Position numbers and translations under genes: made by a program. The notes below the pieces were generated by a model. That model was not told the DNA's origin, did no database searches, and saw only the letters and a program-made list of their open reading frames with translations. Below, in pieces: positions 1 to 64,000 of a stretch of 64,000 nucleotides of DNA (its first letter is position 1; every line of letters starts with the position of its first letter). The stretch comes from Rhodocollybia butyracea (lineage: Eukaryota; Basidiomycota; Agaricomycetes; Agaricales; Omphalotaceae): NCBI GenBank assembly GCA_015501585.1, contig JADNRY010000136.1:62001-126000 (forward strand), written 5' to 3'.

Positions 1-354
1 CGAGATTCCAGTGATGATTTAAACGAGTCAATCAACATTGATGAAAGCGAAGTACGCATAACAGTGGAACCTTGTGGAAAAATTGCGGCTCATGCTAATC
101 AAGTAGAAGACTATGTCATGCGACATCGTAAGCTCGATGACCTTTTGTTATGGGACATGGTTGCTCGCTGTGAGAAGGCTACTCGGTCCAAAAAAAATAC
201 GTCTGCTCAAGAAGCTACACATGACTTAGACGGTACTAATGTCATGGATGACTTAAATAGCGTGAATACGCTTGAAGCTAGTCCTGCGAAAAACAAAGTT
301 GAAGACAGTGTACCTTCTATGTTGAACTCTACAAATATGAAAGACCTCATTTAG
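1..354 (+). pseudogene. Helitron Rep/helicase, upstream fragment cut by the window edge
   Basis: This frame is open from the first base of the window to a stop at 352-354, so the gene begins outside. It contains a run resembling the stretch just before the helicase domain in Helitron proteins (DYVMRHRKLDDLLLWDMV, about 111-165). The continuation into the helicase (RRDSQPDRERYCRLMLIFFK, about 453-512) lies in another frame, open from base 303. The two frames overlap at 303-354, so a single frameshift around 300-350 would join them. I see no good intron there. Either this copy is broken or the assembly has an indel. Confidence 0.6.
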
Positions 355-494
355 AATTCGAAGATCAACATCCCGAAAGCTTATCACATTCGTTAACAAT
401 TCGCGCACCTGTTTCCCGTCGAATACCTGTACCCATCGGTGGTGCAATCCCTAGGCGAGACAGCCAACCAGACCGTGAAAGATATTGTCGTCTG

Positions 495-2912
495 ATGTTA
501 ATTTTCTTTAAGCCTTGGAGGGATGCTCATTCGTTACGAGGCGAATATCATTCTTGGTCTTCAGCTTTTGAACAGTTTCATAAGAATTGTCCTTTGGAGT
601 ACCGCAAGATGATGGATAATATGCAGATATTGCATGAATGCAGAGACAGCCGCGATGATCACTTTGCTGCGCGGCTTAATGATAGAAGAGATAGAAGTAA
701 GCAGTTTCCTGTATCGGCTGAGAAAGGTTTCAGCTTCGAAACTGACGCATTAGGTGATGACAACACAGATGAAGACGTCCTGAAGCACCTACTTTCCCTG
801 AACGATACCAATTCCTCTACGTCTTCTACTGCGCAAGCCGAAGTTATCTCTTGCCTACAATTTGCTGAATCCAGTGGAATGTTTGAATCTAGTTCTGCAG
901 CGGCAAAAGATACCGCAAAAGATGAAGAAGATATTGAATTTATTGATACTAGATATCCTGCCGAAGAAGCTGCGTGGCGGGAAAGTTATGACGAACGACG
1001 GAAATGTTGGAAAAAGCGTGCTGCAAAAAACCACTCGTCCTCTGTGGAAGGCAAAATATCTACTACATCGCATGATAGTGTGATTCAACATGCAGATCAG
1101 TTACAACCAACGTACGTGAGCCACTTCGAACCTGGAGACTCAACTGTTGGAGCTTCTATAGATCTTGAAAGCTTTATTAACAGATACACCCCTTCTTTCA
1201 ATCCTGAACAAGAAAGAGCATTTAGAATAATTGCTAACCACAGCATGAATGATAACGAACCGTTAAGGATGTACCTAGGCGGTGCCGGGGGAACAGGTAA
1301 ATCACACATAATTACCGCTTTAAAGTCATTTTTCGACAGTTGTGATCAATCACGAAGATTTCGCCTCACGTCATACACTGGTGTCGCTGCTAGTAACATC
1401 CACGGAATGACACTTCATTCAGCGCTCTGTTTAGGAAACTTGAATAACATGAAATTGAACAGCAAAAGTCACCAAGACTTAATATTAATGTGGGAAGGTG
1501 TTGACTACTTGTTTATTGACGAAGTATCGATGCTTGGTTGTTCATTCCTTTGCAATATTAGTAAAGCCCTCAGTAAAGCTAAACAAAACGACGCGCCTTT
1601 TGGAGGTATCAGTATCATTTTTGCCGGTGATTTTGCACAATTAGGTCCTGTGGGTGATACAAACCTTTACAGCCATATAAAGACATCCACATCGACTCAA
1701 AACACAATATTTGGCAAACTACTCTGGCTCTCAGTTATGACTGTTATTATGTTACAACAACCAATGCGTCAGCGAGGCATTGAAAACACACGATTCACTG
1801 AACTATTAGCACGATTGCGCATTGGTCAGTGTACAGACCAAGATTACGATTTATTAAGCCAACGCTCTCTGACGCGCAAGACTATCGATTGGTGTGATCC
1901 AGATTGGCGAGAAGCTCCCATAATTGTCGCAACTAATGTTATGAAAGATGCTTTAAACGAGCGAGCTGCTGAAGCTTTCGCTGCACGTACCGGCCGTGAA
2001 CTTCACTGGTATTATGCTGTCGATAAAAGGCAAGGTAAAGAAGTAACGGATGTTGAATTAAAACAACATTTAATGTCTCTTGATTCTGGTAAAACAAACC
2101 ACCGTCTTGGCCGTATTCCCATGGTAATTGGCATGCCTGTTATGATTATGCAAAATTTTGACGTGCCATCCGGTGTTGTGAATGGTTGCAAAGGAACGCT
2201 GAGCAAGATACGTTACCGTCTAGACAGTGATGGATGTCAACATGCTATTTCGTGCGTAGTACGAGCCCCACACACAAATTCGGGTGTTGCGCTTCCTTTC
2301 TTAAAAGACAAAAAATTAGTGGTTGCCTTGGAAGATACCAATGCGATGGCTTTCAGTCACAAATACAGCCACAAACGGTGCACATTTCAACGCACACAAC
2401 TACCAATCGCGCCCGCCTTCGCAATGACGGCGCACAAGGCTCAAGGACAGACACTATCTCATGTGATAGTTGATCTGCAGAGCTGTCGGAAAACCGAACC
2501 ACCGTATGTGATGGTCTCTCGAGCAACGTCTCTAGAAGGCCTTCTCGTCCTTCGTGATTTTGATCGGAGAAAAATCCAATGTCATTCGTCGGGCGACACT
2601 CGCAACGAGGCCCGTCGTCTTGATTTTCTGCACTCCAAAACCATAGTGGCTCATGGAACTGCTACGGAAGTTGCTCAGGCACAACAACACCTGCTTCCTT
2701 CGTACGCTAGCCCGCGGGCAGTTGATCCCAACATAACATTTCAATCTAGTTCATCTGGATTGCTACAGTCACTACAATCATCATGGACTCAAACTTACCA
2801 AAATACATCTTCAGCATCACGGTGCAAGCGCGGTCCTGAAGATATGCCTGTAAGCGCTTTGTGTTTATGTTCAACAGCATCTGAAAATTGCAGGTCAAGT
2901 ATTCTAGAGTGA
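495..2912 (+). CDS. Helitron-type Pif1-family DNA helicase, C-terminal part
   Basis: This is an 805-residue reading frame from the first ATG; the same frame is open back to base 303, so the ATG at 495 is probably internal to a longer Rep-helicase. SF1B/Pif1 motifs appear in order: Walker A GGAGGTGKS (about residue 263), Walker B LFIDEVSMLG (about 340), motif III AGDFAQLGPV (about 377), the late motif MTAHKAQGQTL (about 646) and motif VI YVMVSRATSLEGL (about 672). The leading LMLIFFKPWRD is typical of the segment that joins Rep and helicase in Helitrons. In that family the enzyme is a rolling-circle transposase-helicase acting on single-stranded DNA in the nucleus. The Rep HUH domain lies outside the window. 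With the frame break upstream, the element is probably non-autonomous now. The tail after motif VI is Ser/Gln-rich. Confidence 0.88.
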   Translation: MLIFFKPWRDAHSLRGEYHSWSSAFEQFHKNCPLEYRKMMDNMQILHECRDSRDDHFAARLNDRRDRSKQFPVSAEKGFSFETDALGDDNTDEDVLKHLLSLNDTNSSTSSTAQAEVISCLQFAESSGMFESSSAAAKDTAKDEEDIEFIDTRYPAEEAAWRESYDERRKCWKKRAAKNHSSSVEGKISTTSHDSVIQHADQLQPTYVSHFEPGDSTVGASIDLESFINRYTPSFNPEQERAFRIIANHSMNDNEPLRMYLGGAGGTGKSHIITALKSFFDSCDQSRRFRLTSYTGVAASNIHGMTLHSALCLGNLNNMKLNSKSHQDLILMWEGVDYLFIDEVSMLGCSFLCNISKALSKAKQNDAPFGGISIIFAGDFAQLGPVGDTNLYSHIKTSTSTQNTIFGKLLWLSVMTVIMLQQPMRQRGIENTRFTELLARLRIGQCTDQDYDLLSQRSLTRKTIDWCDPDWREAPIIVATNVMKDALNERAAEAFAARTGRELHWYYAVDKRQGKEVTDVELKQHLMSLDSGKTNHRLGRIPMVIGMPVMIMQNFDVPSGVVNGCKGTLSKIRYRLDSDGCQHAISCVVRAPHTNSGVALPFLKDKKLVVALEDTNAMAFSHKYSHKRCTFQRTQLPIAPAFAMTAHKAQGQTLSHVIVDLQSCRKTEPPYVMVSRATSLEGLLVLRDFDRRKIQCHSSGDTRNEARRLDFLHSKTIVAHGTATEVAQAQQHLLPSYASPRAVDPNITFQSSSSGLLQSLQSSWTQTYQNTSSASRCKRGPEDMPVSALCLCSTASENCRSSILE

Positions 2913-3299
2913 AACGTCGTCGTGTCGCGGATAACTGAAGCTTAAAAGTAAATGCTTACAAGGTAAGGTCTGCAAAATCGAGTTTCAAACACTGACCTCC
3001 GGTCCATTTCTCTTGATTGATTTAGTATTTTATAACGATATAGTCTATCTATATTGATATTGGAGACGTCAACGACTGCATCCCCTACATGCTCACATAC
3101 TAAATAGTCCTTGCTGTAAACCATCCGTCAAATGAGTGAGAACACAGGTAAAGGAATCAGAAAAAAAGAAGCATACCAACTTGCCCAATACTACATCTAA
3201 AACGACTAACAACATATTTCATACATCACAACGTCTTCACTCCATACATCGACCGAAATAAGTGTCAATTCGGTGTTGCTTCGTCGTTGTCGTTACTAT

Positions 3300-3339
3300 C
3301 CAGGATAAGCCTGGTTATCAATAGTCGGGAAAAGCCCGA
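3300..3339. repeat. Two small hairpins downstream of the Helitron helicase
   Basis: CCAGG-ATAAG-CCTGG (3300-3314) and TCGGG-AAAAG-CCCGA (3325-3339) are perfect 5-bp stems with 5-nt loops. A third stem, TCGGG-CTTAT-CCCGA, lies at 3612-3626 and is nearly the reverse complement of the second. Helitrons end in a short hairpin close to a CTRR 3' end, and Helentron types carry subterminal inverted repeats. The second hairpin is followed by ACTAC, not CTRR, so an element end is not proven. The rest of 2913-3819 shows no gene I can support. Confidence 0.4.
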
Positions 3340-3819
3340 ACTACATTTAATGAACTATTCAAGAGAACCCCGACCAATTCCAATGGAACAATGACGGCAA
3401 TGCATGAGAGAAACCATAAATGAGATGAGTTACTGTGAATAGTGGAAGCAAAAGTGAATAATTATCGTAGGAAAGACTCAAATCCATGGGACTATATCAT
3501 GTACACACTCTCATCCTCGTGACCTTGTGGAGCCACGTGATCGTGTGCTCATTTTTATTTCCAGTCCTCACTCAACCTTCACTACAACCTGCAAGAACTT
3601 ATTCGATTGGTTCGGGCTTATCCCGACCACGTTCTTCATAGCGGTATGGGCTTCTCCCAACCTGCTTCGATTCGAATTCCACTTTCTTGCGGCCGCGGAT
3701 GATCGACTACGTGAAACAGAGACACTACGACGTCAAGGTCTGTGCTTCATAAGATTCTGGTTCCTTGCGTCTTGTATGACGATTTACCAAAAAAATACAA
3801 CTTCAAATTCAGTATTTAA

Positions 3820-5443
3820 ATGTACAGCATGCTTGTTATGTGCAGTATCGCGATGTCCTATCACGATTATTTGCCCAACTCTTTTGCGTCTCCCACTTTT
3901 AATGCTCGATCTCAACCTGGCGGCATCAATCAGCGCCTAGCTAAAGCGATAGCTGAAATGAAGCATGGGGCATTCGCCAATGCGGAAGTCGACAAGCACT
4001 TCTTTAGGCGTAATGAAAACACTTGGTCAGATAACTACAATTTTCGTGATGCCAACGCTCATTGCTTCACGGCGAATGTATTCGGAGAAATTCTGGGCTC
4101 TGCCCATGGCACATTCCTTGGTGCTCAAGGAAATCATTTCCCGGGTAATGATTCTAACAACGTAAGCTTGTCAACAACTGGTCCAAATATGCGTCTCTCA
4201 CTTCGTTTGCAGCCGAACCAATTGACCGATAACAGCAAGGCGAAAAACGTTTTCGCTTTAGGTTTGCCTACGGGTGCCGAAAACGACTTGAAAGACCATT
4301 ACTTCAACCAAATCTGTACCGCGATGCATATGAGAAACTCCGACATCGATGAAGAATTTAAAAACAACAAGGTACGTTGAATTTTGCAGCACCAAAACCA
4401 TATCAACCCCTTCGTAGACGTATAACATCAAAGAATTCATCAAACCGTTGGGGGACGGACAACCAGAAGAGTGCATCGTATTGACTGGCCCACTCATGTA
4501 TACGGTACGTTTTTCGAAAATCACGTACCACCTGTAGCCTAACATTCCGACTTTTAGGGTCATACCACGAATCAAGCCAACAAAGCTGTTGATTATCCTG
4601 CACACGCTCAAAAACGCATCGTCAAAAAACGCGGTGCTGTCGACGCATTTAAAGAAAACGAAGAATCCGATACAGCTAGTGAAACAAGCTCTGCATCGTC
4701 TAACCCGGTGATGCCTGTCGGTAAGTCCCTTTTTTCTGGGACACAATTTTTGTTCAATATCTCCAAGGAAAAGATGTTTTTATCGGCGCTCAATATGACC
4801 CACGCCTTTTGGCTGATTACGGTGGACCGATGTTTAATCAGAGACTTGCTAGAATTATCCAGCAAGACTTTCGTAACGCAGCTGGTGATTTCATTCCCCC
4901 GTGGAAATACTGGGACGAATTGCGCCCTGGTACGTTGGTCATAGCCAACATAAGCATTGTAGTCTATGTTCTGCCGGGAAAGGGAACCTTTCCTTGCCGC
5001 AAAGTATGCATATGTCATTTTCCATTTTCTCCACATCATTACTAACCTTTTTCTTTCAGATTTACCATGCGAACGTTAACAGCCTGAAAGTATTGGATCA
5101 TAGCGACGTACCAGTTGACGTAGCCGAGATCGCTAGTGTCCAACGAGAACGACGTGGCAACGCGACCGCAACATCTGATGCTGGAAGTGTTGCATTCCAA
5201 TCTCTCTTTTTGAACCGTGCTGCTACCAATTCCGCAGTTGCTTTATCGACGGAAAACGTTGGCGCTAGTACTTCTGCGGTTGAGCCGACGAAAACAGAAT
5301 TGACTCCTATTCATTTTTCGGTTGATATATCGAGCGGAGACGTTGTGATGAATGAAGAAAAGACGGAGCCTACGAAAAACTCAGCGGGAAGTGTCAGCGT
5401 AACGCCTGACAGCAAGAAGGATGGCAAAAAACCTCGTCGTTAA
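3820..5443 (+). CDS. Uncharacterised five-exon protein, 473 aa
   Basis: I do not recognise a named domain. The model joins 3820-4371, 4418-4504, 4558-4720, 4768-5003 and 5060-5443. All introns have GTACGT, GTAAGT or GTATGC donors and TAG/AAG/CAG acceptors, and the phases keep one open frame of 474 codons, strong support for a real intact gene. The N-terminal half is polar and aromatic-rich (FFRRNENTWSDNYNF). A central acidic/Ser linker (KENEESDTASETSSASS) precedes a second globular part (PPWKYWDELRPGTLVIANIS) that continues across the last intron (IYHANVNSLKVLDHSD). The C-terminal 120 residues are Ser/Thr-rich and end in a basic KKDGKKPRR, possibly nuclear. The strand-rich second part could be an OB-like fold, but that is a guess. 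Alternative in-frame ATGs lie at 3829, 3838 and 3856. It sits between a Helitron helicase and F-box genes and might be element cargo. Confidence 0.65.
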
Positions 5444-5685
5444 AAATTTTATATCATTGATAAGTTGTACTATGCTCTTGTATTATGCTCAAAACACCAA
5501 AATTATGTTATACTTTCTCAAAATATGAGTGGAAAGAACTAATTATATTTATGCTACTTGCAGGTCGTAACGCTCGAGGCCCAGATAGGAGTCATGCCAA
5601 TGACATCGATTACTTATATGTTTCAAATGTAAATTATCAAAAACACAACTATCAACTCTGTACACCGTTCTTCTAGTGGAAAACT
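5444..5685. other. Short intergenic spacer
   Basis: AT-rich sequence between the stop of the 473-residue gene and the F-box gene. I see no coding or RNA feature here. Confidence 0.4.
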
Positions 5686-7174
5686 ATGCCTGGTAAGTTT
5701 TGCTCCGCTACAGAAACTCATAACGCAAACCATCCTTTAGAACTACTCGACTTCCCTAACGAACTATTATTCCGAATTGGACACAATCTCTCAAGTCTAA
5801 AGACAGTGTCTGCGATGAACAGGGTTTGCACTCGCTTCCACGATATTTCCCTACCCCTGCTGTACCATAGCGCAACCAAAAACAGCCTCCTCGCACTGTC
5901 ATGACCAACTAAGTTCAGCAATCTTGACCATCCAACGTCTGTTGTTCGACAGCTTCAAATTAACGCGACAGTATGGAGTACGATCGATTTAGCCGCTTTC
6001 CAAACCACCATGCGGTGGTGCCGTGACCAGTTCAACGAACTTACTCTCGAAGGATACCACAGATCATTACAAGATTTTTTTCCTTCGCAATCGGACCAAT
6101 GCCCTGCCAATGTGGCAGTTCTCAACGTTCGGTTATCAGTGAGCAAAACTACAGTGCGAAAAGATATAGGGTTGCTGGTAAATATTCAGTTTTTCTCCCT
6201 TCACAGACACTCATATACTACAGAATACGCTGTTAGGATCTAAGTTGACCGTGCTCAGTATAGATTGGCTATTGGTTTCTAATCCTCGTTAGTAACGAAT
6301 GCAAAATTGAATTCTCGTATCTAACTCCCTTTAGCGACATATCATAATATGGCAAAGACTCTCAAGGTATTACCGCGACAGTGCCCTAACCTCAATAGTT
6401 TCAAACTGCACTTACCACGCAATCGCGATCGATATCGATACGAGAACTCTCCACTGCAAAATTTGTTCGATTCAGTGGACTTCCAGTTTATGCATCTCAA
6501 ACAATTTCACGTCGTGGATCACTACAAAGACCTAAATATAGGTACCTTTCTTGTACAACACCAGCAACTCGAGATGTTATCGCTACTGGTTGTAGGAATG
6601 TTAGCTGGCCACACCTTGCCATATCAACGTACTATCGACAGCCTATCCACCCTGCGCGGCAACATACGAACAGTAGTGGAATTTTTAACTTATCACGCCT
6701 TGACGAACGTTATCATCTCAAACTACGAAGCGGAAATAGCTGCATCACTCATAGACGCGTTGTTGAATGCACCGTCCGTAATTGTACTTAAATTGCGCAC
6801 GGAACACGGCATATCGCCAGCGCAATTAACAGGCCTGCTCCCTGGCTGCCAGCATCTTCAATTTCTGAACTGCATTGTGGATTTTAGTGAATTCCGATAT
6901 GACACTGAGGTATTTATCCGATAACTTATGTATTGTTAAACGCACTAACACTTTAAAGTCAATCGCCTGCAAATTGTACATTAATATTATGGATCAATTA
7001 CCTGCCTTGCGGGAGTTTGTGATGGTGTTCCACCATCCGTACTTCACCGATTTTCCTAACATGCAGCAGACGGCGTTACAAACTGCGTCAGAGTTAACGA
7101 TTAGGCAAAAACCTCTCGAGATAAAAGTAGAAATCTATGGCGATCAATTACCAATAATTAACTACGCTTTTTAA
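5686..7174 (+). pseudogene. F-box / leucine-rich type protein with one in-frame stop
   Basis: The N-terminus has a recognisable F-box (LDFPNELLFRIGHNLSSLKT, then MNRVCTRFHD). F-box proteins recruit substrates to SCF ubiquitin ligases through Skp1. The frame is interrupted by TGA at 5902-5904 and then continues unchanged (QLQINATVWSTIDLAAFQTT). Downstream exons are consistent with introns near 6179-6221, 6289-6335 and 6911-6958 (donors GTAAAT, GTTAGT, GTATTT). The later exons carry irregular leucine-rich repeats (NLNSFKLHLP, HLKQFHVVDH, ALTNVIISN) and end at 7174. Only this stop spoils an otherwise coherent model; no plausible intron removes it. It may be a recent pseudogene or a sequence error. 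A related, more decayed gene lies at 9843-11336. Confidence 0.6.
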
Positions 7175-7493
7175 GTAAGTACACTTTGCTCTTGACTATG
7201 TATCTAACGCGATTTGATCTGACGAAGCCAGAGAATACGCTTTGACCGCGGCACAGCCGAGATTCCGATCGGAAAATGATGACTACGTGCAAAAACAACT
7301 GACGTAGTTGCTCGTGAGACATAAACAACTGAGGTGTCCTACTAACGACCATCGTAATACCTCAATGGACAACGTAGTTCTTCAAGATGGCACACAACGA
7401 TGGAAAACATTGTACGTCTTATCTTGATACAGTTATCATCTACTAAATCTGGAAACCAGGCCATGTGAACTCAGTGATTCATTGCTGTCAAAA
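7175..7493. other. Intergenic stretch, possible missing 5' exon of the next gene
   Basis: I find no complete gene. The reading frame of the next gene stays open back to 7428 (reading HLLNLETRPCELSDSLLSKM), after an in-frame TGA at 7425-7427. Part of an upstream exon may lie here, but I could not place it with confidence. Confidence 0.3.
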
Positions 7494-8576
7494 ATGCGAA
7501 ACTGCGATTTAAATGCTCTCGCTATCACGAATAAATGGTTCAACTCTACCATTGACGACTTTCAAGGTCGTTACCATTCTATTATTCGCGTGCTGGGCCG
7601 ATTCTTTAAGGTTGAGGAATTTGGCCCGTTTCAGGAAATCCAAGTTAGTACACACAACATAGCATAAAAAAACTCGTTAATTTTTGTGCAGGGTTCTACT
7701 GGTCTTTTGATATCTGGTTCAGCAGCACTTCAATTCTTCAATTGTGCTTCATGGGAAGCAGACCTCGACACTTACTGCATTTATAGCCGTTGCTCAGAAG
7801 TCGGCATATGGTACATGTCCATAGGCTATGAATTTATTCCCACTACCGGCCAAGCCTCAAAATTTACAGACGACCATGCTTCTTTGCTAACTATGCAAAA
7901 AGATGGTAATCTATCTACGCCCGAAGACTACGATGGAGACCATATCGCAAGGGTCTGGAATTTCGTTCGAGGTACTTCAAAAATCCAACTTATCGGTTCA
8001 GTCCATGCGCCACTGCAAGTTGTATTGTCCTTTCATTCAAGTAAGTCCATTCTTTCCTCGCTTCGTCGATGCCAATCATTTATCGTTATCGCAGCTTGTG
8101 TGATGAATGTCATTACGCATACGGCAGCGTATTCTCTCTTTCCCGACCTTACTTTCAACAAAAAAGCCTCAGTAGCAACAAAACTTTCGTATCCTCTGAC
8201 CAAAAAACGGCACGAGGCTTTCCAGAAATACATAGAGCGTGGATACGATATCGTCGCCACTGTCGACTACCAAAAATCTACCGATCCTCGATCTGCTCTT
8301 ACCTTCCTCTTGCCCCGTTACATGGGCGATGTCCATTGTTGGAAAATCCCTGTCGAATTTTATGGAAAAACATCTTACCCTGACTACATCGATATCAATA
8401 GTTGGGATGTTTTCTACACACGTCCTTACAACCTTTATAAATCCTATTGTTGGCCTATAATTTGTCCGGAAGCCCATGCCTACATTGTGGCTAATTCCGA
8501 GCGTCGGTCGCTTGCAGCAGCAATGGGAGGTGCTCGGCGTGCATTGAGCGACGGTATCATTAAGTACCTTCTATAA
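7494..8576 (+). CDS. Nucleotidyltransferase-like (GS...DxD) protein with F-box-like N-terminus
   Basis: The model joins 7494-7643, 7692-8040 and 8095-8576; both introns are about 50 bp with GTTAGT/GTAAGT donors and CAG acceptors, and phases agree. The start is the first in-frame ATG, but sequence upstream stays open, so the N-terminus may be longer. Exon 2 opens with LLISGSAALQFF and continues WEADLDTYC, the G-S-x(n)-D-L-D pattern of polymerase-beta-like nucleotidyltransferase folds. Exon 3 contains CVMNVITHTAAYSLFPDLTF, which I associate with a large lineage-specific family in mushroom genomes in which this core follows a degenerate F-box. Activity is unproven: only the first carboxylate pair is obvious. 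No lesion is seen. Neighbours on both sides are F-box relatives, suggesting a birth-and-death cluster. Confidence 0.65.
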
Positions 8577-8603
8577 TTCTCGCCTTTTCGTCGTACTGAC
8601 TGA

Positions 8604-9024
8604 ACTTCAAGGAATGAAAGTAGCGTGTTACGTCTATTGCAAGATGTACAGCGTCACCGTCGTGGTAACACATTAACCTGCGCCAAGGCATGGTCAACTA
8701 CATCGCAGATCAAGGACTTAATGGAATCTACAGGCATTCCCATCGCTTCATCTACGATCCATGACCTATTTGGCTTTTTTGCCATTATCCAGAACCGACG
8801 AAAAGCACTCTACTTAGTAAGTCTGCGTTCATAATACTAAAACACTTGATTGACATACATCGTAGATCGATGCAAAGAAGGCGACACTGGAGGGCGACCG
8901 CTTAACATTGACTATTGAAATGGATGAATCGAAATTGCCTGAGCAAGAATGGGTGGTACTTTTCGACTGGAGTTTATCTTTTATTGACGACCATATCGAC
9001 TTCATATGGAAAGAAAAAGATTGA
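8604..9024 (+). CDS. Small hypothetical protein, 5' end unresolved
   Basis: Two exons are supported: an open segment from 8604 (after an in-frame stop at 8601-8603) to 8816, and 8866-9024, with a 49-bp intron (GTAAGT donor, TAG acceptor). The spliced frame ends with an acidic and aromatic tail (SFIDDHIDFIWKEKD). No ATG opens the first segment before codon 40 or so, so an upstream exon or a non-ATG start must exist, or this is a 3' remnant. The first segment contains LLQDVQRHRRGNTLT. It follows the nucleotidyltransferase-like gene by about 30 bp and could be a further part of it, but I found no splice joining the frames. Function unknown. Confidence 0.4.
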
Positions 9025-9110
9025 CCTACTGAGTAAGTAGTTCATGCACCTTTCGTCAAACTACAGCGCCGTCCAATCAGCCTTTTTCATGTTTATTTTA
9101 AAATTTGTAC

Positions 9111-9170
9111 TATTACCATTTTCCTCTATCTATTACCATTTTCCTCTATCTATTACCATTTTCCTCTATA
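9111..9170 (+). repeat. 20-bp perfect triplicate
   Basis: Three exact tandem copies of TATTACCATTTTCCTCTATC (the last base of the third copy differs) lie about 175 bp upstream of the polymerase delta subunit start. The unit is pyrimidine-rich and could be promoter-proximal. Confidence 0.85.
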
Positions 9171-9344
9171 TCGATGCCGAAAAATTCGCGTAACATCAAC
9201 TACAAACAACAAACGGGGCGCAAAGTGCTGTACTGTCTAACAGGCCCTCTACCTCTGCGCATCTCGGCATATATGATTCACACTAAGCCGAGAACTGAGA
9301 CCTATGGGAACGCTTATAATCAAGCTCAGTGATTTTGAAACCCC

Positions 9345-9804
9345 ATGAAGAAACAAGTACAGCATCAGCCAAAAATTACTACAGTGTTGAAGGCCGTCGA
9401 GCCACGACGGCCCAAGAAGAGAAGGTTCATCAAAAAGAAACTTGCGTCTACAGCCAATCCGCTACATGCTGCCGGTCCTGAACCACATCGGGTGCCACGA
9501 AATCAAGCTGAATTGCGAATGCTCCAAGTCTTTGATATGTAAGCGGTCGTCTGCACAGCACAAGTCCAGATCATATCTAACCTAAGTCATAGGACGTCAA
9601 AATACGGCCCATTCATCGGCATGACCAGACTAGAGAGATGGACTCGAGCTCAGTCTTTGAAACTCGATCCTCCTGAAGATGTACGCCTCTGTGTCGTCCT
9701 TTTATGGAATTTACTGACACTGTCGTAAGGTGCACAAAATTTTGTTAGAATTGGAACTAGAGCCTGAACATCCTTGGCGATACTGCGGCATCACAGGCTA
9801 TTAA
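9345..9804 (+). CDS. DNA polymerase delta subunit 4 (Cdm1/POLD4-like), 118 aa
   Basis: The model joins 9345-9538, 9593-9680 and 9730-9804. Phases agree; the third exon uses an AAG acceptor. The N-terminus is basic and low-complexity (PRRPKKRRFIKKK), as expected for this subunit. The conserved C-terminal domain is clear: LRMLQVFDMTSKYGPFIGMT, RLERWTRAQSLKLDPPEDV, then EPEHPWRYCGITGY at the extreme C-terminus. In the family this small subunit stabilises polymerase delta and contacts the second subunit and PCNA in the nucleus. The 118-residue length is close to that of other family members. Everything around it is paralogous or decayed, so it may be a genuine single-copy anchor gene or a captured copy. 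I leave the symbol empty because naming differs between fungi. Confidence 0.85.
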
Positions 9805-9842
9805 ATAACGTCTCTCCTTCGGTATACTGATTTTCAAAGTCA

Positions 9843-11336
9843 ATGACATACAATTCGAATCTCACTCTTAACCATTACCTTAAAATGAGCCTCTCCCTTT
9901 TGCCCCTGGACCTCAGTGAAGAAATCAGCTACTGGTTACCAAACGTGCGTTCGGTATCGTGCTTAGCTCTCTCTTCACGGTCTCTATACATGCAATATAT
10001 CCGCATTGTATATCGCGAAGTCCCACTGCAAGCCTTTACCACTTTAGCCCAACCAATAAACGCCATCGGCCCTCATCCTGCTAGCTATGTCAGGACTATC
10101 GTTTTCGAACCCATGGAACATGGTCCTACGTTCTCAAAAAGACAGCCAGTTCTCCAAAACGCATGGGCACAACTCGATCACCACCTGGACACACAAAAAA
10201 TTCAATATTTTTCTTGGGCATTTATCGACGCTATGACTATCGGATGTGCTGATATTAAACCACGTTGTCTGGAAAGCCTTGCCATTACTATGTCTTGACT
10301 TGTACAGTTATAACCTCGGAAACTTTGAGCTGTTGGTGTGTTCACAATTTCATTAACTGTCGACGGCGCGCTTACGTGCATGAAGCATTACTTACTGAAA
10401 CCCAGTTTAAACGATGTCGAGCTCAGATTCTGGGGAACAAATCAAGGTAAAAACCTAAAATACTGTCCGCCCAACGCTAACCTCTACCTCAGACGATATG
10501 AGTCCATTATGTGACTTGTTACTGGTGATGCCCAGCATGGTACCAAAATTGCGACGTCTAACATTATCCCTTCCGGTGATTTTAGAAGAAAAACTGGCGA
10601 TAACTCTATCAGACATCATCCAACGCTCAGCATTTACCTTCCCCGAACTCACTTCGTTAGACTTCGTAAGTCGTGACAAACGTGTTCAAGGTCTTTCATT
10701 TGCGACGAGGCACGTCAACTTGTCATATCTCAAATATCACGACCATGTACTTCGTGATCAGGATTCCAACATTTTCCAAGACGCTCGCACATTACCACAA
10801 TTGCGCCATTTTGGGGGTACGTATATGAATGCATACAGTTTATGCAACACCTCTACCCCGAGACGAGTGGAAAGCGTCGACATATTTCTAGCTGAAAAAG
10901 AACACTCATCGTTCAAAAATGTTCTAACTCACTTGGGACAATGTAAAACATTGCGACTAATAACATTACGGAACGTCAGAACATTATTCACAACGGACGC
11001 AAACTTCGTCGGTCAATTCAATTCAGTCAAATATCTGTGTATGCAAATCGGCGACGATTATTCCTTACTGGTAAGCAAAACCATTCTCTTCCCAATTCAA
11101 AATGTAATAAGACTGCACAGAACGTTGCAGAATTTCTGGAAATTATGGTTAAACGCAACCCGTGCTTGAGACGGTTAGAAATCTTGTTTTTCCTCGGAAA
11201 TAATGGCAACACACTGCTCTTGAAACTACAGGATCGACTACAGCGTTTTCAAGTACCTGAAGCGTCGGTAGGAAGACTTACAATAACGGTGAAAACCCTG
11301 TATACTAAAAAAAAAATTCTTTCGTTTACGATGTAA
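9843..11336 (+). pseudogene. F-box / leucine-rich type pseudogene
   Basis: The N-terminus is F-box-like (LLPLDLSEEISYWLPNVRSV, preferred ATG at 9885). After LESLAIT near 10290 the frame must shift to read CLDLYSYNLGNFELLV, then again near 10350-10385 to read MKHYLLKPSLNDVELRFW. A clean splice (GTAAAA...CAG, about 10446-10493) then leads into a long LRR-like exon (10494-11069), and a last intron (GTAAGC...CAG) joins NVAEFLEIMVKRNP to the end at 11336. With at least two frame breaks and no introns to explain them, I call it a pseudogene. It is a diverged paralogue of 5686-7174, on the other side of the polymerase delta subunit gene. Confidence 0.6.
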
Positions 11337-12147
11337 TACAACCTATCGCTTACTGATGTACGCTGTCTTAAAATAGTAACTCATGAACCTTTCGCCTGCA
11401 CCACGGAGAGAACAAAAACAACAGGCCCTGCCCCTTGCAACAACCTCTATAAGACGGGAGATATTACCACCATCCTCTACACGTCTGTTGTCCTGCATCT
11501 AGTACACTTTTGGATCCATACAGCGAGTGAGCCTTAGGCTGAGACTCCCTGATTCAGCTGGTCATACTGATACGTGGTAGGCAAGAGTTATGACATGTTC
11601 CACAAATTATAATATGAATAGGAATGTTTGAGCTAAGGGATTGATCGACTAAACTAAAGCGACATAGCGCGAAATGGGAAGCTCTGATGTATACAACTTA
11701 AACTTGAACGGCAGAAACACAGTTCTTGAAAGTGTCGAATCGTAAAATCTTCCAAGGGGTGGCATCGTTATGAGCCAAGGACGAGGTGGATGAATTGGGC
11801 CCAGAGCAAAACTGACTGGAAGCCCCTACTCTTCTTCGTCGACTGGTATCCCACCGGTCAGTTTCGTCCCGTAGATGTCTTCGCCGTCGCAGGTTAATTT
11901 TGAAGAGTACTGTTCGTTGATCAGAAAAAGAGGGAAACGAAAAGCCGACAGAAAGAGAAAAATTGAAACGTTAGAACGACGATAGTGCTCGAGGAGTAAC
12001 ATTACAGCAAAGGAAAGAGGTAGCGGGCCCTGCCGCTTGCCGGCGCTACCCGATTATCTTTTTGCTATGGACTTGTCGAAACTGTTTCTGGGTTCCAATG
12101 GTGCTGACATCATTGTTGCCATAATGCCGTACTTAGTGCCGTATTAA
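11337..12147. other. Gene-free spacer
   Basis: I see no long open frame, RNA gene or clear repeat in this 0.8 kb between the F-box pseudogene and the minisatellite. Confidence 0.5.
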
Positions 12148-12284
12148 AGATATGATATGATAGTAGATATGATGCGATAGTAGAGATAGTAGATATGATA
12201 TGATGTGATAGTAGAGATAGTAGATATGATATGATGCGATAGTAGAGATAGTAGATATGATATGATAGTAGATAATGATATGAT
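12148..12284 (+). repeat. 31-bp minisatellite (AGATATGATATGATGYGATAG...)
   Basis: The array has four to five copies of a 31-bp unit that begins AGATATGATATGATGYGATA and ends GTAGAGATAGT. The two central copies are at 12191-12221 and 12222-12252 and differ only at the Y position. The flanking copies are truncated or lack part of the unit. The whole tract lacks C on this strand except at the Y. Confidence 0.85.
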
Positions 12285-12287
12285 TTG

Positions 12288-12355
12288 ATCGACGGCGCAT
12301 CAAGTGGTCAGATGATGTCCGGAAGTCCCTGGTTCGATTCTGCAAATTGGCATTG
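12288..12355 (+). other. tRNA-like Pol III box B sequence
   Basis: GGTTCGATTCT matches the tRNA T-loop/box B consensus at ten of eleven positions. AAGTGG, resembling the end of a box A, lies about 35 bp upstream, and a T8 run follows about 30 bp downstream. The T-stem does not pair and no cloverleaf forms by eye. This is more likely a tRNA relic or a SINE fragment than a functional tRNA. Confidence 0.3.
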
Positions 12356-12692
12356 TGATATTTTTTTTAAGTCTCTTACTGTTTTCTGGACTATTTAATG
12401 TTTTTTGACCTATACTTGGTTGTTCCAAGGTTTTATAAGCTTGTTGAGCTGACTGGGCACCCTGAGAAACCCCCGGGAAACAACTTGCTTGAATGCGCGC
12501 AGAGCAGTCAACTTGTATGAATTCGCGCGCGGAGCCATCACTGATTTGAATTCGCGCGGAGCAAACTCAATGCGCGCGGAGCTCGGTTGAATTATTCCCA
12601 CTTTTGAACAGCATACGCGCCTAATTCGAGCGCCAACTTTCCGTACACGCCTTCTCCGCAACCACAACGTCTGATTGCATGACAGTACAGTA

Positions 12693-12709
12693 GACCAAGA
12701 ACGTTGGTC
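12693..12709. promoter_or_regulatory. GACCAA-N5-TTGGTC palindrome upstream of ATG13 copy 1
   Basis: Perfect 6-bp inverted half-sites 5 bp apart. The same element precedes the start of the near-complete ATG13 copy (31411-31427) and of copies at 43 kb and 55 kb. Confidence 0.5.
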
Positions 12710-12750
12710 TTTCTGGTGCTAATGCACAGCCCGAAAACTTACGCGAAACT

Positions 12751-14420
12751 ACGACCAACTTGAATGAAGCTCAGAAAGCCGACCAAATTACATTTCACTT
12801 TTATACCAAGGTTTTCTACGTTGTCAACGATGCGCGCGCAACTGCGGTGAGCGAGCTAGGAAGCTGGAAAGTGGATAAATGGGTGCGTATATTGTGTTTA
12901 TGTCCTCAAAGAAGTGACTGGCTGATAAGTTTACAGTTTAGCCTGGAGACACCGGATTCAAGGAAGGGCGGGAACCGTACATGGCAATCTTAGCTCCTCG
13001 TGCATTGGCTTCTTTAGAGATATGGATCCTTTTATCCGTTCCAGAAAGCCCAGAAAGCATAACGAGCAACCAAGTTTTGGTCGACTCGTCGACAATTCCG
13101 AGTCAAAGTACAAATATGTGTACTTGAACGATGGGATTTAGACCTAACTCTGAAAGACTATTTTACGAGTTTATCCAATTCCGACAGCTCCAGCGGCAGC
13201 GACCTCTACAAACACACTCGCATTCGCGTACGCGGAAATATTCGTTCGATATCTTTCCCATCCGGTAGTCATCCTACTACTCACCCTATTCTTCCAATCC
13301 GCGCCGCAACCACCACCTCCACGTCCATCCAGAATCTGGCCGGTTGATACACGAATCCCTCAGTAGCGATACCGCGGGCACTGCTTCAGACTCGTATCTA
13401 CCTGCTATCGCTGTAGCGTCGGCCGTCCCCTTCCCTCTTTCTCCATCTCGGGTATGTCCGCATCAACGCTAACAACTTCCCCTGTGGCGATGCGGCGTCC
13501 AGCTCCCAACCCGTTAATCCAGTTAAATCAAACGCCCTTGCTATCACCACTTCGTCCAGTTCTTTCTCGTCCTATGAGCGCCATCACTTAGTACTGAGTA
13601 CTGAGTACTGAATCCTCGCCGTCGCGTGCTCCGGGCGTCTTATCCGGTTTATCTGGCATATCTTAGTGGCGGTATCGAGAGCGTAGGATGGGATAGCGAT
13701 AGGAGTGGGAGGATGGGGCGAGCGAAAGGGAGAGAGAGAGAGAGAGTCGGCGTGAGTATCTCTTTCTTTTCTTTCCCTTTCCCTATCAGAGTTCACATTA
13801 CTAACTCCTTTTGTTCTTCAGATTTTCACTACAGATTCAGATTTACAAGAAAGCCCTATCCATACGCACTGTACGCACCACCACACTTGTACTCGAACCC
13901 TTCGCAATACTCATACCCCTCCGCCGCTTTTCCTCTTTCGCTCCTGCCCTACTCTCGACGCCCTCTTCCAAGTCTACCCGGAGGAGATATCGTTGGTCGT
14001 GCAGAACATCGATACGCGCAAACCGATGAGTCGGCGTTCGGGGATATTGGCTGCGCAGTCGAGAGCGCGCGCGGAAGGAGAGGCGGTAGGAGGGGATAAT
14101 GTTCCGAGGAAAGAGAGGGAAAGAAGGAAAAGAGGGAAGATAGGAGAATGAGAGATGCAACAGAAGCGAGAGAGGATATGGCCAAGACGATCCGTGGCCC
14201 CGCTCCGCGTACGCAGACTCCTGATGCTCTTGGATCTCTTGGACCCCCACTACCGGTAGACGCTCCAGGATTGTAGTCAGAAGCCGTACCACCCCCACCC
14301 TCGCTCCTCCTCTTGCCCCTTCATCTCCTTTTTCTCCAGCACCGCTCTCGCCAAGCACAACCGCACCAGCGTTCGCACAGGGGCGTCTGCGTGGTCCCCC
14401 CCCCCGGTTCTTTGGCGGTG
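12751..14420 (+). pseudogene. ATG13 pseudogene copy 1
   Basis: It aligns by eye with the near-complete ATG13 at 31468. The N-terminal HORMA start is recognisable (QKADQITFHFYTKVFYVVND, ARATAVSELG) and ends at the same splice site, but the initiator ATG has become ACG at 12751. After the first intron the copy has small deletions and frame changes (EGREPYM-like region near 12980, DSSSGSDLYKHTRI near 13190) and loses most of the second half of the HORMA region. The central Ser/Pro tail and the RCSCRTSIRANR-like equivalent of the conserved DIDTRKP segment (about 13990) are present in shifting frames. It ends in a poly-C tract near 14400. No translatable product is likely. Orientation is the same as the X copy that follows. 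Confidence 0.8.
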
Positions 14421-15059
14421 CTATCTATATACCAACGTAAACCAGTTAAACGAGCTGAAAGAGCTGGTCACGGTTACGCGTGGGCATGACTCTGTGGGCA
14501 CGGGCTGTTTGATCAATAGTGGACGAAAGGTGTGCGTAGGCGGGAAGCTCTGAGGTTTTGGGCGTTTTGGTTTTTTCGCGAGTTTCAGGTGGTTCAAGTG
14601 TTTTCGAGTGTTTACCACTACCACCTACCACTACCACATAACGATACACAATTCAGAAAGTAGCTGCGTACCCCAGACTATCTTAGAAATGTATATCCCT
14701 CCGCAGAGTATATAAGTTCTTGAATAGAATAATGATGTCTTGTTGTGGTAGATTTAGAAGAGGTATCGAGAGCAGCAGCGGAATAGAACTCCCGGTTTGG
14801 GCAGAGGAAAGGAGGAATAAGAAGAAAAGGAAGAATCCTGAGCGCTGAGCGCTGAGCTCTGAGTCTTGCCTCTTTCTCAACATCCAGATGCTTGCTTGGT
14901 GTGCGAAGAGATTCTGGCCTGGACAGCGAGTTACTAGACAATGCCAAAGGATTCAGAATCTCAGGTCGGTTTGTGTAAGGATATGTGAACGAGTTATTCT
15001 CTTCACAAAAGATAGCTAGCCGCTAGCCGCTAGTGTAAGGCACGACAGGTTTTTCTCAT
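14421..15059. other. ATG13 3' flank and X 5' flank
   Basis: The first 230 bp match the 3' flank of the other ATG13 copies (the ACCAACGTAAACCAGTT and CACTACCACCTACCACTACC parts). The remainder matches the block that precedes other X genes, including the GAGTCTTGCCTCTT and GAAATTCTGGCCTG-like words near 14860-14920. No gene is supported. Confidence 0.55.
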
Positions 15060-15098
15060 ATGAGCGACTTCAACGAGTTGGCTCCTAATTGTGTTCAG

Positions 15099-15262
15099 AT
15101 GTTAGCTTGCACACTCGTCTTCCAATTCGGACCAGGAGTTTCGGAAAATCGGCAATGGACATTGAAATTTGAAAGAAGTGAAGAAGCAAAAGGATATGGC
15201 GGACCATGGCGGACCGCTTGTAATTCTCACGTGAACAGGTTGAAACGTTTGGGCGCCTAATT
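15099..15262 (+). pseudogene. Decayed extra first exon of X1
   Basis: An ATG at 15099 followed by MLACTLVFQ repeats the start of X exon 1, but the sequence departs after about ten residues. It lies directly upstream of the real exon 1 (15271). The same nested arrangement is found upstream of X6 (36870-36936), and a matching tail lies upstream of X7. It probably reflects a partial tandem duplication of the promoter and exon 1 before the larger unit was copied. Confidence 0.55.
15227..15236. promoter_or_regulatory. E-box CACGTG upstream of X1
   Basis: CTCACGTGAA: nine of ten bases of the CTCACGTGAG palindrome found in front of the other open X genes, 34 bp before the ATG. CACGTG is the classical bHLH site of fungi (Cbf1/Pho4 type). 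Confidence 0.5.
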
Positions 15263-15270
15263 GCTTTCAA

Positions 15271-16401
15271 ATGTTAGCTCGCAAACTCATCTTCCAAACC
15301 TCGGGAATTCGGGCCAGTGCCCTTGGCTTGTCGACAATCTTTTTGGATCATCGTTATGCATCTACTCTTACCAAATTAGAATCCACGCCATCAGAAGAAT
15401 CAGTCTTGGGTTCATCCCCAAAAGTCCCTCGGGTATGTGCCGTATGCTCCAAGCAATAAGATAACTAACTCAGAACCAAAATGTAGTTGGGAAGGGGTAG
15501 GACATTTGCCAAGTCACACAATATCTCAACACTTGACCCTGCAAGGCTTGTTCCATCAGACTTCATTGACTTGAAACAACAATTGCACTTCGCAGTGCGG
15601 TACCGCAACATGTCTATCATGCTTGCTGCATATAAGCGTACAATGAAGCCAAAGACATATGTATACCCCCTGGCCTTTCCAGCTGGGAGTCACGGCTACC
15701 TGTATCTACATCGTCCTCCTGCCGATGTCCATCCATGCGCTGCAACCTTACGGTTCAGAATCTGTGATAAACTCTTCCCGCCTCAAGAAGGATTCTCCAG
15801 TGGCAAAGACTTGTTACTTCCAACAGGTGCTCCTTGGGAAATGGACTTGCTACATCTCTTCACATCAAAGTTGGTCACAAACTTTCGGGAGGCCCTACTC
15901 CTTGACAACTTGGTATCCGAGGAAGTTTTGACCCAGCTTGATCTGCTAGCGGCTCACCAGAGGAGCTCCAGGGCTCGAAATCATCTTCTCTTTTCGTTCC
16001 GACAGCCATTCAGTGTCTCAATGGGTCAACGTTCCACTACATTGTCCGTCGTTGACCTAGAGGCCAATACAATTTCACAGGCCCAAGTCTTTACTACAAT
16101 AGCAAGTGAGTTATTTTTTTTTTCCTTTATTGTTCTCATTATATGTTTCTAACTTGTACTTTCAGAGCGCACGGACAAAACTCTTTCATGCACTATGCGC
16201 TTGGAATACAATCCATCTGCTCGGCGACACCGTATGGTAATCCGAGTTCTGCAAATACCAAAAGAGTTCCACGGCGAAACATTCGTCAACGAGGGCGATA
16301 TCTTACCATTCAAATTAGCGGGAAAGGGGGAATTTAGCTCAATGGCGGATGTCCTACTTCGACAGTCGCCTTTGGTGCCGTCTCACGCAGATCAGTCCTG
16401 A
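15271..16401 (+). CDS. X1: unrecognised three-exon family, 338 aa
   Basis: The model joins 15271-15432, 15487-16105 and 16166-16401, with GTATGT/GTGAGT donors and TAG/CAG acceptors. The spliced frame has 339 codons and no lesion. I recognise no domain. The first 35 residues have several basic residues and no Asp/Glu before D26 (MLARKLIFQTSGIRASALGL), and end in HRYAST, resembling a mitochondrial presequence with an R-x-Y/S-type cleavage site; localisation is inferred. The body is globular, with conserved words ISTLDPARLVPSDFIDLKQQ, HGYLYLHRPP, HPCAATLRFRICD, LLLPTGAPWEMDLLHLF and FREALLLDN. The last exon has TMRLEYNPSARRH and SSMADVLLRQSP. The HPC cysteine and the ICD cysteine are constant in the family. 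It follows the ATG13 copy 1 pseudogene on the same strand. Confidence 0.78.
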
Positions 16402-17528
16402 CATCCACTTGATTAGGAGTTTTGAAACCGTATCATTACAATCTGGAGATCCATAGAATAGTCGATAGAATAGTCGATAGTTAGGGCGAGGCATAGGTCA
16501 GAGATGGATTTGAGAGATGATGATGGTGGTTTGTCAAACAGTGGTATCAATAGATATAGTGCCGTCTATTGTAACTACTTGGATGTCTGGCAAAGAAGTT
16601 GCAATCTCAATTACAGCATGCTTTTAGCCGATGTTTTACCTGAGGACTGACTAGAATGTGGATTACGCTTGACTGTTGGTCGCTGGAGCACACCACATCT
16701 TTGCCCATCATACATACAACTGATCTCCTCCTCAAGTCAGCTTCACTCAGAACAAGCCCATGGATTTAATTCTGTTCCATGTTCATGCACTAAGTACTGT
16801 CCTGGTCGTGCATTGAAAAAAGATCATACTTCAGCTCAGCTTCAGCGTTGGCCCATTCGCCGTCTTAAAACTTACCAAGCAACCGGAAACGGATTCGATT
16901 CTTCGGACGTCTGGGATATTATCTTATATCCTTTTCATCCTCCTGGAAATGCCTCTTTCTCTCTCTCCATTTCACAAGGTTCTCATGTGTCCCTAGATTC
17001 CTCCTCAGAGGCGGAGTCTGAGTAGGTTGAGCGCGACCGAGGATAGTTTTTTCTGCTGTCTTCTCTGTTTTCTCTCGCTCCGTTCTTTTTCCAGTCCGTA
17101 TCATTCTCCATATCATCCCCATATCTCCCAAGAGCGCTCTTGATCGAACAGAGAATGTCCGTGACTGTCCACTAAGCAGTTTTCATCTCTTGAATAGATT
17201 AATGATATCATGTCGTGCCAGTCGTGGTAGACTGGTAGACATAGAAGACCTATCGAGAGCACGAGGAGAAGAGCGACAGGTATGGCTTATCACTATGTGA
17301 ATAGATAGGGCTTTCTTGGAGATCCGACTCTATGATGACGGTGAATAGACTCTTGGAGAGGAGAAGGTAAGGAAAAATGAGTCTGACTCCTGAGCCCTGA
17401 GCCCTGAGTCTTGCCCTGTTCTTGAAATCTGGATGCATGCTTTATCAGCCAAGAAATTCCGGCCTGAACTGGAACTAAGTACGGCGGTGCCAAAGGAATC
17501 AGATAAGCATGTAAGGCGACACGTTTTT
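16402..17528 (+). repeat. X1 3' flank and X2 5' flank (conserved block)
   Basis: About 0.55 kb after the X1 stop is repeated after X2, X3, X6 and X7 (words GCAACTACTTGGATGTCTGG near 16574 and TGATCTCCTCCTCAAGTCAG near 16721). The second half, from about 17160, matches the block before X3 and X4 (CTGAGTCTTGCC, AAGAAATTCCGGCCTG). No separate gene is supported. These blocks show that whole genomic segments, not spliced copies, were duplicated. Confidence 0.65.
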
Positions 17529-17538
17529 CTCAAGTGAG
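17529..17538. promoter_or_regulatory. Mutated E-box upstream of X2
   Basis: CTCAAGTGAG: the palindrome present before the open copies has lost its central CpG (CACGTG to CAAGTG). X2 is also the most decayed X coding copy. Confidence 0.45.
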
Positions 17539-17568
17539 TTCAGTGAATGAGCGCCTAATCGTATTCAA

Positions 17569-18712
17569 ATGTTAGCTTGTAAACTCATCTTCCAAACACC
17601 ACAACTTCAGACCAGGAGCCTTGGACTGACGACGATCTTTTTGAACGGTCGTTATGTATCTACTGTTGCCAAATCAGAACCTACACCATCAGGAAAGGCA
17701 GTCTTGGATCCATACGCAAAAGTCCCCAAAGTACGTGCCGTATGCTCCAAGCGATAAGATAACTAGTAACCAAGGACCGAAATGCAGGTGGAAAAGGGCA
17801 GGACATTCGCCAGATCGCACGAAATCTCAACACTTGACCCCGCAAGGCTTATTCCATCGGACTTCATTGACTTGAAAACAACAATTGCACTTCACAGTGC
17901 GGTACCGCAACCTGTCTGTCATGTTCGGTGCATATAAAAGCATTACTACTAAAGCAAAGGGAAAGAGAAGCAGCCAGTCCCTAACCTTTCCAGCTGGGAC
18001 CACGGTTACTTTTATTTACATCACCCTCCTATCGATGTCCATCCATGCGCTGCCACAGTACGGTTCAGAATCTGTGATCAAATGTTGCCGCCTCAAAAAG
18101 GATTCTCCAGTGGCAAAGACTTGTTACTGCCTAAAGGTGCTCCTTGGGAGATGACTTGCTGCATCTCTTGACGTCTTGCGTTGATCACAAACTTTCGAGA
18201 AGCCCTACTCCTTGACAACTTGGCATCCGAGGAAGTTTTGTCCCAGCTGAATGGCCTGTTGGCGGCTCACGAGATACACAACGGGCTTCCGTATCGTCCT
18301 ATATTTTCGTTCCGGCAGCCATTTCAGTGCCTCAATGGGCCAACGTTCCACCATGTTGTCCATTGTTGACCTACAGACAAGTACAATATTACCGGCCCAA
18401 ATCGTTACTAAAATAGCAAGTGAGTTTTTTTGAAACAACTTTTTTTTCTCGCTGTTTCTAATTGGGCTTTCAGGGCGTATCGACAAGACTCTTTCATGCA
18501 CCATGTGCTTGGAACACCAAGCGTCTGCTGAGCTAGGTGTTGGAATCCGAATTCTCCATATCCCAGAAGAGTTCCGCGGCGAAACATATGTCAACATGGG
18601 TGATCTCTTCGAGCTCAGAAGGGCAGGCGGCACGGCTGCCTATTTCAATGGCGGATGTCTTTACTTCGACAGTCACCTTCGATGCTGTCTCACGCTCGCC
18701 ATTCTGCTTTGA
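17569..18712 (+). pseudogene. X2 pseudogene
   Basis: Exon 1 (17569-17730) is intact, including the basic N-terminus and GRYVST cleavage-like site, and the splice to exon 2 (17788) is conserved. Exon 2 then has at least four indels compared with X1 and X3: an extra A near 17876, a missing T near 18000, a missing G near 18152 and an extra T near 18322. Exon 3 (from about 18475) still reads TLSCTMCLEHQASAELG and FRGETYVNMG, but its end is shifted. This is a plain frameshifted pseudogene. It lies tail-to-tail with ATG13 pseudogene copy 2. Confidence 0.8.
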
Positions 18713-19714
18713 TTAAAAGTTTTGAGTTTTGAACCTGTTATCATTATGATAGCCAACGAGTTTATTGAACAGTGGTATTACGAGAAGATTATGTAGGTAT
18801 ATTGTGTTGACATGTAGAGCCATCTGTCGCAAGATGTATGGCGAAGAAGTTGCAATCGCAATTAAAGCGTCCTTTTTTGCCAGTGTTTTACCTGAGGACA
18901 ATGTCAACCAGCAATCTACCAGTGTTCTGACTATGGTCACTAATGTAGATTACGCTTGACTGTTGGCCATTGGGACGTACTACACTATCGTCCATCATAC
19001 ATTTCGATTCGCTTCCGTTTCGCTCAAAACCAATCGGCGATGGTTTTGATTCTGTTCCATGTGCACCAAGTACAGAGGCATGTGGTCCATGGTCGTGCGT
19101 TGTGCACAGCAAGCTAAAAACCATACCTCACCTCAAATTTCGCCCATTCGCCCATTCCCAGCACGTAGCAAGCAACCGGAAACGCGAATACTCCTTTATA
19201 TTCCCCAGGCGTCCAGGACCTTACCTTCTGTTATTTTCATCTTCTTTTGAGAGAGTCTCTCAATTGTCTGAACCTCCATTTTTTCTAAGAGCAAGATCCC
19301 GGCTAAGTAGCTGAACACAACTTGAAGGCTTGAGGATCACGCTCAGGAATTCAGAAAGTTGGTGCTACGCTAAACGAAAACGGCCGTGCTAACAGGCAAG
19401 AAAAGTAATCTGTCAAAGGCCCAAATAACGAATCGAGGGGCCAATAATTAATAATTACTGACGAGTTGTTACTGACGAGTTGTCCATGTATAGCATCCGT
19501 ATTTCAGCGCAACTTACTACTACATCAATCGTTGAGCTAGGGTAAGGGGCAAGAACGTTTCGTACCAACAACCGAAACATCCTACGCAGCCCGCCCGGTA
19601 CATTCCACCCACTTCAACTGGTAAACAAACTACATCATATAACGCGTAACCAGCTCATCTACGTAGTATATATATAGCAACGCATAAGATACACGCGCCG
19701 CCTACACTCGCAAA
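18713..19714. other. X2 3' flank and junction with ATG13 copy 2 3' flank
   Basis: To about 19300 this is the conserved X downstream block. From about 19440 an AATTAATAATTACTGAC stretch leads into the reverse complement of the ATG13 downstream flank (CAGCGCAACTTACTACT at 19505). The same convergent junction is found at 26935, 34900 and 57140. No gene is supported. Confidence 0.55.
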
Positions 19715-22080
19715 GTATTACCTCCCTGAATCGAACCCAAGACGGAAAAAGTGGGCTCGAGGAGGGTGAGAACGGGGGAGAGTAGTGGCGAGCGCAGTAG
19801 CGAGAGCGGTGAAAAGTGGGTAGCTAGACACTTGAATCGACACCCCATGTCCATAACCCCAAACCCAATCCCCCTGCCTTCCCCTGCCTTCCCTGCCTCC
19901 CCCTTCCCCCAAGCAATCCCTCCAGACTAGCCAAAAACACATCGTTCATCTTCTTCAGCCGTGCTTCAACGTCCGACACGGAGGTGAGCATAGGCGAGGA
20001 GTGTGTTGGTGGGGATGACGGATTATGGGTTCAGTTGGATATCGAAGAGCGGAGGCGGAGGCTTCTTCCTCGTCTTGCCGCGTCCTGCGTCTGCTGGCCC
20101 CGACGCCGACCCTGAGGGGATCCTCTTCACTCGGGAAGGAAATGACATTCCTTAGCGGTGAAGACAGCGGGGAGAGCCCTAGAGCAGCACATATATTTGA
20201 ACTCGTGTAGGACAAGCGTTTGGATATGGGTATGGGTATTGGGAATGAGGTTGGGAATGAGGTTGGCGAGGAGGAGCCTGAAAGAGAACCCGAGCTGGAA
20301 GAAAACCGACGAGGACTTCCTAGTACGAACGCCGGTGCAGTTGGGCTTGGCAAAGGTGGGAGCGGAGGAAGCGGCGACGAAGGAGGGTGTAAGACTTCTT
20401 CTTCCGACTGGGAAGCCTCTTGTGTTTCTCTCGGTCCCTCTCGCAAAGGCGGATTCTGGGTAAGCTGAGCGAGACTCCGTATCCTCGTGTCCCTATCTTC
20501 TCTTACTTCTCTCGGTTCCCTATCTTCGTTCTTATCATCGCCCCTTTCTCTCACATCCCCGATATTCCCCATACCGCCTACATCTCCACCCGTACGCGCG
20601 CTCGACTGCACAGCGAATATCGTCGAGCGCCCACTGAGTAGTTTCCGCGTATCGATGTCCTGCGTGAATAGCGATATCTTGTCGTGGTCAATTTGGAAGA
20701 GGGAACCGGAAGAACGACGGGTATGCGTATGGGCATGGATAGGGTTTTCCTAGGGATCGGAATCCGTAGCGGAGACCGTGCTTATCTGAGAGGACGAGTT
20801 AGCGACGTACACTAATAGGAACAAGAAAGAATATAAAAGAAAAAAAATACTCACGCGTCGACTCTCCCTCTCCCTTTCGCGCGCGCCACTCCTCCCATGC
20901 CTATCGCTATCCGTCCTACACTTCCTAACCCACCACTATTCCCTTGACTACTACTCATACTGACCCCTGCGCCTCCAGGCGTCCCCTTAGTAATCCCCTA
21001 GCTCCCTATACTTTGCCACGCAGGCGAGAAGCACCGATGTCCGAAGGACGAGAAATATCGCTTTCGCGGTGGGACGAGGACTACTCCAGCGGTGGTCGTA
21101 GGACACGGAGGACTCATTGTATCCGCACCCGCACTGACATCCGTGTTCGTACTGGTATTCGCACCATATCAGTTTTCATACCCGTTCCCGAATTCACCCC
21201 CATGCCAATACAACTACTTGGCACGGAGCAACTAGTCCCTCCCAACGACCACGGACAAGCTAAATTCGCCAGCCCCGAAAGTGACGAGAGGGAGATAGGA
21301 CTAGGACTGGTACCGCTCGTTTGTGGTAAGCCAGACAAACCGGATAAGCCAGATATGCATTTCGTTGTTGGTGCGGACGTACTCGTACCCGAGATGGAAG
21401 AAGAGAAGGAGGAAGAGGATAGGCCGGGGCAGGTGGGTCGACGTTCCAGTGGTAGCTGGTAGATACGAGTAAGAAGCAGTACCTGCGGTATTGCTACCAA
21501 AGCGATTCGTGTCTTAACCAGGCGGCGAGGCCGGAGAGGGCTTGATTCTGGATGGACGTTGGCGCGTGTATGTCGGACGTGTATGGTGCGGAGGACATAT
21601 ATTATGATTGTTAGGGTGACTAGTGACTACCGGGTCGTGAAGATATCACAAATCTCTCCGCGACGGAATCGGCATCGGAAGGCGTACGCGAATGTGAGAT
21701 CACAGGATATTGTGTGGCGGCGAATGAGAAGGTAACGATACGCCAGTTCTTCCTAAAGAACCACCGGCACTGCTCAACATCAAATCCCGCTCCTGGTTCT
21801 TGTCGGCGTGAACTCGAGTCCGTTCGCGGTGTCCATTGACAAAGCTCTCCATCTCGTCGATTCGGAAATTCGGAGATGTGAGATAGGTAGAGATAAATGT
21901 GAGGAACCTGACAGTGATAGGGTGTTGCATAGGAGGGAAACTGTGAGTGCTGGTTGGAAGCGCGAGACTGCGAAGGCGAGCCATCGTCGTGGAACCGAAA
22001 TATGCGGCTGGTTTCGACGCTGGTAAAACGCGGAGAAGGGAGTAGAGGAGATTGAGCGGAATAGCTTATTTGAAAAGGTT
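19715..22080 (-). pseudogene. ATG13 pseudogene copy 2 (5'-truncated)
   Basis: Reading on the minus strand, similarity to ATG13 begins near 22080, inside the LLYSLLRVLPAW segment of the HORMA region, so about the first 110 residues and the promoter are absent. The next blocks include SLPISHLRISE and SMDTANGLEFTP with frame changes. The Ser/Pro/Thr-rich middle follows (21500-21110, GSLGRTGVSLP, TTKCISGLSGLSGLP), and its frame is interrupted repeatedly. The last part (20611-19955) is open for over 200 residues and keeps RTGGDVGGMGNIGDVRERGD, LAQLTQNPPLREGPRE and SPLRNVISFPSEEDP. Without an N-terminus it cannot make Atg13. It is useful as a reference for the frame in the C-terminal part of the better copy. 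Confidence 0.8.
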
Positions 22081-23135
22081 GGTATTAGTCTTTGTTTTTC
22101 TCGAATAACAGTATTGAAAGATGTACCTTATAATATACATGAAGAAATCTTGGAGCTGTAAATCATGAACTGTATTTCGGAAATACCAGCAGTCCAGTCG
22201 AAGCTTTGTTAAGAATGAGAAATTTTCTGGAACTTATCCGCTTATTGAACATCGTAAGAACGACAGGGGATGTACATGAGCGCTAGAAGCGCCGAGCGAT
22301 ATGTCAACGAAAAGTGCTTTGTGTGATTTCGGGAAATTGACGATTAGCATAACAATAACGACTCCGAGGAGGAAAAGTGGTGCTGTGTAGACGCGCGTGG
22401 CAAGCGCTTACTGTTGTATTGGCCGTTTCTCGGCATTCTATCTTATCTTATCTCGGTCTGTCTAAAGTATTTACAGTATCGCCCACCGCCCGGTCGTATC
22501 GTCTTCGGAACACTCATACTCAGTCTACAATATCTGTACAGTAATCTTGGAGCCTCTTGACTTACTTTGACTTTGTTGTTGACTCCAGTCCTTCTCAATG
22601 GTCCTTCTTTTCTCTTCTGGAACTTGGGGATTTCTCGCCATTGTACATAGCCATTATTATAGGTATAAATACCGTACCTTATAACCTCCAGAACTCTCTC
22701 GTTAATTTTCGCCTGACCGGCCTCAGCGCTAACGATTATACTGTACTATTTCGACCATTTGTTCACGGCCTGTGACCTGTGACAGGCCCTGTTCAGAATG
22801 TCAATTGTTCACAGTTGCTGGGGACCTGTGCCCATGGGGTGAACAGTTCAGATATGACATCATTTCTTGGTCCATTTAGTAGTATAACAGGTTTGTAACA
22901 TGATGAAGAAAAAAGAGTGTGACTCCTGAGTGAGTCTCGGTCTTTGCTCGATCTTTGCTCGATCTTTGCTCGGTCTTGACATCCGCTTGCTTTATCTGCC
23001 AAGAAATTCTGGCCTGCACTGGAGCTAAGTACGACAGTGCAAAAGGAATCAGATAGGTGTGTGTAAGGATAGCCTGACTAGCCCGTCTTGTAAGTAGTAG
23101 TTAAGTAAGTAGTGAAGAAAAGTCAATTGTGTTTT
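22081..23135. other. Spacer with X3 5' flank
   Basis: 22081-22850 has no gene I can support. From about 22900 the sequence matches the block before the other X genes (CTTGCTTTATCTGCC, AAGAAATTCTGGCCTG), including a short triplicate of TCGATCTTTGC near 22945-22975. Confidence 0.45.
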
Positions 23136-23145
23136 CTCACGTGAG
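23136..23145. promoter_or_regulatory. E-box palindrome upstream of X3
   Basis: CTCACGTGAG, a perfect 10-bp palindrome 31 bp before the ATG. GCGCCTAATT, shared with the ATG13 promoter, follows at 23159-23168. Confidence 0.55.
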
Positions 23146-23176
23146 GTTGAACCAATGGGCGCCTAATTGCGTTCAA

Positions 23177-24329
23177 ATGTTAATCCGCAAGCTCATCTTC
23201 CAAACATCGAAAATTCGGCCCAGTAGCCCTGGCCTGACCACGGTCTTTTTAAATCATCGTTACGTATCTACTACTTCCAAACCAAAAGTTACGCCATCCG
23301 AAAAACCAGTCTTGGATCCATACCTCAAAGTCCCCAAAGTATGTTCCGTATATCCCAAGCGATAAGATAACTAGTAACCAAGGACCGAAATGCAGGTCGG
23401 AGGGGGCAGGACATTTTCCAGATCACACAATATCTCAACACTTGACCCCGCAAGGCTTGTTCCAACGGACTTCATTGACTTGAAACAACAATTGTACTTC
23501 GCAGTGCGGTACCGCAACATCTCTGTCATGTTTGCTACATATAAACGTGTTGCTGCTATAGCAAAGCGAACGGAATACGGTTACCCCCTAGCCTTTCCAG
23601 CAGGGACTCATGGTTACTTTTATTTACATCATCCTCCTACCGATGCCCATCCATGCGCTGCAACCTTACGGTTCAGAATTTGTGATAAAATCTTGCCGCC
23701 TCAAAAAGGATTTCCTGGTGGCAAAGACTTGTTACTTCCAACAGGTGCTCCTTGGGAGATGGACTTACTACATCTCCTCACGACTCCGTACGTCACAAAC
23801 TTTCGAGAGGCCCTGCTCCTTGACAATATGGTATTATCCGAGGAAGCTTTGTCTCAGCTGAATGGTCTGTTAGCGGCTCACCGGATACGCGACAGGCTTC
23901 CATCTCGTAATGTATTCTCGTTCCGGCAGCCATTCAGTGTCTCAATGGGTAAACGTTCCACCATGTTGTCCCTTGTTGACCTACAGACAAATACACTTTT
24001 ACCAATCCAAATCTTTACTCAAATAGCAGGTTTTTGAATTTGAATTTTTTATTTTTTCACTATGTTCCTAATTTGTGCTTCCAGAGCGCACAGACAAGAC
24101 TCTTGCATCCACTATGTGCTTGGAATACGATCCATTTACTCCGCTACACATGGTAATCCGAGTTCTCCACATCCCAGAAGAGTTCCGCGGCGAAGCATAT
24201 GTCAACATGGGTGGTACCTTACCGCTCAGAAAGGCGGGGGGAAAACTGACTAGCTCAATGGCGGACGTCCTACTCCGACAATCACCTTCGGTCCCGTCTC
24301 ATGTCAGTCTCGACATCGCACTTGATTAA
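23177..24329 (+). CDS. X3: unrecognised family, 346 aa
   Basis: The model joins 23177-23338, 23396-24029 and 24085-24329; the frame is open for 347 codons. The second donor is GTTTTT in place of the family's GTGAGT, so splicing efficiency is doubtful; without splicing the protein would stop two codons later and lose the last 82 residues. The basic N-terminus with HRYVST is kept (MLIRKLIFQTSK). Family words are conserved: ISTLDPARLVPTDFIDLKQQ, HGYFYLHHPP, HPCAATLRFRICD and LLLPTGAPWEMDLLHLL. It has a one-codon insertion in the NMVLSEEALS segment relative to X1. The last exon carries EEFRGEAYVNMGG and SSMADVLLRQSP. Function unknown; mitochondrial location inferred from the N-terminus only. Confidence 0.72.
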
Positions 24330-25508
24330 GAGTTTTGAAACCGTATCATTACAATCGGAAGATCGATGGGATGGTCGATGATTACTAGGGCGAGGCATTG
24401 CTATCCTGTAGAGATCAGAGATGGATTTGAGGGATGATGACGGCCAGCTGGTTTGTCAAACAGTGGTAGCAAGGGAAGAGTCTGTATATCGTGCTTACAT
24501 GTAGGGCCGTCTATCGCAACTACTTGGATGTCTGGCAAAGAAGTCGTAAACTCAATTACAGCATGCTTTTAGCCGATGTTTTACCTGAGGACTGACTATG
24601 GTAACTAGAATGTGGACTACACTTGACTGGTGGCCGCTGGAGCACACCGCATCTTTGTTCATCATACATACAATTGATCTCCTTCTCAAGTCAGCTTCAC
24701 TCAGAACAAGTTCATGGATTTAATTCTGTCCCATGTTCATGCACTAAGTACTGTCATGGTCATGCGTTGAAAAAAAATATCATACTTCAGCTTCGGCCCC
24801 ATTCGCCGCCTTAAAACTTACCAAGCAACCGGAAACAGATTCAATTCTCCGGACCTCTGGGACCCCACCTTGTATCCTTTTCATCTTCCTGGAAATCGTC
24901 TCTCTGTCTCCCCACTCCACATGGTTCTCATGTACCCTTAGATTCCTCCTCAGAGGCAGAGTCTGACTCGTAGGCTAAGTGGGACCGGGGACTAGCTCCC
25001 CCGCTGTCTTTTCTGTTTTCTCTCGCTCCGTTCTTTTCCCAGTCGGTATCATTCCCATATCCCCCAACTTAAGGGCGCTCTGAACTGGACAGAGAATGTG
25101 GGTGGCCATCCACTAAGCAATTTTTATGAATCAATGTCTTGAACAGAATAACGATATCTCAATGATATCTTGTCATGGTAGATTTAGAAGAAGTATGGAG
25201 AGCAGGATCAGAAGAGCGACGGTATGGCCCTATAACTACGTTACTACGAGTATAGACAAGGCTTTCTTGAAGATCCAACTCTATGGTAAATAGACTCCTG
25301 GTTTGGGGAGGAGAGAGGAGGGGGGAGAATAATAAGAACAACAGAAGAAAATGAAAAAATGAGTCTGACTCCTGTGGCCTGAGCTCCGAGTCTTGCCTTG
25401 CTCTTGACATCTGGATGCTTGTTTTATCTGCTAAGAAATTCTGGCCTGAACTGGAGCTAGGTACTAGACGTTGCCATAGGAATCAGATAAGGACTGCGAC
25501 AGGTTTTT
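24330..25508 (+). repeat. X3 3' flank and X4 5' flank (conserved block)
   Basis: 24330-24960 matches the block after X1 (GCAACTACTTGGATGTCTGG at 24518; TTGATCTCCTTCTCAAGTCA near 24675). 25090-25470 matches the block before X2. The X3-X4 interval is therefore a near-copy of the X1-X2 interval, which supports tandem duplication of an X pair. Confidence 0.65.
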
Positions 25509-25518
25509 CTCACGTGAG
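25509..25518. promoter_or_regulatory. E-box palindrome upstream of X4
   Basis: CTCACGTGAG, 32 bp before the X4 ATG. Confidence 0.5.
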
Positions 25519-25550
25519 CGTTCAACGAATGAGCGCCTAATCATGTTCAA

Positions 25551-26711
25551 ATGTTAACTTGCACACTCATGTTCCAAACACCAAAACTTCGGACCAGGAG
25601 CCTGGGACTGACGACGATCTTCTTGAACAGTCGTTATGTATCTACCGCTGCCAAATCAGAATCTACGCCATCAGAAAAAGCAGTCTTGTATTCATACGCA
25701 AAAGTCCCCAACGTACGTGCCGTATGTCCCAAGTGATAAGATAAGTAGTAACCAAGAGGCAAAATGCAGGTGGGAACGAGCAGGACATTTGCTAGATCAC
25801 ACGATATCTCAACACTTGACCCCGCAAGGCTTATTCCATCGGACTTCATTGACTTGAAACAACAATTCCACTTCGCAGTGCGGTACCGCAACATCTCTGT
25901 CATGTTTGCTACATATAAACGTATTGTTTCCACTATAGCAAAGGGAACAAAATATGGTTGCCCCCTGAACTTTCCAGCTGGGACTCACGGCTACTTTTAT
26001 TTACATCATCCTCCTACCGATGCCCATCCATGCGCCGCAACCTTACGGTTCAGAATCTGTGATAAACACTTGCCGCCTCAAAAAGCATTCTCGAGCGGCA
26101 AAGACTTATTACTTCCTAAAGGTGCTCCTTGGGAGATGGACTTGCTACATCTCTTCACGTCTGCATATGTCACAAACTTTCGAGAGGCCCTGCTCCTTGA
26201 CAACATGATATCTGAGGAAGCATTGTCCCAGCTGAATGGCCTGGTAGCGGCTCACCGGATACGCGACAGGCTTCCATTTCGTCCTGTATTTTCGTTCCGG
26301 CAGCCATTCAGTGTCTCAATGGGTCAACGTTCCACCATGTTGTCCGTTGTTGACCTATAGACAAATACAATGTTACCAATCCAAATCTATACTCAAATAG
26401 CAAGTGGGTTTTTTTTTTTGAAAAACATTTATTTTGTCTTGTTGTGTTTCTGATTTGGGTTTTCAGACCGCACAGACAACACTCGTTCGTGCATTATGTG
26501 CTTGGAATATGATCCATCTACTTGGCTACGCATGGCAATACGAGTTCTCCATATCCCAGAAGAGTTCCGCGGCGAAACCTATGTCAACATGGGTGATATC
26601 TTACCGCTCAAAAAGGCAAGGGGAAAACTGACTGGCTCAATGGCGGATGTCCTACTTCGACAGTCACCTTCGGTGCCCTCTCGCGCAGATCAGACTCGAC
26701 ATTCCACTTGA
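25551..26711 (+). pseudogene. X4: X family copy with one nonsense codon
   Basis: Exons are 25551-25712, 25770-about 26402 and about 26467-26711. Everything is intact except one base: CAG of the family (VVDLQ) is TAG at 26358-26360, which would remove the last 95 residues or so. The second donor is GTGGGT. Before the stop, all family words are present (HNISTLDP appears as HDISTLDP; LLLPKGAPWEMDLLHLF). After it, TMLPIQIYTQIA and the last exon remain open. This is a very young pseudogene, an error, or a stop that is read through. The E-box and N-terminal SRYVST are intact. Confidence 0.7.
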
Positions 26712-26934
26712 TTAGGAATTTTAAAAACCATACCATTACAATTGGGAGATCCGTAGAATAGTTGATAGTTAGGGTCAGGCATAGCTATCCTGTAGAGGTC
26801 AGAGATGTATCTGGGACGATGACAGCAAGCTGGTTTAGACGTTATTAAGGGAAGAGTATTGTGATGACATGTAGGGCCAGCTATCGCAACTACTTGGATG
26901 TCTGGCAAAGAAGTCGTGATTTCAAATTTGGCCA

Positions 26935-27330
26935 ATAATTAAAAATTAACTAACAAGTATCCGTAAGGATGGCGGTACGTCCATATTTCAGCGCAACTTA
27001 CTACTCCATAAATCGCTGAACGGGGCTAAGGGTTAAAAACATATCGTACCAAGGGTGCTAGTGGGTAATAGGAGGTAGTAGGTGGTAGTGATAATAGTAA
27101 TGGGAATCGCTTTCTTTCCTCGAACACTCGAAACCCAGAACACCCGAAAAACCAAACAACCAAAGTATCCTACGCGGCCCGCCTCTTATCCACTTCAACT
27201 GGTAAACGAATCACACAATATGACGCGTAACCAGCTCGTCCAGCTTGTCTATGTAGACCGGGGAGAGTAGTGGCGAGCGTAGTAGTGAGAACAGTGAAAG
27301 TATAGGGTGTAATCGTATACGGCGGCAGGT
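26935..27330 (-). pseudogene. ATG13 3' flank remnant
   Basis: The sequence after X4 turns into the reverse complement of the ATG13 downstream flank (CAGCGCAACTTACTACT at 26990; ACGCGTAACCAGCTCGTC at 27221). Only the last 400 bp remain; the coding part is replaced by the X5 upstream region near 27300. It marks a fourth convergent X/ATG13 junction. Confidence 0.6.
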
Positions 27331-27365
27331 TTTTCGAGCGCGGAGTCCGGACCGAGCTTGTGTTT

Positions 27366-27375
27366 CTCACGTGAG
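27366..27375. promoter_or_regulatory. E-box palindrome upstream of X5
   Basis: CTCACGTGAG, 33 bp before the X5 ATG, conserved although X5 is the most diverged coding copy. Confidence 0.55.
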
Positions 27376-27408
27376 CAAGTTGAACGAATGAGCGCCTAAT
27401 TTCGTTCA

Positions 27409-28539
27409 ATGTTAGCTTGCAAACTCATCTTCCAATCACCAAAAATTCGGACCAGTGGCCTTAGCCTGACGACAGCCTTTTTCAACACTCGTTATGTATC
27501 CAATCTTACCCCATCAGAATCTGTGCCATCAGTCTTGGCTCCAGACCCAAAAGTGCCCAGAGTACGTGTTATATTTCATATTTCCTGTTACACGGATAAC
27601 CAAGAACCCAAAATGCAGTGGTCAAATGGCAGTCGGACCTTCTCCAGATCCCACAATATCTCAACACTTAACCCCGAAAAGCTTGTCAAATCGGACTTTA
27701 TTGACTTGAGACAGCAAGCCCATATCGCAGTACGATACCGAAGCATATCTTCTATGCTCTGTCCATATCTACTTCGTCCAACAAAGGCAACAGTGATAGC
27801 TGCCCAACCCTTTCCAGCTGGTACTCACGGTTACCTCTATCTGCATCGTCCTCTCAATGTCCATCCATGCGCTGCAAGATTACGGTTCAGGATCTGCGAT
27901 AATTCCCTGCCGCCTCAAGAAGCATTCTCCAGAGGCAATGACTTGTTGCTTCCGAAAGGTGCTCCTTGGGAGATAAGCCTGCTGCAGCTTCTCACATCTG
28001 CGTCCATCTCAAACTTTCGAGAGAGTTTTCTCCTTGATGGCTTCACATCCGAGGAGACTTTGTCGCAGATGGATGGGCTGCTAGAGGCTCACAAGAAAGG
28101 GACCAGGTTTCACTCTCGTCTCATCTTTTCGTTCGGGCAGCCGTTCAGCGTCTCAATGGGTCAGCGTTCTGCCAAGTTCGGCGTTGTCAACCTGGAGAAC
28201 AGCACAATTTCAACGGTCCAACTCATTACCGCGATAACAGGTGAGTCTTTTTCTTCTTTTGCTTTCACTGTGTTTTCAATCTGGGGGCTTCCAGATGATG
28301 TAAGCAATACTCTTCAATGCACAATGTGCTTGGAATACGATCCATCTACTCGGCGACGCATTGTAATGCGAGTTCTACAAATCCCAGAAGAGTTCCGTGG
28401 CGAAACGTCTCTGAACAAGGACGGTCTTTTACCTTTCAGAAATAGCGGGCGCAGCCCGCCTATGTCACTGGCGGATGTCCTACATCGACAGTCACCTTCG
28501 TTACAACCTCACCCGGATCAGTCTGGATTTTCTATCTGA
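27409..28539 (+). CDS. X5: most diverged open X copy, 339 aa
   Basis: The model joins 27409-27561, 27619-28240 and 28295-28539. Both introns are multiples of three without stops, so the unspliced frame is also open; by comparison with X1, X3 and X7 I prefer the spliced form. The N-terminus is basic with TRYVSN in place of HRYVST. Family words persist with many substitutions: ISTLNPEKLVKSDFIDLRQQ, HGYLYLHRPL, HPCAARLRFRICD, LLLPKGAPWEISLLQLL, SFGQPFSVSMGQRS. Protein divergence with an intact frame and conserved splice sites suggests the copy has been under selection longer than the others. Its downstream flank does not match the block behind the other X genes. Confidence 0.75.
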   Translation: MLACKLIFQSPKIRTSGLSLTTAFFNTRYVSNLTPSESVPSVLAPDPKVPRVRVIFHISCYTDNQEPKMQWSNGSRTFSRSHNISTLNPEKLVKSDFIDLRQQAHIAVRYRSISSMLCPYLLRPTKATVIAAQPFPAGTHGYLYLHRPLNVHPCAARLRFRICDNSLPPQEAFSRGNDLLLPKGAPWEISLLQLLTSASISNFRESFLLDGFTSEETLSQMDGLLEAHKKGTRFHSRLIFSFGQPFSVSMGQRSAKFGVVNLENSTISTVQLITAITGESFSSFAFTVFSIWGLPDDVSNTLQCTMCLEYDPSTRRRIVMRVLQIPEEFRGETSLNKDGLLPFRNSGRSPPMSLADVLHRQSPSLQPHPDQSGFSI

Positions 28540-28848
28540 TTAGCAGCTTTGCCATCCGTCTGCTGGTAGTTCTTTCAATTGTTGCTTCGCTTTTATCATA
28601 GCAAGACGCAGTGGAGGTATTTGTTGAAGTTGTCAGAGACCGGATTGAGGGAGGTGAACGTCAGTAAGATTCTACTCCTACGGATTGTGTTGTCCAAAAT
28701 AGAACATAGTCTTGCATTGTGCACAACGAGCTTGGGCTTACTTCGCACATAGTCTCTTCATTTTCATCCCCATTTTTTATTCATTTCGATCACTCAAACT
28801 CTCCAATGACTTGAAAGAAGCCATACTCGGATACCCAGCCGCGCACAT
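28540..28848. other. X5 downstream spacer
   Basis: No gene seen. TTTTCATCCCCATTTTTTAT followed by TCATTTCGATCACTCA (about 28760-28796) is repeated at about 30751-30796, opening a duplicated block. Confidence 0.4.
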
Positions 28849-29127
28849 TTATCGCCATTCCCAAGAAAAGTCGCACCGTGGAGGAGGATAGAGCTGAAAG
28901 TATACAGCGTCGAATGGAATGACTCGGTCTGTGAGGTGCGGATAACCATGGACTCTACTCAATGCTCCGCGAAAAGCTGCTCTTTTCCGACTTGACGAAG
29001 AAGTGTGGACGACGAAAGAACATGTTTTAAGTACACTAACGCAGTTGAGTACGGAGGATAAAACTATTGAGAAACCCCTGCTTTTGATCCTTATTCGGCA
29101 ACCCCCAAGAAACCCAGTGACTGTCAC
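28849..29127 (-). pseudogene. Remnant of the block found head-to-head with ATG13 (copy a)
   Basis: A minus-strand frame contains LTDRVIPFDAVYFQLYPPPR. Related words occur on the minus strand at about 30900-31180 (LTDRVIRLDAVYFQVPALFS) and on the plus strand at about 43490-43610 (LTHPAILFDAVFLQVPGLYI). At the latter two sites the block lies upstream of ATG13 in the opposite direction. No copy has a complete gene that I can see. It may be the broken 5' part of a divergent neighbour. Family not recognised. Confidence 0.4.
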
Positions 29128-30094
29128 AAACGGTCACACAAGTCACTGAACTCCCGCCGAGCCAGAATACGCGAGGGGAACGGCTGTAGCGGGAATATGC
29201 AAGTAAGCAAGCTTAAAACATTAGGACGACAGCCCGAGTGGACAGTTGCTCAATAGCGACAACGACGATGACAATGGGCTCGTATGCTGAGGCTGAGTGG
29301 AAGCTTGGTGGAAGCTGTGATCCTTGGTAAGATCCACTTGGTAGTACTACATGAAGTAGAAGTCTCTGCAATACCATGCACAGTACTTCTAGCTAGTAGA
29401 GGCAGGAATTTGTACATGGCCACTGCGGCAAAGGAAAGAATGGAAGTGATTGACCAAAACCTCAGCTATCCAAATACTCGAATCACTCATCAAGGACAAG
29501 ACTCCGAAAATGTGGATTGAAATTTGAAGTCAGTATTGACTACTAATTTGAACGCGTTTCTGAGCTGAGGATGTGAGATAAGTGGTGGACTAGTTATTAA
29601 AAAAGAGGAATAAGTAGGCGGAATTACATTCAGAGGCGAAGAGATTCAGACAAAAGCTTGATGTACCGTTTCACCAGCTTTACTTATGTTGAAATCTGAA
29701 CGTTTGAATGTTGAACGTTGAACTCAACAAAATGAAGGAAAAATTCAACGACGATTTCAGATTTGGAGAGCGAGCTCAATGACAGGCTTGTCCTCTTCAG
29801 GGTCAAACACATCACCAGTGGGATCGACCAGAGAGAGGCAGAAGAGATTGATGGCAAACTAGAGAAAGTCGAGAGCGATAAGCCATTGAACAGCGTCAAA
29901 ACATTTGTACAAGATAAGTCACGATAGTGGAAGCGTGACAAACACCGTGATGGGTTTCCACCGCACAATTCGCGCGGGTTTCACGAGAATTTCCTTTTTT
30001 GTAGGGGTTTCCCGTCAAATCAGGGTTTCTCAATAGTTTTATCCAGTACGGAGTACCGAGTGGATATTTAGATCAACGTGCTGGAAGTGGCCTA
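29128..30094. other. Gene-poor spacer
   Basis: Short open frames only; nothing supported by splice structure or recognisable motifs. Confidence 0.4.
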
Positions 30095-30182
30095 AGCTAG
30101 CCTTAGCCGGCGGCGCCCACAATTTAAACTTTAAGCTTTATTTTAAGGCTGAACGGGATTATCGCATACCATGCTGTACCGT
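30095..30182 (+). repeat. Isolated copy of the ATG13 upstream block
   Basis: TTAGCCGGCGGCGCCCACAA and AAGCTTTATTTTAAGGCTGA match 31207-31265, just upstream of ATG13, and the reverse complement at 43265-43345. No ATG13 coding sequence follows here, so this is an orphan promoter-side fragment. Confidence 0.6.
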
Positions 30183-30290
30183 GCCATGCGGCCAGAAGAA
30201 GGAGTATACACTCTCAGATCTGTATCTATATATATGGTGGAACCGAGCAGTGCCGATCCAAACGAGATAATGCGTTTTTCCTACTTGTTC

Positions 30291-30560
30291 GTCGGATGAT
30301 GCCCAAAACGCTGTCTTCTTTATTGCCACATCCAGCAGTCCGACAATGAGTATCGTGGAAGTGGAAGATTAAGCGACTCATTGCCATTGTATGTTCTGTG
30401 TGCTCTGGTATTCTTTTGGCGGTCAGGTACGAGCAGATTTGCAGTTGGGCTGCCCATGTACATACCGATATTTTTTATTAGTGATATGTAATGAGATAGG
30501 CTAAAGATAAGTAGGATGATATGATTACGGTTCAAACGTTCATGAGTGCTATATGAACAT
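30291..30560 (+). pseudogene. 3' fragment of a paralogue of the 644-aa gene
   Basis: The sequence near 30300-30367 reads NAVFFIATSSSPTMSIVE with a short insertion before the stop. This corresponds to the last residues of the gene ending at 52223 (NSVFFVAPASSPTMCIVED). Similarity continues past the stop: GAGCAGATTTGCAGTTG and TTAGTGATATGTAAT occur here (30429-30495) and at 52289-52340. Only the 3' tip and 3' flank are present. Confidence 0.65.
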
Positions 30561-30899
30561 TGGCGAATGAGTACCTTTGCCATACCGAGGAAGCGTTGGT
30601 CCTTGGAAAACCTGTTTTGTAAAAACTTGAAAAACTGAAGGGATGAAAAGAGCGCGTAATTGCTACCACTTTGGTTACTCTCGATATGCATTGTGGGGTA
30701 TGTAAACCCTGCGCCAGTATATATCTTTTCTCCCTCTTTCTGTCTCTTGATTTTCATCCCCAATTTTACTATCCATTTCGATCACTCATAGTATTTCCAT
30801 ACTTGTAATATCCATAGCAGCTTTGATTGCGCCGAAGAAGCATCCCTGTCATGAAAAGTTACTCAAGCTGCTGCTGTCGATACTTTGGGGTGTCGGGAT

Positions 30900-31180
30900 A
30901 CCGGCCAAAAATTTGACGACTGAGATGCACACTGGCATGTGTGCTTCTGCGAGAAGAACTCGGATTTAGAATCATGTGCGTCAAGATGTGCGTGGATGTT
31001 TCATCGACGGGAAAATCGAGTCGCCCGAAAGTGAGGTAAGGTCGCGGGGAGAATAAAGCCGGAACTTGGAAGTATACGGCGTCGAGTCGGATGACTCGGT
31101 CTGTGAGGCCAGTTGAGGGGCAGAAGATGGTAGCGGCTGTTCCGAGTCGAAGTGGTTTGCACTAACGCGTTTGGGTCCTG
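30900..31180 (-). pseudogene. Remnant of the head-to-head block (copy b)
   Basis: The minus-strand frame reads LTDRVIRLDAVYFQVPALFS. It lies upstream of the near-complete ATG13, in divergent orientation, with a shared promoter-like interval of about 290 bp. See copy a at 28849-29127. Confidence 0.4.
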
Positions 31181-31340
31181 GTTTAAAAGAGAACGGACTT
31201 ATCCCAAGCTAGCTTAGCCGGCGGCGCCCACAATTTAAGCGTTAAGCTTTATTCAAGGCTGAACGGGACCATCGGCTATCCGCGACCATGCCCGAAAAAG
31301 GAGTATACGCCGTGCCGCCGGCCCGGCGGAGAAAAGCCCC

Positions 31341-31427
31341 GCGCCTAATTGGAGCGCCAATACGCAACACACCTTCTCCGCAACTCCAGTGGTCTGATTG
31401 CAGGACAGTAGACCAAAAACGTTGGTC
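31341..31427 (+). promoter_or_regulatory. ATG13 promoter elements: GCGCCTAATT and GACCAA palindrome
   Basis: GCGCCTAATT (31341-31350) occurs at the same place before ATG13 copies 1 and 4 and is also found just before the ATG of X genes (for example 23159-23168). GACCAA-AAACG-TTGGTC (31411-31427), 40 bp before the ATG, is kept in copies 1 (12693-12709), 4 (43143-43159) and 5 (55204-55220). Binding proteins are unknown. Confidence 0.5.
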
Positions 31428-31467
31428 TTTTTGGTGCTAATGCACAGCTGAAAACTTACGCGAAACT

Positions 31468-34400
31468 ATGACCAATGAAGCTCAGAAAGCCGACCAAATT
31501 ACCTTTCACTTTTATACCAAGCTGTTCTACGTTGTCAACGATGCACGGGCAACTGCGGCGAGCGAGCTAGGAAGCGGGAAAGTGGATAAATGGGTGTGTT
31601 TATTGAGCATATGTCCTCAAAGAAAGTACTGACTCATAAGTTTACAGTTTAACCTGGAGACACCAGATTCGGACTTGTGGACGAAGGAAGGGCGGGAACC
31701 GTACAGGACAATCTCAGCTCCTCGTGCATTGGCTCCTCTAGAGATACAAGTCCTTTTGTCTGTTCCAGAAGGCATAACAAACAACCAAGCCTTGGTCTAC
31801 ATAGCCCCCGACTCGTCCAGAATTCCTATCGAGTCAAAGTACAAATACGTGCTACTCGAACGATGGGTTTTGGACCTAACTCTCAAAGACTTTTTTACGA
31901 GTTCTTCCGATTCCGACAGCTCCAGCGGCAGCGTCTCGCTTTCAACGCTCTACAAACACGGTATACCGTTGTTTCGTTCACTGTACTCTCTGCTCCGCGT
32001 TTTACCAGCGTGGAAACTCTCGAAACGTTTCAGAACCAGGAGGCTCAACGGAACAGCCGGTTTGGGCGTGCAGGTGCGGATCCGCGGAGACCCTGGTTCC
32101 GCGATAGATGATGCGAGCGTTATGCGATATGACTCGCCTCGCAATCTCGCGCTGCCAACTAGCACACACAGTTTTCCTCCTATCCAACACCCTATCGGAT
32201 TCCTCACACTCACGTCTACCTATCTTACCTCTCCGAATTTCAGAATCGACGAGATGGAAAGCTTGTTGAGCTCGCGATTCATGTCGATGGACACGGCGAA
32301 AGGACTCGACTTTACACCGACGTTGGTAAAGAACCAACAACGGGATTCGATGTTAAGCAGTGCAGGTGGTTCTTTGGGAAGAACTGGTGTATCGTTACCT
32401 GTTCATTCGCCGCCGCGAGATATACTTCGACCGCTACAAACACACTCACATTCACGTACGCCTTCCGATGCCGATTCCATCGCGGAAAGATTCGTTATAT
32501 CTTCACGACCCGGTAGTCACCCTAACAATCCTAATCTTACCCATCCTACAAACCCTATACTTCCGATTACGCGCGCCACAACCACCACCTCTACGTCCGT
32601 CCAGAATCAAGCTCTCTCCGGCCTCGCTGCCCGGTTGAGACAAGAATCCCTCGGTAGCAATACCGCGGCCACTGCTTCAGACTCGTATCTACCAGCTATC
32701 GTTGCAACGTCGACCCACCCTTTCCCCGGTCTATCCTCTTCCTCCTTCTCCTCTTCCATCTCCGGTACGGGAACATCCGCACCAACAACTACAACTTTAA
32801 CAACCTCCCCTGTGGCGATGCGTCGTCCAGCTCCCAACCCCGTCAATCCGTTCAAATCGAATACTCTTGCTATCAGCACATCCTCGAATGCTTCGCGTCC
32901 TATGAGCGGGATCAGTGGATCTTCCCCGTCGCGTGTACCAGGTGTTTTATCTGGTTTATCTGGCGTATCTGGGCTATCCGGTTTGTCTGGCTCACCATTA
33001 AACAGCGGTACCGGTACAGGAACAGGGACTGCGACAGCGAGCACCAGCACCGCTCCTACGTCTCTCTCTTCGCTTTCGGGATTGGCGAATCTGCCTAGGC
33101 CGTCATCGTTGGCAGGGACTAGTAGTTCTGTACCAAGTGGTCTTATCGGTGTGGGTACGAATACGGGAACGGGTACGAATACGGGTACGACTACCAATAC
33201 TAGTACAGGTGCGAGTACGGGTGTCAATACTGCAGGTACTGGTACTACGAGCACCGCTGGAGCAGTCCCCGTTCCACCGCGGAAACGATATTCCTCGTCC
33301 TTCGGACATAGGTATTCCTCGCCTGCGAGGGGGAGTATAGGGAGCACGTCGCCTGCTAGGGGCAGCACGAGGGGCACACCTGGGGGCACACCTGGAGGCG
33401 CAGGGGTCAGTATGAGCAGTAGTCAAGGCGATAGTGGAGCCAATAGTGGGGGAGCGGGAAGCGTAGGACGGGATAGTGATAGGAGCGGGAGGAGTGGAGG
33501 AAGCGAGAGGGAGAGAGAGGGCAGGCGTATGAGAGCAGATGTGAGTATTTCTTTTCTTCCCATTTCAACCATCCCTTTAATGTTCGTATCCTCTCCTTCT
33601 TCTTAGACAAGCGCGATCTTCGCCACCGACTCGGATCTCCAGGAAAACCCTATCCATGCCCATACGCATCGCCGCACCCGTACCCTTAGCAATGCACATA
33701 CGCATACCCGCCGCTCTTCCGCTACCACTCCCGATGCCCTCTTCCAAATTGACCACGAGGAGATATCGCTGTTCATGCAGGACATTGATACGCGGAAACC
33801 ACTGAGTGGGCGCTCGAGGATATTCGCTGCGCAGTCGAGGGCGCGTACAGGGGGAGATGCTGAAGATGTAGGCGGTATGGCGAATATTGGGGATGTAAGG
33901 GAGGGGGCGATGATAAGAAAGGAGATAGGGAAGCGAGAGAAGCGAGGGAAGACAGGGATAAGACGATACGGGGTCTCGCTCAGCTTACCCAGAATCCACG
34001 AGAAACACGGGAGGTGGAAGCAGAAGTTTTACACCCTCCTTCATCGCCGCTTTCTCCACCACCGCTTTCGCCAAGCCCAACTACACCAGCGTTCGCACTA
34101 GGAAGTCCTCGTCGGTTTTCTTCCAGCTCGGGTTCTCCCTCAGGCTCCTCATCCCCTACCTCCCTTCCAATACCCAAACCGATACCCAAGCGCTCGTCCT
34201 ACACGGGTTCGAATATCACAGGTGCTGCCCTTGGGCTCTCCCCGCCGTCTTCGCCGCTAAGGAATGTCATTTCGTTACCGAGTGAGGAGGATCCGCCGCA
34301 GGGCCAGCGTCGGGATCAGCATCAGCAGCGGCAAGGCGACGAAGACAAAGTTGAAGAACGGGAAGATAGAGGAAGAGCAGCCGCCGCTCGATACCCACGG

Positions 34401-34478
34401 AACCTGTCATGCCGTCATCCCCACCAACACACTCCTCGCCTATGCTCACCTCCGCGGCGGACGTTGAAGCACGGCTGA
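31468..34478 (+). CDS. ATG13: Atg13, autophagy initiation factor, near-complete copy (about 930 aa)
   Basis: Atg13 is the HORMA-domain regulator of the Atg1 kinase complex at the phagophore assembly site. Exons are 31468-31593, 31648-33540 and 33607-33894, plus probably 33993-34478. The HORMA region begins QKADQITFHFYTKLFYVVND, continues with ESKYKYVLLERWVLDLTL, GIPLFRSLYSLLRVLPAWKL and PNFRIDEMESLLSSRFMSMD, and is followed by about 600 Ser/Thr/Pro/Gly-rich residues. The PPRKRYSSSFGHRY word is typical of mushroom Atg13. Exon 3 has EEISLFMQDIDTRKPLSGRS. Between exon 3 and the next segment the frame changes; either a 98-bp intron (GTAAGG at 33895 to CAG at 33992, which keeps phase) or a one-base loss in the G-run near 33903, since copy 2 reads through. 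Near the end SDVEARLKK-like sequence (ADVEARLKKMNDVF, 34462-34503) lies in another frame, so the true C-terminus is unsettled. Confidence 0.8.
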
Positions 34479-35062
34479 AGAAGATGAACGACGTGTTTTT
34501 GGCTAGTTTGGAGGGATTAGGCGGAGGGCGGGGAGGCAGGGAAGGCAGGGGAAGGCAGGGGGATTGGGATTGGGGTTATGACAGAGGGTGTCGATTCGAT
34601 TGTCTACCTACTCACTTTCCACCACTCTCGCCAACACTCCCCACTACGCTCGCCACTACTCTCTCCCGTTCACACCCTGCCCGAGCCCACCCTCCCGTGT
34701 TGGGTAACCCATTTCGAGCGTGTATATCTTATGCGTTGCTATATATATACTACGTAGACGAGCTGGACGAGCTGGTTACACGTCATATGGTGTAGGATGT
34801 TTGATTTTTCAGGTGTTCGAGTGTTCGAGGAAAGGCAGGGATTCCCGTTACCACTAGCACCTTGGTACGATACGTTCTTACGATACGTTCTTACTCCTTA
34901 CCCCAGCTCAATGAGTAGCAAGTTGCGCTGAAATATGGATGTATGGCTATACTTATGGATACTTGTCAGTAATTATTAATTATTGGCCATTGATGGACTA
35001 TTCGTCAAACCTATGGGTGTTATCGTGGTGCGGTTTCTCAAGATTTGTTGGTGTTCAGCTAC
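34479..35062 (+). other. ATG13 tail region in another frame and convergent junction
   Basis: A frame open from about 34388 to 34795 encodes ADVEARLKKMNDVFLASLEG then a Gly/Arg-rich stretch. Similar sequence lies at the same place in copies 2 and 6, so it looks like an ancestral C-terminus. From about 34930 GCGCTGAAATATGGATGTAT marks the junction with the 3' flank of X6. Confidence 0.45.
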
Positions 35063-35615
35063 TTAGCCAGGATCTCGGTTCAGACTTTGAGAGAGAGGAA
35101 GATAAAAAAATAAGGTAAGGTCCCAGACTCCCGGAGAATTGAATCCGTTTCCGTTTGCTTGATACGTTTTTGAGATGGCGAAAGTGGAGGTATGATTTTT
35201 TTTCGATGCATGACCATGACAGTACTTAGTGCATGAACATGGAACAGAACTAAATCCATGAACTTGTTCTGAGCGACTCTGACTTGAGAAGGAGACCAAT
35301 TGTATGATGAACAACGATGTAGTAGGTCCCAGCAGCCAACAGTCAAGTGTAATCCCACCTTGGTGACGATAGTCGGAAGACTGGAAAACGATGCTCAGGC
35401 AACACACCAGCGAAAAGTACACTGTCGCAACTTCTTTGCCAGACATGCAACAGTTGCGATAGATGGCTCTACATGTCAACATAGATTCTTCCCATATAAT
35501 ACCACTCTCACCCTCAAATCCATCTCTGGCCTCTACAGGATAGCTATGCCTCGCCCTAACTATTAACTATTCTATGGATCTCCCGATTGTAAGGATACAG
35601 CTTCAAAACTCCTAA

Positions 35616-36761
35616 TCAAGCGGAATGTCGAGACTGATCTGCGTGAGACGGCACCGAAGGTGACTGTCGAAGTAGGACATCCGCCGTTGAGCTAGGTGCT
35701 TTTTTTCCTGCTATTTTAAATGGTAAGATATCGCCCTCGTTGACAAACGTTTCGCCGCGGAACTCGTTTGGTATTTGTAGAACTCGGATTACTATATGTC
35801 GCGGAGCAGATGGATTGTATTCCAAGCACATAGTGCATGAAAGAGTCTTGTCTGTGCGCTCTGAAAGTCCAAGTTCGAACCTTATTGAGAAACATAAAGC
35901 AGAAAAAAACGCACTTGCTATTTTAGTAACGACTTGGGCCTGTGTGATTGTACTTGCCCCTAGGTCAACAACGGACAATGTGGTGGAACGTTGACCCATT
36001 GAGACACTGACTGGCTGTCGGAACGAAAAGAGAAGATGAGATCGAACCCTGGAGCCTACCTGGTGACCCGCTAACGTGTCGAGCTGGGACAAAACTTCCC
36101 CGGATACCATGTTGTCAAGGAGTAGGGCCTCTCGAAAATTTGTGACAAATGCAGACGTGAAGAGATGTAGCAGGTCCATTTCCCAAGGAGCTCCTGTTGG
36201 AAGTAACAAGTCTTTGCCAGCAGAGAATCCTTGTTGAGGGGGCAAGGTTTCATCGCAAGTTCTGAACCGTAAGGCCGCAGCGCATGGATGGACATCGGTA
36301 GGAGGATGATGCAAATAAAAATAACCATGAGTCCCTGCTGGAAAGGCGAGGGGGTAACCGTATTTCTTTCCCTTTGCTCTAGTAGCGATACGTTTATATG
36401 TCCCAAACATGACAGACATGTTGCAGTACCGCACTGCGAAGTGCAACTGTTGTTTCAAGTCAATGAAGTCCATTGGAACAAGCCTTGCGGGGTCAAGCGT
36501 TGAGATATTGTGTGATCGAACAAATGTCCTGCTCCCTCCCACCTGCATTTCGGTTCTTCGTTATTAGTTATCTCATTGCTTGGGGCACACCGCACATACT
36601 TTAGGGACTTTTGGGGATGGATCCAAGACTGATTTTTCTGATGGCGTGGATTCTAATTTGGTAAGAGTAGATGCATAGCGATTATTCAAAAAGATCGTCG
36701 TCAAGCCAAGGGTACTGGGCCAAATTCCCGAGGTTTGGAAGATGAGTTTGCGAGCTAACAT
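35616..36761 (-). CDS. X6: unrecognised family, 344 aa
   Basis: Minus-strand model: 36600-36761, 35915-36542 and 35616-35860. Donors are GTATGT and GTGCGT, acceptors CAG; 345 codons are open. The second intron is 54 bp and stop-free. The start is basic with NRYAST (MLARKLIFQTSG); family words are HYGY-like HGYFYLHHPP, HPCAAALRFRTCD (the ICD of the family is TCD here), LLLPTGAPWEMDLLHLF and FREALLLDNMV. It has a two-residue deletion in the DTLAGHQ region compared with X7. The last exon keeps EFRGETFVNEGD and STADVLLRQSP. X6 lies tail-to-tail with the near-complete ATG13, whose stop is about 1.1 kb away. Closest to X1 and X7 by eye. Confidence 0.78.
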
Positions 36762-36795
36762 TTGAAAGCAATTAGGCGCCCATCCGTTCAACCTG

Positions 36796-36805
36796 CTCAC
36801 GTGAG
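36796..36805. promoter_or_regulatory. E-box palindrome upstream of X6
   Basis: CTCACGTGAG on both strands, 34 bp before the X6 ATG. A second copy lies at about 36976-36985, before the decayed extra exon. Confidence 0.55.
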
Positions 36806-36869
36806 AAACATAAGCGGTCCGCCGTATCTGACCACGCACCCTTTGCTTCTTCACCTCTTTCAATCTCCT

Positions 36870-36936
36870 TTGCCGATTTGCCAAGCCTCCTGGCCCGAAT
36901 TTTTGGTGTTTGGAAGATGAACTTGCAAGCTAACAT
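36870..36936 (-). pseudogene. Decayed extra first exon upstream of X6
   Basis: ATG at 36936 opens MLACKFIFQTPKIRARRLGK, then loses similarity to X exon 1. It has its own upstream CTCACGTGAG. The structure matches the one before X1. Confidence 0.6.
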
Positions 36937-37450
36937 TTGAAGTTTGAACATGATTAGCTCATTCGTTAAGCTCGCTCACGTGAGAAAACGCTGGCGCGGT
37001 CCTTACACACGCCTAGAGTCTGATTCCTTTGGTACCGTCTAGTACTTAGCTCCAGTCCAGGTCAGAATTTCCTTGCTGATAAAATAAACATCCGGATGTC
37101 AACAACGAGGCAAGACTCGGAGCTCCGGGGTCAGACTTTTTTTTTCCTTTTGTTCTTTTGTTTTTATTCTAACACATGTTACGCATCCACAGGGATCGAC
37201 AGTGTGTGACGAGTCTGCCGAGGGAGACTTATTCTCAACAAGTTACCCAGACCTAACCAACGGTCACTTGGCTCTTCAGATGGAGAGTGTTTATATATTT
37301 TGATACATACTACTAGCACAACTCTCAATGAGCATGTTATACACAACGTTAGTCAGAAAGCGCATCGCTGATGGTTTTTTCTTCATGTATAGGTCAATCC
37401 CTGAAGGCTTCGGGCGATAGTTGCGGCTTTATTGGACTCATAACTCATTA

Positions 37451-38475
37451 CTACAAGTCACCCGGAATCAACTCAGAGATCCAACCGACTCCGGACGTCG
37501 GTGTCCCGGTCGGACGAGCACCCCTCTGAAGGTCAATGAGTCCTTTTATTTACAAAAAATCATTTCGTGAAATGGATCACTCACAAATGAGACAATGCCG
37601 TTCAAGAGGAGAGTGGCATTCTGCATTTCGGGTTGATCACTAGTGCTCTCACTGAACAAGAACCTCATGAGAAGCAAATTCGGGAAGATCGGCTCCTGAT
37701 GAATGTCTATAATCTCCCCAGTAACTTTTCCCCAGTCCTGAGTCGAAGCAGAAAACTCTGACAGCGTTGAATTGCCAGAGAATGCACCGACCGACACGGT
37801 GATGTTGACGGTGGGCTGGAAGGACAGGTTGGATTCGACGAGAGCACTTGCAAGCGATGCTGACTTGACAGCCTGGGGAACTGCTATACTGGAAGGTGGA
37901 GCCTGTACGATTATATTAACCACAGAGTCGTTAAGATCGTTATCGGTAGAATCTTCAGTCTGAGCGGTAATCAATGTAGTAGTGCCCAGGCTGGTATTGG
38001 AGGTTTGCACTATGGGTGTGTTTATGAATGGCCCTCCGGTCCCAGTGACAGAAAACTGGAATGTAAAGACAAGCGGTAGAGGACGAAGTGGACTGTCCCC
38101 CGCAACGTTACATAGTGTGGTGTTGTTGGAGACAATGTTAACCATGTTTACGCCTTCGCCGCTCCCTTGAAATATGCATGGAATAGGGACCTTGTTGCCT
38201 GTGACAGCGATGAGTACTTTCTGGGTAAACGAAGCATGGGATGTGGCTGTAACAAGGCATTTGGAAGCGGGGGGAAACAATGGCAGTACAAGAGGATTAG
38301 ATACTGTCATTTGTCTAGCAGCCAACCCCTGCGTGTTTGTGGATTAGTGGGCCGACTCCTCATAAGTATAACTTACTTGGTGAGCAGGCATAATCCCATC
38401 ATTTGGTACCGCCGCGGACAGGGTACAGAGAGCTGATAGGAAACTAAGAGCGGTGAGGATCTGGAAGGAAGACAT
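37451..38475 (-). CDS. Secreted LecB/PA-IIL-like lectin-domain protein, 305 aa
   Basis: Minus-strand model: 38377-38475, 37585-38328 and 37451-37525, with GTAAGT/GTGAGT donors and CAG acceptors; the second copy (40331-41366) conserves the same sites, including the short last exon. The first 22 residues are a signal peptide (hydrophobic LTALSFLSALCTLSAA). Residues about 158-167 read EDSTDNDLND, followed by SVVNI. This matches the calcium-binding loop of LecB-type fucose/mannose lectins (E-D-x-T-D-N-D-x-N-D). Upstream PLFPPASKCLVTATSHASFT fits the first strands of that fold. The family normally ends just after the loop, but here about 135 more residues follow (QDWGKVTGEIIDI, EMQNATLLLNGIVSF). 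Sugar binding is inferred, not shown. A TATAAAA lies 35 bp upstream of the ATG (38510-38516). Confidence 0.68.
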
Positions 38476-40330
38476 TGTGCTGCTCGCATGATGAGGGATG
38501 AATACAGCCTTTTATAGCTAGTATTACTTTTGTTGACAATAAACAGTACCTCGAATTATTTCTGCTTTGATATGCAGAAACACAGTACGAGCTTGTAAGT
38601 AAACCCAGGTCACAGGAGCCCATCAGGTGTCCATGGCCCCTAGAAAACAGTGTTCATATCTTCCCTATGGAAACGGATCGTTGATAATGGTTATAATAAG
38701 AGGGGGATGCCCTTGGGCCCCTGACAAAATGTCTTCGAATATCTCCTGCGGGAGCGGACAAATGATCATATGATCATATGAGCCACAGCCAGTGAGTATC
38801 TATTCGCATCGACAGCCAAGCCGCGGGCATTCCACTTTTTGACGTGGGTAGATACATATCAGATGTAAGTGGGGGTATTTCGGGTGCAACCATTGGTTGG
38901 GGTCCATAGATAGTTATAGATGGAGAAGGTGATTACTCGAAACCTATTGATTATGTTGTGGGCCTTGGTCGAATTTTTCAAGGTCAACTGGTTGCTACAC
39001 ATGAAATAGCTTACACAGTACTCACAGAACGACGGGCTCAACCACAAACTCGATTTTCTTCAGGTAAGCCTAGGGTGACAACATAATCATTCATGACGAT
39101 ACAGTGGACATCGAAACCATTGCCTTCGATTCAAAGGCATCGTCAGCTCCTGCATGTTAGAGAAGTTACTGTTCAATCGTATTTCGTACTAGGCGAGTAC
39201 TATTACCTGCGATTGGCGAACAAGATTGGGCAAATTTGCATTGCAGCCAACAAAGATGTACGCTGGCGCGATGCTCTATGAGGGCACGGTACTCATATAT
39301 GACCTAAGCCTGTAGAGCGGCCGGCGCATATATCAAAGGAATTCGACGAAACCAAGACGAAACTGGAATACAGGACGAGAGGATTGACTATCATGCCACA
39401 TTAGGCAAGGCAGGCACAATCCCAAACTCTCGAGTTGGGTATTACGTCTACCTTCCTCTTTGCGGGTTGAGCTCGCTGTAGTGTGGCCGTGCGGGGCCGG
39501 CTGTTCCCTCGTGGGACCCCGTCTTGTGACGGAGCCGAGTATATATTTATCTATCTATCTATCTATCTAGGCGACTCCAAACATAATTTAAGAGAGCTTT
39601 ACTACTGATAGCTATAGCTCAGTAACAGCTCGGAATTATGCCAACCCAAATGCATTCTTCCGTCTTTTTGTCAGTCATTGCGGGTACTCGGTCCATGCGC
39701 CTGCAGTTCTAGAGGAAGAAATACATTCGATATAGTACTTATCCTTTATCGAGGAAACTTGAATCGTCGCACCAAATAGTCATACGGATGGCTAATCCGG
39801 AACGTCGATAAAAGGCGCTGGGGAGGATGCGAGGACTTCAAAAACCTTAGAGATAGCGACGGAATTGGGGATGAGAATCGTATATAATATGCTGATTCTC
39901 TAACCTCAAGGCGGCTACTTATACCCTCATCGATACAAATTCTATACTTGGGAAGCCCCGCATGCAACGACGAAATACTTTGCTTGAGCCTTGAAAACAA
40001 CTGGTTTTCAATGTACTGTTGAGCTAGAGTCCATAGCTTGAGTACTTGGTTACCGTGTAAGATATGCCGAATGATACATCCTTACAGCGTTAACTCAAAC
40101 TGAACTTGAAAATCTTCAACTACAGATTGAGCGGAAAGAGGAAGAACCAACTTGTATAGTTTTTCCATAGTACCAGAGGTCGGAGCCCAACTTTCACGTT
40201 ATACATAACGTTACCCAGACAGCACATCAATGATAGTACTTCTTTCTAATCCATGTATCAATCCATTGTTATATCCAAACTAAAAACTTCGTAAGCACAA
40301 ATCCTGGGCTATAATTGCGGCAGTATTGGA
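38476..40330. other. Spacer between lectin copies, with (TATC)n microsatellite
   Basis: The first 300 bp upstream of lectin copy 1 resemble the region upstream of copy 2 (GGTTATAATAAGAGG in both). A run of about five TATC units lies at 39549-39568. No gene supported. Confidence 0.5.
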
Positions 40331-41366
40331 TCATTCCAAGTCACCCAGAATCAAATTAGACATCCAACCGACTCCGGACGTCAGCGTTCCAGTCGGACGA
40401 GCACCCCTCTGAAGGTCAATGAGTCCCGTTATTTACAAAATCCTTTCATCAAACGCATCACTCACAAATGAGACAATGCCATTCAAGAGGAGAGTGGCAT
40501 TCTGCATTTCGGGTTGATCACTAGTGCTCTCACTGAATAAGAACCTCATAACGAGCAAATTCGGGAAGATCGGCTCTTGATTGATGTCTATGATCTCCCC
40601 AGTAACTTTTCCCCAGTCCTGGGTCGAAGCAGAAAAGTCTGACAGTGTCGACTCTCCGGAGAATCCATGAACAGACACGGTGATGTTGTCTGTGGGTCGG
40701 AAGAACAAGTCGGATTCAATAAGGGTGCTTTCAAGTGATGCTGAGTTGACAGCCTGGGGAACTGCTACACTGGAAGGTGGAGCCTCTCCGAGGATAGTAA
40801 CCACAGAGTCATTAAGATCGTTATCGGTAGAGTCTTCGGTCTGGACGGAGCCCAAAGTAGTAGTGCCAACGTTGGTGAAGGTAGCTTGCACAATGGGTGT
40901 GTTTATGAATGGTCCTCCGGTACCAGTGGAAGAAAACTGGAATGTGAATTGTACAGAAAAAGAGATACTGGTCCCAGTAAATGCACATTGAGTGGTGGGA
41001 GGAACTGGAATTGAGGACAACCATGTCTACCCCTTCGCCGTTTCCCTGAAGTATGCAGGGAGCGGGGCCGGGCTTACTGCCTGTTAACACAGTGGTCTTT
41101 ACCCTTTGAATGAACGAAGCATGGGACGTGGCTAAAACAACGACATTGACACCAGCAGTGAATCCTACGATCTGAAAAGGATTAGGTACTTTCTGCTGTC
41201 TAGTAGCCAGCCCCTGCGTGTTTGTAGATTATTGAGTCGACTACCATGTCAACAGCATATAACCTACTTGGTGAGAAGATACAATTTCATCTAGTGCAGC
41301 CTGTACGGACAAGATACAGAGAATCAACAGAATACTAAGGGCGTTGAGTGTCCAGAAGGAAGGCAT
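40331..41366 (-). pseudogene. Second LecB-like copy with a frame break
   Basis: Exons by comparison with copy 1: 41268-41366, 40466-41213 and 40331-40408. The signal peptide (WTLNALSILLILCILSVQAA), splice sites and calcium-loop word EDSTDNDLND followed by SVVTI are present. Near 41020 the frame of the first part (GEGVDMVV) does not continue into the second (PPTTQCAFTG), so an indel of a few bases has occurred relative to copy 1, or a very short unrecognised intron is present. If the gene is dead it is recent, as the rest is well kept. The exon 3 word RGARPTGTLTSGVGW is nearly identical to copy 1. Confidence 0.6.
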
Positions 41367-42044
41367 GAGGCTGCTAACACAAGGAAATAGAACCTTTTAT
41401 GCTATCAATCACCTTGAAATTATTTACGCTTCGATACGCAGAAAGGTAGCAATACCTGTTATGAATAAACCCAGGTCACAGGTGACCGTGGCCCCTGGCA
41501 AACTGTGTTTAAATGTTCCTTGCGAAACGGACAAATAATAATGGTTATAATAAGAGGAGGAAGTTGCCTTGGGCCCCTGGCTAAATGTGTTCAGGTATTC
41601 CCTACAGAAACGGACAAATGATCATGTTTTGTGATAAGAAGAGATGATATGAGCAGTGAGTAGTTACACTTCTTGATGTGGACAGATACATATGACAGAT
41701 GTAACAGGTGGTCTCCGGGAGCGACTATCTACTATATTTGAATCGATAAAATGATACAGGTACCATTTTCCATCCAGTACGTCCCTCGTACGACGTTACA
41801 TGATCTTTGACAATATTTATAAAGTCAGGAATACTCAGGAGGCTTACTTTTGTATCCGTTGACTTGGGGTGGGCGAATTGAGGCGAATTGATGCTGTTTA
41901 TATATTCGATATCCTTGACTCTCCTCTCATAAAGAATCTCACAAGTTTATCAACCTCATTCAGGAGGAGAACTCTTCAATTGAACATTCATATATTGGGA
42001 TCCCCTCTCCTCTAACTGAGCTCAATACCAGCTCCCCAGTAATC
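41367..42044. other. Lectin copy 2 upstream region
   Basis: CATAAAAGG lies about 30 bp before the ATG of copy 2. Beyond it the sequence repeats parts of the lectin copy 1 upstream flank. Nothing else is supported. Confidence 0.4.
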
Positions 42045-43102
42045 GGGTTGTTTGACTTTTCGGGTGTTCTGGGTGATTCGAGTGTTCAAGGAAAGGAAGG
42101 TATTCTCGTTACTACCACTACCACCTGCTACCACCTTGGTACAATACGTTCTTACTTACCCCGGTGATCCCGCGCATAGGATGAGAAGCACTTGAGGAGG
42201 TCTGATAGCGAATGTTTAATTTATGGGTGTACAGAGTTGAAGGAGAAAAGGATAGGCCGGGGAAGGGGTGTGTCGAGGCCGGAGAGGGCTTGATCCTAGT
42301 GGACGTGGAGGTGGTGGTTGTGGCGCGTGTGATTGGAGGTATAGGGTGGGTAGGATGGGTAGGATTTTGGTGATTGCCGGGTGGTAAAGATATGTCGAGT
42401 CTCTCCGCGATGGAATCGACATCGGAAGGCGTACGCGAATGTGAGTGTGTTTGTAGAGGTCGAAGTATATCTCTCGGCGGCGAATTAGGAGGTAACGATA
42501 CGCCTGTTCTTCCCAAAGAACCACGACCTGCACTGCTCAACGTCAACGTCAACATCGAATCCCGTTGTTGGTGTAAACTTGTGTCCCTTCGCCGTATCCA
42601 TCGACACGAATCACGAGCTCAACATTCAACAAGTTTACGGTATACCGTACCTGGAGAGCGTCGAGAACGAGACACTGCCGCTGGAGCTGCCGGAATCAGA
42701 TGAACTTGTAAAAAAGTTTTTCACATATTCGTACTTTGACTCGATTGGAATTCTGGACGAGTCGGGGGTTATGTAGACCAGAACTTGGTTGTTTGTTATG
42801 CTTTTTGGGATAGACAAAAGGACTTGTATCTCTCGAGGAGCCTACAGCTAATACACGGTGAGGTGAGATTGTCCTGTACAGTTCGTGCGATTCCTTGAAT
42901 CCGTTGTCTCCAGGTTAGACTGTTAACTTATCAGTCAGTTACTTCTTCGACGAGATATGCTCAATACACGCACCCATTTATCCACTTTCCCGCTTCCTAG
43001 CTCGCTCGCCGCAGTTGCCAGTGCATCGTTGACAACGTAGAACAGCAAGTTGGTATAAAGGTGAAAGGTAATTTGGTCGGCTTTCTGAGCTTCGTTGGTC
43101 AT
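42045..43102 (-). pseudogene. ATG13 pseudogene copy 4 (internal deletion)
   Basis: Minus strand. The ATG at 43102 and the HORMA start (MTNEAQKADQITFHLYT) are intact up to the first donor, with one extra codon compared with the main copy. The second part reads PDSSRIPIESKYEYV and FFTSSSDSGSSSGSVS, then joins GSLGRTGVSLPPNSPPRDIL and ALHTPSRTPSDVDS-like words. The middle of the HORMA region (LLERWVLDL through LLRVLPAW) is missing, and the coding sequence stops near 42180, after which the ATG13 3' flank follows directly (42045-42165). The whole C-terminal half is lost. The GACCAA palindrome upstream is kept (43143-43159). Confidence 0.75.
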
Positions 43103-43264
43103 AGCTTCGCGTAAGTGTCCAGCTGTGCATTAGCACCAAAAGGACCAACGTTTTTGGTCTACTGTCCTGCAATCAGACCACTAGAAGGTTGCGTATTGGC
43201 GCTCGAATTAGGCGCGGAATTTTTCTCCGCCGGGCCGATGGCGGCCTTAACCTGGCGTACTCCT

Positions 43265-43610
43265 TTTTCGGGCATGGTACGCGATAATCCCGTTCAGCTT
43301 TAAATAAAGCTTAAAGCTTAAATTGTGGGCGGCGCTAGCTTAGGCCAAGTCCGTTCTCTTCAAATCTGGACTCAATCGTGTTAGTGTGAAATTCTTTCGT
43401 TTTCTACACTCAAACTGGACCCGAAAGAACTGCTTTTTGCCGAGCGTTGAGCATCACCTGCAAGCTCATGTTAACCATCTTCCAGAATCTGCACTCACAC
43501 ACCCAGCTATTCTATTTGACGCTGTATTCCTCCAAGTTCCAGGCCTCTATATTATTCCTCCACGATCTCAACCTGATTTCCGCCTGATGCAATTTTTTAT
43601 TGCCGTGTAA
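43265..43610 (+). pseudogene. ATG13 upstream block and head-to-head remnant (copy c)
   Basis: AAGCTTAAATTGTGGGCGGC and neighbouring bases (to about 43345) are the reverse complement of the ATG13 upstream block. Beyond, a plus-strand frame reads LTHPAILFDAVFLQVPGLYI and stops at 43610, corresponding to copies a and b. Confidence 0.4.
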
Positions 43611-44593
43611 TAAAATTCTCCTCCTCTCCTCCTGGAAATGTCGATGAACATCCATACACATAAATCTAATCCGATGTCTTCCTACTATCACTCAAGCAAA
43701 TTCAGCTCTTCTCGCAAGATTACGCATGCCAGGGTGCACCTTATCATCCGAGGAACTTACATATTCTTCAGCTTCTGCTGGAGTAGGGAAGCCCAATACC
43801 ACTGAGCTTTAGACCTTTTCCACCGTCTTTCCAACTACTGAGTTTGTGAGATAAACGACGGGATAACTTCTAGTACTTCCTCCTCGCTTTTGTGGGCCGT
43901 GGATGGCACCAGGTCGATTTCTTGGGATTTCGCTCAGCGAGGGGACTTCTTCCATAACTTGCTGAGGTTTTCGTGTTTACGATGCTTTGATGGTGGCTCG
44001 CATGACCAAGCTGGAACAACTGTTGGTTAGAACATCCAAGGCATCTCCAGATCCTTGTGCACGCCCTGAGAGTCAGGCCCCCAGTCTTTAGTAAAGTCAG
44101 ATATTAGTAAGTAAGTGTCAACTAGGCCACGTACGAGCCGAATCAAAAGGTGCTTCATAATTTTCAGAGTACATTTCTGAAGTGATTAATTATTGCTGTT
44201 TTCTGGCGCCTGTTTGCACGATATCAAATTTGATCATGAGCGTGTTTCAAGCCCAAAATGAAAAAGCATGATAACTCGCTCAATTCTGCACCAAATCCTT
44301 TCGATTCTGGGTGCAAGAATGTAGCGATTTTATGTCATGGAATTGGAACATTGTATTTGCCAATCGTTTGGGGTTGGTTAGTTAATATTGAGCAACAGGG
44401 GGAGAGAGTGGGCGATGGAACAAGAAAGGCAAGAAAAAAGCGAGAGTCGGATGAAGGAAAGAGTGAATAGACTCAATTGATATCCTATGCTAAGGGGTAC
44501 ACGGAACTATTTACTTAATTAATGACATCGCCAGCGTATGAGGGCAACAAGCTACGGGTGCCACAGTTTAGCCGGGCGTATCATTCGGGGCAT
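43611..44593. other. Spacer without supported genes
   Basis: Nothing beyond short open frames. Confidence 0.4.
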
Positions 44594-45990
44594 TCACGAA
44601 GTTCCACTTGGTATAGCTCCCTACCCAATAGGGGGACCACCACTTGGTATGGCTCCTGACCCAATAGGGGGAGTCCCGCTTGGTGTAGCCCCTGACCCAA
44701 TAGGTGGAGTCCCACTTGGTGTAGCTCCCGACCCGATAGAGGGAGTCCCGCTTGGTGTAGCTCCCGATCCAATGGAAGGATCCCCACTTGGTGTAGCCCC
44801 CGATCCAATGGGGGGACCACCACTTGGTGTAGCTCCTGACCCAATGGAGGGAGTCCCGCTTGGTGTCAGCTCCCGATCCAATGGAAGGATCCCCACTTGG
44901 TGTTGGTAGTTGTAGACGGAGTCCCACTTGGTGTAGCCCCCGACCCAATAGGGGGACCACCACTTGGTATGGATGGGGCTGCAGTGGCGCTTGGTGTGGC
45001 TCCTAGGTTGCTTTTGACTGATTCTATACCAGCTGAAATATTCCGAATGATAACAACAAGCTGGTCAACGAGATGTTGTTTCTCGTTTTGGCAAAGTAAC
45101 AAGGCTTCTTCTGTCCTGCGGAAACTACAGTCAAGCTGGTGGCGCAGGTCCCAGTATGAGCTCTTGGACCGTAGGAGATGGGTGGCATGAAGGGACAGAC
45201 AAGAGTTTCGGGGGAAGTTGCGGGCAAATCATCGTGATTGTTGTCATGCTTGGGCTCGTCCGACTGGCCGCACATCTTTGTGGTGAGGGGTGCAATGTGC
45301 AAAGGGGCCCAGGGATGAGTTACACTACTGCCGGTTATTACAACGTCAACCCATTTACTATCGTCAAAGTCAACTTCTTGGAATCCTTTGGGCGGAAGAA
45401 TTGCGCCTGCGGTTACCCAGTGAGAGTCTGTGACGAAGTAGTCCTGCGACGAGTCAGAGTCATGAATGACACCTGTAAGGATGATCCCGGAAAGAATTTT
45501 AGTTGCATTTATGGCAATGATATTGGTTGACTGGGCGAGGGAACACTGTAAACATTCAAGTGATAGGCTCCTGAGCCCTGACTCTGGAATGCCGAGCTAT
45601 TTCCGATCTCAACTCCGTTGACCCAGACATTATAAGCATCGTCTCTGAAGGTAAATAAATGAGTACAATGTTTAGATGGGCATGAAACTATAACTTACGC
45701 AGCCAAAGCAAAGGTAACGCAGGTTGCCCGAGTGCTCCCTTCCTTAGAGAGTTTCTTCCGGAAAGCGCGCGCGCCTGAACTACCAGCTTCTCCAGTCCAA
45801 ATCCACGAAGCAGCCTCGAGTGAAAGGGGGGGATCTATAGCAGTCAAATGAGACTGAGTATCTACAAATGAACGTCATGGTCAAAATGTGAGTTATATAT
45901 GATATTCGGATATACAGACAGACTTGAGCATCGAAACTGCTGAGCACTCCAAGGAGGGTGAGCACAAGAAGGAGAGCTAAGATGTGATCA
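44594..45990 (-). CDS. Extracellular carbohydrate-binding-like protein with C-terminal 12-residue repeats
   Basis: Exons are only partly resolved. Reading on the minus strand, a hydrophobic start (LALLLVLTLLGVLSSFDAQ, about 45985-45930) is followed after an intron by TQSHLTAIDPPLSLEAASWI and GEAGSSGARAFRK. A further intron (GTAAGT...CAG, about 45699-45649) leads to DDAYNVWVNGVEIGNSSAFQ. The words NIIAINATKILSGIILTGVI, FVTDSHWV and FDDSKWVDVVI follow. D-D-x-(x)-V-W-V-N-G with a later D-D-S-x-W is the pattern of galactose-binding-like beta-sandwiches. One frame change near 45555 is unexplained. The C-terminal part has a helical word (LCQNEKQHLVDQLVVIIRNI), then repeats of SGATPSGTPPIG (44600-44960) ending at a TGA at 44594. 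Function beyond probable glycan binding is unknown. Confidence 0.45.
44600..44965 (-). repeat. 36-bp coding tandem repeat, about nine units
   Basis: The unit encodes SGATPSG(T/G/D)P(P/S)IG on the minus strand. The plus strand is also open for most of the array (VPLGVAPDPIGG). One unit has an extra base near 44866, and another near 44905 is rearranged (TTTNT), shifting the frame. Confidence 0.8.
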
Positions 45991-47300
45991 GTGAAAAATA
46001 GTTTTGGAAAAGAAAATATCTACATCTCGAGAGTGTCATACTGAGAAAAAGCCCAAAGCTGGTCGAGTTGGCTAAATATTTAGGAGGACATTATCTGTTT
46101 TTATTATTTTGCGCCATACCAGCTGTAATGAGCTGGTGATGAGTCGATTGAGGCGAGCTTTTCTGGTTACTGAGCTGTCAAGGTCCAAAGAATCATTCAA
46201 CTGAAATTATCTTATCTGGTTTGAAGGGTAAAACGGAATGGAACTTCAACTTCAAGCTTGGACACTTCCCCGGATATCGGCCAATATTGTCAAGTACCAA
46301 GTTTTTGTTACTGCTCTGCCAAGAGACTAAGTAAGTAAGTGGTCGAATTCTACCCTGTATACTTACTCTGAAAGGTGAAATGGAGCTGAAATCAGATAGA
46401 GCATCGATTTTGACAAGGCAGTGGAACAAATATGGTCCTCTGCAAAAGAATTGAACATCTCTACCGGTGAAAAAAACTTTGGCGGGTGTGGATCACAATT
46501 TTGCTGGTCCCTGTTGCCTGGAGTTCCCAGGACCTGAAAACGCAAAAATCATGTTTGTTTATAATGCATAATCATGTGTTAGACTCGAGTAAAAAGTGAA
46601 TATCAAAGAGAATGTGTGATGAATGAATGGGTGGAAGTTCTCCCATGGTGAGTCCCTCAGTAGTAGAAACATATGCAAGGTCATATAATCGACTAGCTAC
46701 AGTCAAAGCCAACGAGATACTCACCCTCTACAGATTTGGTAAGCTAAATAGGCGTATGCCACAAAGTCACCCAACTCAGCAATGATGACCATATCTGATG
46801 TCAATCATCAAGAAAAAGGTCAAGAAGCATTGTTATATCTCCAGATCTTGATCTATATCATCAAGGGTGTCCGCGTTCATCTGTAAGTTCCAAAAGGAGG
46901 ATCACTGAGGATGAGGTCGAGGTCCTGGAACTCCGAAGGCAAGTTCCATAGACTAAGGTTCCATCTGTGTGTCCACCTTACCAGGAGCACGGGTATCTCT
47001 ATTATCTCAAACAAGGACAGCTGCAATTGTCGCTACACAGGGCTTCAATTTTGTCCCCTCTTTAAATACTCATATACTTGTTGCCAGCCACAAAGACGAA
47101 ATAAAGGGTCGACAAATATGTCATGTTGGAAAATATTACAATGCAGGAAGCGGATGCAAGGCGTTACCTGGCCATGGGCTACTTGCACAGTGATCAAACA
47201 GTGGTACCGGATGTCAAGTTAAGCACGAAAGTCTGAAGCATCTTGTAAACGTGAGGCTGTGACGAGCATGGACATGAGACTAATGAATCTGTGAAACAGC
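45991..47300. other. Gene-poor region with repeat fragments
   Basis: No convincing gene. The phrase GGTCCTGGAACTCCGAAG occurs at 46921 and again at 47582, and related forms near 46515 and (inverted) near 49645, indicating scattered pieces of one repeat. Confidence 0.4.
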
Positions 47301-47309
47301 TGAAAATCT

Positions 47310-47620
47310 GTCGCTGCAAACGCGAGGCAGCAAGGAGCATGGATATGTGAGGGACAGATAATATTTTCTCAGTATAGAATTTGAATATACAACGAAGATG
47401 ATCTTCTAATGGCACAACTTTTTCAATTCTAAATTACAATCCTAGGTTGACAGTGTGCACTATGGAACATGGAACTTGTCTCAATCCAAATGTATGTGTA
47501 ACGAGTCTCCCTAGGGAAGAGTATCAGCAGGTTCCTTTGTTTGCAATCTGATCTGGTGCCTTCAGAGGGGGCTCACATGAGGTCCTGGAACTCCGAAGAC
47601 AAACTACATTTACTTTTCAT
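47310..47620 (+). repeat. Left arm of a dispersed inverted repeat
   Basis: About 300 bp here match the reverse complement of 49600-49935. Aligned words include GAGCATGGATATGTG, AATATTTTCTCAGTATAGAA and CATGAGGTCCTGGAACTCCG. The arms differ by many substitutions and several indels. Confidence 0.7.
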
Positions 47621-48029
47621 CTGCGATATCTGTTATATACCTTCTACTTACGAGGACCCCAGGTTTAATTCTACCGGGAAGAGCTCCCAAATGTGCCATA
47701 GTGAGCAAAGTCTTCCCCCCTCAAAAATCTCTTTCCTAAAGATCTTGTAGCCAAGCCCACTTCGAGTCCTCAAAATATTCACGGGGATCGTGAGCTGACT
47801 CAATGACTTTTGTGGTAAGATGGACTTTCTACACTGCGAAGATATCACCAGTCTCCTTCTGTAACTTGAACTGAAGAAGGTCAAGCGACGAGGAGATCAT
47901 TGACAAGTGATGTATTCCTGAGCCAGGCGGCTCCAAGTAGTTAACACACGGCGTAAACAGGGCCCCCACCCTTTAAAAGTAGTGGAGTGTACCTCTTCGA
48001 TTCATGTTTATACATTTTTCATGGTTCAA

Positions 48030-48230
48030 ATCTGAAGCGCCTTTGTTCGTCCACGGTGGTGCAAGTAAGCTGTCTTTGTAAAATATTCGAGGCAGGTTCG
48101 GCAGTGCTCCTCGTAAGTTTGATACATTCAACAGATATCGCAGATGGAAAGTAAATAGAGCTTGCTTCGGAGGTCCAGGACTCCATGCGAACCCTCTTTT
48201 AAGGCACCAGGTAAGCATGAGAACCACCGT
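48030..48230 (-). repeat. Third partial copy of the same repeat
   Basis: Words such as AAGCGCCTTTGTTCG and AAAGTAAATAGAGCTTGCTT with TCGGAGGTCCAGGACTCCAT (48168-48187) resemble the arm at 49620-49690. Confidence 0.4.
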
Positions 48231-48605
48231 ATTTCATCCTGATGATGCTACTTGTGGAACTTGAAGATGAATGCAGACTCAGTTGTTGCTCAGGAGTGTA
48301 CGATTTCATTCAAAGTGTAATGCTAGGTACGAATAATAAACATCGGAGATATTTCAGCAATAAGCACTGGCAGCATGAAATTCGAGAGAGACAGCTATTA
48401 TTTTCACACCAAAGAATTACGACCAACCTTGAAGGAGAGCTATCTTCTGCCATGAGCTAAACGTAGAGAGAGAGACCCCTGAACTTCCACTGTTGCCCCA
48501 TATCTAGTTTACATTGGAATCCAAATGTGGCGCTGTTCAGTTGATTATGGGTTTTGGATGCAGGCTCTTCCATTATCCATAGATATAGGAGATAATGTAA
48601 GAGCT

Positions 48606-48762
48606 AACGAAGTACGCAGTAAGCTACAGCTCAGAGATAAGAGAACACTCTTTATTGATAAATACCTAACGAAGTACGTAGTAAGCTACAGCTATGGACC
48701 TCGTCAGTAAAAGTAAGTATAAAGGAAGTAAGTAGCTCACCTCAGAGATAAGAGAACACTCT
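48606..48762 (+). repeat. Short interleaved direct repeats
   Basis: AACGAAGTACGYAGTAAGCT plus ACAGCT occurs at 48606-48631 and 48668-48693. CTCAGAGATAAGAGAACACT plus CT occurs at 48630-48651 and 48741-48762. Confidence 0.75.
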
Positions 48763-49599
48763 GAGGGAGCCGATACAAATATAAGTAAAAGATACGCGGC
48801 CTCCGCAGGCGGTGCGGAAATACGAATAGGCTATGAAACAAGGTACAAACATATAATAGTGCATGTTTAAGGATAGGATCAAGAAATATACCGCAGGATG
48901 AGAGTAATGGCCCGAAATACCTAGTCCGGCACTCGAAAGTCCAATCCTATGATCAATCCCAATGATGTCACTGCATTTATGGAAAATCGCGTGACGTCAT
49001 AAGAATCAATTCCAACAGATAATTGATAATTATAGAAGCAGGCAGCACTTCCTTGCTCACCCGGGACTCAGAACTCTCCTTCAACTCCTTCGTGTGGATA
49101 TCTGTCCCCGCCAATATTCTATTCAGTTGAGACATTCATCCTTGCGGCGAGCCAATGGCGGACCATATTTGTCCCATTCTCTTGTCAAGATCTACTTAAC
49201 GGTCTAGCTCTAGACTCCAGTTCCATTTCATCTTTCAGACCTGAGACTAGGGTCTAGTCAACTAATCTCTTGGCAGTGCAGTAATCGAAACTTGACATTA
49301 TCGATTGGCATCCTGTTCTTGACTGAAATAATAAATATGCGCGTATGGATGTCGGAAACTTGAAAAGGCGCTCATAAGCGCATAATCGCCATAATTCAAA
49401 GAGCCGTTTATAAACCCGAGGTTTATAACTATGGCTTAAAATTATGGGTTTATGGGGTTTGTAACCTGGTTACAATGGCTGATAAGCGAAATTAATGCCA
49501 TAAACCCATAATATTAAGTAATAGTTATAAGCCTTTTTCATTTTTCCGACAGAAGAAGTCTTGTTCTTTTGCCAAAACGAGAAATAACATCTCATTATG

Positions 49600-49935
49600 G
49601 AACATAACCAACATGCCGTATCGAAGCTGGAAAGTCACCGGAGCTTGCCTTCGGAGTTCTAGGACCTCATGCGAGCCACTTCCTAAGGCACCGAATCGGA
49701 CCGGAAACAAACGAACCTCAGAACTTGCTGATAGTCTCTCATAGACAGACTCGTTACATAGTACTTTACACTAGTTCAGATGGATTGAGACAGGTTCCAT
49801 GTTCATGAGTGCACGCAGTCAAAAGTAGAACTATAACTAACAAAGTTGTGCTAGAAGAGCTTGGTTGTCTAATAAGATTCTATACTGAGAAAATATTACC
49901 TGTCTCCCACATATCCATGCTCTTCGCTGCCTCAC
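49600..49935 (-). repeat. Right arm of the dispersed inverted repeat
   Basis: Reverse complement of 47310-47620. The 2-kb interval between the arms has no gene I can identify. Confidence 0.7.
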
Positions 49936-50164
49936 GTTTGTAATGGGCCTCAAAATTTTCGTGCCTATCTTGACGTTGTTAACATGAGTTATGGAAGTTG
50001 AGACGGAGTTGATCCCTCGAAGCTATGGCACGAGCGAACATTGCTATCACTGTCAAAAATGTCCTCCGTGTACAGAATCAGTGTCCAATGCATAGCGAGG
50101 TGGTACAAGGAGCAAGATGTCACCTTATCGTCTCTTTGGGTGCCACCTGCATCCAGCAGTATCA

Positions 50165-50171
50165 TATAAAA
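50165..50171 (+). promoter_or_regulatory. TATA box of the 644-aa gene
   Basis: TATAAAA, 58 bp before the donor of a probable 5' UTR intron (GTAAGT at 50223 to CAG at 50280). Confidence 0.4.
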
Positions 50172-50288
50172 TCAATCTCGTTCTTTTCGACATCCCATCG
50201 CACTTCTCTCCTCGGCATACATGTAAGTGGCTTACCCAGACTCCCTTGAGGCTCTGCTGATCACCATGTCCTCCCAACAGTGTGCATA

Positions 50289-52223
50289 ATGCTTATTTAC
50301 CGTGGCAAGCTCGACTTTGACTCTGGCCATGTGGCCAAGAACGAGGGCATCACCGTTGTCTTCCCCCTTCAGTTCGGTATCGGCGACCCAGCCTACACCA
50401 TCTGGCAGTGGACGAAGGCTTCTGACGGGGCCTCGAAAGTGAACTGCTTCAATAACGGCTTCGTCAACTCGCTCACTGTCCTCGAGAAATCGACAAAGAT
50501 TGGGTGGTGTGAAAACGAGCTGTACTCATTCTCTGGCACCATTTCCAAGGGCTCTAACGGCTATCGACAAATCAGTGTCACCATGCACCAGAACGACTAC
50601 GCCGGAGCCACGACTGAACTTCATCTTGTCTACGAATCCCAACCGGAACACACTGTCACGCCCCGTATCTACATTGGCAAGCTGGCAAGCTTGGGTAGCC
50701 ACGCCGACAACGAACTCATGGTTGTTGTTGCGCCCATCGGCATGGGCGATGGCAGCCCGATTTGCGCGTTCTGGCAGTGGAGCGAGGGAGATGGCAACAA
50801 TAGCGACGCTGTTACATGCATCTCCAAACAGAAGAACCTGGACAGCATTGGCGAATCGTTCACTTTTTATGCAGGTGCTGACAGCTACTATACATTTGAC
50901 TGTACAGTCAACGACACGACGTCGCAGCTCACATACACGATGTCGAGTCCCAAGCCTGAGTCGACTGGTTTGCTGACGTTGGGGCTGCAGAAGCTGACCA
51001 CTAGCAAACCTTTAATCCCCTGGGGTATTAGCAGCACGTCAACTGTAGACAATCAGACATCTGATATCTTGATCTGCTCTCTCAAAAATTCGGGGACTGA
51101 TTTGGTGGATAACGTGCTAACCTCTCTCTCCCTGGTGTTGGGAGGGGCCGGTGTGATTGCTGCGGCGGCCGGAGTTACATTTACAGGCCCTGTTGGGGCT
51201 GCTGTTACCACAGCTATTGGGGTGTTTCTTGCAGACGTCGGTTTTTACGCTGCTGTTGGGGGTGCGGTGCACCTTTGGAACAACCGCGGCGAGGAAACCT
51301 TGATGGTGATGCTTCCTGGTGACAAATTTACTCGGGAGTCGTCCGGAAGCCTCTCCTCGGACAACGATCTTCGCGTCATGGCAATCCGTGTCACCGGTAA
51401 CCGCCTGGTCATCTCCACTGGAATCAAGGAAAATCTGGGCAATAACACTTGGAAGCTTGTAGGGAAGATGCCCGGGCTATCGTTCAAAGACCTCCTTGTG
51501 CTGAATCTGCCGGATAAGAAGCGCACCATGATTGGCTACAGAAATATTCATATCAGGGGCCTCAAGATGTACTTTCAGGATATCAGTAAGTCAAAAGACT
51601 TTACCCAGATGGAGGACAAGGAGATTCCAAACACCCTCGTATCGTACGATAAATCTGCGATGAAGGCATACACCTGGGGAACGCTTGACGAATATTATGC
51701 CACAGTTAAGAAGGCTAAGCCTAAAAATTATTTTTGGACTTATGACCCAAACTACGGTATTACATTCGCTCAGAGTAGTGTCCGAGTCACTGCAAGTAGT
51801 ATTTGCGCCGTCGTCTCCTCGACCCCTCTCGGTGAGGATGGCACGAAGTTTATAATCCAATTCAAGAACTGTAACCTGGAAGGTACGTCCCTAGTAACAC
51901 ATATCCGATTTGAAGCTAAAGTGGGTTCCCCAACAGGAGGGATCAACTATAAAGATATGGGAAAGTACGAGAATGCGAAGGAAGTCATGGCAAAGATTGA
52001 AGCAGACGTGGCACGGAATGAAGCAAACGGGTGGACACAATTCTTCGCATACTTCTGGCAATACAATGAATCAAGTCAGACCGGAACTCTAGCTGGATAT
52101 ATGGCACAAAACAGTGGCACGCCAGATACGAGCACGCGTTTCACCTATTCGCTGAATCCCAACAACTCCGTCTTCTTTGTTGCTCCGGCCAGTAGCCCGA
52201 CGATGTGTATTGTGGAAGATTGA
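50289..52223 (+). CDS. Unrecognised 644-aa protein with WQW/WQY motifs
   Basis: A single uninterrupted exon. I start at the ATG at 50289, nine bases after the acceptor of a likely leader intron (50223-50280); the frame upstream has only GTG. No named family comes to mind. The aromatic word (I/F)WQ(W/Y) appears three times: about residue 37 (TIWQWTK), 160 (AFWQWSEGDGNN) and 590 (AYFWQYNE), each after a hydrophobic strand (FPLQFGIGDPAY; VVVAPIGMGDGSP), suggesting repeated beta-rich modules. Residues about 281-330 are a Gly/Ala-rich hydrophobic stretch (LVLGGAGVIAAAAGVTFTGP, then AVTTAIGVFLADVGFYAAVG), long enough for a membrane hairpin. There is no signal peptide. Base composition and codon use are more GC-rich than the flanks. 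A 3' fragment of a paralogue lies at 30.3 kb. Confidence 0.7.
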   Translation: MLIYRGKLDFDSGHVAKNEGITVVFPLQFGIGDPAYTIWQWTKASDGASKVNCFNNGFVNSLTVLEKSTKIGWCENELYSFSGTISKGSNGYRQISVTMHQNDYAGATTELHLVYESQPEHTVTPRIYIGKLASLGSHADNELMVVVAPIGMGDGSPICAFWQWSEGDGNNSDAVTCISKQKNLDSIGESFTFYAGADSYYTFDCTVNDTTSQLTYTMSSPKPESTGLLTLGLQKLTTSKPLIPWGISSTSTVDNQTSDILICSLKNSGTDLVDNVLTSLSLVLGGAGVIAAAAGVTFTGPVGAAVTTAIGVFLADVGFYAAVGGAVHLWNNRGEETLMVMLPGDKFTRESSGSLSSDNDLRVMAIRVTGNRLVISTGIKENLGNNTWKLVGKMPGLSFKDLLVLNLPDKKRTMIGYRNIHIRGLKMYFQDISKSKDFTQMEDKEIPNTLVSYDKSAMKAYTWGTLDEYYATVKKAKPKNYFWTYDPNYGITFAQSSVRVTASSICAVVSSTPLGEDGTKFIIQFKNCNLEGTSLVTHIRFEAKVGSPTGGINYKDMGKYENAKEVMAKIEADVARNEANGWTQFFAYFWQYNESSQTGTLAGYMAQNSGTPDTSTRFTYSLNPNNSVFFVAPASSPTMCIVED

Positions 52224-53699
52224 ATGATCATGTACTCTATGTATCTCAGCTCAGTAGACTCTGATATTCTTTCTCAGTCAAGTAGGAGCAGATTTGCAGT
52301 TGGAGACTCCTTGTACCGATATCTCTTAGTGATATGTAATAAGATAGGCCCCGATATGATTATGTTTACAAGTTACACCGGAATCCAGTGAAAGGCAAAC
52401 TTGCGAATCAAGATACATCTACCTTGCCACGCCAAACTTTTTTCGTGGCTCTCTCATCCTTCTTAAACTACTCATCTTAATTCATTGAACTTGACAAGCC
52501 ATGAATGTGCTTTGTTCCTACGCTCCCCCGGACTTGATTTCTCTTCCCGCTAGCACATATAGCATGCTTAATATTTAATATCCACACTGTGTGTTCTACG
52601 GACGTGAGTGGTTTCAGTTGCCTGCGCATTCAAACAATTCCCGCCTCTCTTTCTTGTACATATGACGTAACATCCGTATATCGCCAAACTGTACCGATGT
52701 TCCAGACGGGGATGGCGCAAGAGGAAGCAAAGTAGGCCTGTCACAGTCCCCTCTATGAGGTTGAAACGTTGACGGCTTAAGCGCTTAAACGAGAAACCTA
52801 AGGTATCGATCAAGTGGCCAATGAACTGAGGGAATCGTGTCCTTGGGTGCATGCGGCAGACGTCCATTATATCGGCGGGAACGGGGTTTGGAAGAGAGGA
52901 TGGATTTATTTTGTATCGCGCACCATGCCTGGACTCGGAAAAAGAACGGTGCTCGTTCGGCCCGGCAAAGAAAAGCCTTGCGTCTATTTTGGTGCCAGCT
53001 GAAGCTACGTACACTTGTGTACGGCTAGCCTAAGCGTAAGATAAGGCAAGCCACGGCCAGCAGAAGACACGGAGTCACTCACTTGTTCGGTCCGCACGGT
53101 GCGGTAGAATAAGCGCAGTGACGCGTGCGCTTGAGAGAGTTTATCTCTCTCGTTGCTGCACTCATGCCGTAGGTTGCTACGGTCCTCTTTCCTTCGCTCA
53201 GACTCTTTGTAGTCTTCTCAATCATATCTTATGGTTTTTAATGCTATTCTTTCATCTCCTATGGCCATAAAGATTGAGACATCTTCCAAATGGATACCAG
53301 TGTAGCAACTCCGCTAAAGACTTGAATATGGGCAGTATTTACTTGTGAGATCTATGAACCCATATCCCTTGTCCTTTCTCGCTCCTTCAACCTAGTTGAA
53401 CCGCTTTGGGTTTTAGTACCAGTTGTACTTTCAGATCCTCCTACAATTCTCCTACATTGACTGTCATCCTTAGTCTACAGCAGAGGATCTGTTTGTGTTA
53501 TTTAGTTTCATATTCAAACTTTACTTGTCAGTCTGAATGTCTGGGTGGCCTTTTTGGCTGGCCACCTCTCATTGGCTGGATTAGCTAGCCTGGGTTAGTT
53601 GTAATCCAGTCAATTACCTCTCGCTCTGTTCAGCTCTTCTGGGCCATCTAGACTTCTCACTGGCTTAGTTTCTCTTCTTTCATTTGGACAGGGTGTCCC
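52224..53699. other. Downstream region without supported genes
   Basis: The first 150 bp correspond to the 3' flank shared with 30.4 kb. A small frame at 52814-53002 is too short and unsupported to call. Confidence 0.4.
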
Positions 53700-53960
53700 C
53701 TCTTTTCTCGCTGCTGGGCTTCGCATACCCAGCAGTCACCTCAACCTATGCCACCTCTTGTTGTCAGGTTCTTTGAGACTCAATCAGCCACCTCTCTTCG
53801 TTGTTGAGCTCTCTTAGACCTGTTCAGCCATCCCTCCTCATTGTTGAGCTTCGCTAACTCTTCAGTCGCCTTATATGCTACCTCTCACTGTTGGGCTTTG
53901 CATACCCTTCAGTCACCTTGTTTATTATGCCTCCTCTTGCCATCGGGTCTTCTGAAACTC
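53700..53960 (+). repeat. Degenerate pyrimidine-rich tandem repeats
   Basis: Five or so imperfect units of 40-65 bp share CAGYCACCTCTC, TGTTGRGCTT and ACYCTTCAGTCRCC-type words. The strand is strongly C/T-biased from about 53130 to 54480. Confidence 0.5.
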
Positions 53961-54605
53961 ATTTGGCCAACTTTCTTTGCTAGATTTTGTCCAGTATACC
54001 TTTGCTTCCATTCCTTCTGGACTTCATTTGTCCATGCCTCTTGTACTTGTGTCAACTGAATTTACTACATTCAGTGGGCACTGATACTGACAAACTCTTT
54101 TCATTAGGACTTCATCTAGTAACCTTGTTATAGATTTCTCCACTTCAGGAGGGAGCCTGGTAGCCTCAATCAGCAGTCATCTTCTCAGATTACTCTCAAT
54201 TTTGCTACTAGCTTACTGCCTTCCGCAAGTCTCCTTTGGTGGTGTTTCGGTCACCTTCGGATTTGTCCCTCAAGCGAGCGTTGCTCTTGGGAGCCTTGCT
54301 CCTTTTGGTGTGTTCGGGTCTTATCCTCATGCTTCCTTACAGCTGATGTAGGCCGGCCTGTCTCACCTTGTGTACTGGAATTGGCTGACACTGTTCCACG
54401 CCTTCTGGACTTTGTGCGCGCCAATTTCATTCGCAAACATACTTTACCTTCTTCCTTCCATTTCTCCTTCCTTCCGTTTCTCCTTATGAAAGCTACGAGC
54501 CTACGCGTATGTTTACTACTGCGTCTGGGTTCACAAGCTTAGATTTTTATTATATCTTCTTGGCACCCGTGTCGTATGCTAGTACTTGCCTTATCAATCG
54601 CGCCC

Positions 54606-55127
54606 GCACAAAACTTCGTAATGCGCAATGCGTAATGCGAGCGCGTAATATCATTTAGTCATTTGCTATTCTCTGCGTTATTTGCAGGCCTCTAGCCTGG
54701 TTAGATATTCTTAACCCTCATTCTAACCTTGCAGGAACATTCCTTAGACCCTCGCCTAACATTTTATATGCACACTAACCATAATATCACTTCTAATACA
54801 ACAAGTTGATTGAACTACTAGATAAGAACTGAAGAGAAGGTCGCGCTCCTCACATAATAGTGTACTATTGACAAAATGGCCTTGAGAAAACATCTGTACT
54901 TATACTCGATACAGTAAGTTTAACATAAGTAATAAAATATGAAAAATAGGGTAAAAATGTCTACAGCTACCACCCTGGTTCGAACCGACAGGGCAAGGCT
55001 AAAGTGCACGTGTTCAAAGACGCACAAACCACCACACGATAACAGCTCTGTTAACACTAGAGGTCACTCGATAAGGTGACCGACAAAAATCAGCATGAGT
55101 CAAATCGCCTTACGAAGTTTTGTGCAG
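54606..55127. mobile_element. MITE-like element with 16-bp terminal inverted repeats
   Basis: GCACAAAACTTCGTAA (about 54606-54621) and its exact reverse complement TTACGAAGTTTTGTGC (about 55112-55127) bound a 520-bp non-coding segment. I see no clear target-site duplication. Near 54975 the minus strand has a box B-like TCGGTTCGAACC. ATG13 copy 5 begins directly after the right end. Confidence 0.4.
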
Positions 55128-55203
55128 CCACGGTTTCCGTCTATTTTGAGCGTCAATACGTACACTTTCTTTGCAACACTGGTGGTCTGACTGCAGGACA
55201 GTA

Positions 55204-55220
55204 GACCAAACACGTTGGTC
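55204..55220. promoter_or_regulatory. GACCAA-N5-TTGGTC palindrome upstream of ATG13 copy 5
   Basis: GACCAA-ACACG-TTGGTC, perfect half-sites, conserved although the coding region behind it is dead. Confidence 0.5.
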
Positions 55221-55254
55221 AGCATCTTTTCGATTCTAATGGACAGCTGAAAAC

Positions 55255-57140
55255 TTACGCGGAAATAAAGCTCAGAAAGCCAACCAAATTACAAATCACA
55301 TCACACTTTTATAGCAAGCTTTTCTACGTTGTCAACGATGCCAGGGATACTGTGCGGCGAGCGAGCTCAAAAGTGGGAAAGTGGATAATGGGTGCGTATA
55401 CTGTAAAATTTCCATTGAAGAAGTGACTAACTGATAAGTTTACAGTTCAACCTGGACCGGATTCGGGCTTGTGGACAAAGGAAGTGAGAGAACCGTTTGT
55501 TTTTTCTAGAAAGCACGAACAACCAAGTCCTGGTCTCCATAGCCCCCCGACTCGCCGAGAATTCCTATCGAGTCAAAGTACAAATATGTTCTACTCGAAC
55601 GATGGGTTTAATAGATCTAACTAGCTAGATCTTTATCTGATTCTGACAGCTCCAGCGGCAGCGTCTCGCTTTCGACGCTCTACATTAACCTCTACAAACA
55701 CAGTCACATTTGCGTACGCCTTCTGGTATCGATTCCGTCGCGGAAAGATTTGTCATATCTTCCGGAATTAGTACTCACCCCAACGATCCTCTTACCATGC
55801 CACAACCACCCCCTCCAAATCCATCCAGAATCAAGCCCTCTCCCGCATAGCCGCCCGACTCAGACACGAATAGCTCGGTAATGCCCTACTCGGACACTAA
55901 TCCCTCGGTAGTCACATCGCAGGCCGCATGTACAGCTTTGGACTCGTATCTACGAATAATCACCGGAACTTCACCGGTCCTGCCTCCCTCTCTTTGCTGT
56001 TGGGGTTGGAGAATCTACCTAGGCCGTCGACGTTGGGAGGGACAAGTTGCTCTGTTTCTAGTAGTCTTATCAGCGTGGGTACGAATACGGGGACGGGTAT
56101 GGTACGGGTACTGATACCGGTATGAACACCAATACGAACTCGAATGTGGGGGTGGGGGTGGGCACAGGGAGTCCTGCAGATCCTACAACCACCGCTGGAG
56201 TAGTCCCCGTCCCACCGCGGAAACGATACTTTGTCCTTTGGACACCAGTATTCATCGCCCACGAGGGGGAGTATACGGAGTACGCCGCTGTTAGGGGCAA
56301 TACAAGGGGGACACCTGGAGGGGCAGCTCAGTATGGGTAGTAGTCAAGGCAGTAGTGGAAATAGCGGCAGGGTAGGAAGTGTAGGCCGGGATAGCGATAT
56401 GAGTGGGTGGATGGAGCGAGAGAGAGAGGGACAAGGAAAGGGAGGGCAGGCGTATGAGAGCAGATATGACCATTTCTTTTCTTCCCTTTCTAGTCATCCC
56501 TTTGTTCTTATCCTGTCCTTCCCCTTAGACAAGCACGATCTTCGCCACAGATTCCGATCTCCAGGAAAGCCCCATCCATGCCCATACGCATCAATACGCA
56601 TACGCATACCCGCCGCTCTTCCGCTCCCACTCCCGATGTCATCTTCCAACTTGACCACAGCGAGATATCGTTGTTCATGCAGGACATCGACACCCGGAAA
56701 CCGCTTAATGGGCGCTCAAGGATATTCGCTGCGCAGTCGATGGCGCGTCCGGGTGGAGATGTTGAAGATGTATGCAGTATATCGAGGATGTGAGAGATAT
56801 TAAAAACGAAGATAGCAAACCAAGAGAAGCGAGAGAATATGGGGACAAGATGATCTGGTTCTCGCTCCGTTCACCCAGAGTTCGCCTTTGCGAGAGGGAT
56901 TGAGAGAAACACAAGAGGCTTACATTCGGAAGGAGAAGTCTTTCACCCTCCTTCGTTACCACCACCACTTTTGCCAAGTCCAACTGCACCGGCGTTTGCA
57001 CTAGGAAGTCCTCGTCGTTTTTCTTCTGGTTTGGGTTCAACCTCCTTACCGATATCCAATCAGATACCCAAACGCTCATCGTACACGGGCTCAAATATCA
57101 TAGGTGCTGCTCTGGGGCTCTCCCCGCCATCGTCGCCGCT
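55255..57140 (+). pseudogene. ATG13 pseudogene copy 5
   Basis: The start ATG is lost (the region reads CGCGGAAATAAAGCTCAG). HORMA words are present in pieces (QITSHFYSKLFYVVND-like near 55285, PRIPIESKYKYV-like near 55556), but deletions remove the rest up to the Ser-rich tail. From 55930 the SLLLGLENLPRPSTLGGTSC and TTTAGVVPVPPRKRYF segments and the later EISLFMQDIDTRKPLNGRS (about 56660-56713) are open in local frames. It ends near SYTGSNIIGAALGLSPPSSP (about 57072-57130), joined to the convergent X7 flank. Many frame changes; not functional. Confidence 0.8.
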
Positions 57141-57846
57141 ACGCTGAAATACGGATGTATGGCTAGATATAGATACCTGTTAGTAATTATTATTTATTGG
57201 CTCGCAATCGATCTGAGTGTTATCGTTCTCAAGACTTGTTGGTGTTCAGCTATTTAGCCAGGATCTTACTCTTAGGGAAATGGAAGTTCAGACTTTGAGG
57301 ATAATATGAAAAAAGCATAAGGTAAGGTCCCAGATGTCCTGAGAATCGAATCCGTTTCCGGTTGTTTGGTATGTTTTTGAGACGCCAAATGGCGAAAGTT
57401 GAGGTATGATGTTTTTTTGCAACGCATGACCATGATAATACTTAGTGTGCATGGAACAATTAAACCCATGGACTTGGTCTGAGCGAAACTGACTTGAGGA
57501 AGGGATCAATTGTATGATGGATAACGATGTGGCACGTCCCAGCAGCCAACAGTCAAGTGTAATCCCACCTTGGTGACGATAGTCAAAAGACTGGAAGACG
57601 ATGCTCATGCAACACACCAGCGAAAAGTACACTGTCGCAACTTCTTTGCCAGACATGCAACAGTTGCGATAGATGGCTCTACATGTCAACATAGATTCTT
57701 CCCATAATACCACTGTTTGACAAACCCGCTGGCATCATCATCCCTCAAGGCTATCTCCGACCTCTAAAAGATAGCTATGCCTCACAATAACTATCGACTC
57801 TTCTATGGATCTCCTGATTGGAACGATACAGTTTTAAAACTCCTAA
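57141..57846 (-). repeat. X7 3' flank (conserved block)
   Basis: It matches the X6 downstream block (35080-35600) nearly base for base over long stretches, for example CACCAGCGAAAAGTACACTG at 57614 and 35406, making the 34.9-36.8 kb and 57.1-59.0 kb units recent duplicates. Confidence 0.7.
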
Positions 57847-58995
57847 TCAAGTGGAATGTTGAGACTGGTCTGCATGAGACGGCACCGAAGGTGACTGTCG
57901 AATTAGGACATCCGCCATTGAGCTAGGTGCGCTTTTCCCCTCTATTTTTAATGGTAAGATATCGCCCTCGTTGACAAATGTTTCGCCATGAAACTCTTTT
58001 GGTATTTGTAGAACTCGGACTACGATGCGTCGCCGAGCAGATGGATTGTATTCCAAGCACATAGTGCATGAAAGAGTCTTGTCCTTGCGCTCTGAAAGTC
58101 CAAGTTAGAAACATATAGCGAGAACAATGAAGAGGAAAAAAAATAACTCACTTGCTATTGTAGTAACGACTTGGGCCAGTGAAATCGTGCTTGCGTGTAG
58201 GTCAACAATGGACAATGCGGTGGAACGTTGACCCATTGAGACACTGAATGGCTGTCGGAATGAAAAGAGAAGAGGAGATCGAACCCAGGAGCCTCTCTGG
58301 TGACCCGCTAGCAGCCCATCAAGCTGGGACAAAGCTTCCTCGGATACCATGTTGTCAAGGAGTAGGGCCTCTCGAAAGTTTGTGACAAACGCAGACGTGA
58401 AGAGATGTAGCAAGTTCATTTCCCAAGGAGCACCTTTTGGAAGTAACAAGTCTTTGCCACTGGAGAATCCTTCTTGTGGCGGCAAGAGTTTATCGCAGAT
58501 TCTGAACCGTAAGGTTGCAGCGCATGGATGGGCATCGGCAGGAGGATGATGTAGATAAAAGTAACCGTGGCTTCCAGCTGGAAAGGTTAGGACGTGTCCA
58601 TAGTTCTTTTCCTTTACTATAATGCGTTTATATGCACCAGATATAACACATATGTTGCGGTACCGCACTGCGAAGTGGAATTGTTGTTTCAAGTCAATGA
58701 AGTCCGTTGGAACAAGCCTTGCGGGGTCAAGGGTTGAAATATTGTGCGATCTGGCAAATGTCCTGCCCCTTCCGACCTGCATTTCGGTCCTTGGTCACTA
58801 GTTATCTTATCACTTGGGATATACGCCACGTACTTTGGGGACTTTAAGGTATGGATCCAAGACTGGTTTTTTGGACAGCGTAAATTTTGATTTGAAAGGA
58901 GTAGATACATAGCGATGATTCAAAAAGAGCGTTGTCAGGCCAAGGCTACTGGTCCGAATTTTCGATGTTTGTAAGATGAGCTTGCAGGCTAACAT
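57847..58995 (-). CDS. X7: unrecognised family, 343 aa
   Basis: Minus-strand model: 58834-58995, 58152-58776 and 57847-58091; donors GTACGT and GTGAGT, acceptors CAG; 344 codons are open. The start is basic with HRYVST (MLACKLILQTSK). Words conserved with X1 and X6: NISTLDPARLVPTDFIDLKQ, HGYFYLHHPP, HPCAATLRFRICD, LLLPKGAPWEMNLLHLF, FREALLLDNMVSEE, SFRQPFSVSMGQRS. The last exon has TMCLEYNPSARRR, EFHGETFVNEGD and SSMADVLIRQSP. Near-identity with X6 in flanks and code suggests a recent copy. It lies tail-to-tail with ATG13 copy 5 and head-to-tail with copy 6. Confidence 0.78.
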
Positions 58996-59029
58996 TTGAA
59001 CGCGATTAGGCGCCCATACGTTCAACTTG

Positions 59030-59039
59030 CTCACGTGAG
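59030..59039. promoter_or_regulatory. E-box palindrome upstream of X7
   Basis: CTCACGTGAG, 34 bp before the X7 ATG. Sequence beyond (to about 59125) matches the tail of the decayed extra exon region seen before X1 and X6. Confidence 0.55.
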
Positions 59040-59189
59040 AAACACAAGCGGTCCGTCATATGCGACCAACTTTGTTTCTTCACCTCTTTCAATCTCCATT
59101 GCCGCTTCTGACAAGCCTAACTGCATCGGGGATCCTCGATCCTCTCCTCAGGGCGAGGATGTCGATGAGGGTTGGCCAATAACAAAAAC

Positions 59190-61440
59190 TAATCTCAATC
59201 TTAAAGAAGCTCCAGCGGCAATGTCTCCCCAGCACGGAGTACGGACCCTAGCTCCGCCGCGATATCCCCATCTCGGTCTGCCAGCCATCACCCTATCAGC
59301 TCGAGATTCATGTTGATGGACACCGCCAAGCAACTCCGAACTTGGTAAAGAGCTAAAAGCGATAAGCAGGGTCTTTTGGGAAGAAATATGTATCGGCCTT
59401 GTTTGCTGCTGTGAGATATTTTACGATCGGACTCGCATTTGCATTCCGTTTCCATCACTATTCACCCCAACGATCCTCAAACTTGAACCCTATCCTAGTC
59501 CCAGAGTCCCAGTCTTCCAATCGCACGCGCCGCATCACCTCCACGTCCACCACAATACCCGGCCTCACCGCCCGCCGACTGAGGCACGAATCCCTCGGTT
59601 TATATTGCAGGCACTGCCTCAGACTCGTTTCTACCAGCTATCGTTGAAACGTCGTCCCACCCCTTCCCAATTCCCCCCTATCTTTTTCTCTCTTGTATTT
59701 CCGGAACAGGAACCGGCACATCCGCCCCAACAACCACAACCAATGTATCGTTCCGCTCCCAGCACCATTCACCCAATACTCTCGTTATCTGCACCACCTC
59801 GAGCTCTTCTCTTCCTATGAGCAGGATCACTAGATCTCCACCCTCGCGTGTACCGTGTTTAGTATAGGTTGTCTGGCTTGCCGCTGGTATTGGTACCGAG
59901 ACTGGGACTGTGACAGCGAATACTGGCACTGGTCCTATTTCCCTTTCTTCACTTTCGGAGCTAGTCAATCTACTTGGGCCGGCGTCTTTGGGAGGGACTA
60001 GTAGAGTAGTCTTATCGGCGCGGATACGAATACAAATACGGGTAATAACTACGAGTACCGGTACCAATATGAACACGAATATGGATGCATCCTGCAGGTC
60101 CTACAGCCACCGCTGAAGCAGTCCCGTCCCACCACAAAACTCCTTGTCCTTTGGATTCCTCGCCTGTAAGGGAGTATAGGGAGCACGTCGGTAGGAGTCG
60201 AGGTGATAGTGTAACGAATAGCGGAGTAGGAAGTGTAGGCTGGGATAACGATGAGAGTGGGAGGAGTGGAGGGAGGGAGAGGGAGGGTAGGCGGGTTAGA
60301 AGTCTTTTTTTCGACCATCCCTTCATGCTTATCCTGCCCTTCTCCTTAGACAAGGACAATCTTTGCCACGCATTTCGATCTCCAAGAAAGCCTCCCGTTA
60401 CTCTTCCGCTCCCGCTCCTGATACCCTCTTCCAAATTGACCACGACAAAATAACGAGATATCACTGTTCAGGTAGGACATTGATACACGGAAACCACTGG
60501 GCGGATGGTTGGGGATATTCACTGCGCAGTCGAGAGCGCATACGGGTGGAGATGTCGAAGATGTAAGCGGTATGGGGAATAAGAGATGATAAGAACAAAG
60601 ATAGGCTAGAGAAGCGAGAGAAGACAGGGACAAGACGATCCGGGTCTCGCTCAGCTCACCCAGGATCCTCCTTTGCGAGAGGGATCGAGAGAAACGCGAG
60701 ATGCTTCGCCGTTGGAAGCAGAAGTCTTACACCCTTCTTTGCGGCCGCTTTCACCTCTTTCTCCAGCCCCGCGTAGCAAGTCTCTGCCGTTTTTCTTCCG
60801 GCTTGGGTTCACCGCCAGGCTCCTTATCACCAACTTTGTTACCAATACCCGAGCTGATGCTCAAACGCTCATCCTACATGGGCTCGAATATAGGTGCGGC
60901 CCTGGGGCTCTCCCTGCCGTTGTCGCCGCTAAGGAATGTTATCTCGTTGTCGAGTGAGGGGAAGCAGCACCGGCACTGGCAATACGAGGAAGAAGCTTCT
61001 GCTCCTCAATATCCCACTTAACCCGTCAACCCGTCATCTCTGCTGACACACTCCTCGCCAATGCTCACCTCCATGTCGGACGTTGAAACGTGGGTGAAGG
61101 AGGTGAATGATGTGTTTCAGGCTAGTTTGGAGGGTCTGGGCAGGGGACGGGGAGGACAGGGTGAGAGCAGGGAAGGGAAGGGCAAGGGCGGCAGGGGATG
61201 GGATTGGGATTGGGATTATGACAGCGGGTGTTACTCGATTTGAGGGTCTAGCTACCACCACTCTCCCTAGTCTCTTCCTGTTCCCACCCTTCTCAAGTCC
61301 CACGCGACCAAGCTTGGTGTTACGCTTGATTTGTGAGGGCTAACACTTCACTTTGCGGGTGTGGGCGGGCGTATATCTTATGCGGTGCTATACATATACT
61401 ACGTAGACGAGCCAGACGAGTTAGTGTTTACCAGTAAGTG
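59190..61440 (+). pseudogene. ATG13 pseudogene copy 6 (5'-truncated)
   Basis: Similarity starts abruptly near 59190 inside the Ser-rich linker after the HORMA core (CTCCAGCGGCAATGTCTCC corresponds to the SSSGSVS segment), next to the X7 upstream flank. The tail region is present with many indels: SLSSLSELVNLLGPASLGGT (about 59942), the DIDTRKP equivalent (GRTLIHGNHWADGW, shifted, about 60470), AQLTQDPPLREGSRET-like (about 60650), SPLRNVISLSSEG (about 60930) and EEEASAPQYPT followed by TAA. The SDVETWVKEVNDVFQASLEG segment (61075-61134) lies in another frame, as in the main copy. No start and many lesions: a pseudogene. Confidence 0.8.
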
Positions 61441-62671
61441 AACAAAAGTTGTAGGTAGGCAGGGTGTTTTGGGTGTTCATGCATTCTGCGACTTCTGCTA
61501 CTTTGATACAGCCACACTGATTAGGCGCATACTAACACCCCCTTACCCCTAGCCTCCCTTAATTCCGAGGATTTATTGAATACATAGTTGGCGCTGAAAT
61601 ATGGATATGTTTAAGCCCCTCAGCCAATACAATTTGTAAACAAAAGGCTGCTCTGTCTCACTCGATATCTGGGACCAAATTAGGACAAAGGGGATTCTGG
61701 CCTTCCAAAGGCGCTGTCAGGGTCAAGTCAGGAGTAATATAAAAGTTCACAGCCAACAAACAACTTCAGGATCAAGTGCAAATATTGAAAGATCATAGGA
61801 CAATTTATAGCATGCTGCATAGCATTACAAGATTTGCATCAAACTGACATTTTAAATGCTGAGAGTTGTGCGGTAGCGTTGCATCATGCTGCACCGTAGT
61901 CATAAGGTACGGCTTACAGAGGTACCCCTAACTGTACCAGGGAATAGGTTCATAAAGGGGCGCACACATTTTTATGCTATACAGGAACCCCGGGCAGAAT
62001 TTAAATGATTTTTGTTTCGTGGATAAGGGTTAGCCAGGAGTCAGGACCTACCAGCTTGGGTAAGATCTGATGTTCGGTATACCGTATAAATAATAAGTAC
62101 TGTACCGTAGAGACCTATTTTCGCTGATTTTGAGCTGAATGCAATATTTCATCAGTCTGGTTACTATGTCAGTACCACTCACTGAACCAATCAAAATAGC
62201 ACAGGTTAATAAAGGGGTTGCATGCTAAAAGGGGTTGTCACGCAACAGGGAGGCTGTGATAAAATTACTTTCCCGCTGTCCCCCCCAGTGCCTCGAATAC
62301 TTATTTGACATACCGGGGGATCGTACAGTGTCAACCACAGCATTTAATCATGCATGATGGTTTTCAAAAGAACAATCAACTCGTCAAGATGCAAAGCGCT
62401 GTTACCTGTAGAATATTAATTGAACAATAGCGCCATACAGCAGTAGATCTACTTTACTGAGGGACTGGGGGTCTTAGGGGGTTAACCCCTGTCTCATCCA
62501 ACCGAGTGGACAGTCCATCTGACACTATAGATTCTTGGCTCTGTTGGTGGGTAGGGTATAAGAACAGGCTGAAATTGCGAATTTCAAGTCATTGTAACAA
62601 GTCCTCTGCTGGTTGGAGAGACACATCTACTATCAAAGGCCCTCCTTCGCGCCATTGTAACCTCGCCCAAA
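61441..62671. other. Spacer upstream of the kinase-like gene
   Basis: GGCGCTGAAATATGGATATG (61590) is the end of the ATG13 3' flank. Beyond that I see no gene, RNA or clear repeat. Confidence 0.45.
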
Positions 62672-63746
62672 ATGACACAAAAATTCCAATTATCCTCTTT
62701 TCTTTTTCTCATCGCCGCAGGCCCGTTCCTAATCACAACTCTTACACCACATGTAAATGCCATACCTGTTGGCCCGCCAGCGAGGATTCCCCCCCTGATC
62801 CGTCAGTGGAATGAGGACCGTGACAAGGAAGAGTTGAAAATCATTAAGACGGTGGAGCAATGGTTTAAATCACATAAGCTTACCTACGCAAGTTGTTTAC
62901 TTTTGGTTCCAAGTAGATCTAGACTAACACAACCTTTTTCTTCCCTTGAAATAGCCAACATTTGCCGAGGGCCTTTACGGTTTTAATAATCTTGCAAGTG
63001 CAGAATTTGACAAAATGTGCAGTAAGTTTGTCAGACATTTTCACTAGGGGGTTGCTTATTGTGTTGCCTTCTAGGCAAAATATTAACCTCGGCTGAACTT
63101 GAGCCCATCACGCCAATAAAACAGTCAGGAGAGAACAACCAGGGTATCAGCAAAATCACATACAAGGGAAAGCCCGCCATAATGAAACAAGTCCCTCCTC
63201 AATTCGCTTATGTCAGCGAAGTGAAAGCTCTCGAAAAACGCAAGCTTTTGCTTGACTGTGGAACATTACAAGGATCAGGACATAATGACCATACATGGGC
63301 CTTAATCATGCCTGAAATATCTGAGACGCCACTGGTAGAATATCTGGAAGGCAAAAACATTGACGAAGTTGCAAAAAAGCTTATACCACAATTGAAGGAA
63401 AAGGTGGTCGATATGATTATGAATGACGGGATGATTTATTAGTAGGTTTGCAATTGCTCCTGTTTGAAGCCTGATACAATCTTCAACATTTTTGTAGTGA
63501 CCTCAATTCTGGAAACATTATGACCAACGGAGATACAGTTTCTTTGGTTGACTTTGGTCTAGTATTGCGGCCTAAAGCAGGTATTCAGCAAGACACTCTT
63601 AAAAAGCAAGCTGTACGTTTAAAGTTTAAACTCACTTTTTTTTTTTGGTTGTATCGATCGCAGTTCACTGATTGATAAGTTGAATGTAGGAGGAATATTT
63701 TGATGGAATCGCGAAAATCATGACTAATATTTGGAAGAGTCCCTAG
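62672..63746 (+). CDS. Small protein kinase-like protein with signal peptide, 273 aa
   Basis: The model joins 62672-62887, 62955-63021, 63075-63441, 63498-63612 and 63690-63746: 274 codons in one frame. The first intron has a GC donor (GCAAGT) with ACTAAC and AAATAG. Residues 1-30 are a signal peptide (LSSFLFLIAAGPFLITTL). Kinase motifs: AIMK (Lys132), SEVKAL (Glu143) as the alpha-C pair; a hinge-like WALIMPEIS; YYDLNSGN (Asp218, Asn223) as the catalytic loop, with Tyr-Tyr replacing His-Arg; VDFG (Asp235). Only about 36 residues follow DFG, so there is no APE motif or full C-lobe. Catalytic residues are kept, so activity is possible; a secreted or lumenal site is inferred. Lineage-specific kinase-like families of this kind are common in mushrooms. 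Confidence 0.75.
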
Positions 63747-64000
63747 GCACACACTAGTCACCAGCTAGGCTGTTGCCAATCAGCAGTAATTTCTTGGCTG
63801 CTTATTTGTCTTAGACAAATTTTGGCTTTGTAACAGTGTATATACTTTTTTAAGCGTTTTTAGCAAGTTTTTACTATTTAGTTATCCTGGTGACTACACT
63901 CTCCGCGTATTCTTGTTGGGGATAATAATATATTTATTGTCTTAATTGCATGGTGAATGAGTGTGTACGAGCCCCGACCAAAAGTGACGGCGCTTAATTG
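63747..64000. other. 3' flank to window end
   Basis: AT-rich sequence with no supported feature. Confidence 0.4.

What the first reader, a model, noticed from the sequence alone, without database searches (positions are those of the whole stretch)
12751..61440. A two-gene cassette, ATG13 plus an unknown family 'X', has been duplicated many times
One near-complete and five decayed ATG13 copies alternate with seven X copies and truncated pieces of both. In four places (about 19, 27, 35 and 57 kb) the two are convergent with the same junction sequence (AATTATTAATTA-like stretch next to GCGCTGAAATAYGGATGTAT). Introns and flanks are copied too, so these are genomic duplications. ATG13 is usually single-copy, and such an amplification is unusual. 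X stays open in five of seven copies while ATG13 decays in five of six, as if X were the selected partner and ATG13 the passenger.
Basis: partly seen in the sequence, partly recalled or inferred. Interest (0 to 1): 0.85.

Follow-up and report, generated by a model that had tools for sequence, protein, structure and literature searches.

The report
One autophagy gene spawning dead copies
In the mushroom Rhodocollybia butyracea a stretch holding the autophagy gene ATG13 and an unnamed neighbour gene has been copied many times; one ATG13 stays under selection and its other copies have decayed, while most copies of the neighbour in this stretch remain intact.

Summary
The repeat structure is real. 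The window is part of a 166-kb contig of the mushroom Rhodocollybia butyracea. It holds six ATG13 copies and seven copies of X, a three-exon gene of unknown function; the same ATG13 3' flank lies beside X at four places. A separately assembled haplotype repeats 16.5 kb of it at 97%, so it is no artefact. Pfam finds one ATG13 over cut-off in the 95.6-Mb assembly, at 31.5 kb. Its private substitutions avoid codon positions 1 and 2 (ratio to position 3: 0.23); 11 other copies are near neutral (0.84), with 223 of 269 coding indels breaking frame. X is open in five of seven copies, weakly constrained (0.56), and 18 of 21 exon indels keep frame. So one functional ATG13 seeded dead copies, while X copies were mostly kept. 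'Passenger' fits the extra ATG13 copies only; the retained one is the most constrained. The pair is not the only unit: X matches lie on 16 contigs without ATG13, and ATG13 matches on six (three allelic pairs) without X. It looks like ordinary local duplication with birth-and-death of an orphan family. What X does is unknown.

The parts
31468..34510 (+). ATG13 copy A3, the retained gene: HORMA domain and conserved C-terminal motifs; intron 31594-31647; two apparent one-base shifts in the C-terminal third
   Evidence: PF10033 E=1.5e-33; only place over cut-off in the genome; constrained by codon position
12616..14221 (+). ATG13 copy A1, decayed, HORMA cut short; most lesions also in the second haplotype
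   Evidence: 17 frame-breaking indels shared with C138; 6 and 3 private
19439..22197 (-). ATG13 copy A2, decayed
   Evidence: 23 frame-breaking indels shared with C138; 5 and 7 private
26929..27161 (-). ATG13 3'-flank fragment beside X4
   Evidence: 70% over 233 columns to 34795-34989; junction motif at 26975
42046..43386 (-). ATG13 copy A4, truncated
55138..57141 (+). ATG13 copy A5, decayed, with internal and terminal parts missing
59559..61412 (+). ATG13 copy A6, decayed, start missing; 3' flank at 61591 without an X
15271..16401 (+). X1, intact, 338 aa
   Evidence: exact splice of P0004
17569..18700 (+). X2, reading frame broken by seven one-base indels not seen in the other haplotype (approximate ends)
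23177..24329 (+). X3, intact, 346 aa
   Evidence: exact splice of P0005
25551..26700 (+). X4, in-frame TAG after 250 aa (approximate ends)
27409..28539 (+). X5, intact, 339 aa, most divergent copy of the array
   Evidence: exact splice of P0008
35616..36761 (-). X6, open, 344 aa, convergent with A3; the annotated protein P0001 starts later, inside exon 2
57847..58995 (-). X7, open, 343 aa, convergent with A5; the annotated protein P0002 has a different first part

Best explanation
The array is a local segmental-duplication cluster. Shown: an interval carrying ATG13 and the convergent neighbour X has been copied several times, in both orientations and with truncated ends, over about 110 kb of one contig. 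One ATG13 (A3) has stayed under strong purifying selection and the 11 other copies examined drift near neutrally. X copies mostly keep their frames and are weakly constrained. Inferred: one functional ATG13 lineage shed copies at different times. Most were dead from the start because they were truncated, while X copies, which are small whole genes with their own flanks, often arrived complete and were kept by birth-and-death evolution of a family expanded in this species. Inferred: the copies arose by ordinary unequal exchange or repair-linked duplication seeded by existing copies.
For: A separate haplotype contig is collinear over 16.5 kb at 97.2%. Pfam ATG13 is over cut-off at one place only. 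Private substitutions at codon positions 1, 2 and 3 are 7/430, 6/404 and 23/346 in A3 (p=1.6e-5), pooled 142/1734, 156/1630 and 140/1333 in 11 other ATG13 copies (p=0.085), and 59/1274, 54/1439 and 74/987 in 7 X copies (p=8.5e-5). Coding indels keep frame in 18 of 21 cases in X and 46 of 269 in ATG13 copies (p=1.5e-10). Frame-breaking lesions are shared between haplotypes, 17 in A1 and 23 in A2. In the ATG13 copy tree the shortest branch is on A3 (0.026 against 0.054-0.18). A3 falls among single ATG13 genes of Lentinula and Collybiopsis in a protein tree.
Against: A3 itself shows two apparent one-base shifts in its C-terminal third, and none of the 120 listed database hits (of 167) bears this species' name. 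If the shifts are real and fixed, the assembly would hold no intact ATG13; constraint continues past them (ratio 0.24 on 19 changes by a majority rule; only 7 changes, 3 at positions 1+2 and 4 at position 3, by the strict rule), so they look recent or are consensus errors. The X-versus-pseudogene difference in codon-position ratio is modest (p=0.02). Some dead copies have ratios well below 1 (C826 0.52, p=0.059; C-terminal parts 0.54-1.02), which may mean a short functional life. C513 has a 41-b scrap resembling X 3' flank (80%), so its 'X-free' copies may once have had an X. The duplication mechanism itself was not observed.
Confidence: 0.8

Rival explanations
1. A mobile element, for example a Helitron or an LTR element, captured or carried the ATG13-X interval and spread it.
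For: A PIF1-like helicase ORF lies at window 303-2912 and a copia-type element with 518-b repeats at 99.2% lies at C401:39649-46417. ATG13 matches occur on six contigs besides C401 and C138.
Against: Copies have different ends and mixed orientations, the carried stretch differs from copy to copy, and most copies are clustered on one contig. I noticed no shared terminal repeat, but made no systematic search for one.
Confidence: 0.1
2. The duplications are kept because X and ATG13 work together, so the pair is selected as a unit.
For: The convergent pair recurs at four places.
Against: Eleven of 12 ATG13 copies examined are near neutral and broken. X matches lie on 16 contigs without an ATG13 match. 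No X relative was listed from Lentinula, Gymnopus or Collybiopsis, which have ATG13 (searches limited to capped candidates).
Confidence: 0.05
3. The decayed ATG13 copies have a role of their own, for example as antisense or small-RNA sources regulating A3.
For: Many persist although dS to A3 is 0.21-0.52; several are convergent with X, so read-through could make antisense RNA (inference).
Against: Their substitutions and indels look near neutral. No RNA data were available.
Confidence: 0.04
4. Assembly artefact: one unit placed many times.
For: Paralogue-rich regions mis-assemble, and one-base indels that differ between the two haplotype contigs suggest local consensus errors.
Against: Copies differ by about 16-35%, far beyond read error. 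The second haplotype contig has the same order over 16.5 kb.
Confidence: 0.01

Closest known systems
Birth-and-death evolution of a lineage-specific gene family by local duplication (recalled concept)
   Same: Tandem and inverted copies of X, some broken, most kept, at varied ages.
   Different: The units also carry an unrelated, otherwise single gene, whose spare copies die.
Passenger pseudogenes in segmental duplications (recalled concept)
   Same: A neighbouring gene is copied in part and decays near neutrally while one copy stays constrained.
   Different: The source is a core autophagy gene and 11 decayed copies were examined.
ATG13 paralogues of Collybiopsis luxurians (P0015, P0023, P0035)
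   Same: A species of a related genus also has more than one ATG13-like protein.
   Different: In the protein tree its two extra paralogues pair with each other (100%) and group with Collybiopsis (83%), so they look independent of this array, and they are annotated as full proteins.

Membership tests
ATG13 (PF10033), copy A3 | N-terminal HORMA-type ATG13 domain over the curated cut-off | tested here: met
   116.9 bits against a cut-off of 25; 140.7 bits with exon 1
ATG13 (PF10033), copy A3 | Conserved C-terminal stretches of agaric ATG13 present in one reading frame | tested here: inconclusive
   Stretches present to residue 917 of 939 of the Lentinula protein, but in three frames with two apparent one-base shifts; still constrained
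ATG13, other window copies A1, A2, A4, A5, A6 | Intact full-length reading frame | tested here: not met
   Each lacks part of the gene and has 8-54 frame-breaking indels in aligned coding sequence
Known Pfam or PDB family for X | Match over cut-off to a curated family or a solved relative by sequence | tested here: not met
   No family over cut-off: only one of 21 members has even a weak match to each of two families; 0 PDB sequences at E<=1
Known fold for X | Clear structural match to a solved fold | tested here: inconclusive
Mitochondrially imported protein (X) | Basic, acid-poor N-terminal presequence that is cleaved on import | tested here: inconclusive
   First 35 residues hold 4-6 K/R and 0-1 D/E in the 8 members given; residues 1-51 low-confidence in the model; import not testable here

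The most novel reading that the evidence does not exclude
X is an orphan, probably mitochondrion-targeted family whose amplification is favoured in Rhodocollybia (for organelle conflict or self-promotion), and its duplication keeps copying an essential autophagy gene beside it, which must shed the extra copies.
Probability: 0.1. Interest if true: 0.6.

Novelty: new member of a known kind. Interest (0 to 1): 0.38.

Why it matters
It is a clear example of a core gene that is repeatedly duplicated yet ends with one constrained copy, beside a family that is allowed to grow. The shared flanks and the second haplotype make it a natural test of why some genes resist extra copies. It also flags an uncharacterised agaric protein family, expanded in this species, with a likely mitochondrial presequence and no recognised fold.

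Tried and rejected
Pairwise dN/dS was tried first and set aside as a selection test: the broken ATG13 copies give 0.21-0.38 against A3, lower than X among themselves (0.41-0.69). I read this as a long constrained history on the A3 side. I replaced it by changes private to each copy, by codon position, and by indel phase. These gave the opposite ranking for the spare ATG13 copies.

The idea that X2 is a real pseudogene was weakened: its seven one-base indels in the window and the nine frame-breaking indels of its allele on C138 are not shared. I read most of them as consensus errors; this is not proved. X4's stop codon may be real. C138 also has frame-breaking indels in X3b, X4b and X5b.

Gene models: of 16 annotated X-family proteins, 3 spliced exactly onto DNA in a first script and 12 in a second with looser seeding; P0007 (X4), P0010, P0012 and P0141 did not. 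P0001 (X6) starts inside exon 2 and P0002 (X7) needs two tiny extra exons, so for X6 and X7 I used the exon borders of X1.

Fold search for X gave nothing usable. Low Z matches to Mu transposase core, Hsp70 and a MATH domain are not taken as relatives. Literature: two searches for ATG13 with duplication and basidiomycete terms gave no paper; one with Agaricomycetes gave three that by title and abstract start look unrelated. One search listed five papers naming the species; of the genome paper PMC8480192 I saw passages only; it names PacBio and Illumina for its set of genomes, and the passages do not say which was used for this species. A search on duplication and birth-and-death gave two papers, seen as listing only.
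Full report
Setting. The window is bases 62001-126000 of contig C401 (166,419 b) in a genome of 95.6 Mb in 1,381 contigs. Annotated proteins from a contig of that length carry the name Rhodocollybia butyracea, so I take the organism to be that mushroom; strain AH 40177 is given in PMC8480192 (passages).

The observation. Self-BLAST gives 71 off-diagonal matches of 100 columns or more, all but eight between copies of two families. tblastn with three agaric ATG13 proteins places ATG13 pieces at 12.8-13.2 (A1), 19.9-22.2 (A2, minus), 31.5-34.5 (A3), 42.4-43.1 (A4, minus), 55.3-57.1 (A5) and 60.4-61.1 kb (A6). X is a three-exon gene; annotated proteins P0004, P0005 and P0008 splice exactly onto X1, X3 and X5. 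With X1's exon borders, X1, X3, X5, X6 and X7 are open for 338-346 aa, against 103 aa for X2 and 250 aa for X4; the annotated models of X6 and X7 differ in their first part. It is the ATG13 3' flank: similarity continues for about 200 b on C513 and C552, where no X gene was matched, though a 41-b scrap there resembles X 3' flank.

It is not an artefact. Contig C138 (16,747 b) matches window 12054-28393 collinearly at 97.2%, and its first 402 bases match C401:49979-50381, so the two contigs differ there by a 23.7-kb stretch. Over 16,187 aligned bases there are 177 substitutions and 62 one-base indels. The paralogues differ by about 16-35%.

Copies elsewhere. ATG13 matches lie on 8 contigs, of which C513/C552, C826/C437 and C485/C470 are near-identical pairs, presumably alleles. 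The C485/C470 match is one 179-column stretch and may not be a copy. X matches lie on 18 contigs, two of them (C938, C80) weak and short, and C775/C472 probably alleles. Only C401 and its haplotype C138 are in both lists, which are lower bounds. Pfam's ATG13 model passes its cut-off at one place, A3.

Selection. For each copy I counted bases that differ from the other copies where those all agree (at least two others for ATG13, three for X; alleles count among the others for ATG13), by codon position. For ATG13 this covers A3 bases 31468-33536. A3: 7/430, 6/404, 23/346, a ratio of positions 1+2 to 3 of 0.23. Eleven other ATG13 copies (A1, A2, A4, A5, A6, A8, A9, A10, C513a, C513b, C826; the alleles A1b and A2b left out of the pool): 142/1734, 156/1630, 140/1333, ratio 0.84, none of the 11 significant alone (lowest p 0.059, C826). 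Seven X copies (X2 and X4 left out; X8 and the C459 copy included): 59/1274, 54/1439, 74/987, ratio 0.56. X2 and X4 alone give 18/387 against 11/141 and 9/382 against 9/140. X differs from the ATG13 copies at p=0.02 and from A3 at p=0.02. With a looser majority rule A3 is 0.18 in the N-terminal and 0.24 in the C-terminal part; the other copies are 0.37-1.26 and 0.54-1.02. Indel phase is clearer: 18 of 21 exon indels in seven X copies against X6 (X4 included) keep frame, against 46 of 269 in the 11 ATG13 copies. X2 was left out of that count; it has seven one-base indels and two in-frame ones. In noncoding X sequence 4 of 17 are multiples of three. Of the frame-breaking indels of A1 and A2, 17 and 23 are shared with the other haplotype, so those are real; 6 and 5 are private to C401 and 3 and 7 to C138.

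History. In a DNA tree of the copies A3 has the shortest branch (0.026) and the others 0.054-0.18; A1, A4 and A8 group at 96% and the remaining non-allelic splits have 33-85%. X1 groups with X8 (99%), as A1 lies with A8, and C401:34.3-37.8 kb repeats 12.7-16.6 kb block by block, so that block probably moved as a unit. X1-X2 and X3-X4 also align as one 3.6-kb block at 79%. In a protein tree A3 sits with Lentinula and Collybiopsis (its exact place has 44% support).

A3's weak point. Its C-terminal motifs lie in three frames, needing two one-base shifts relative to the other copies. Since one-base indels unshared between haplotype contigs are common here and constraint continues beyond them, I think they are consensus errors or very recent; I cannot decide.

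What X is. A profile search lists 26 proteins: 16 named R. butyracea, 4 metagenome proteins and 6 distant ones, of which five are named, from Coprinopsis cinerea (two), Hypsizygus, Auriscalpium and Tricholomella (7,997 candidates scored). No Pfam family passes its cut-off and no PDB sequence matches. The model is ordered from about residue 56 to 333 and has no clear solved match. The N-terminus is basic and acid-poor in the 8 members given, typical of mitochondrial presequences (established knowledge; not tested).

Conclusion. One constrained ATG13 has been copied repeatedly with its neighbour X. Spare ATG13 copies die; X copies are often kept. The mechanism of copying is inferred to be local duplication. 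I found no ATG13 amplification paper in the held library with the searches.

Noticed in passing
L030:1649-8417 (C401:39649-46417): Copia-type LTR retrotransposon with 518-b direct repeats at 99.2% and gag/integrase and reverse-transcriptase ORFs, near the outlying X8 copy.
   Followed up: partly
window 303-2912: 869-codon ORF with a PIF1-like helicase domain, possibly a Helitron remnant (Helitron label is recalled).
   Followed up: no
window 37412-38769 and 40306-41625: A second local duplicate pair (74% identical, ORFs on the minus strand) between X6 and A4, without a Pfam family over cut-off.
   Followed up: no
window 50250-52223: 657-codon ORF without Pfam match at E<=0.1.
   Followed up: no
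window 44604-44968: Tandem repeat of 36 bp, about 10 copies.
   Followed up: no
C401:50382-74053 against C138:399: The two haplotype contigs differ by a 23.7-kb stretch; C401:50128-50306 at its edge is an inverted match of window 12442-12620.
   Followed up: partly
P0015, P0023, P0035: Collybiopsis luxurians has three ATG13-like proteins; two form a pair on a long branch grouping with Collybiopsis.
   Followed up: partly
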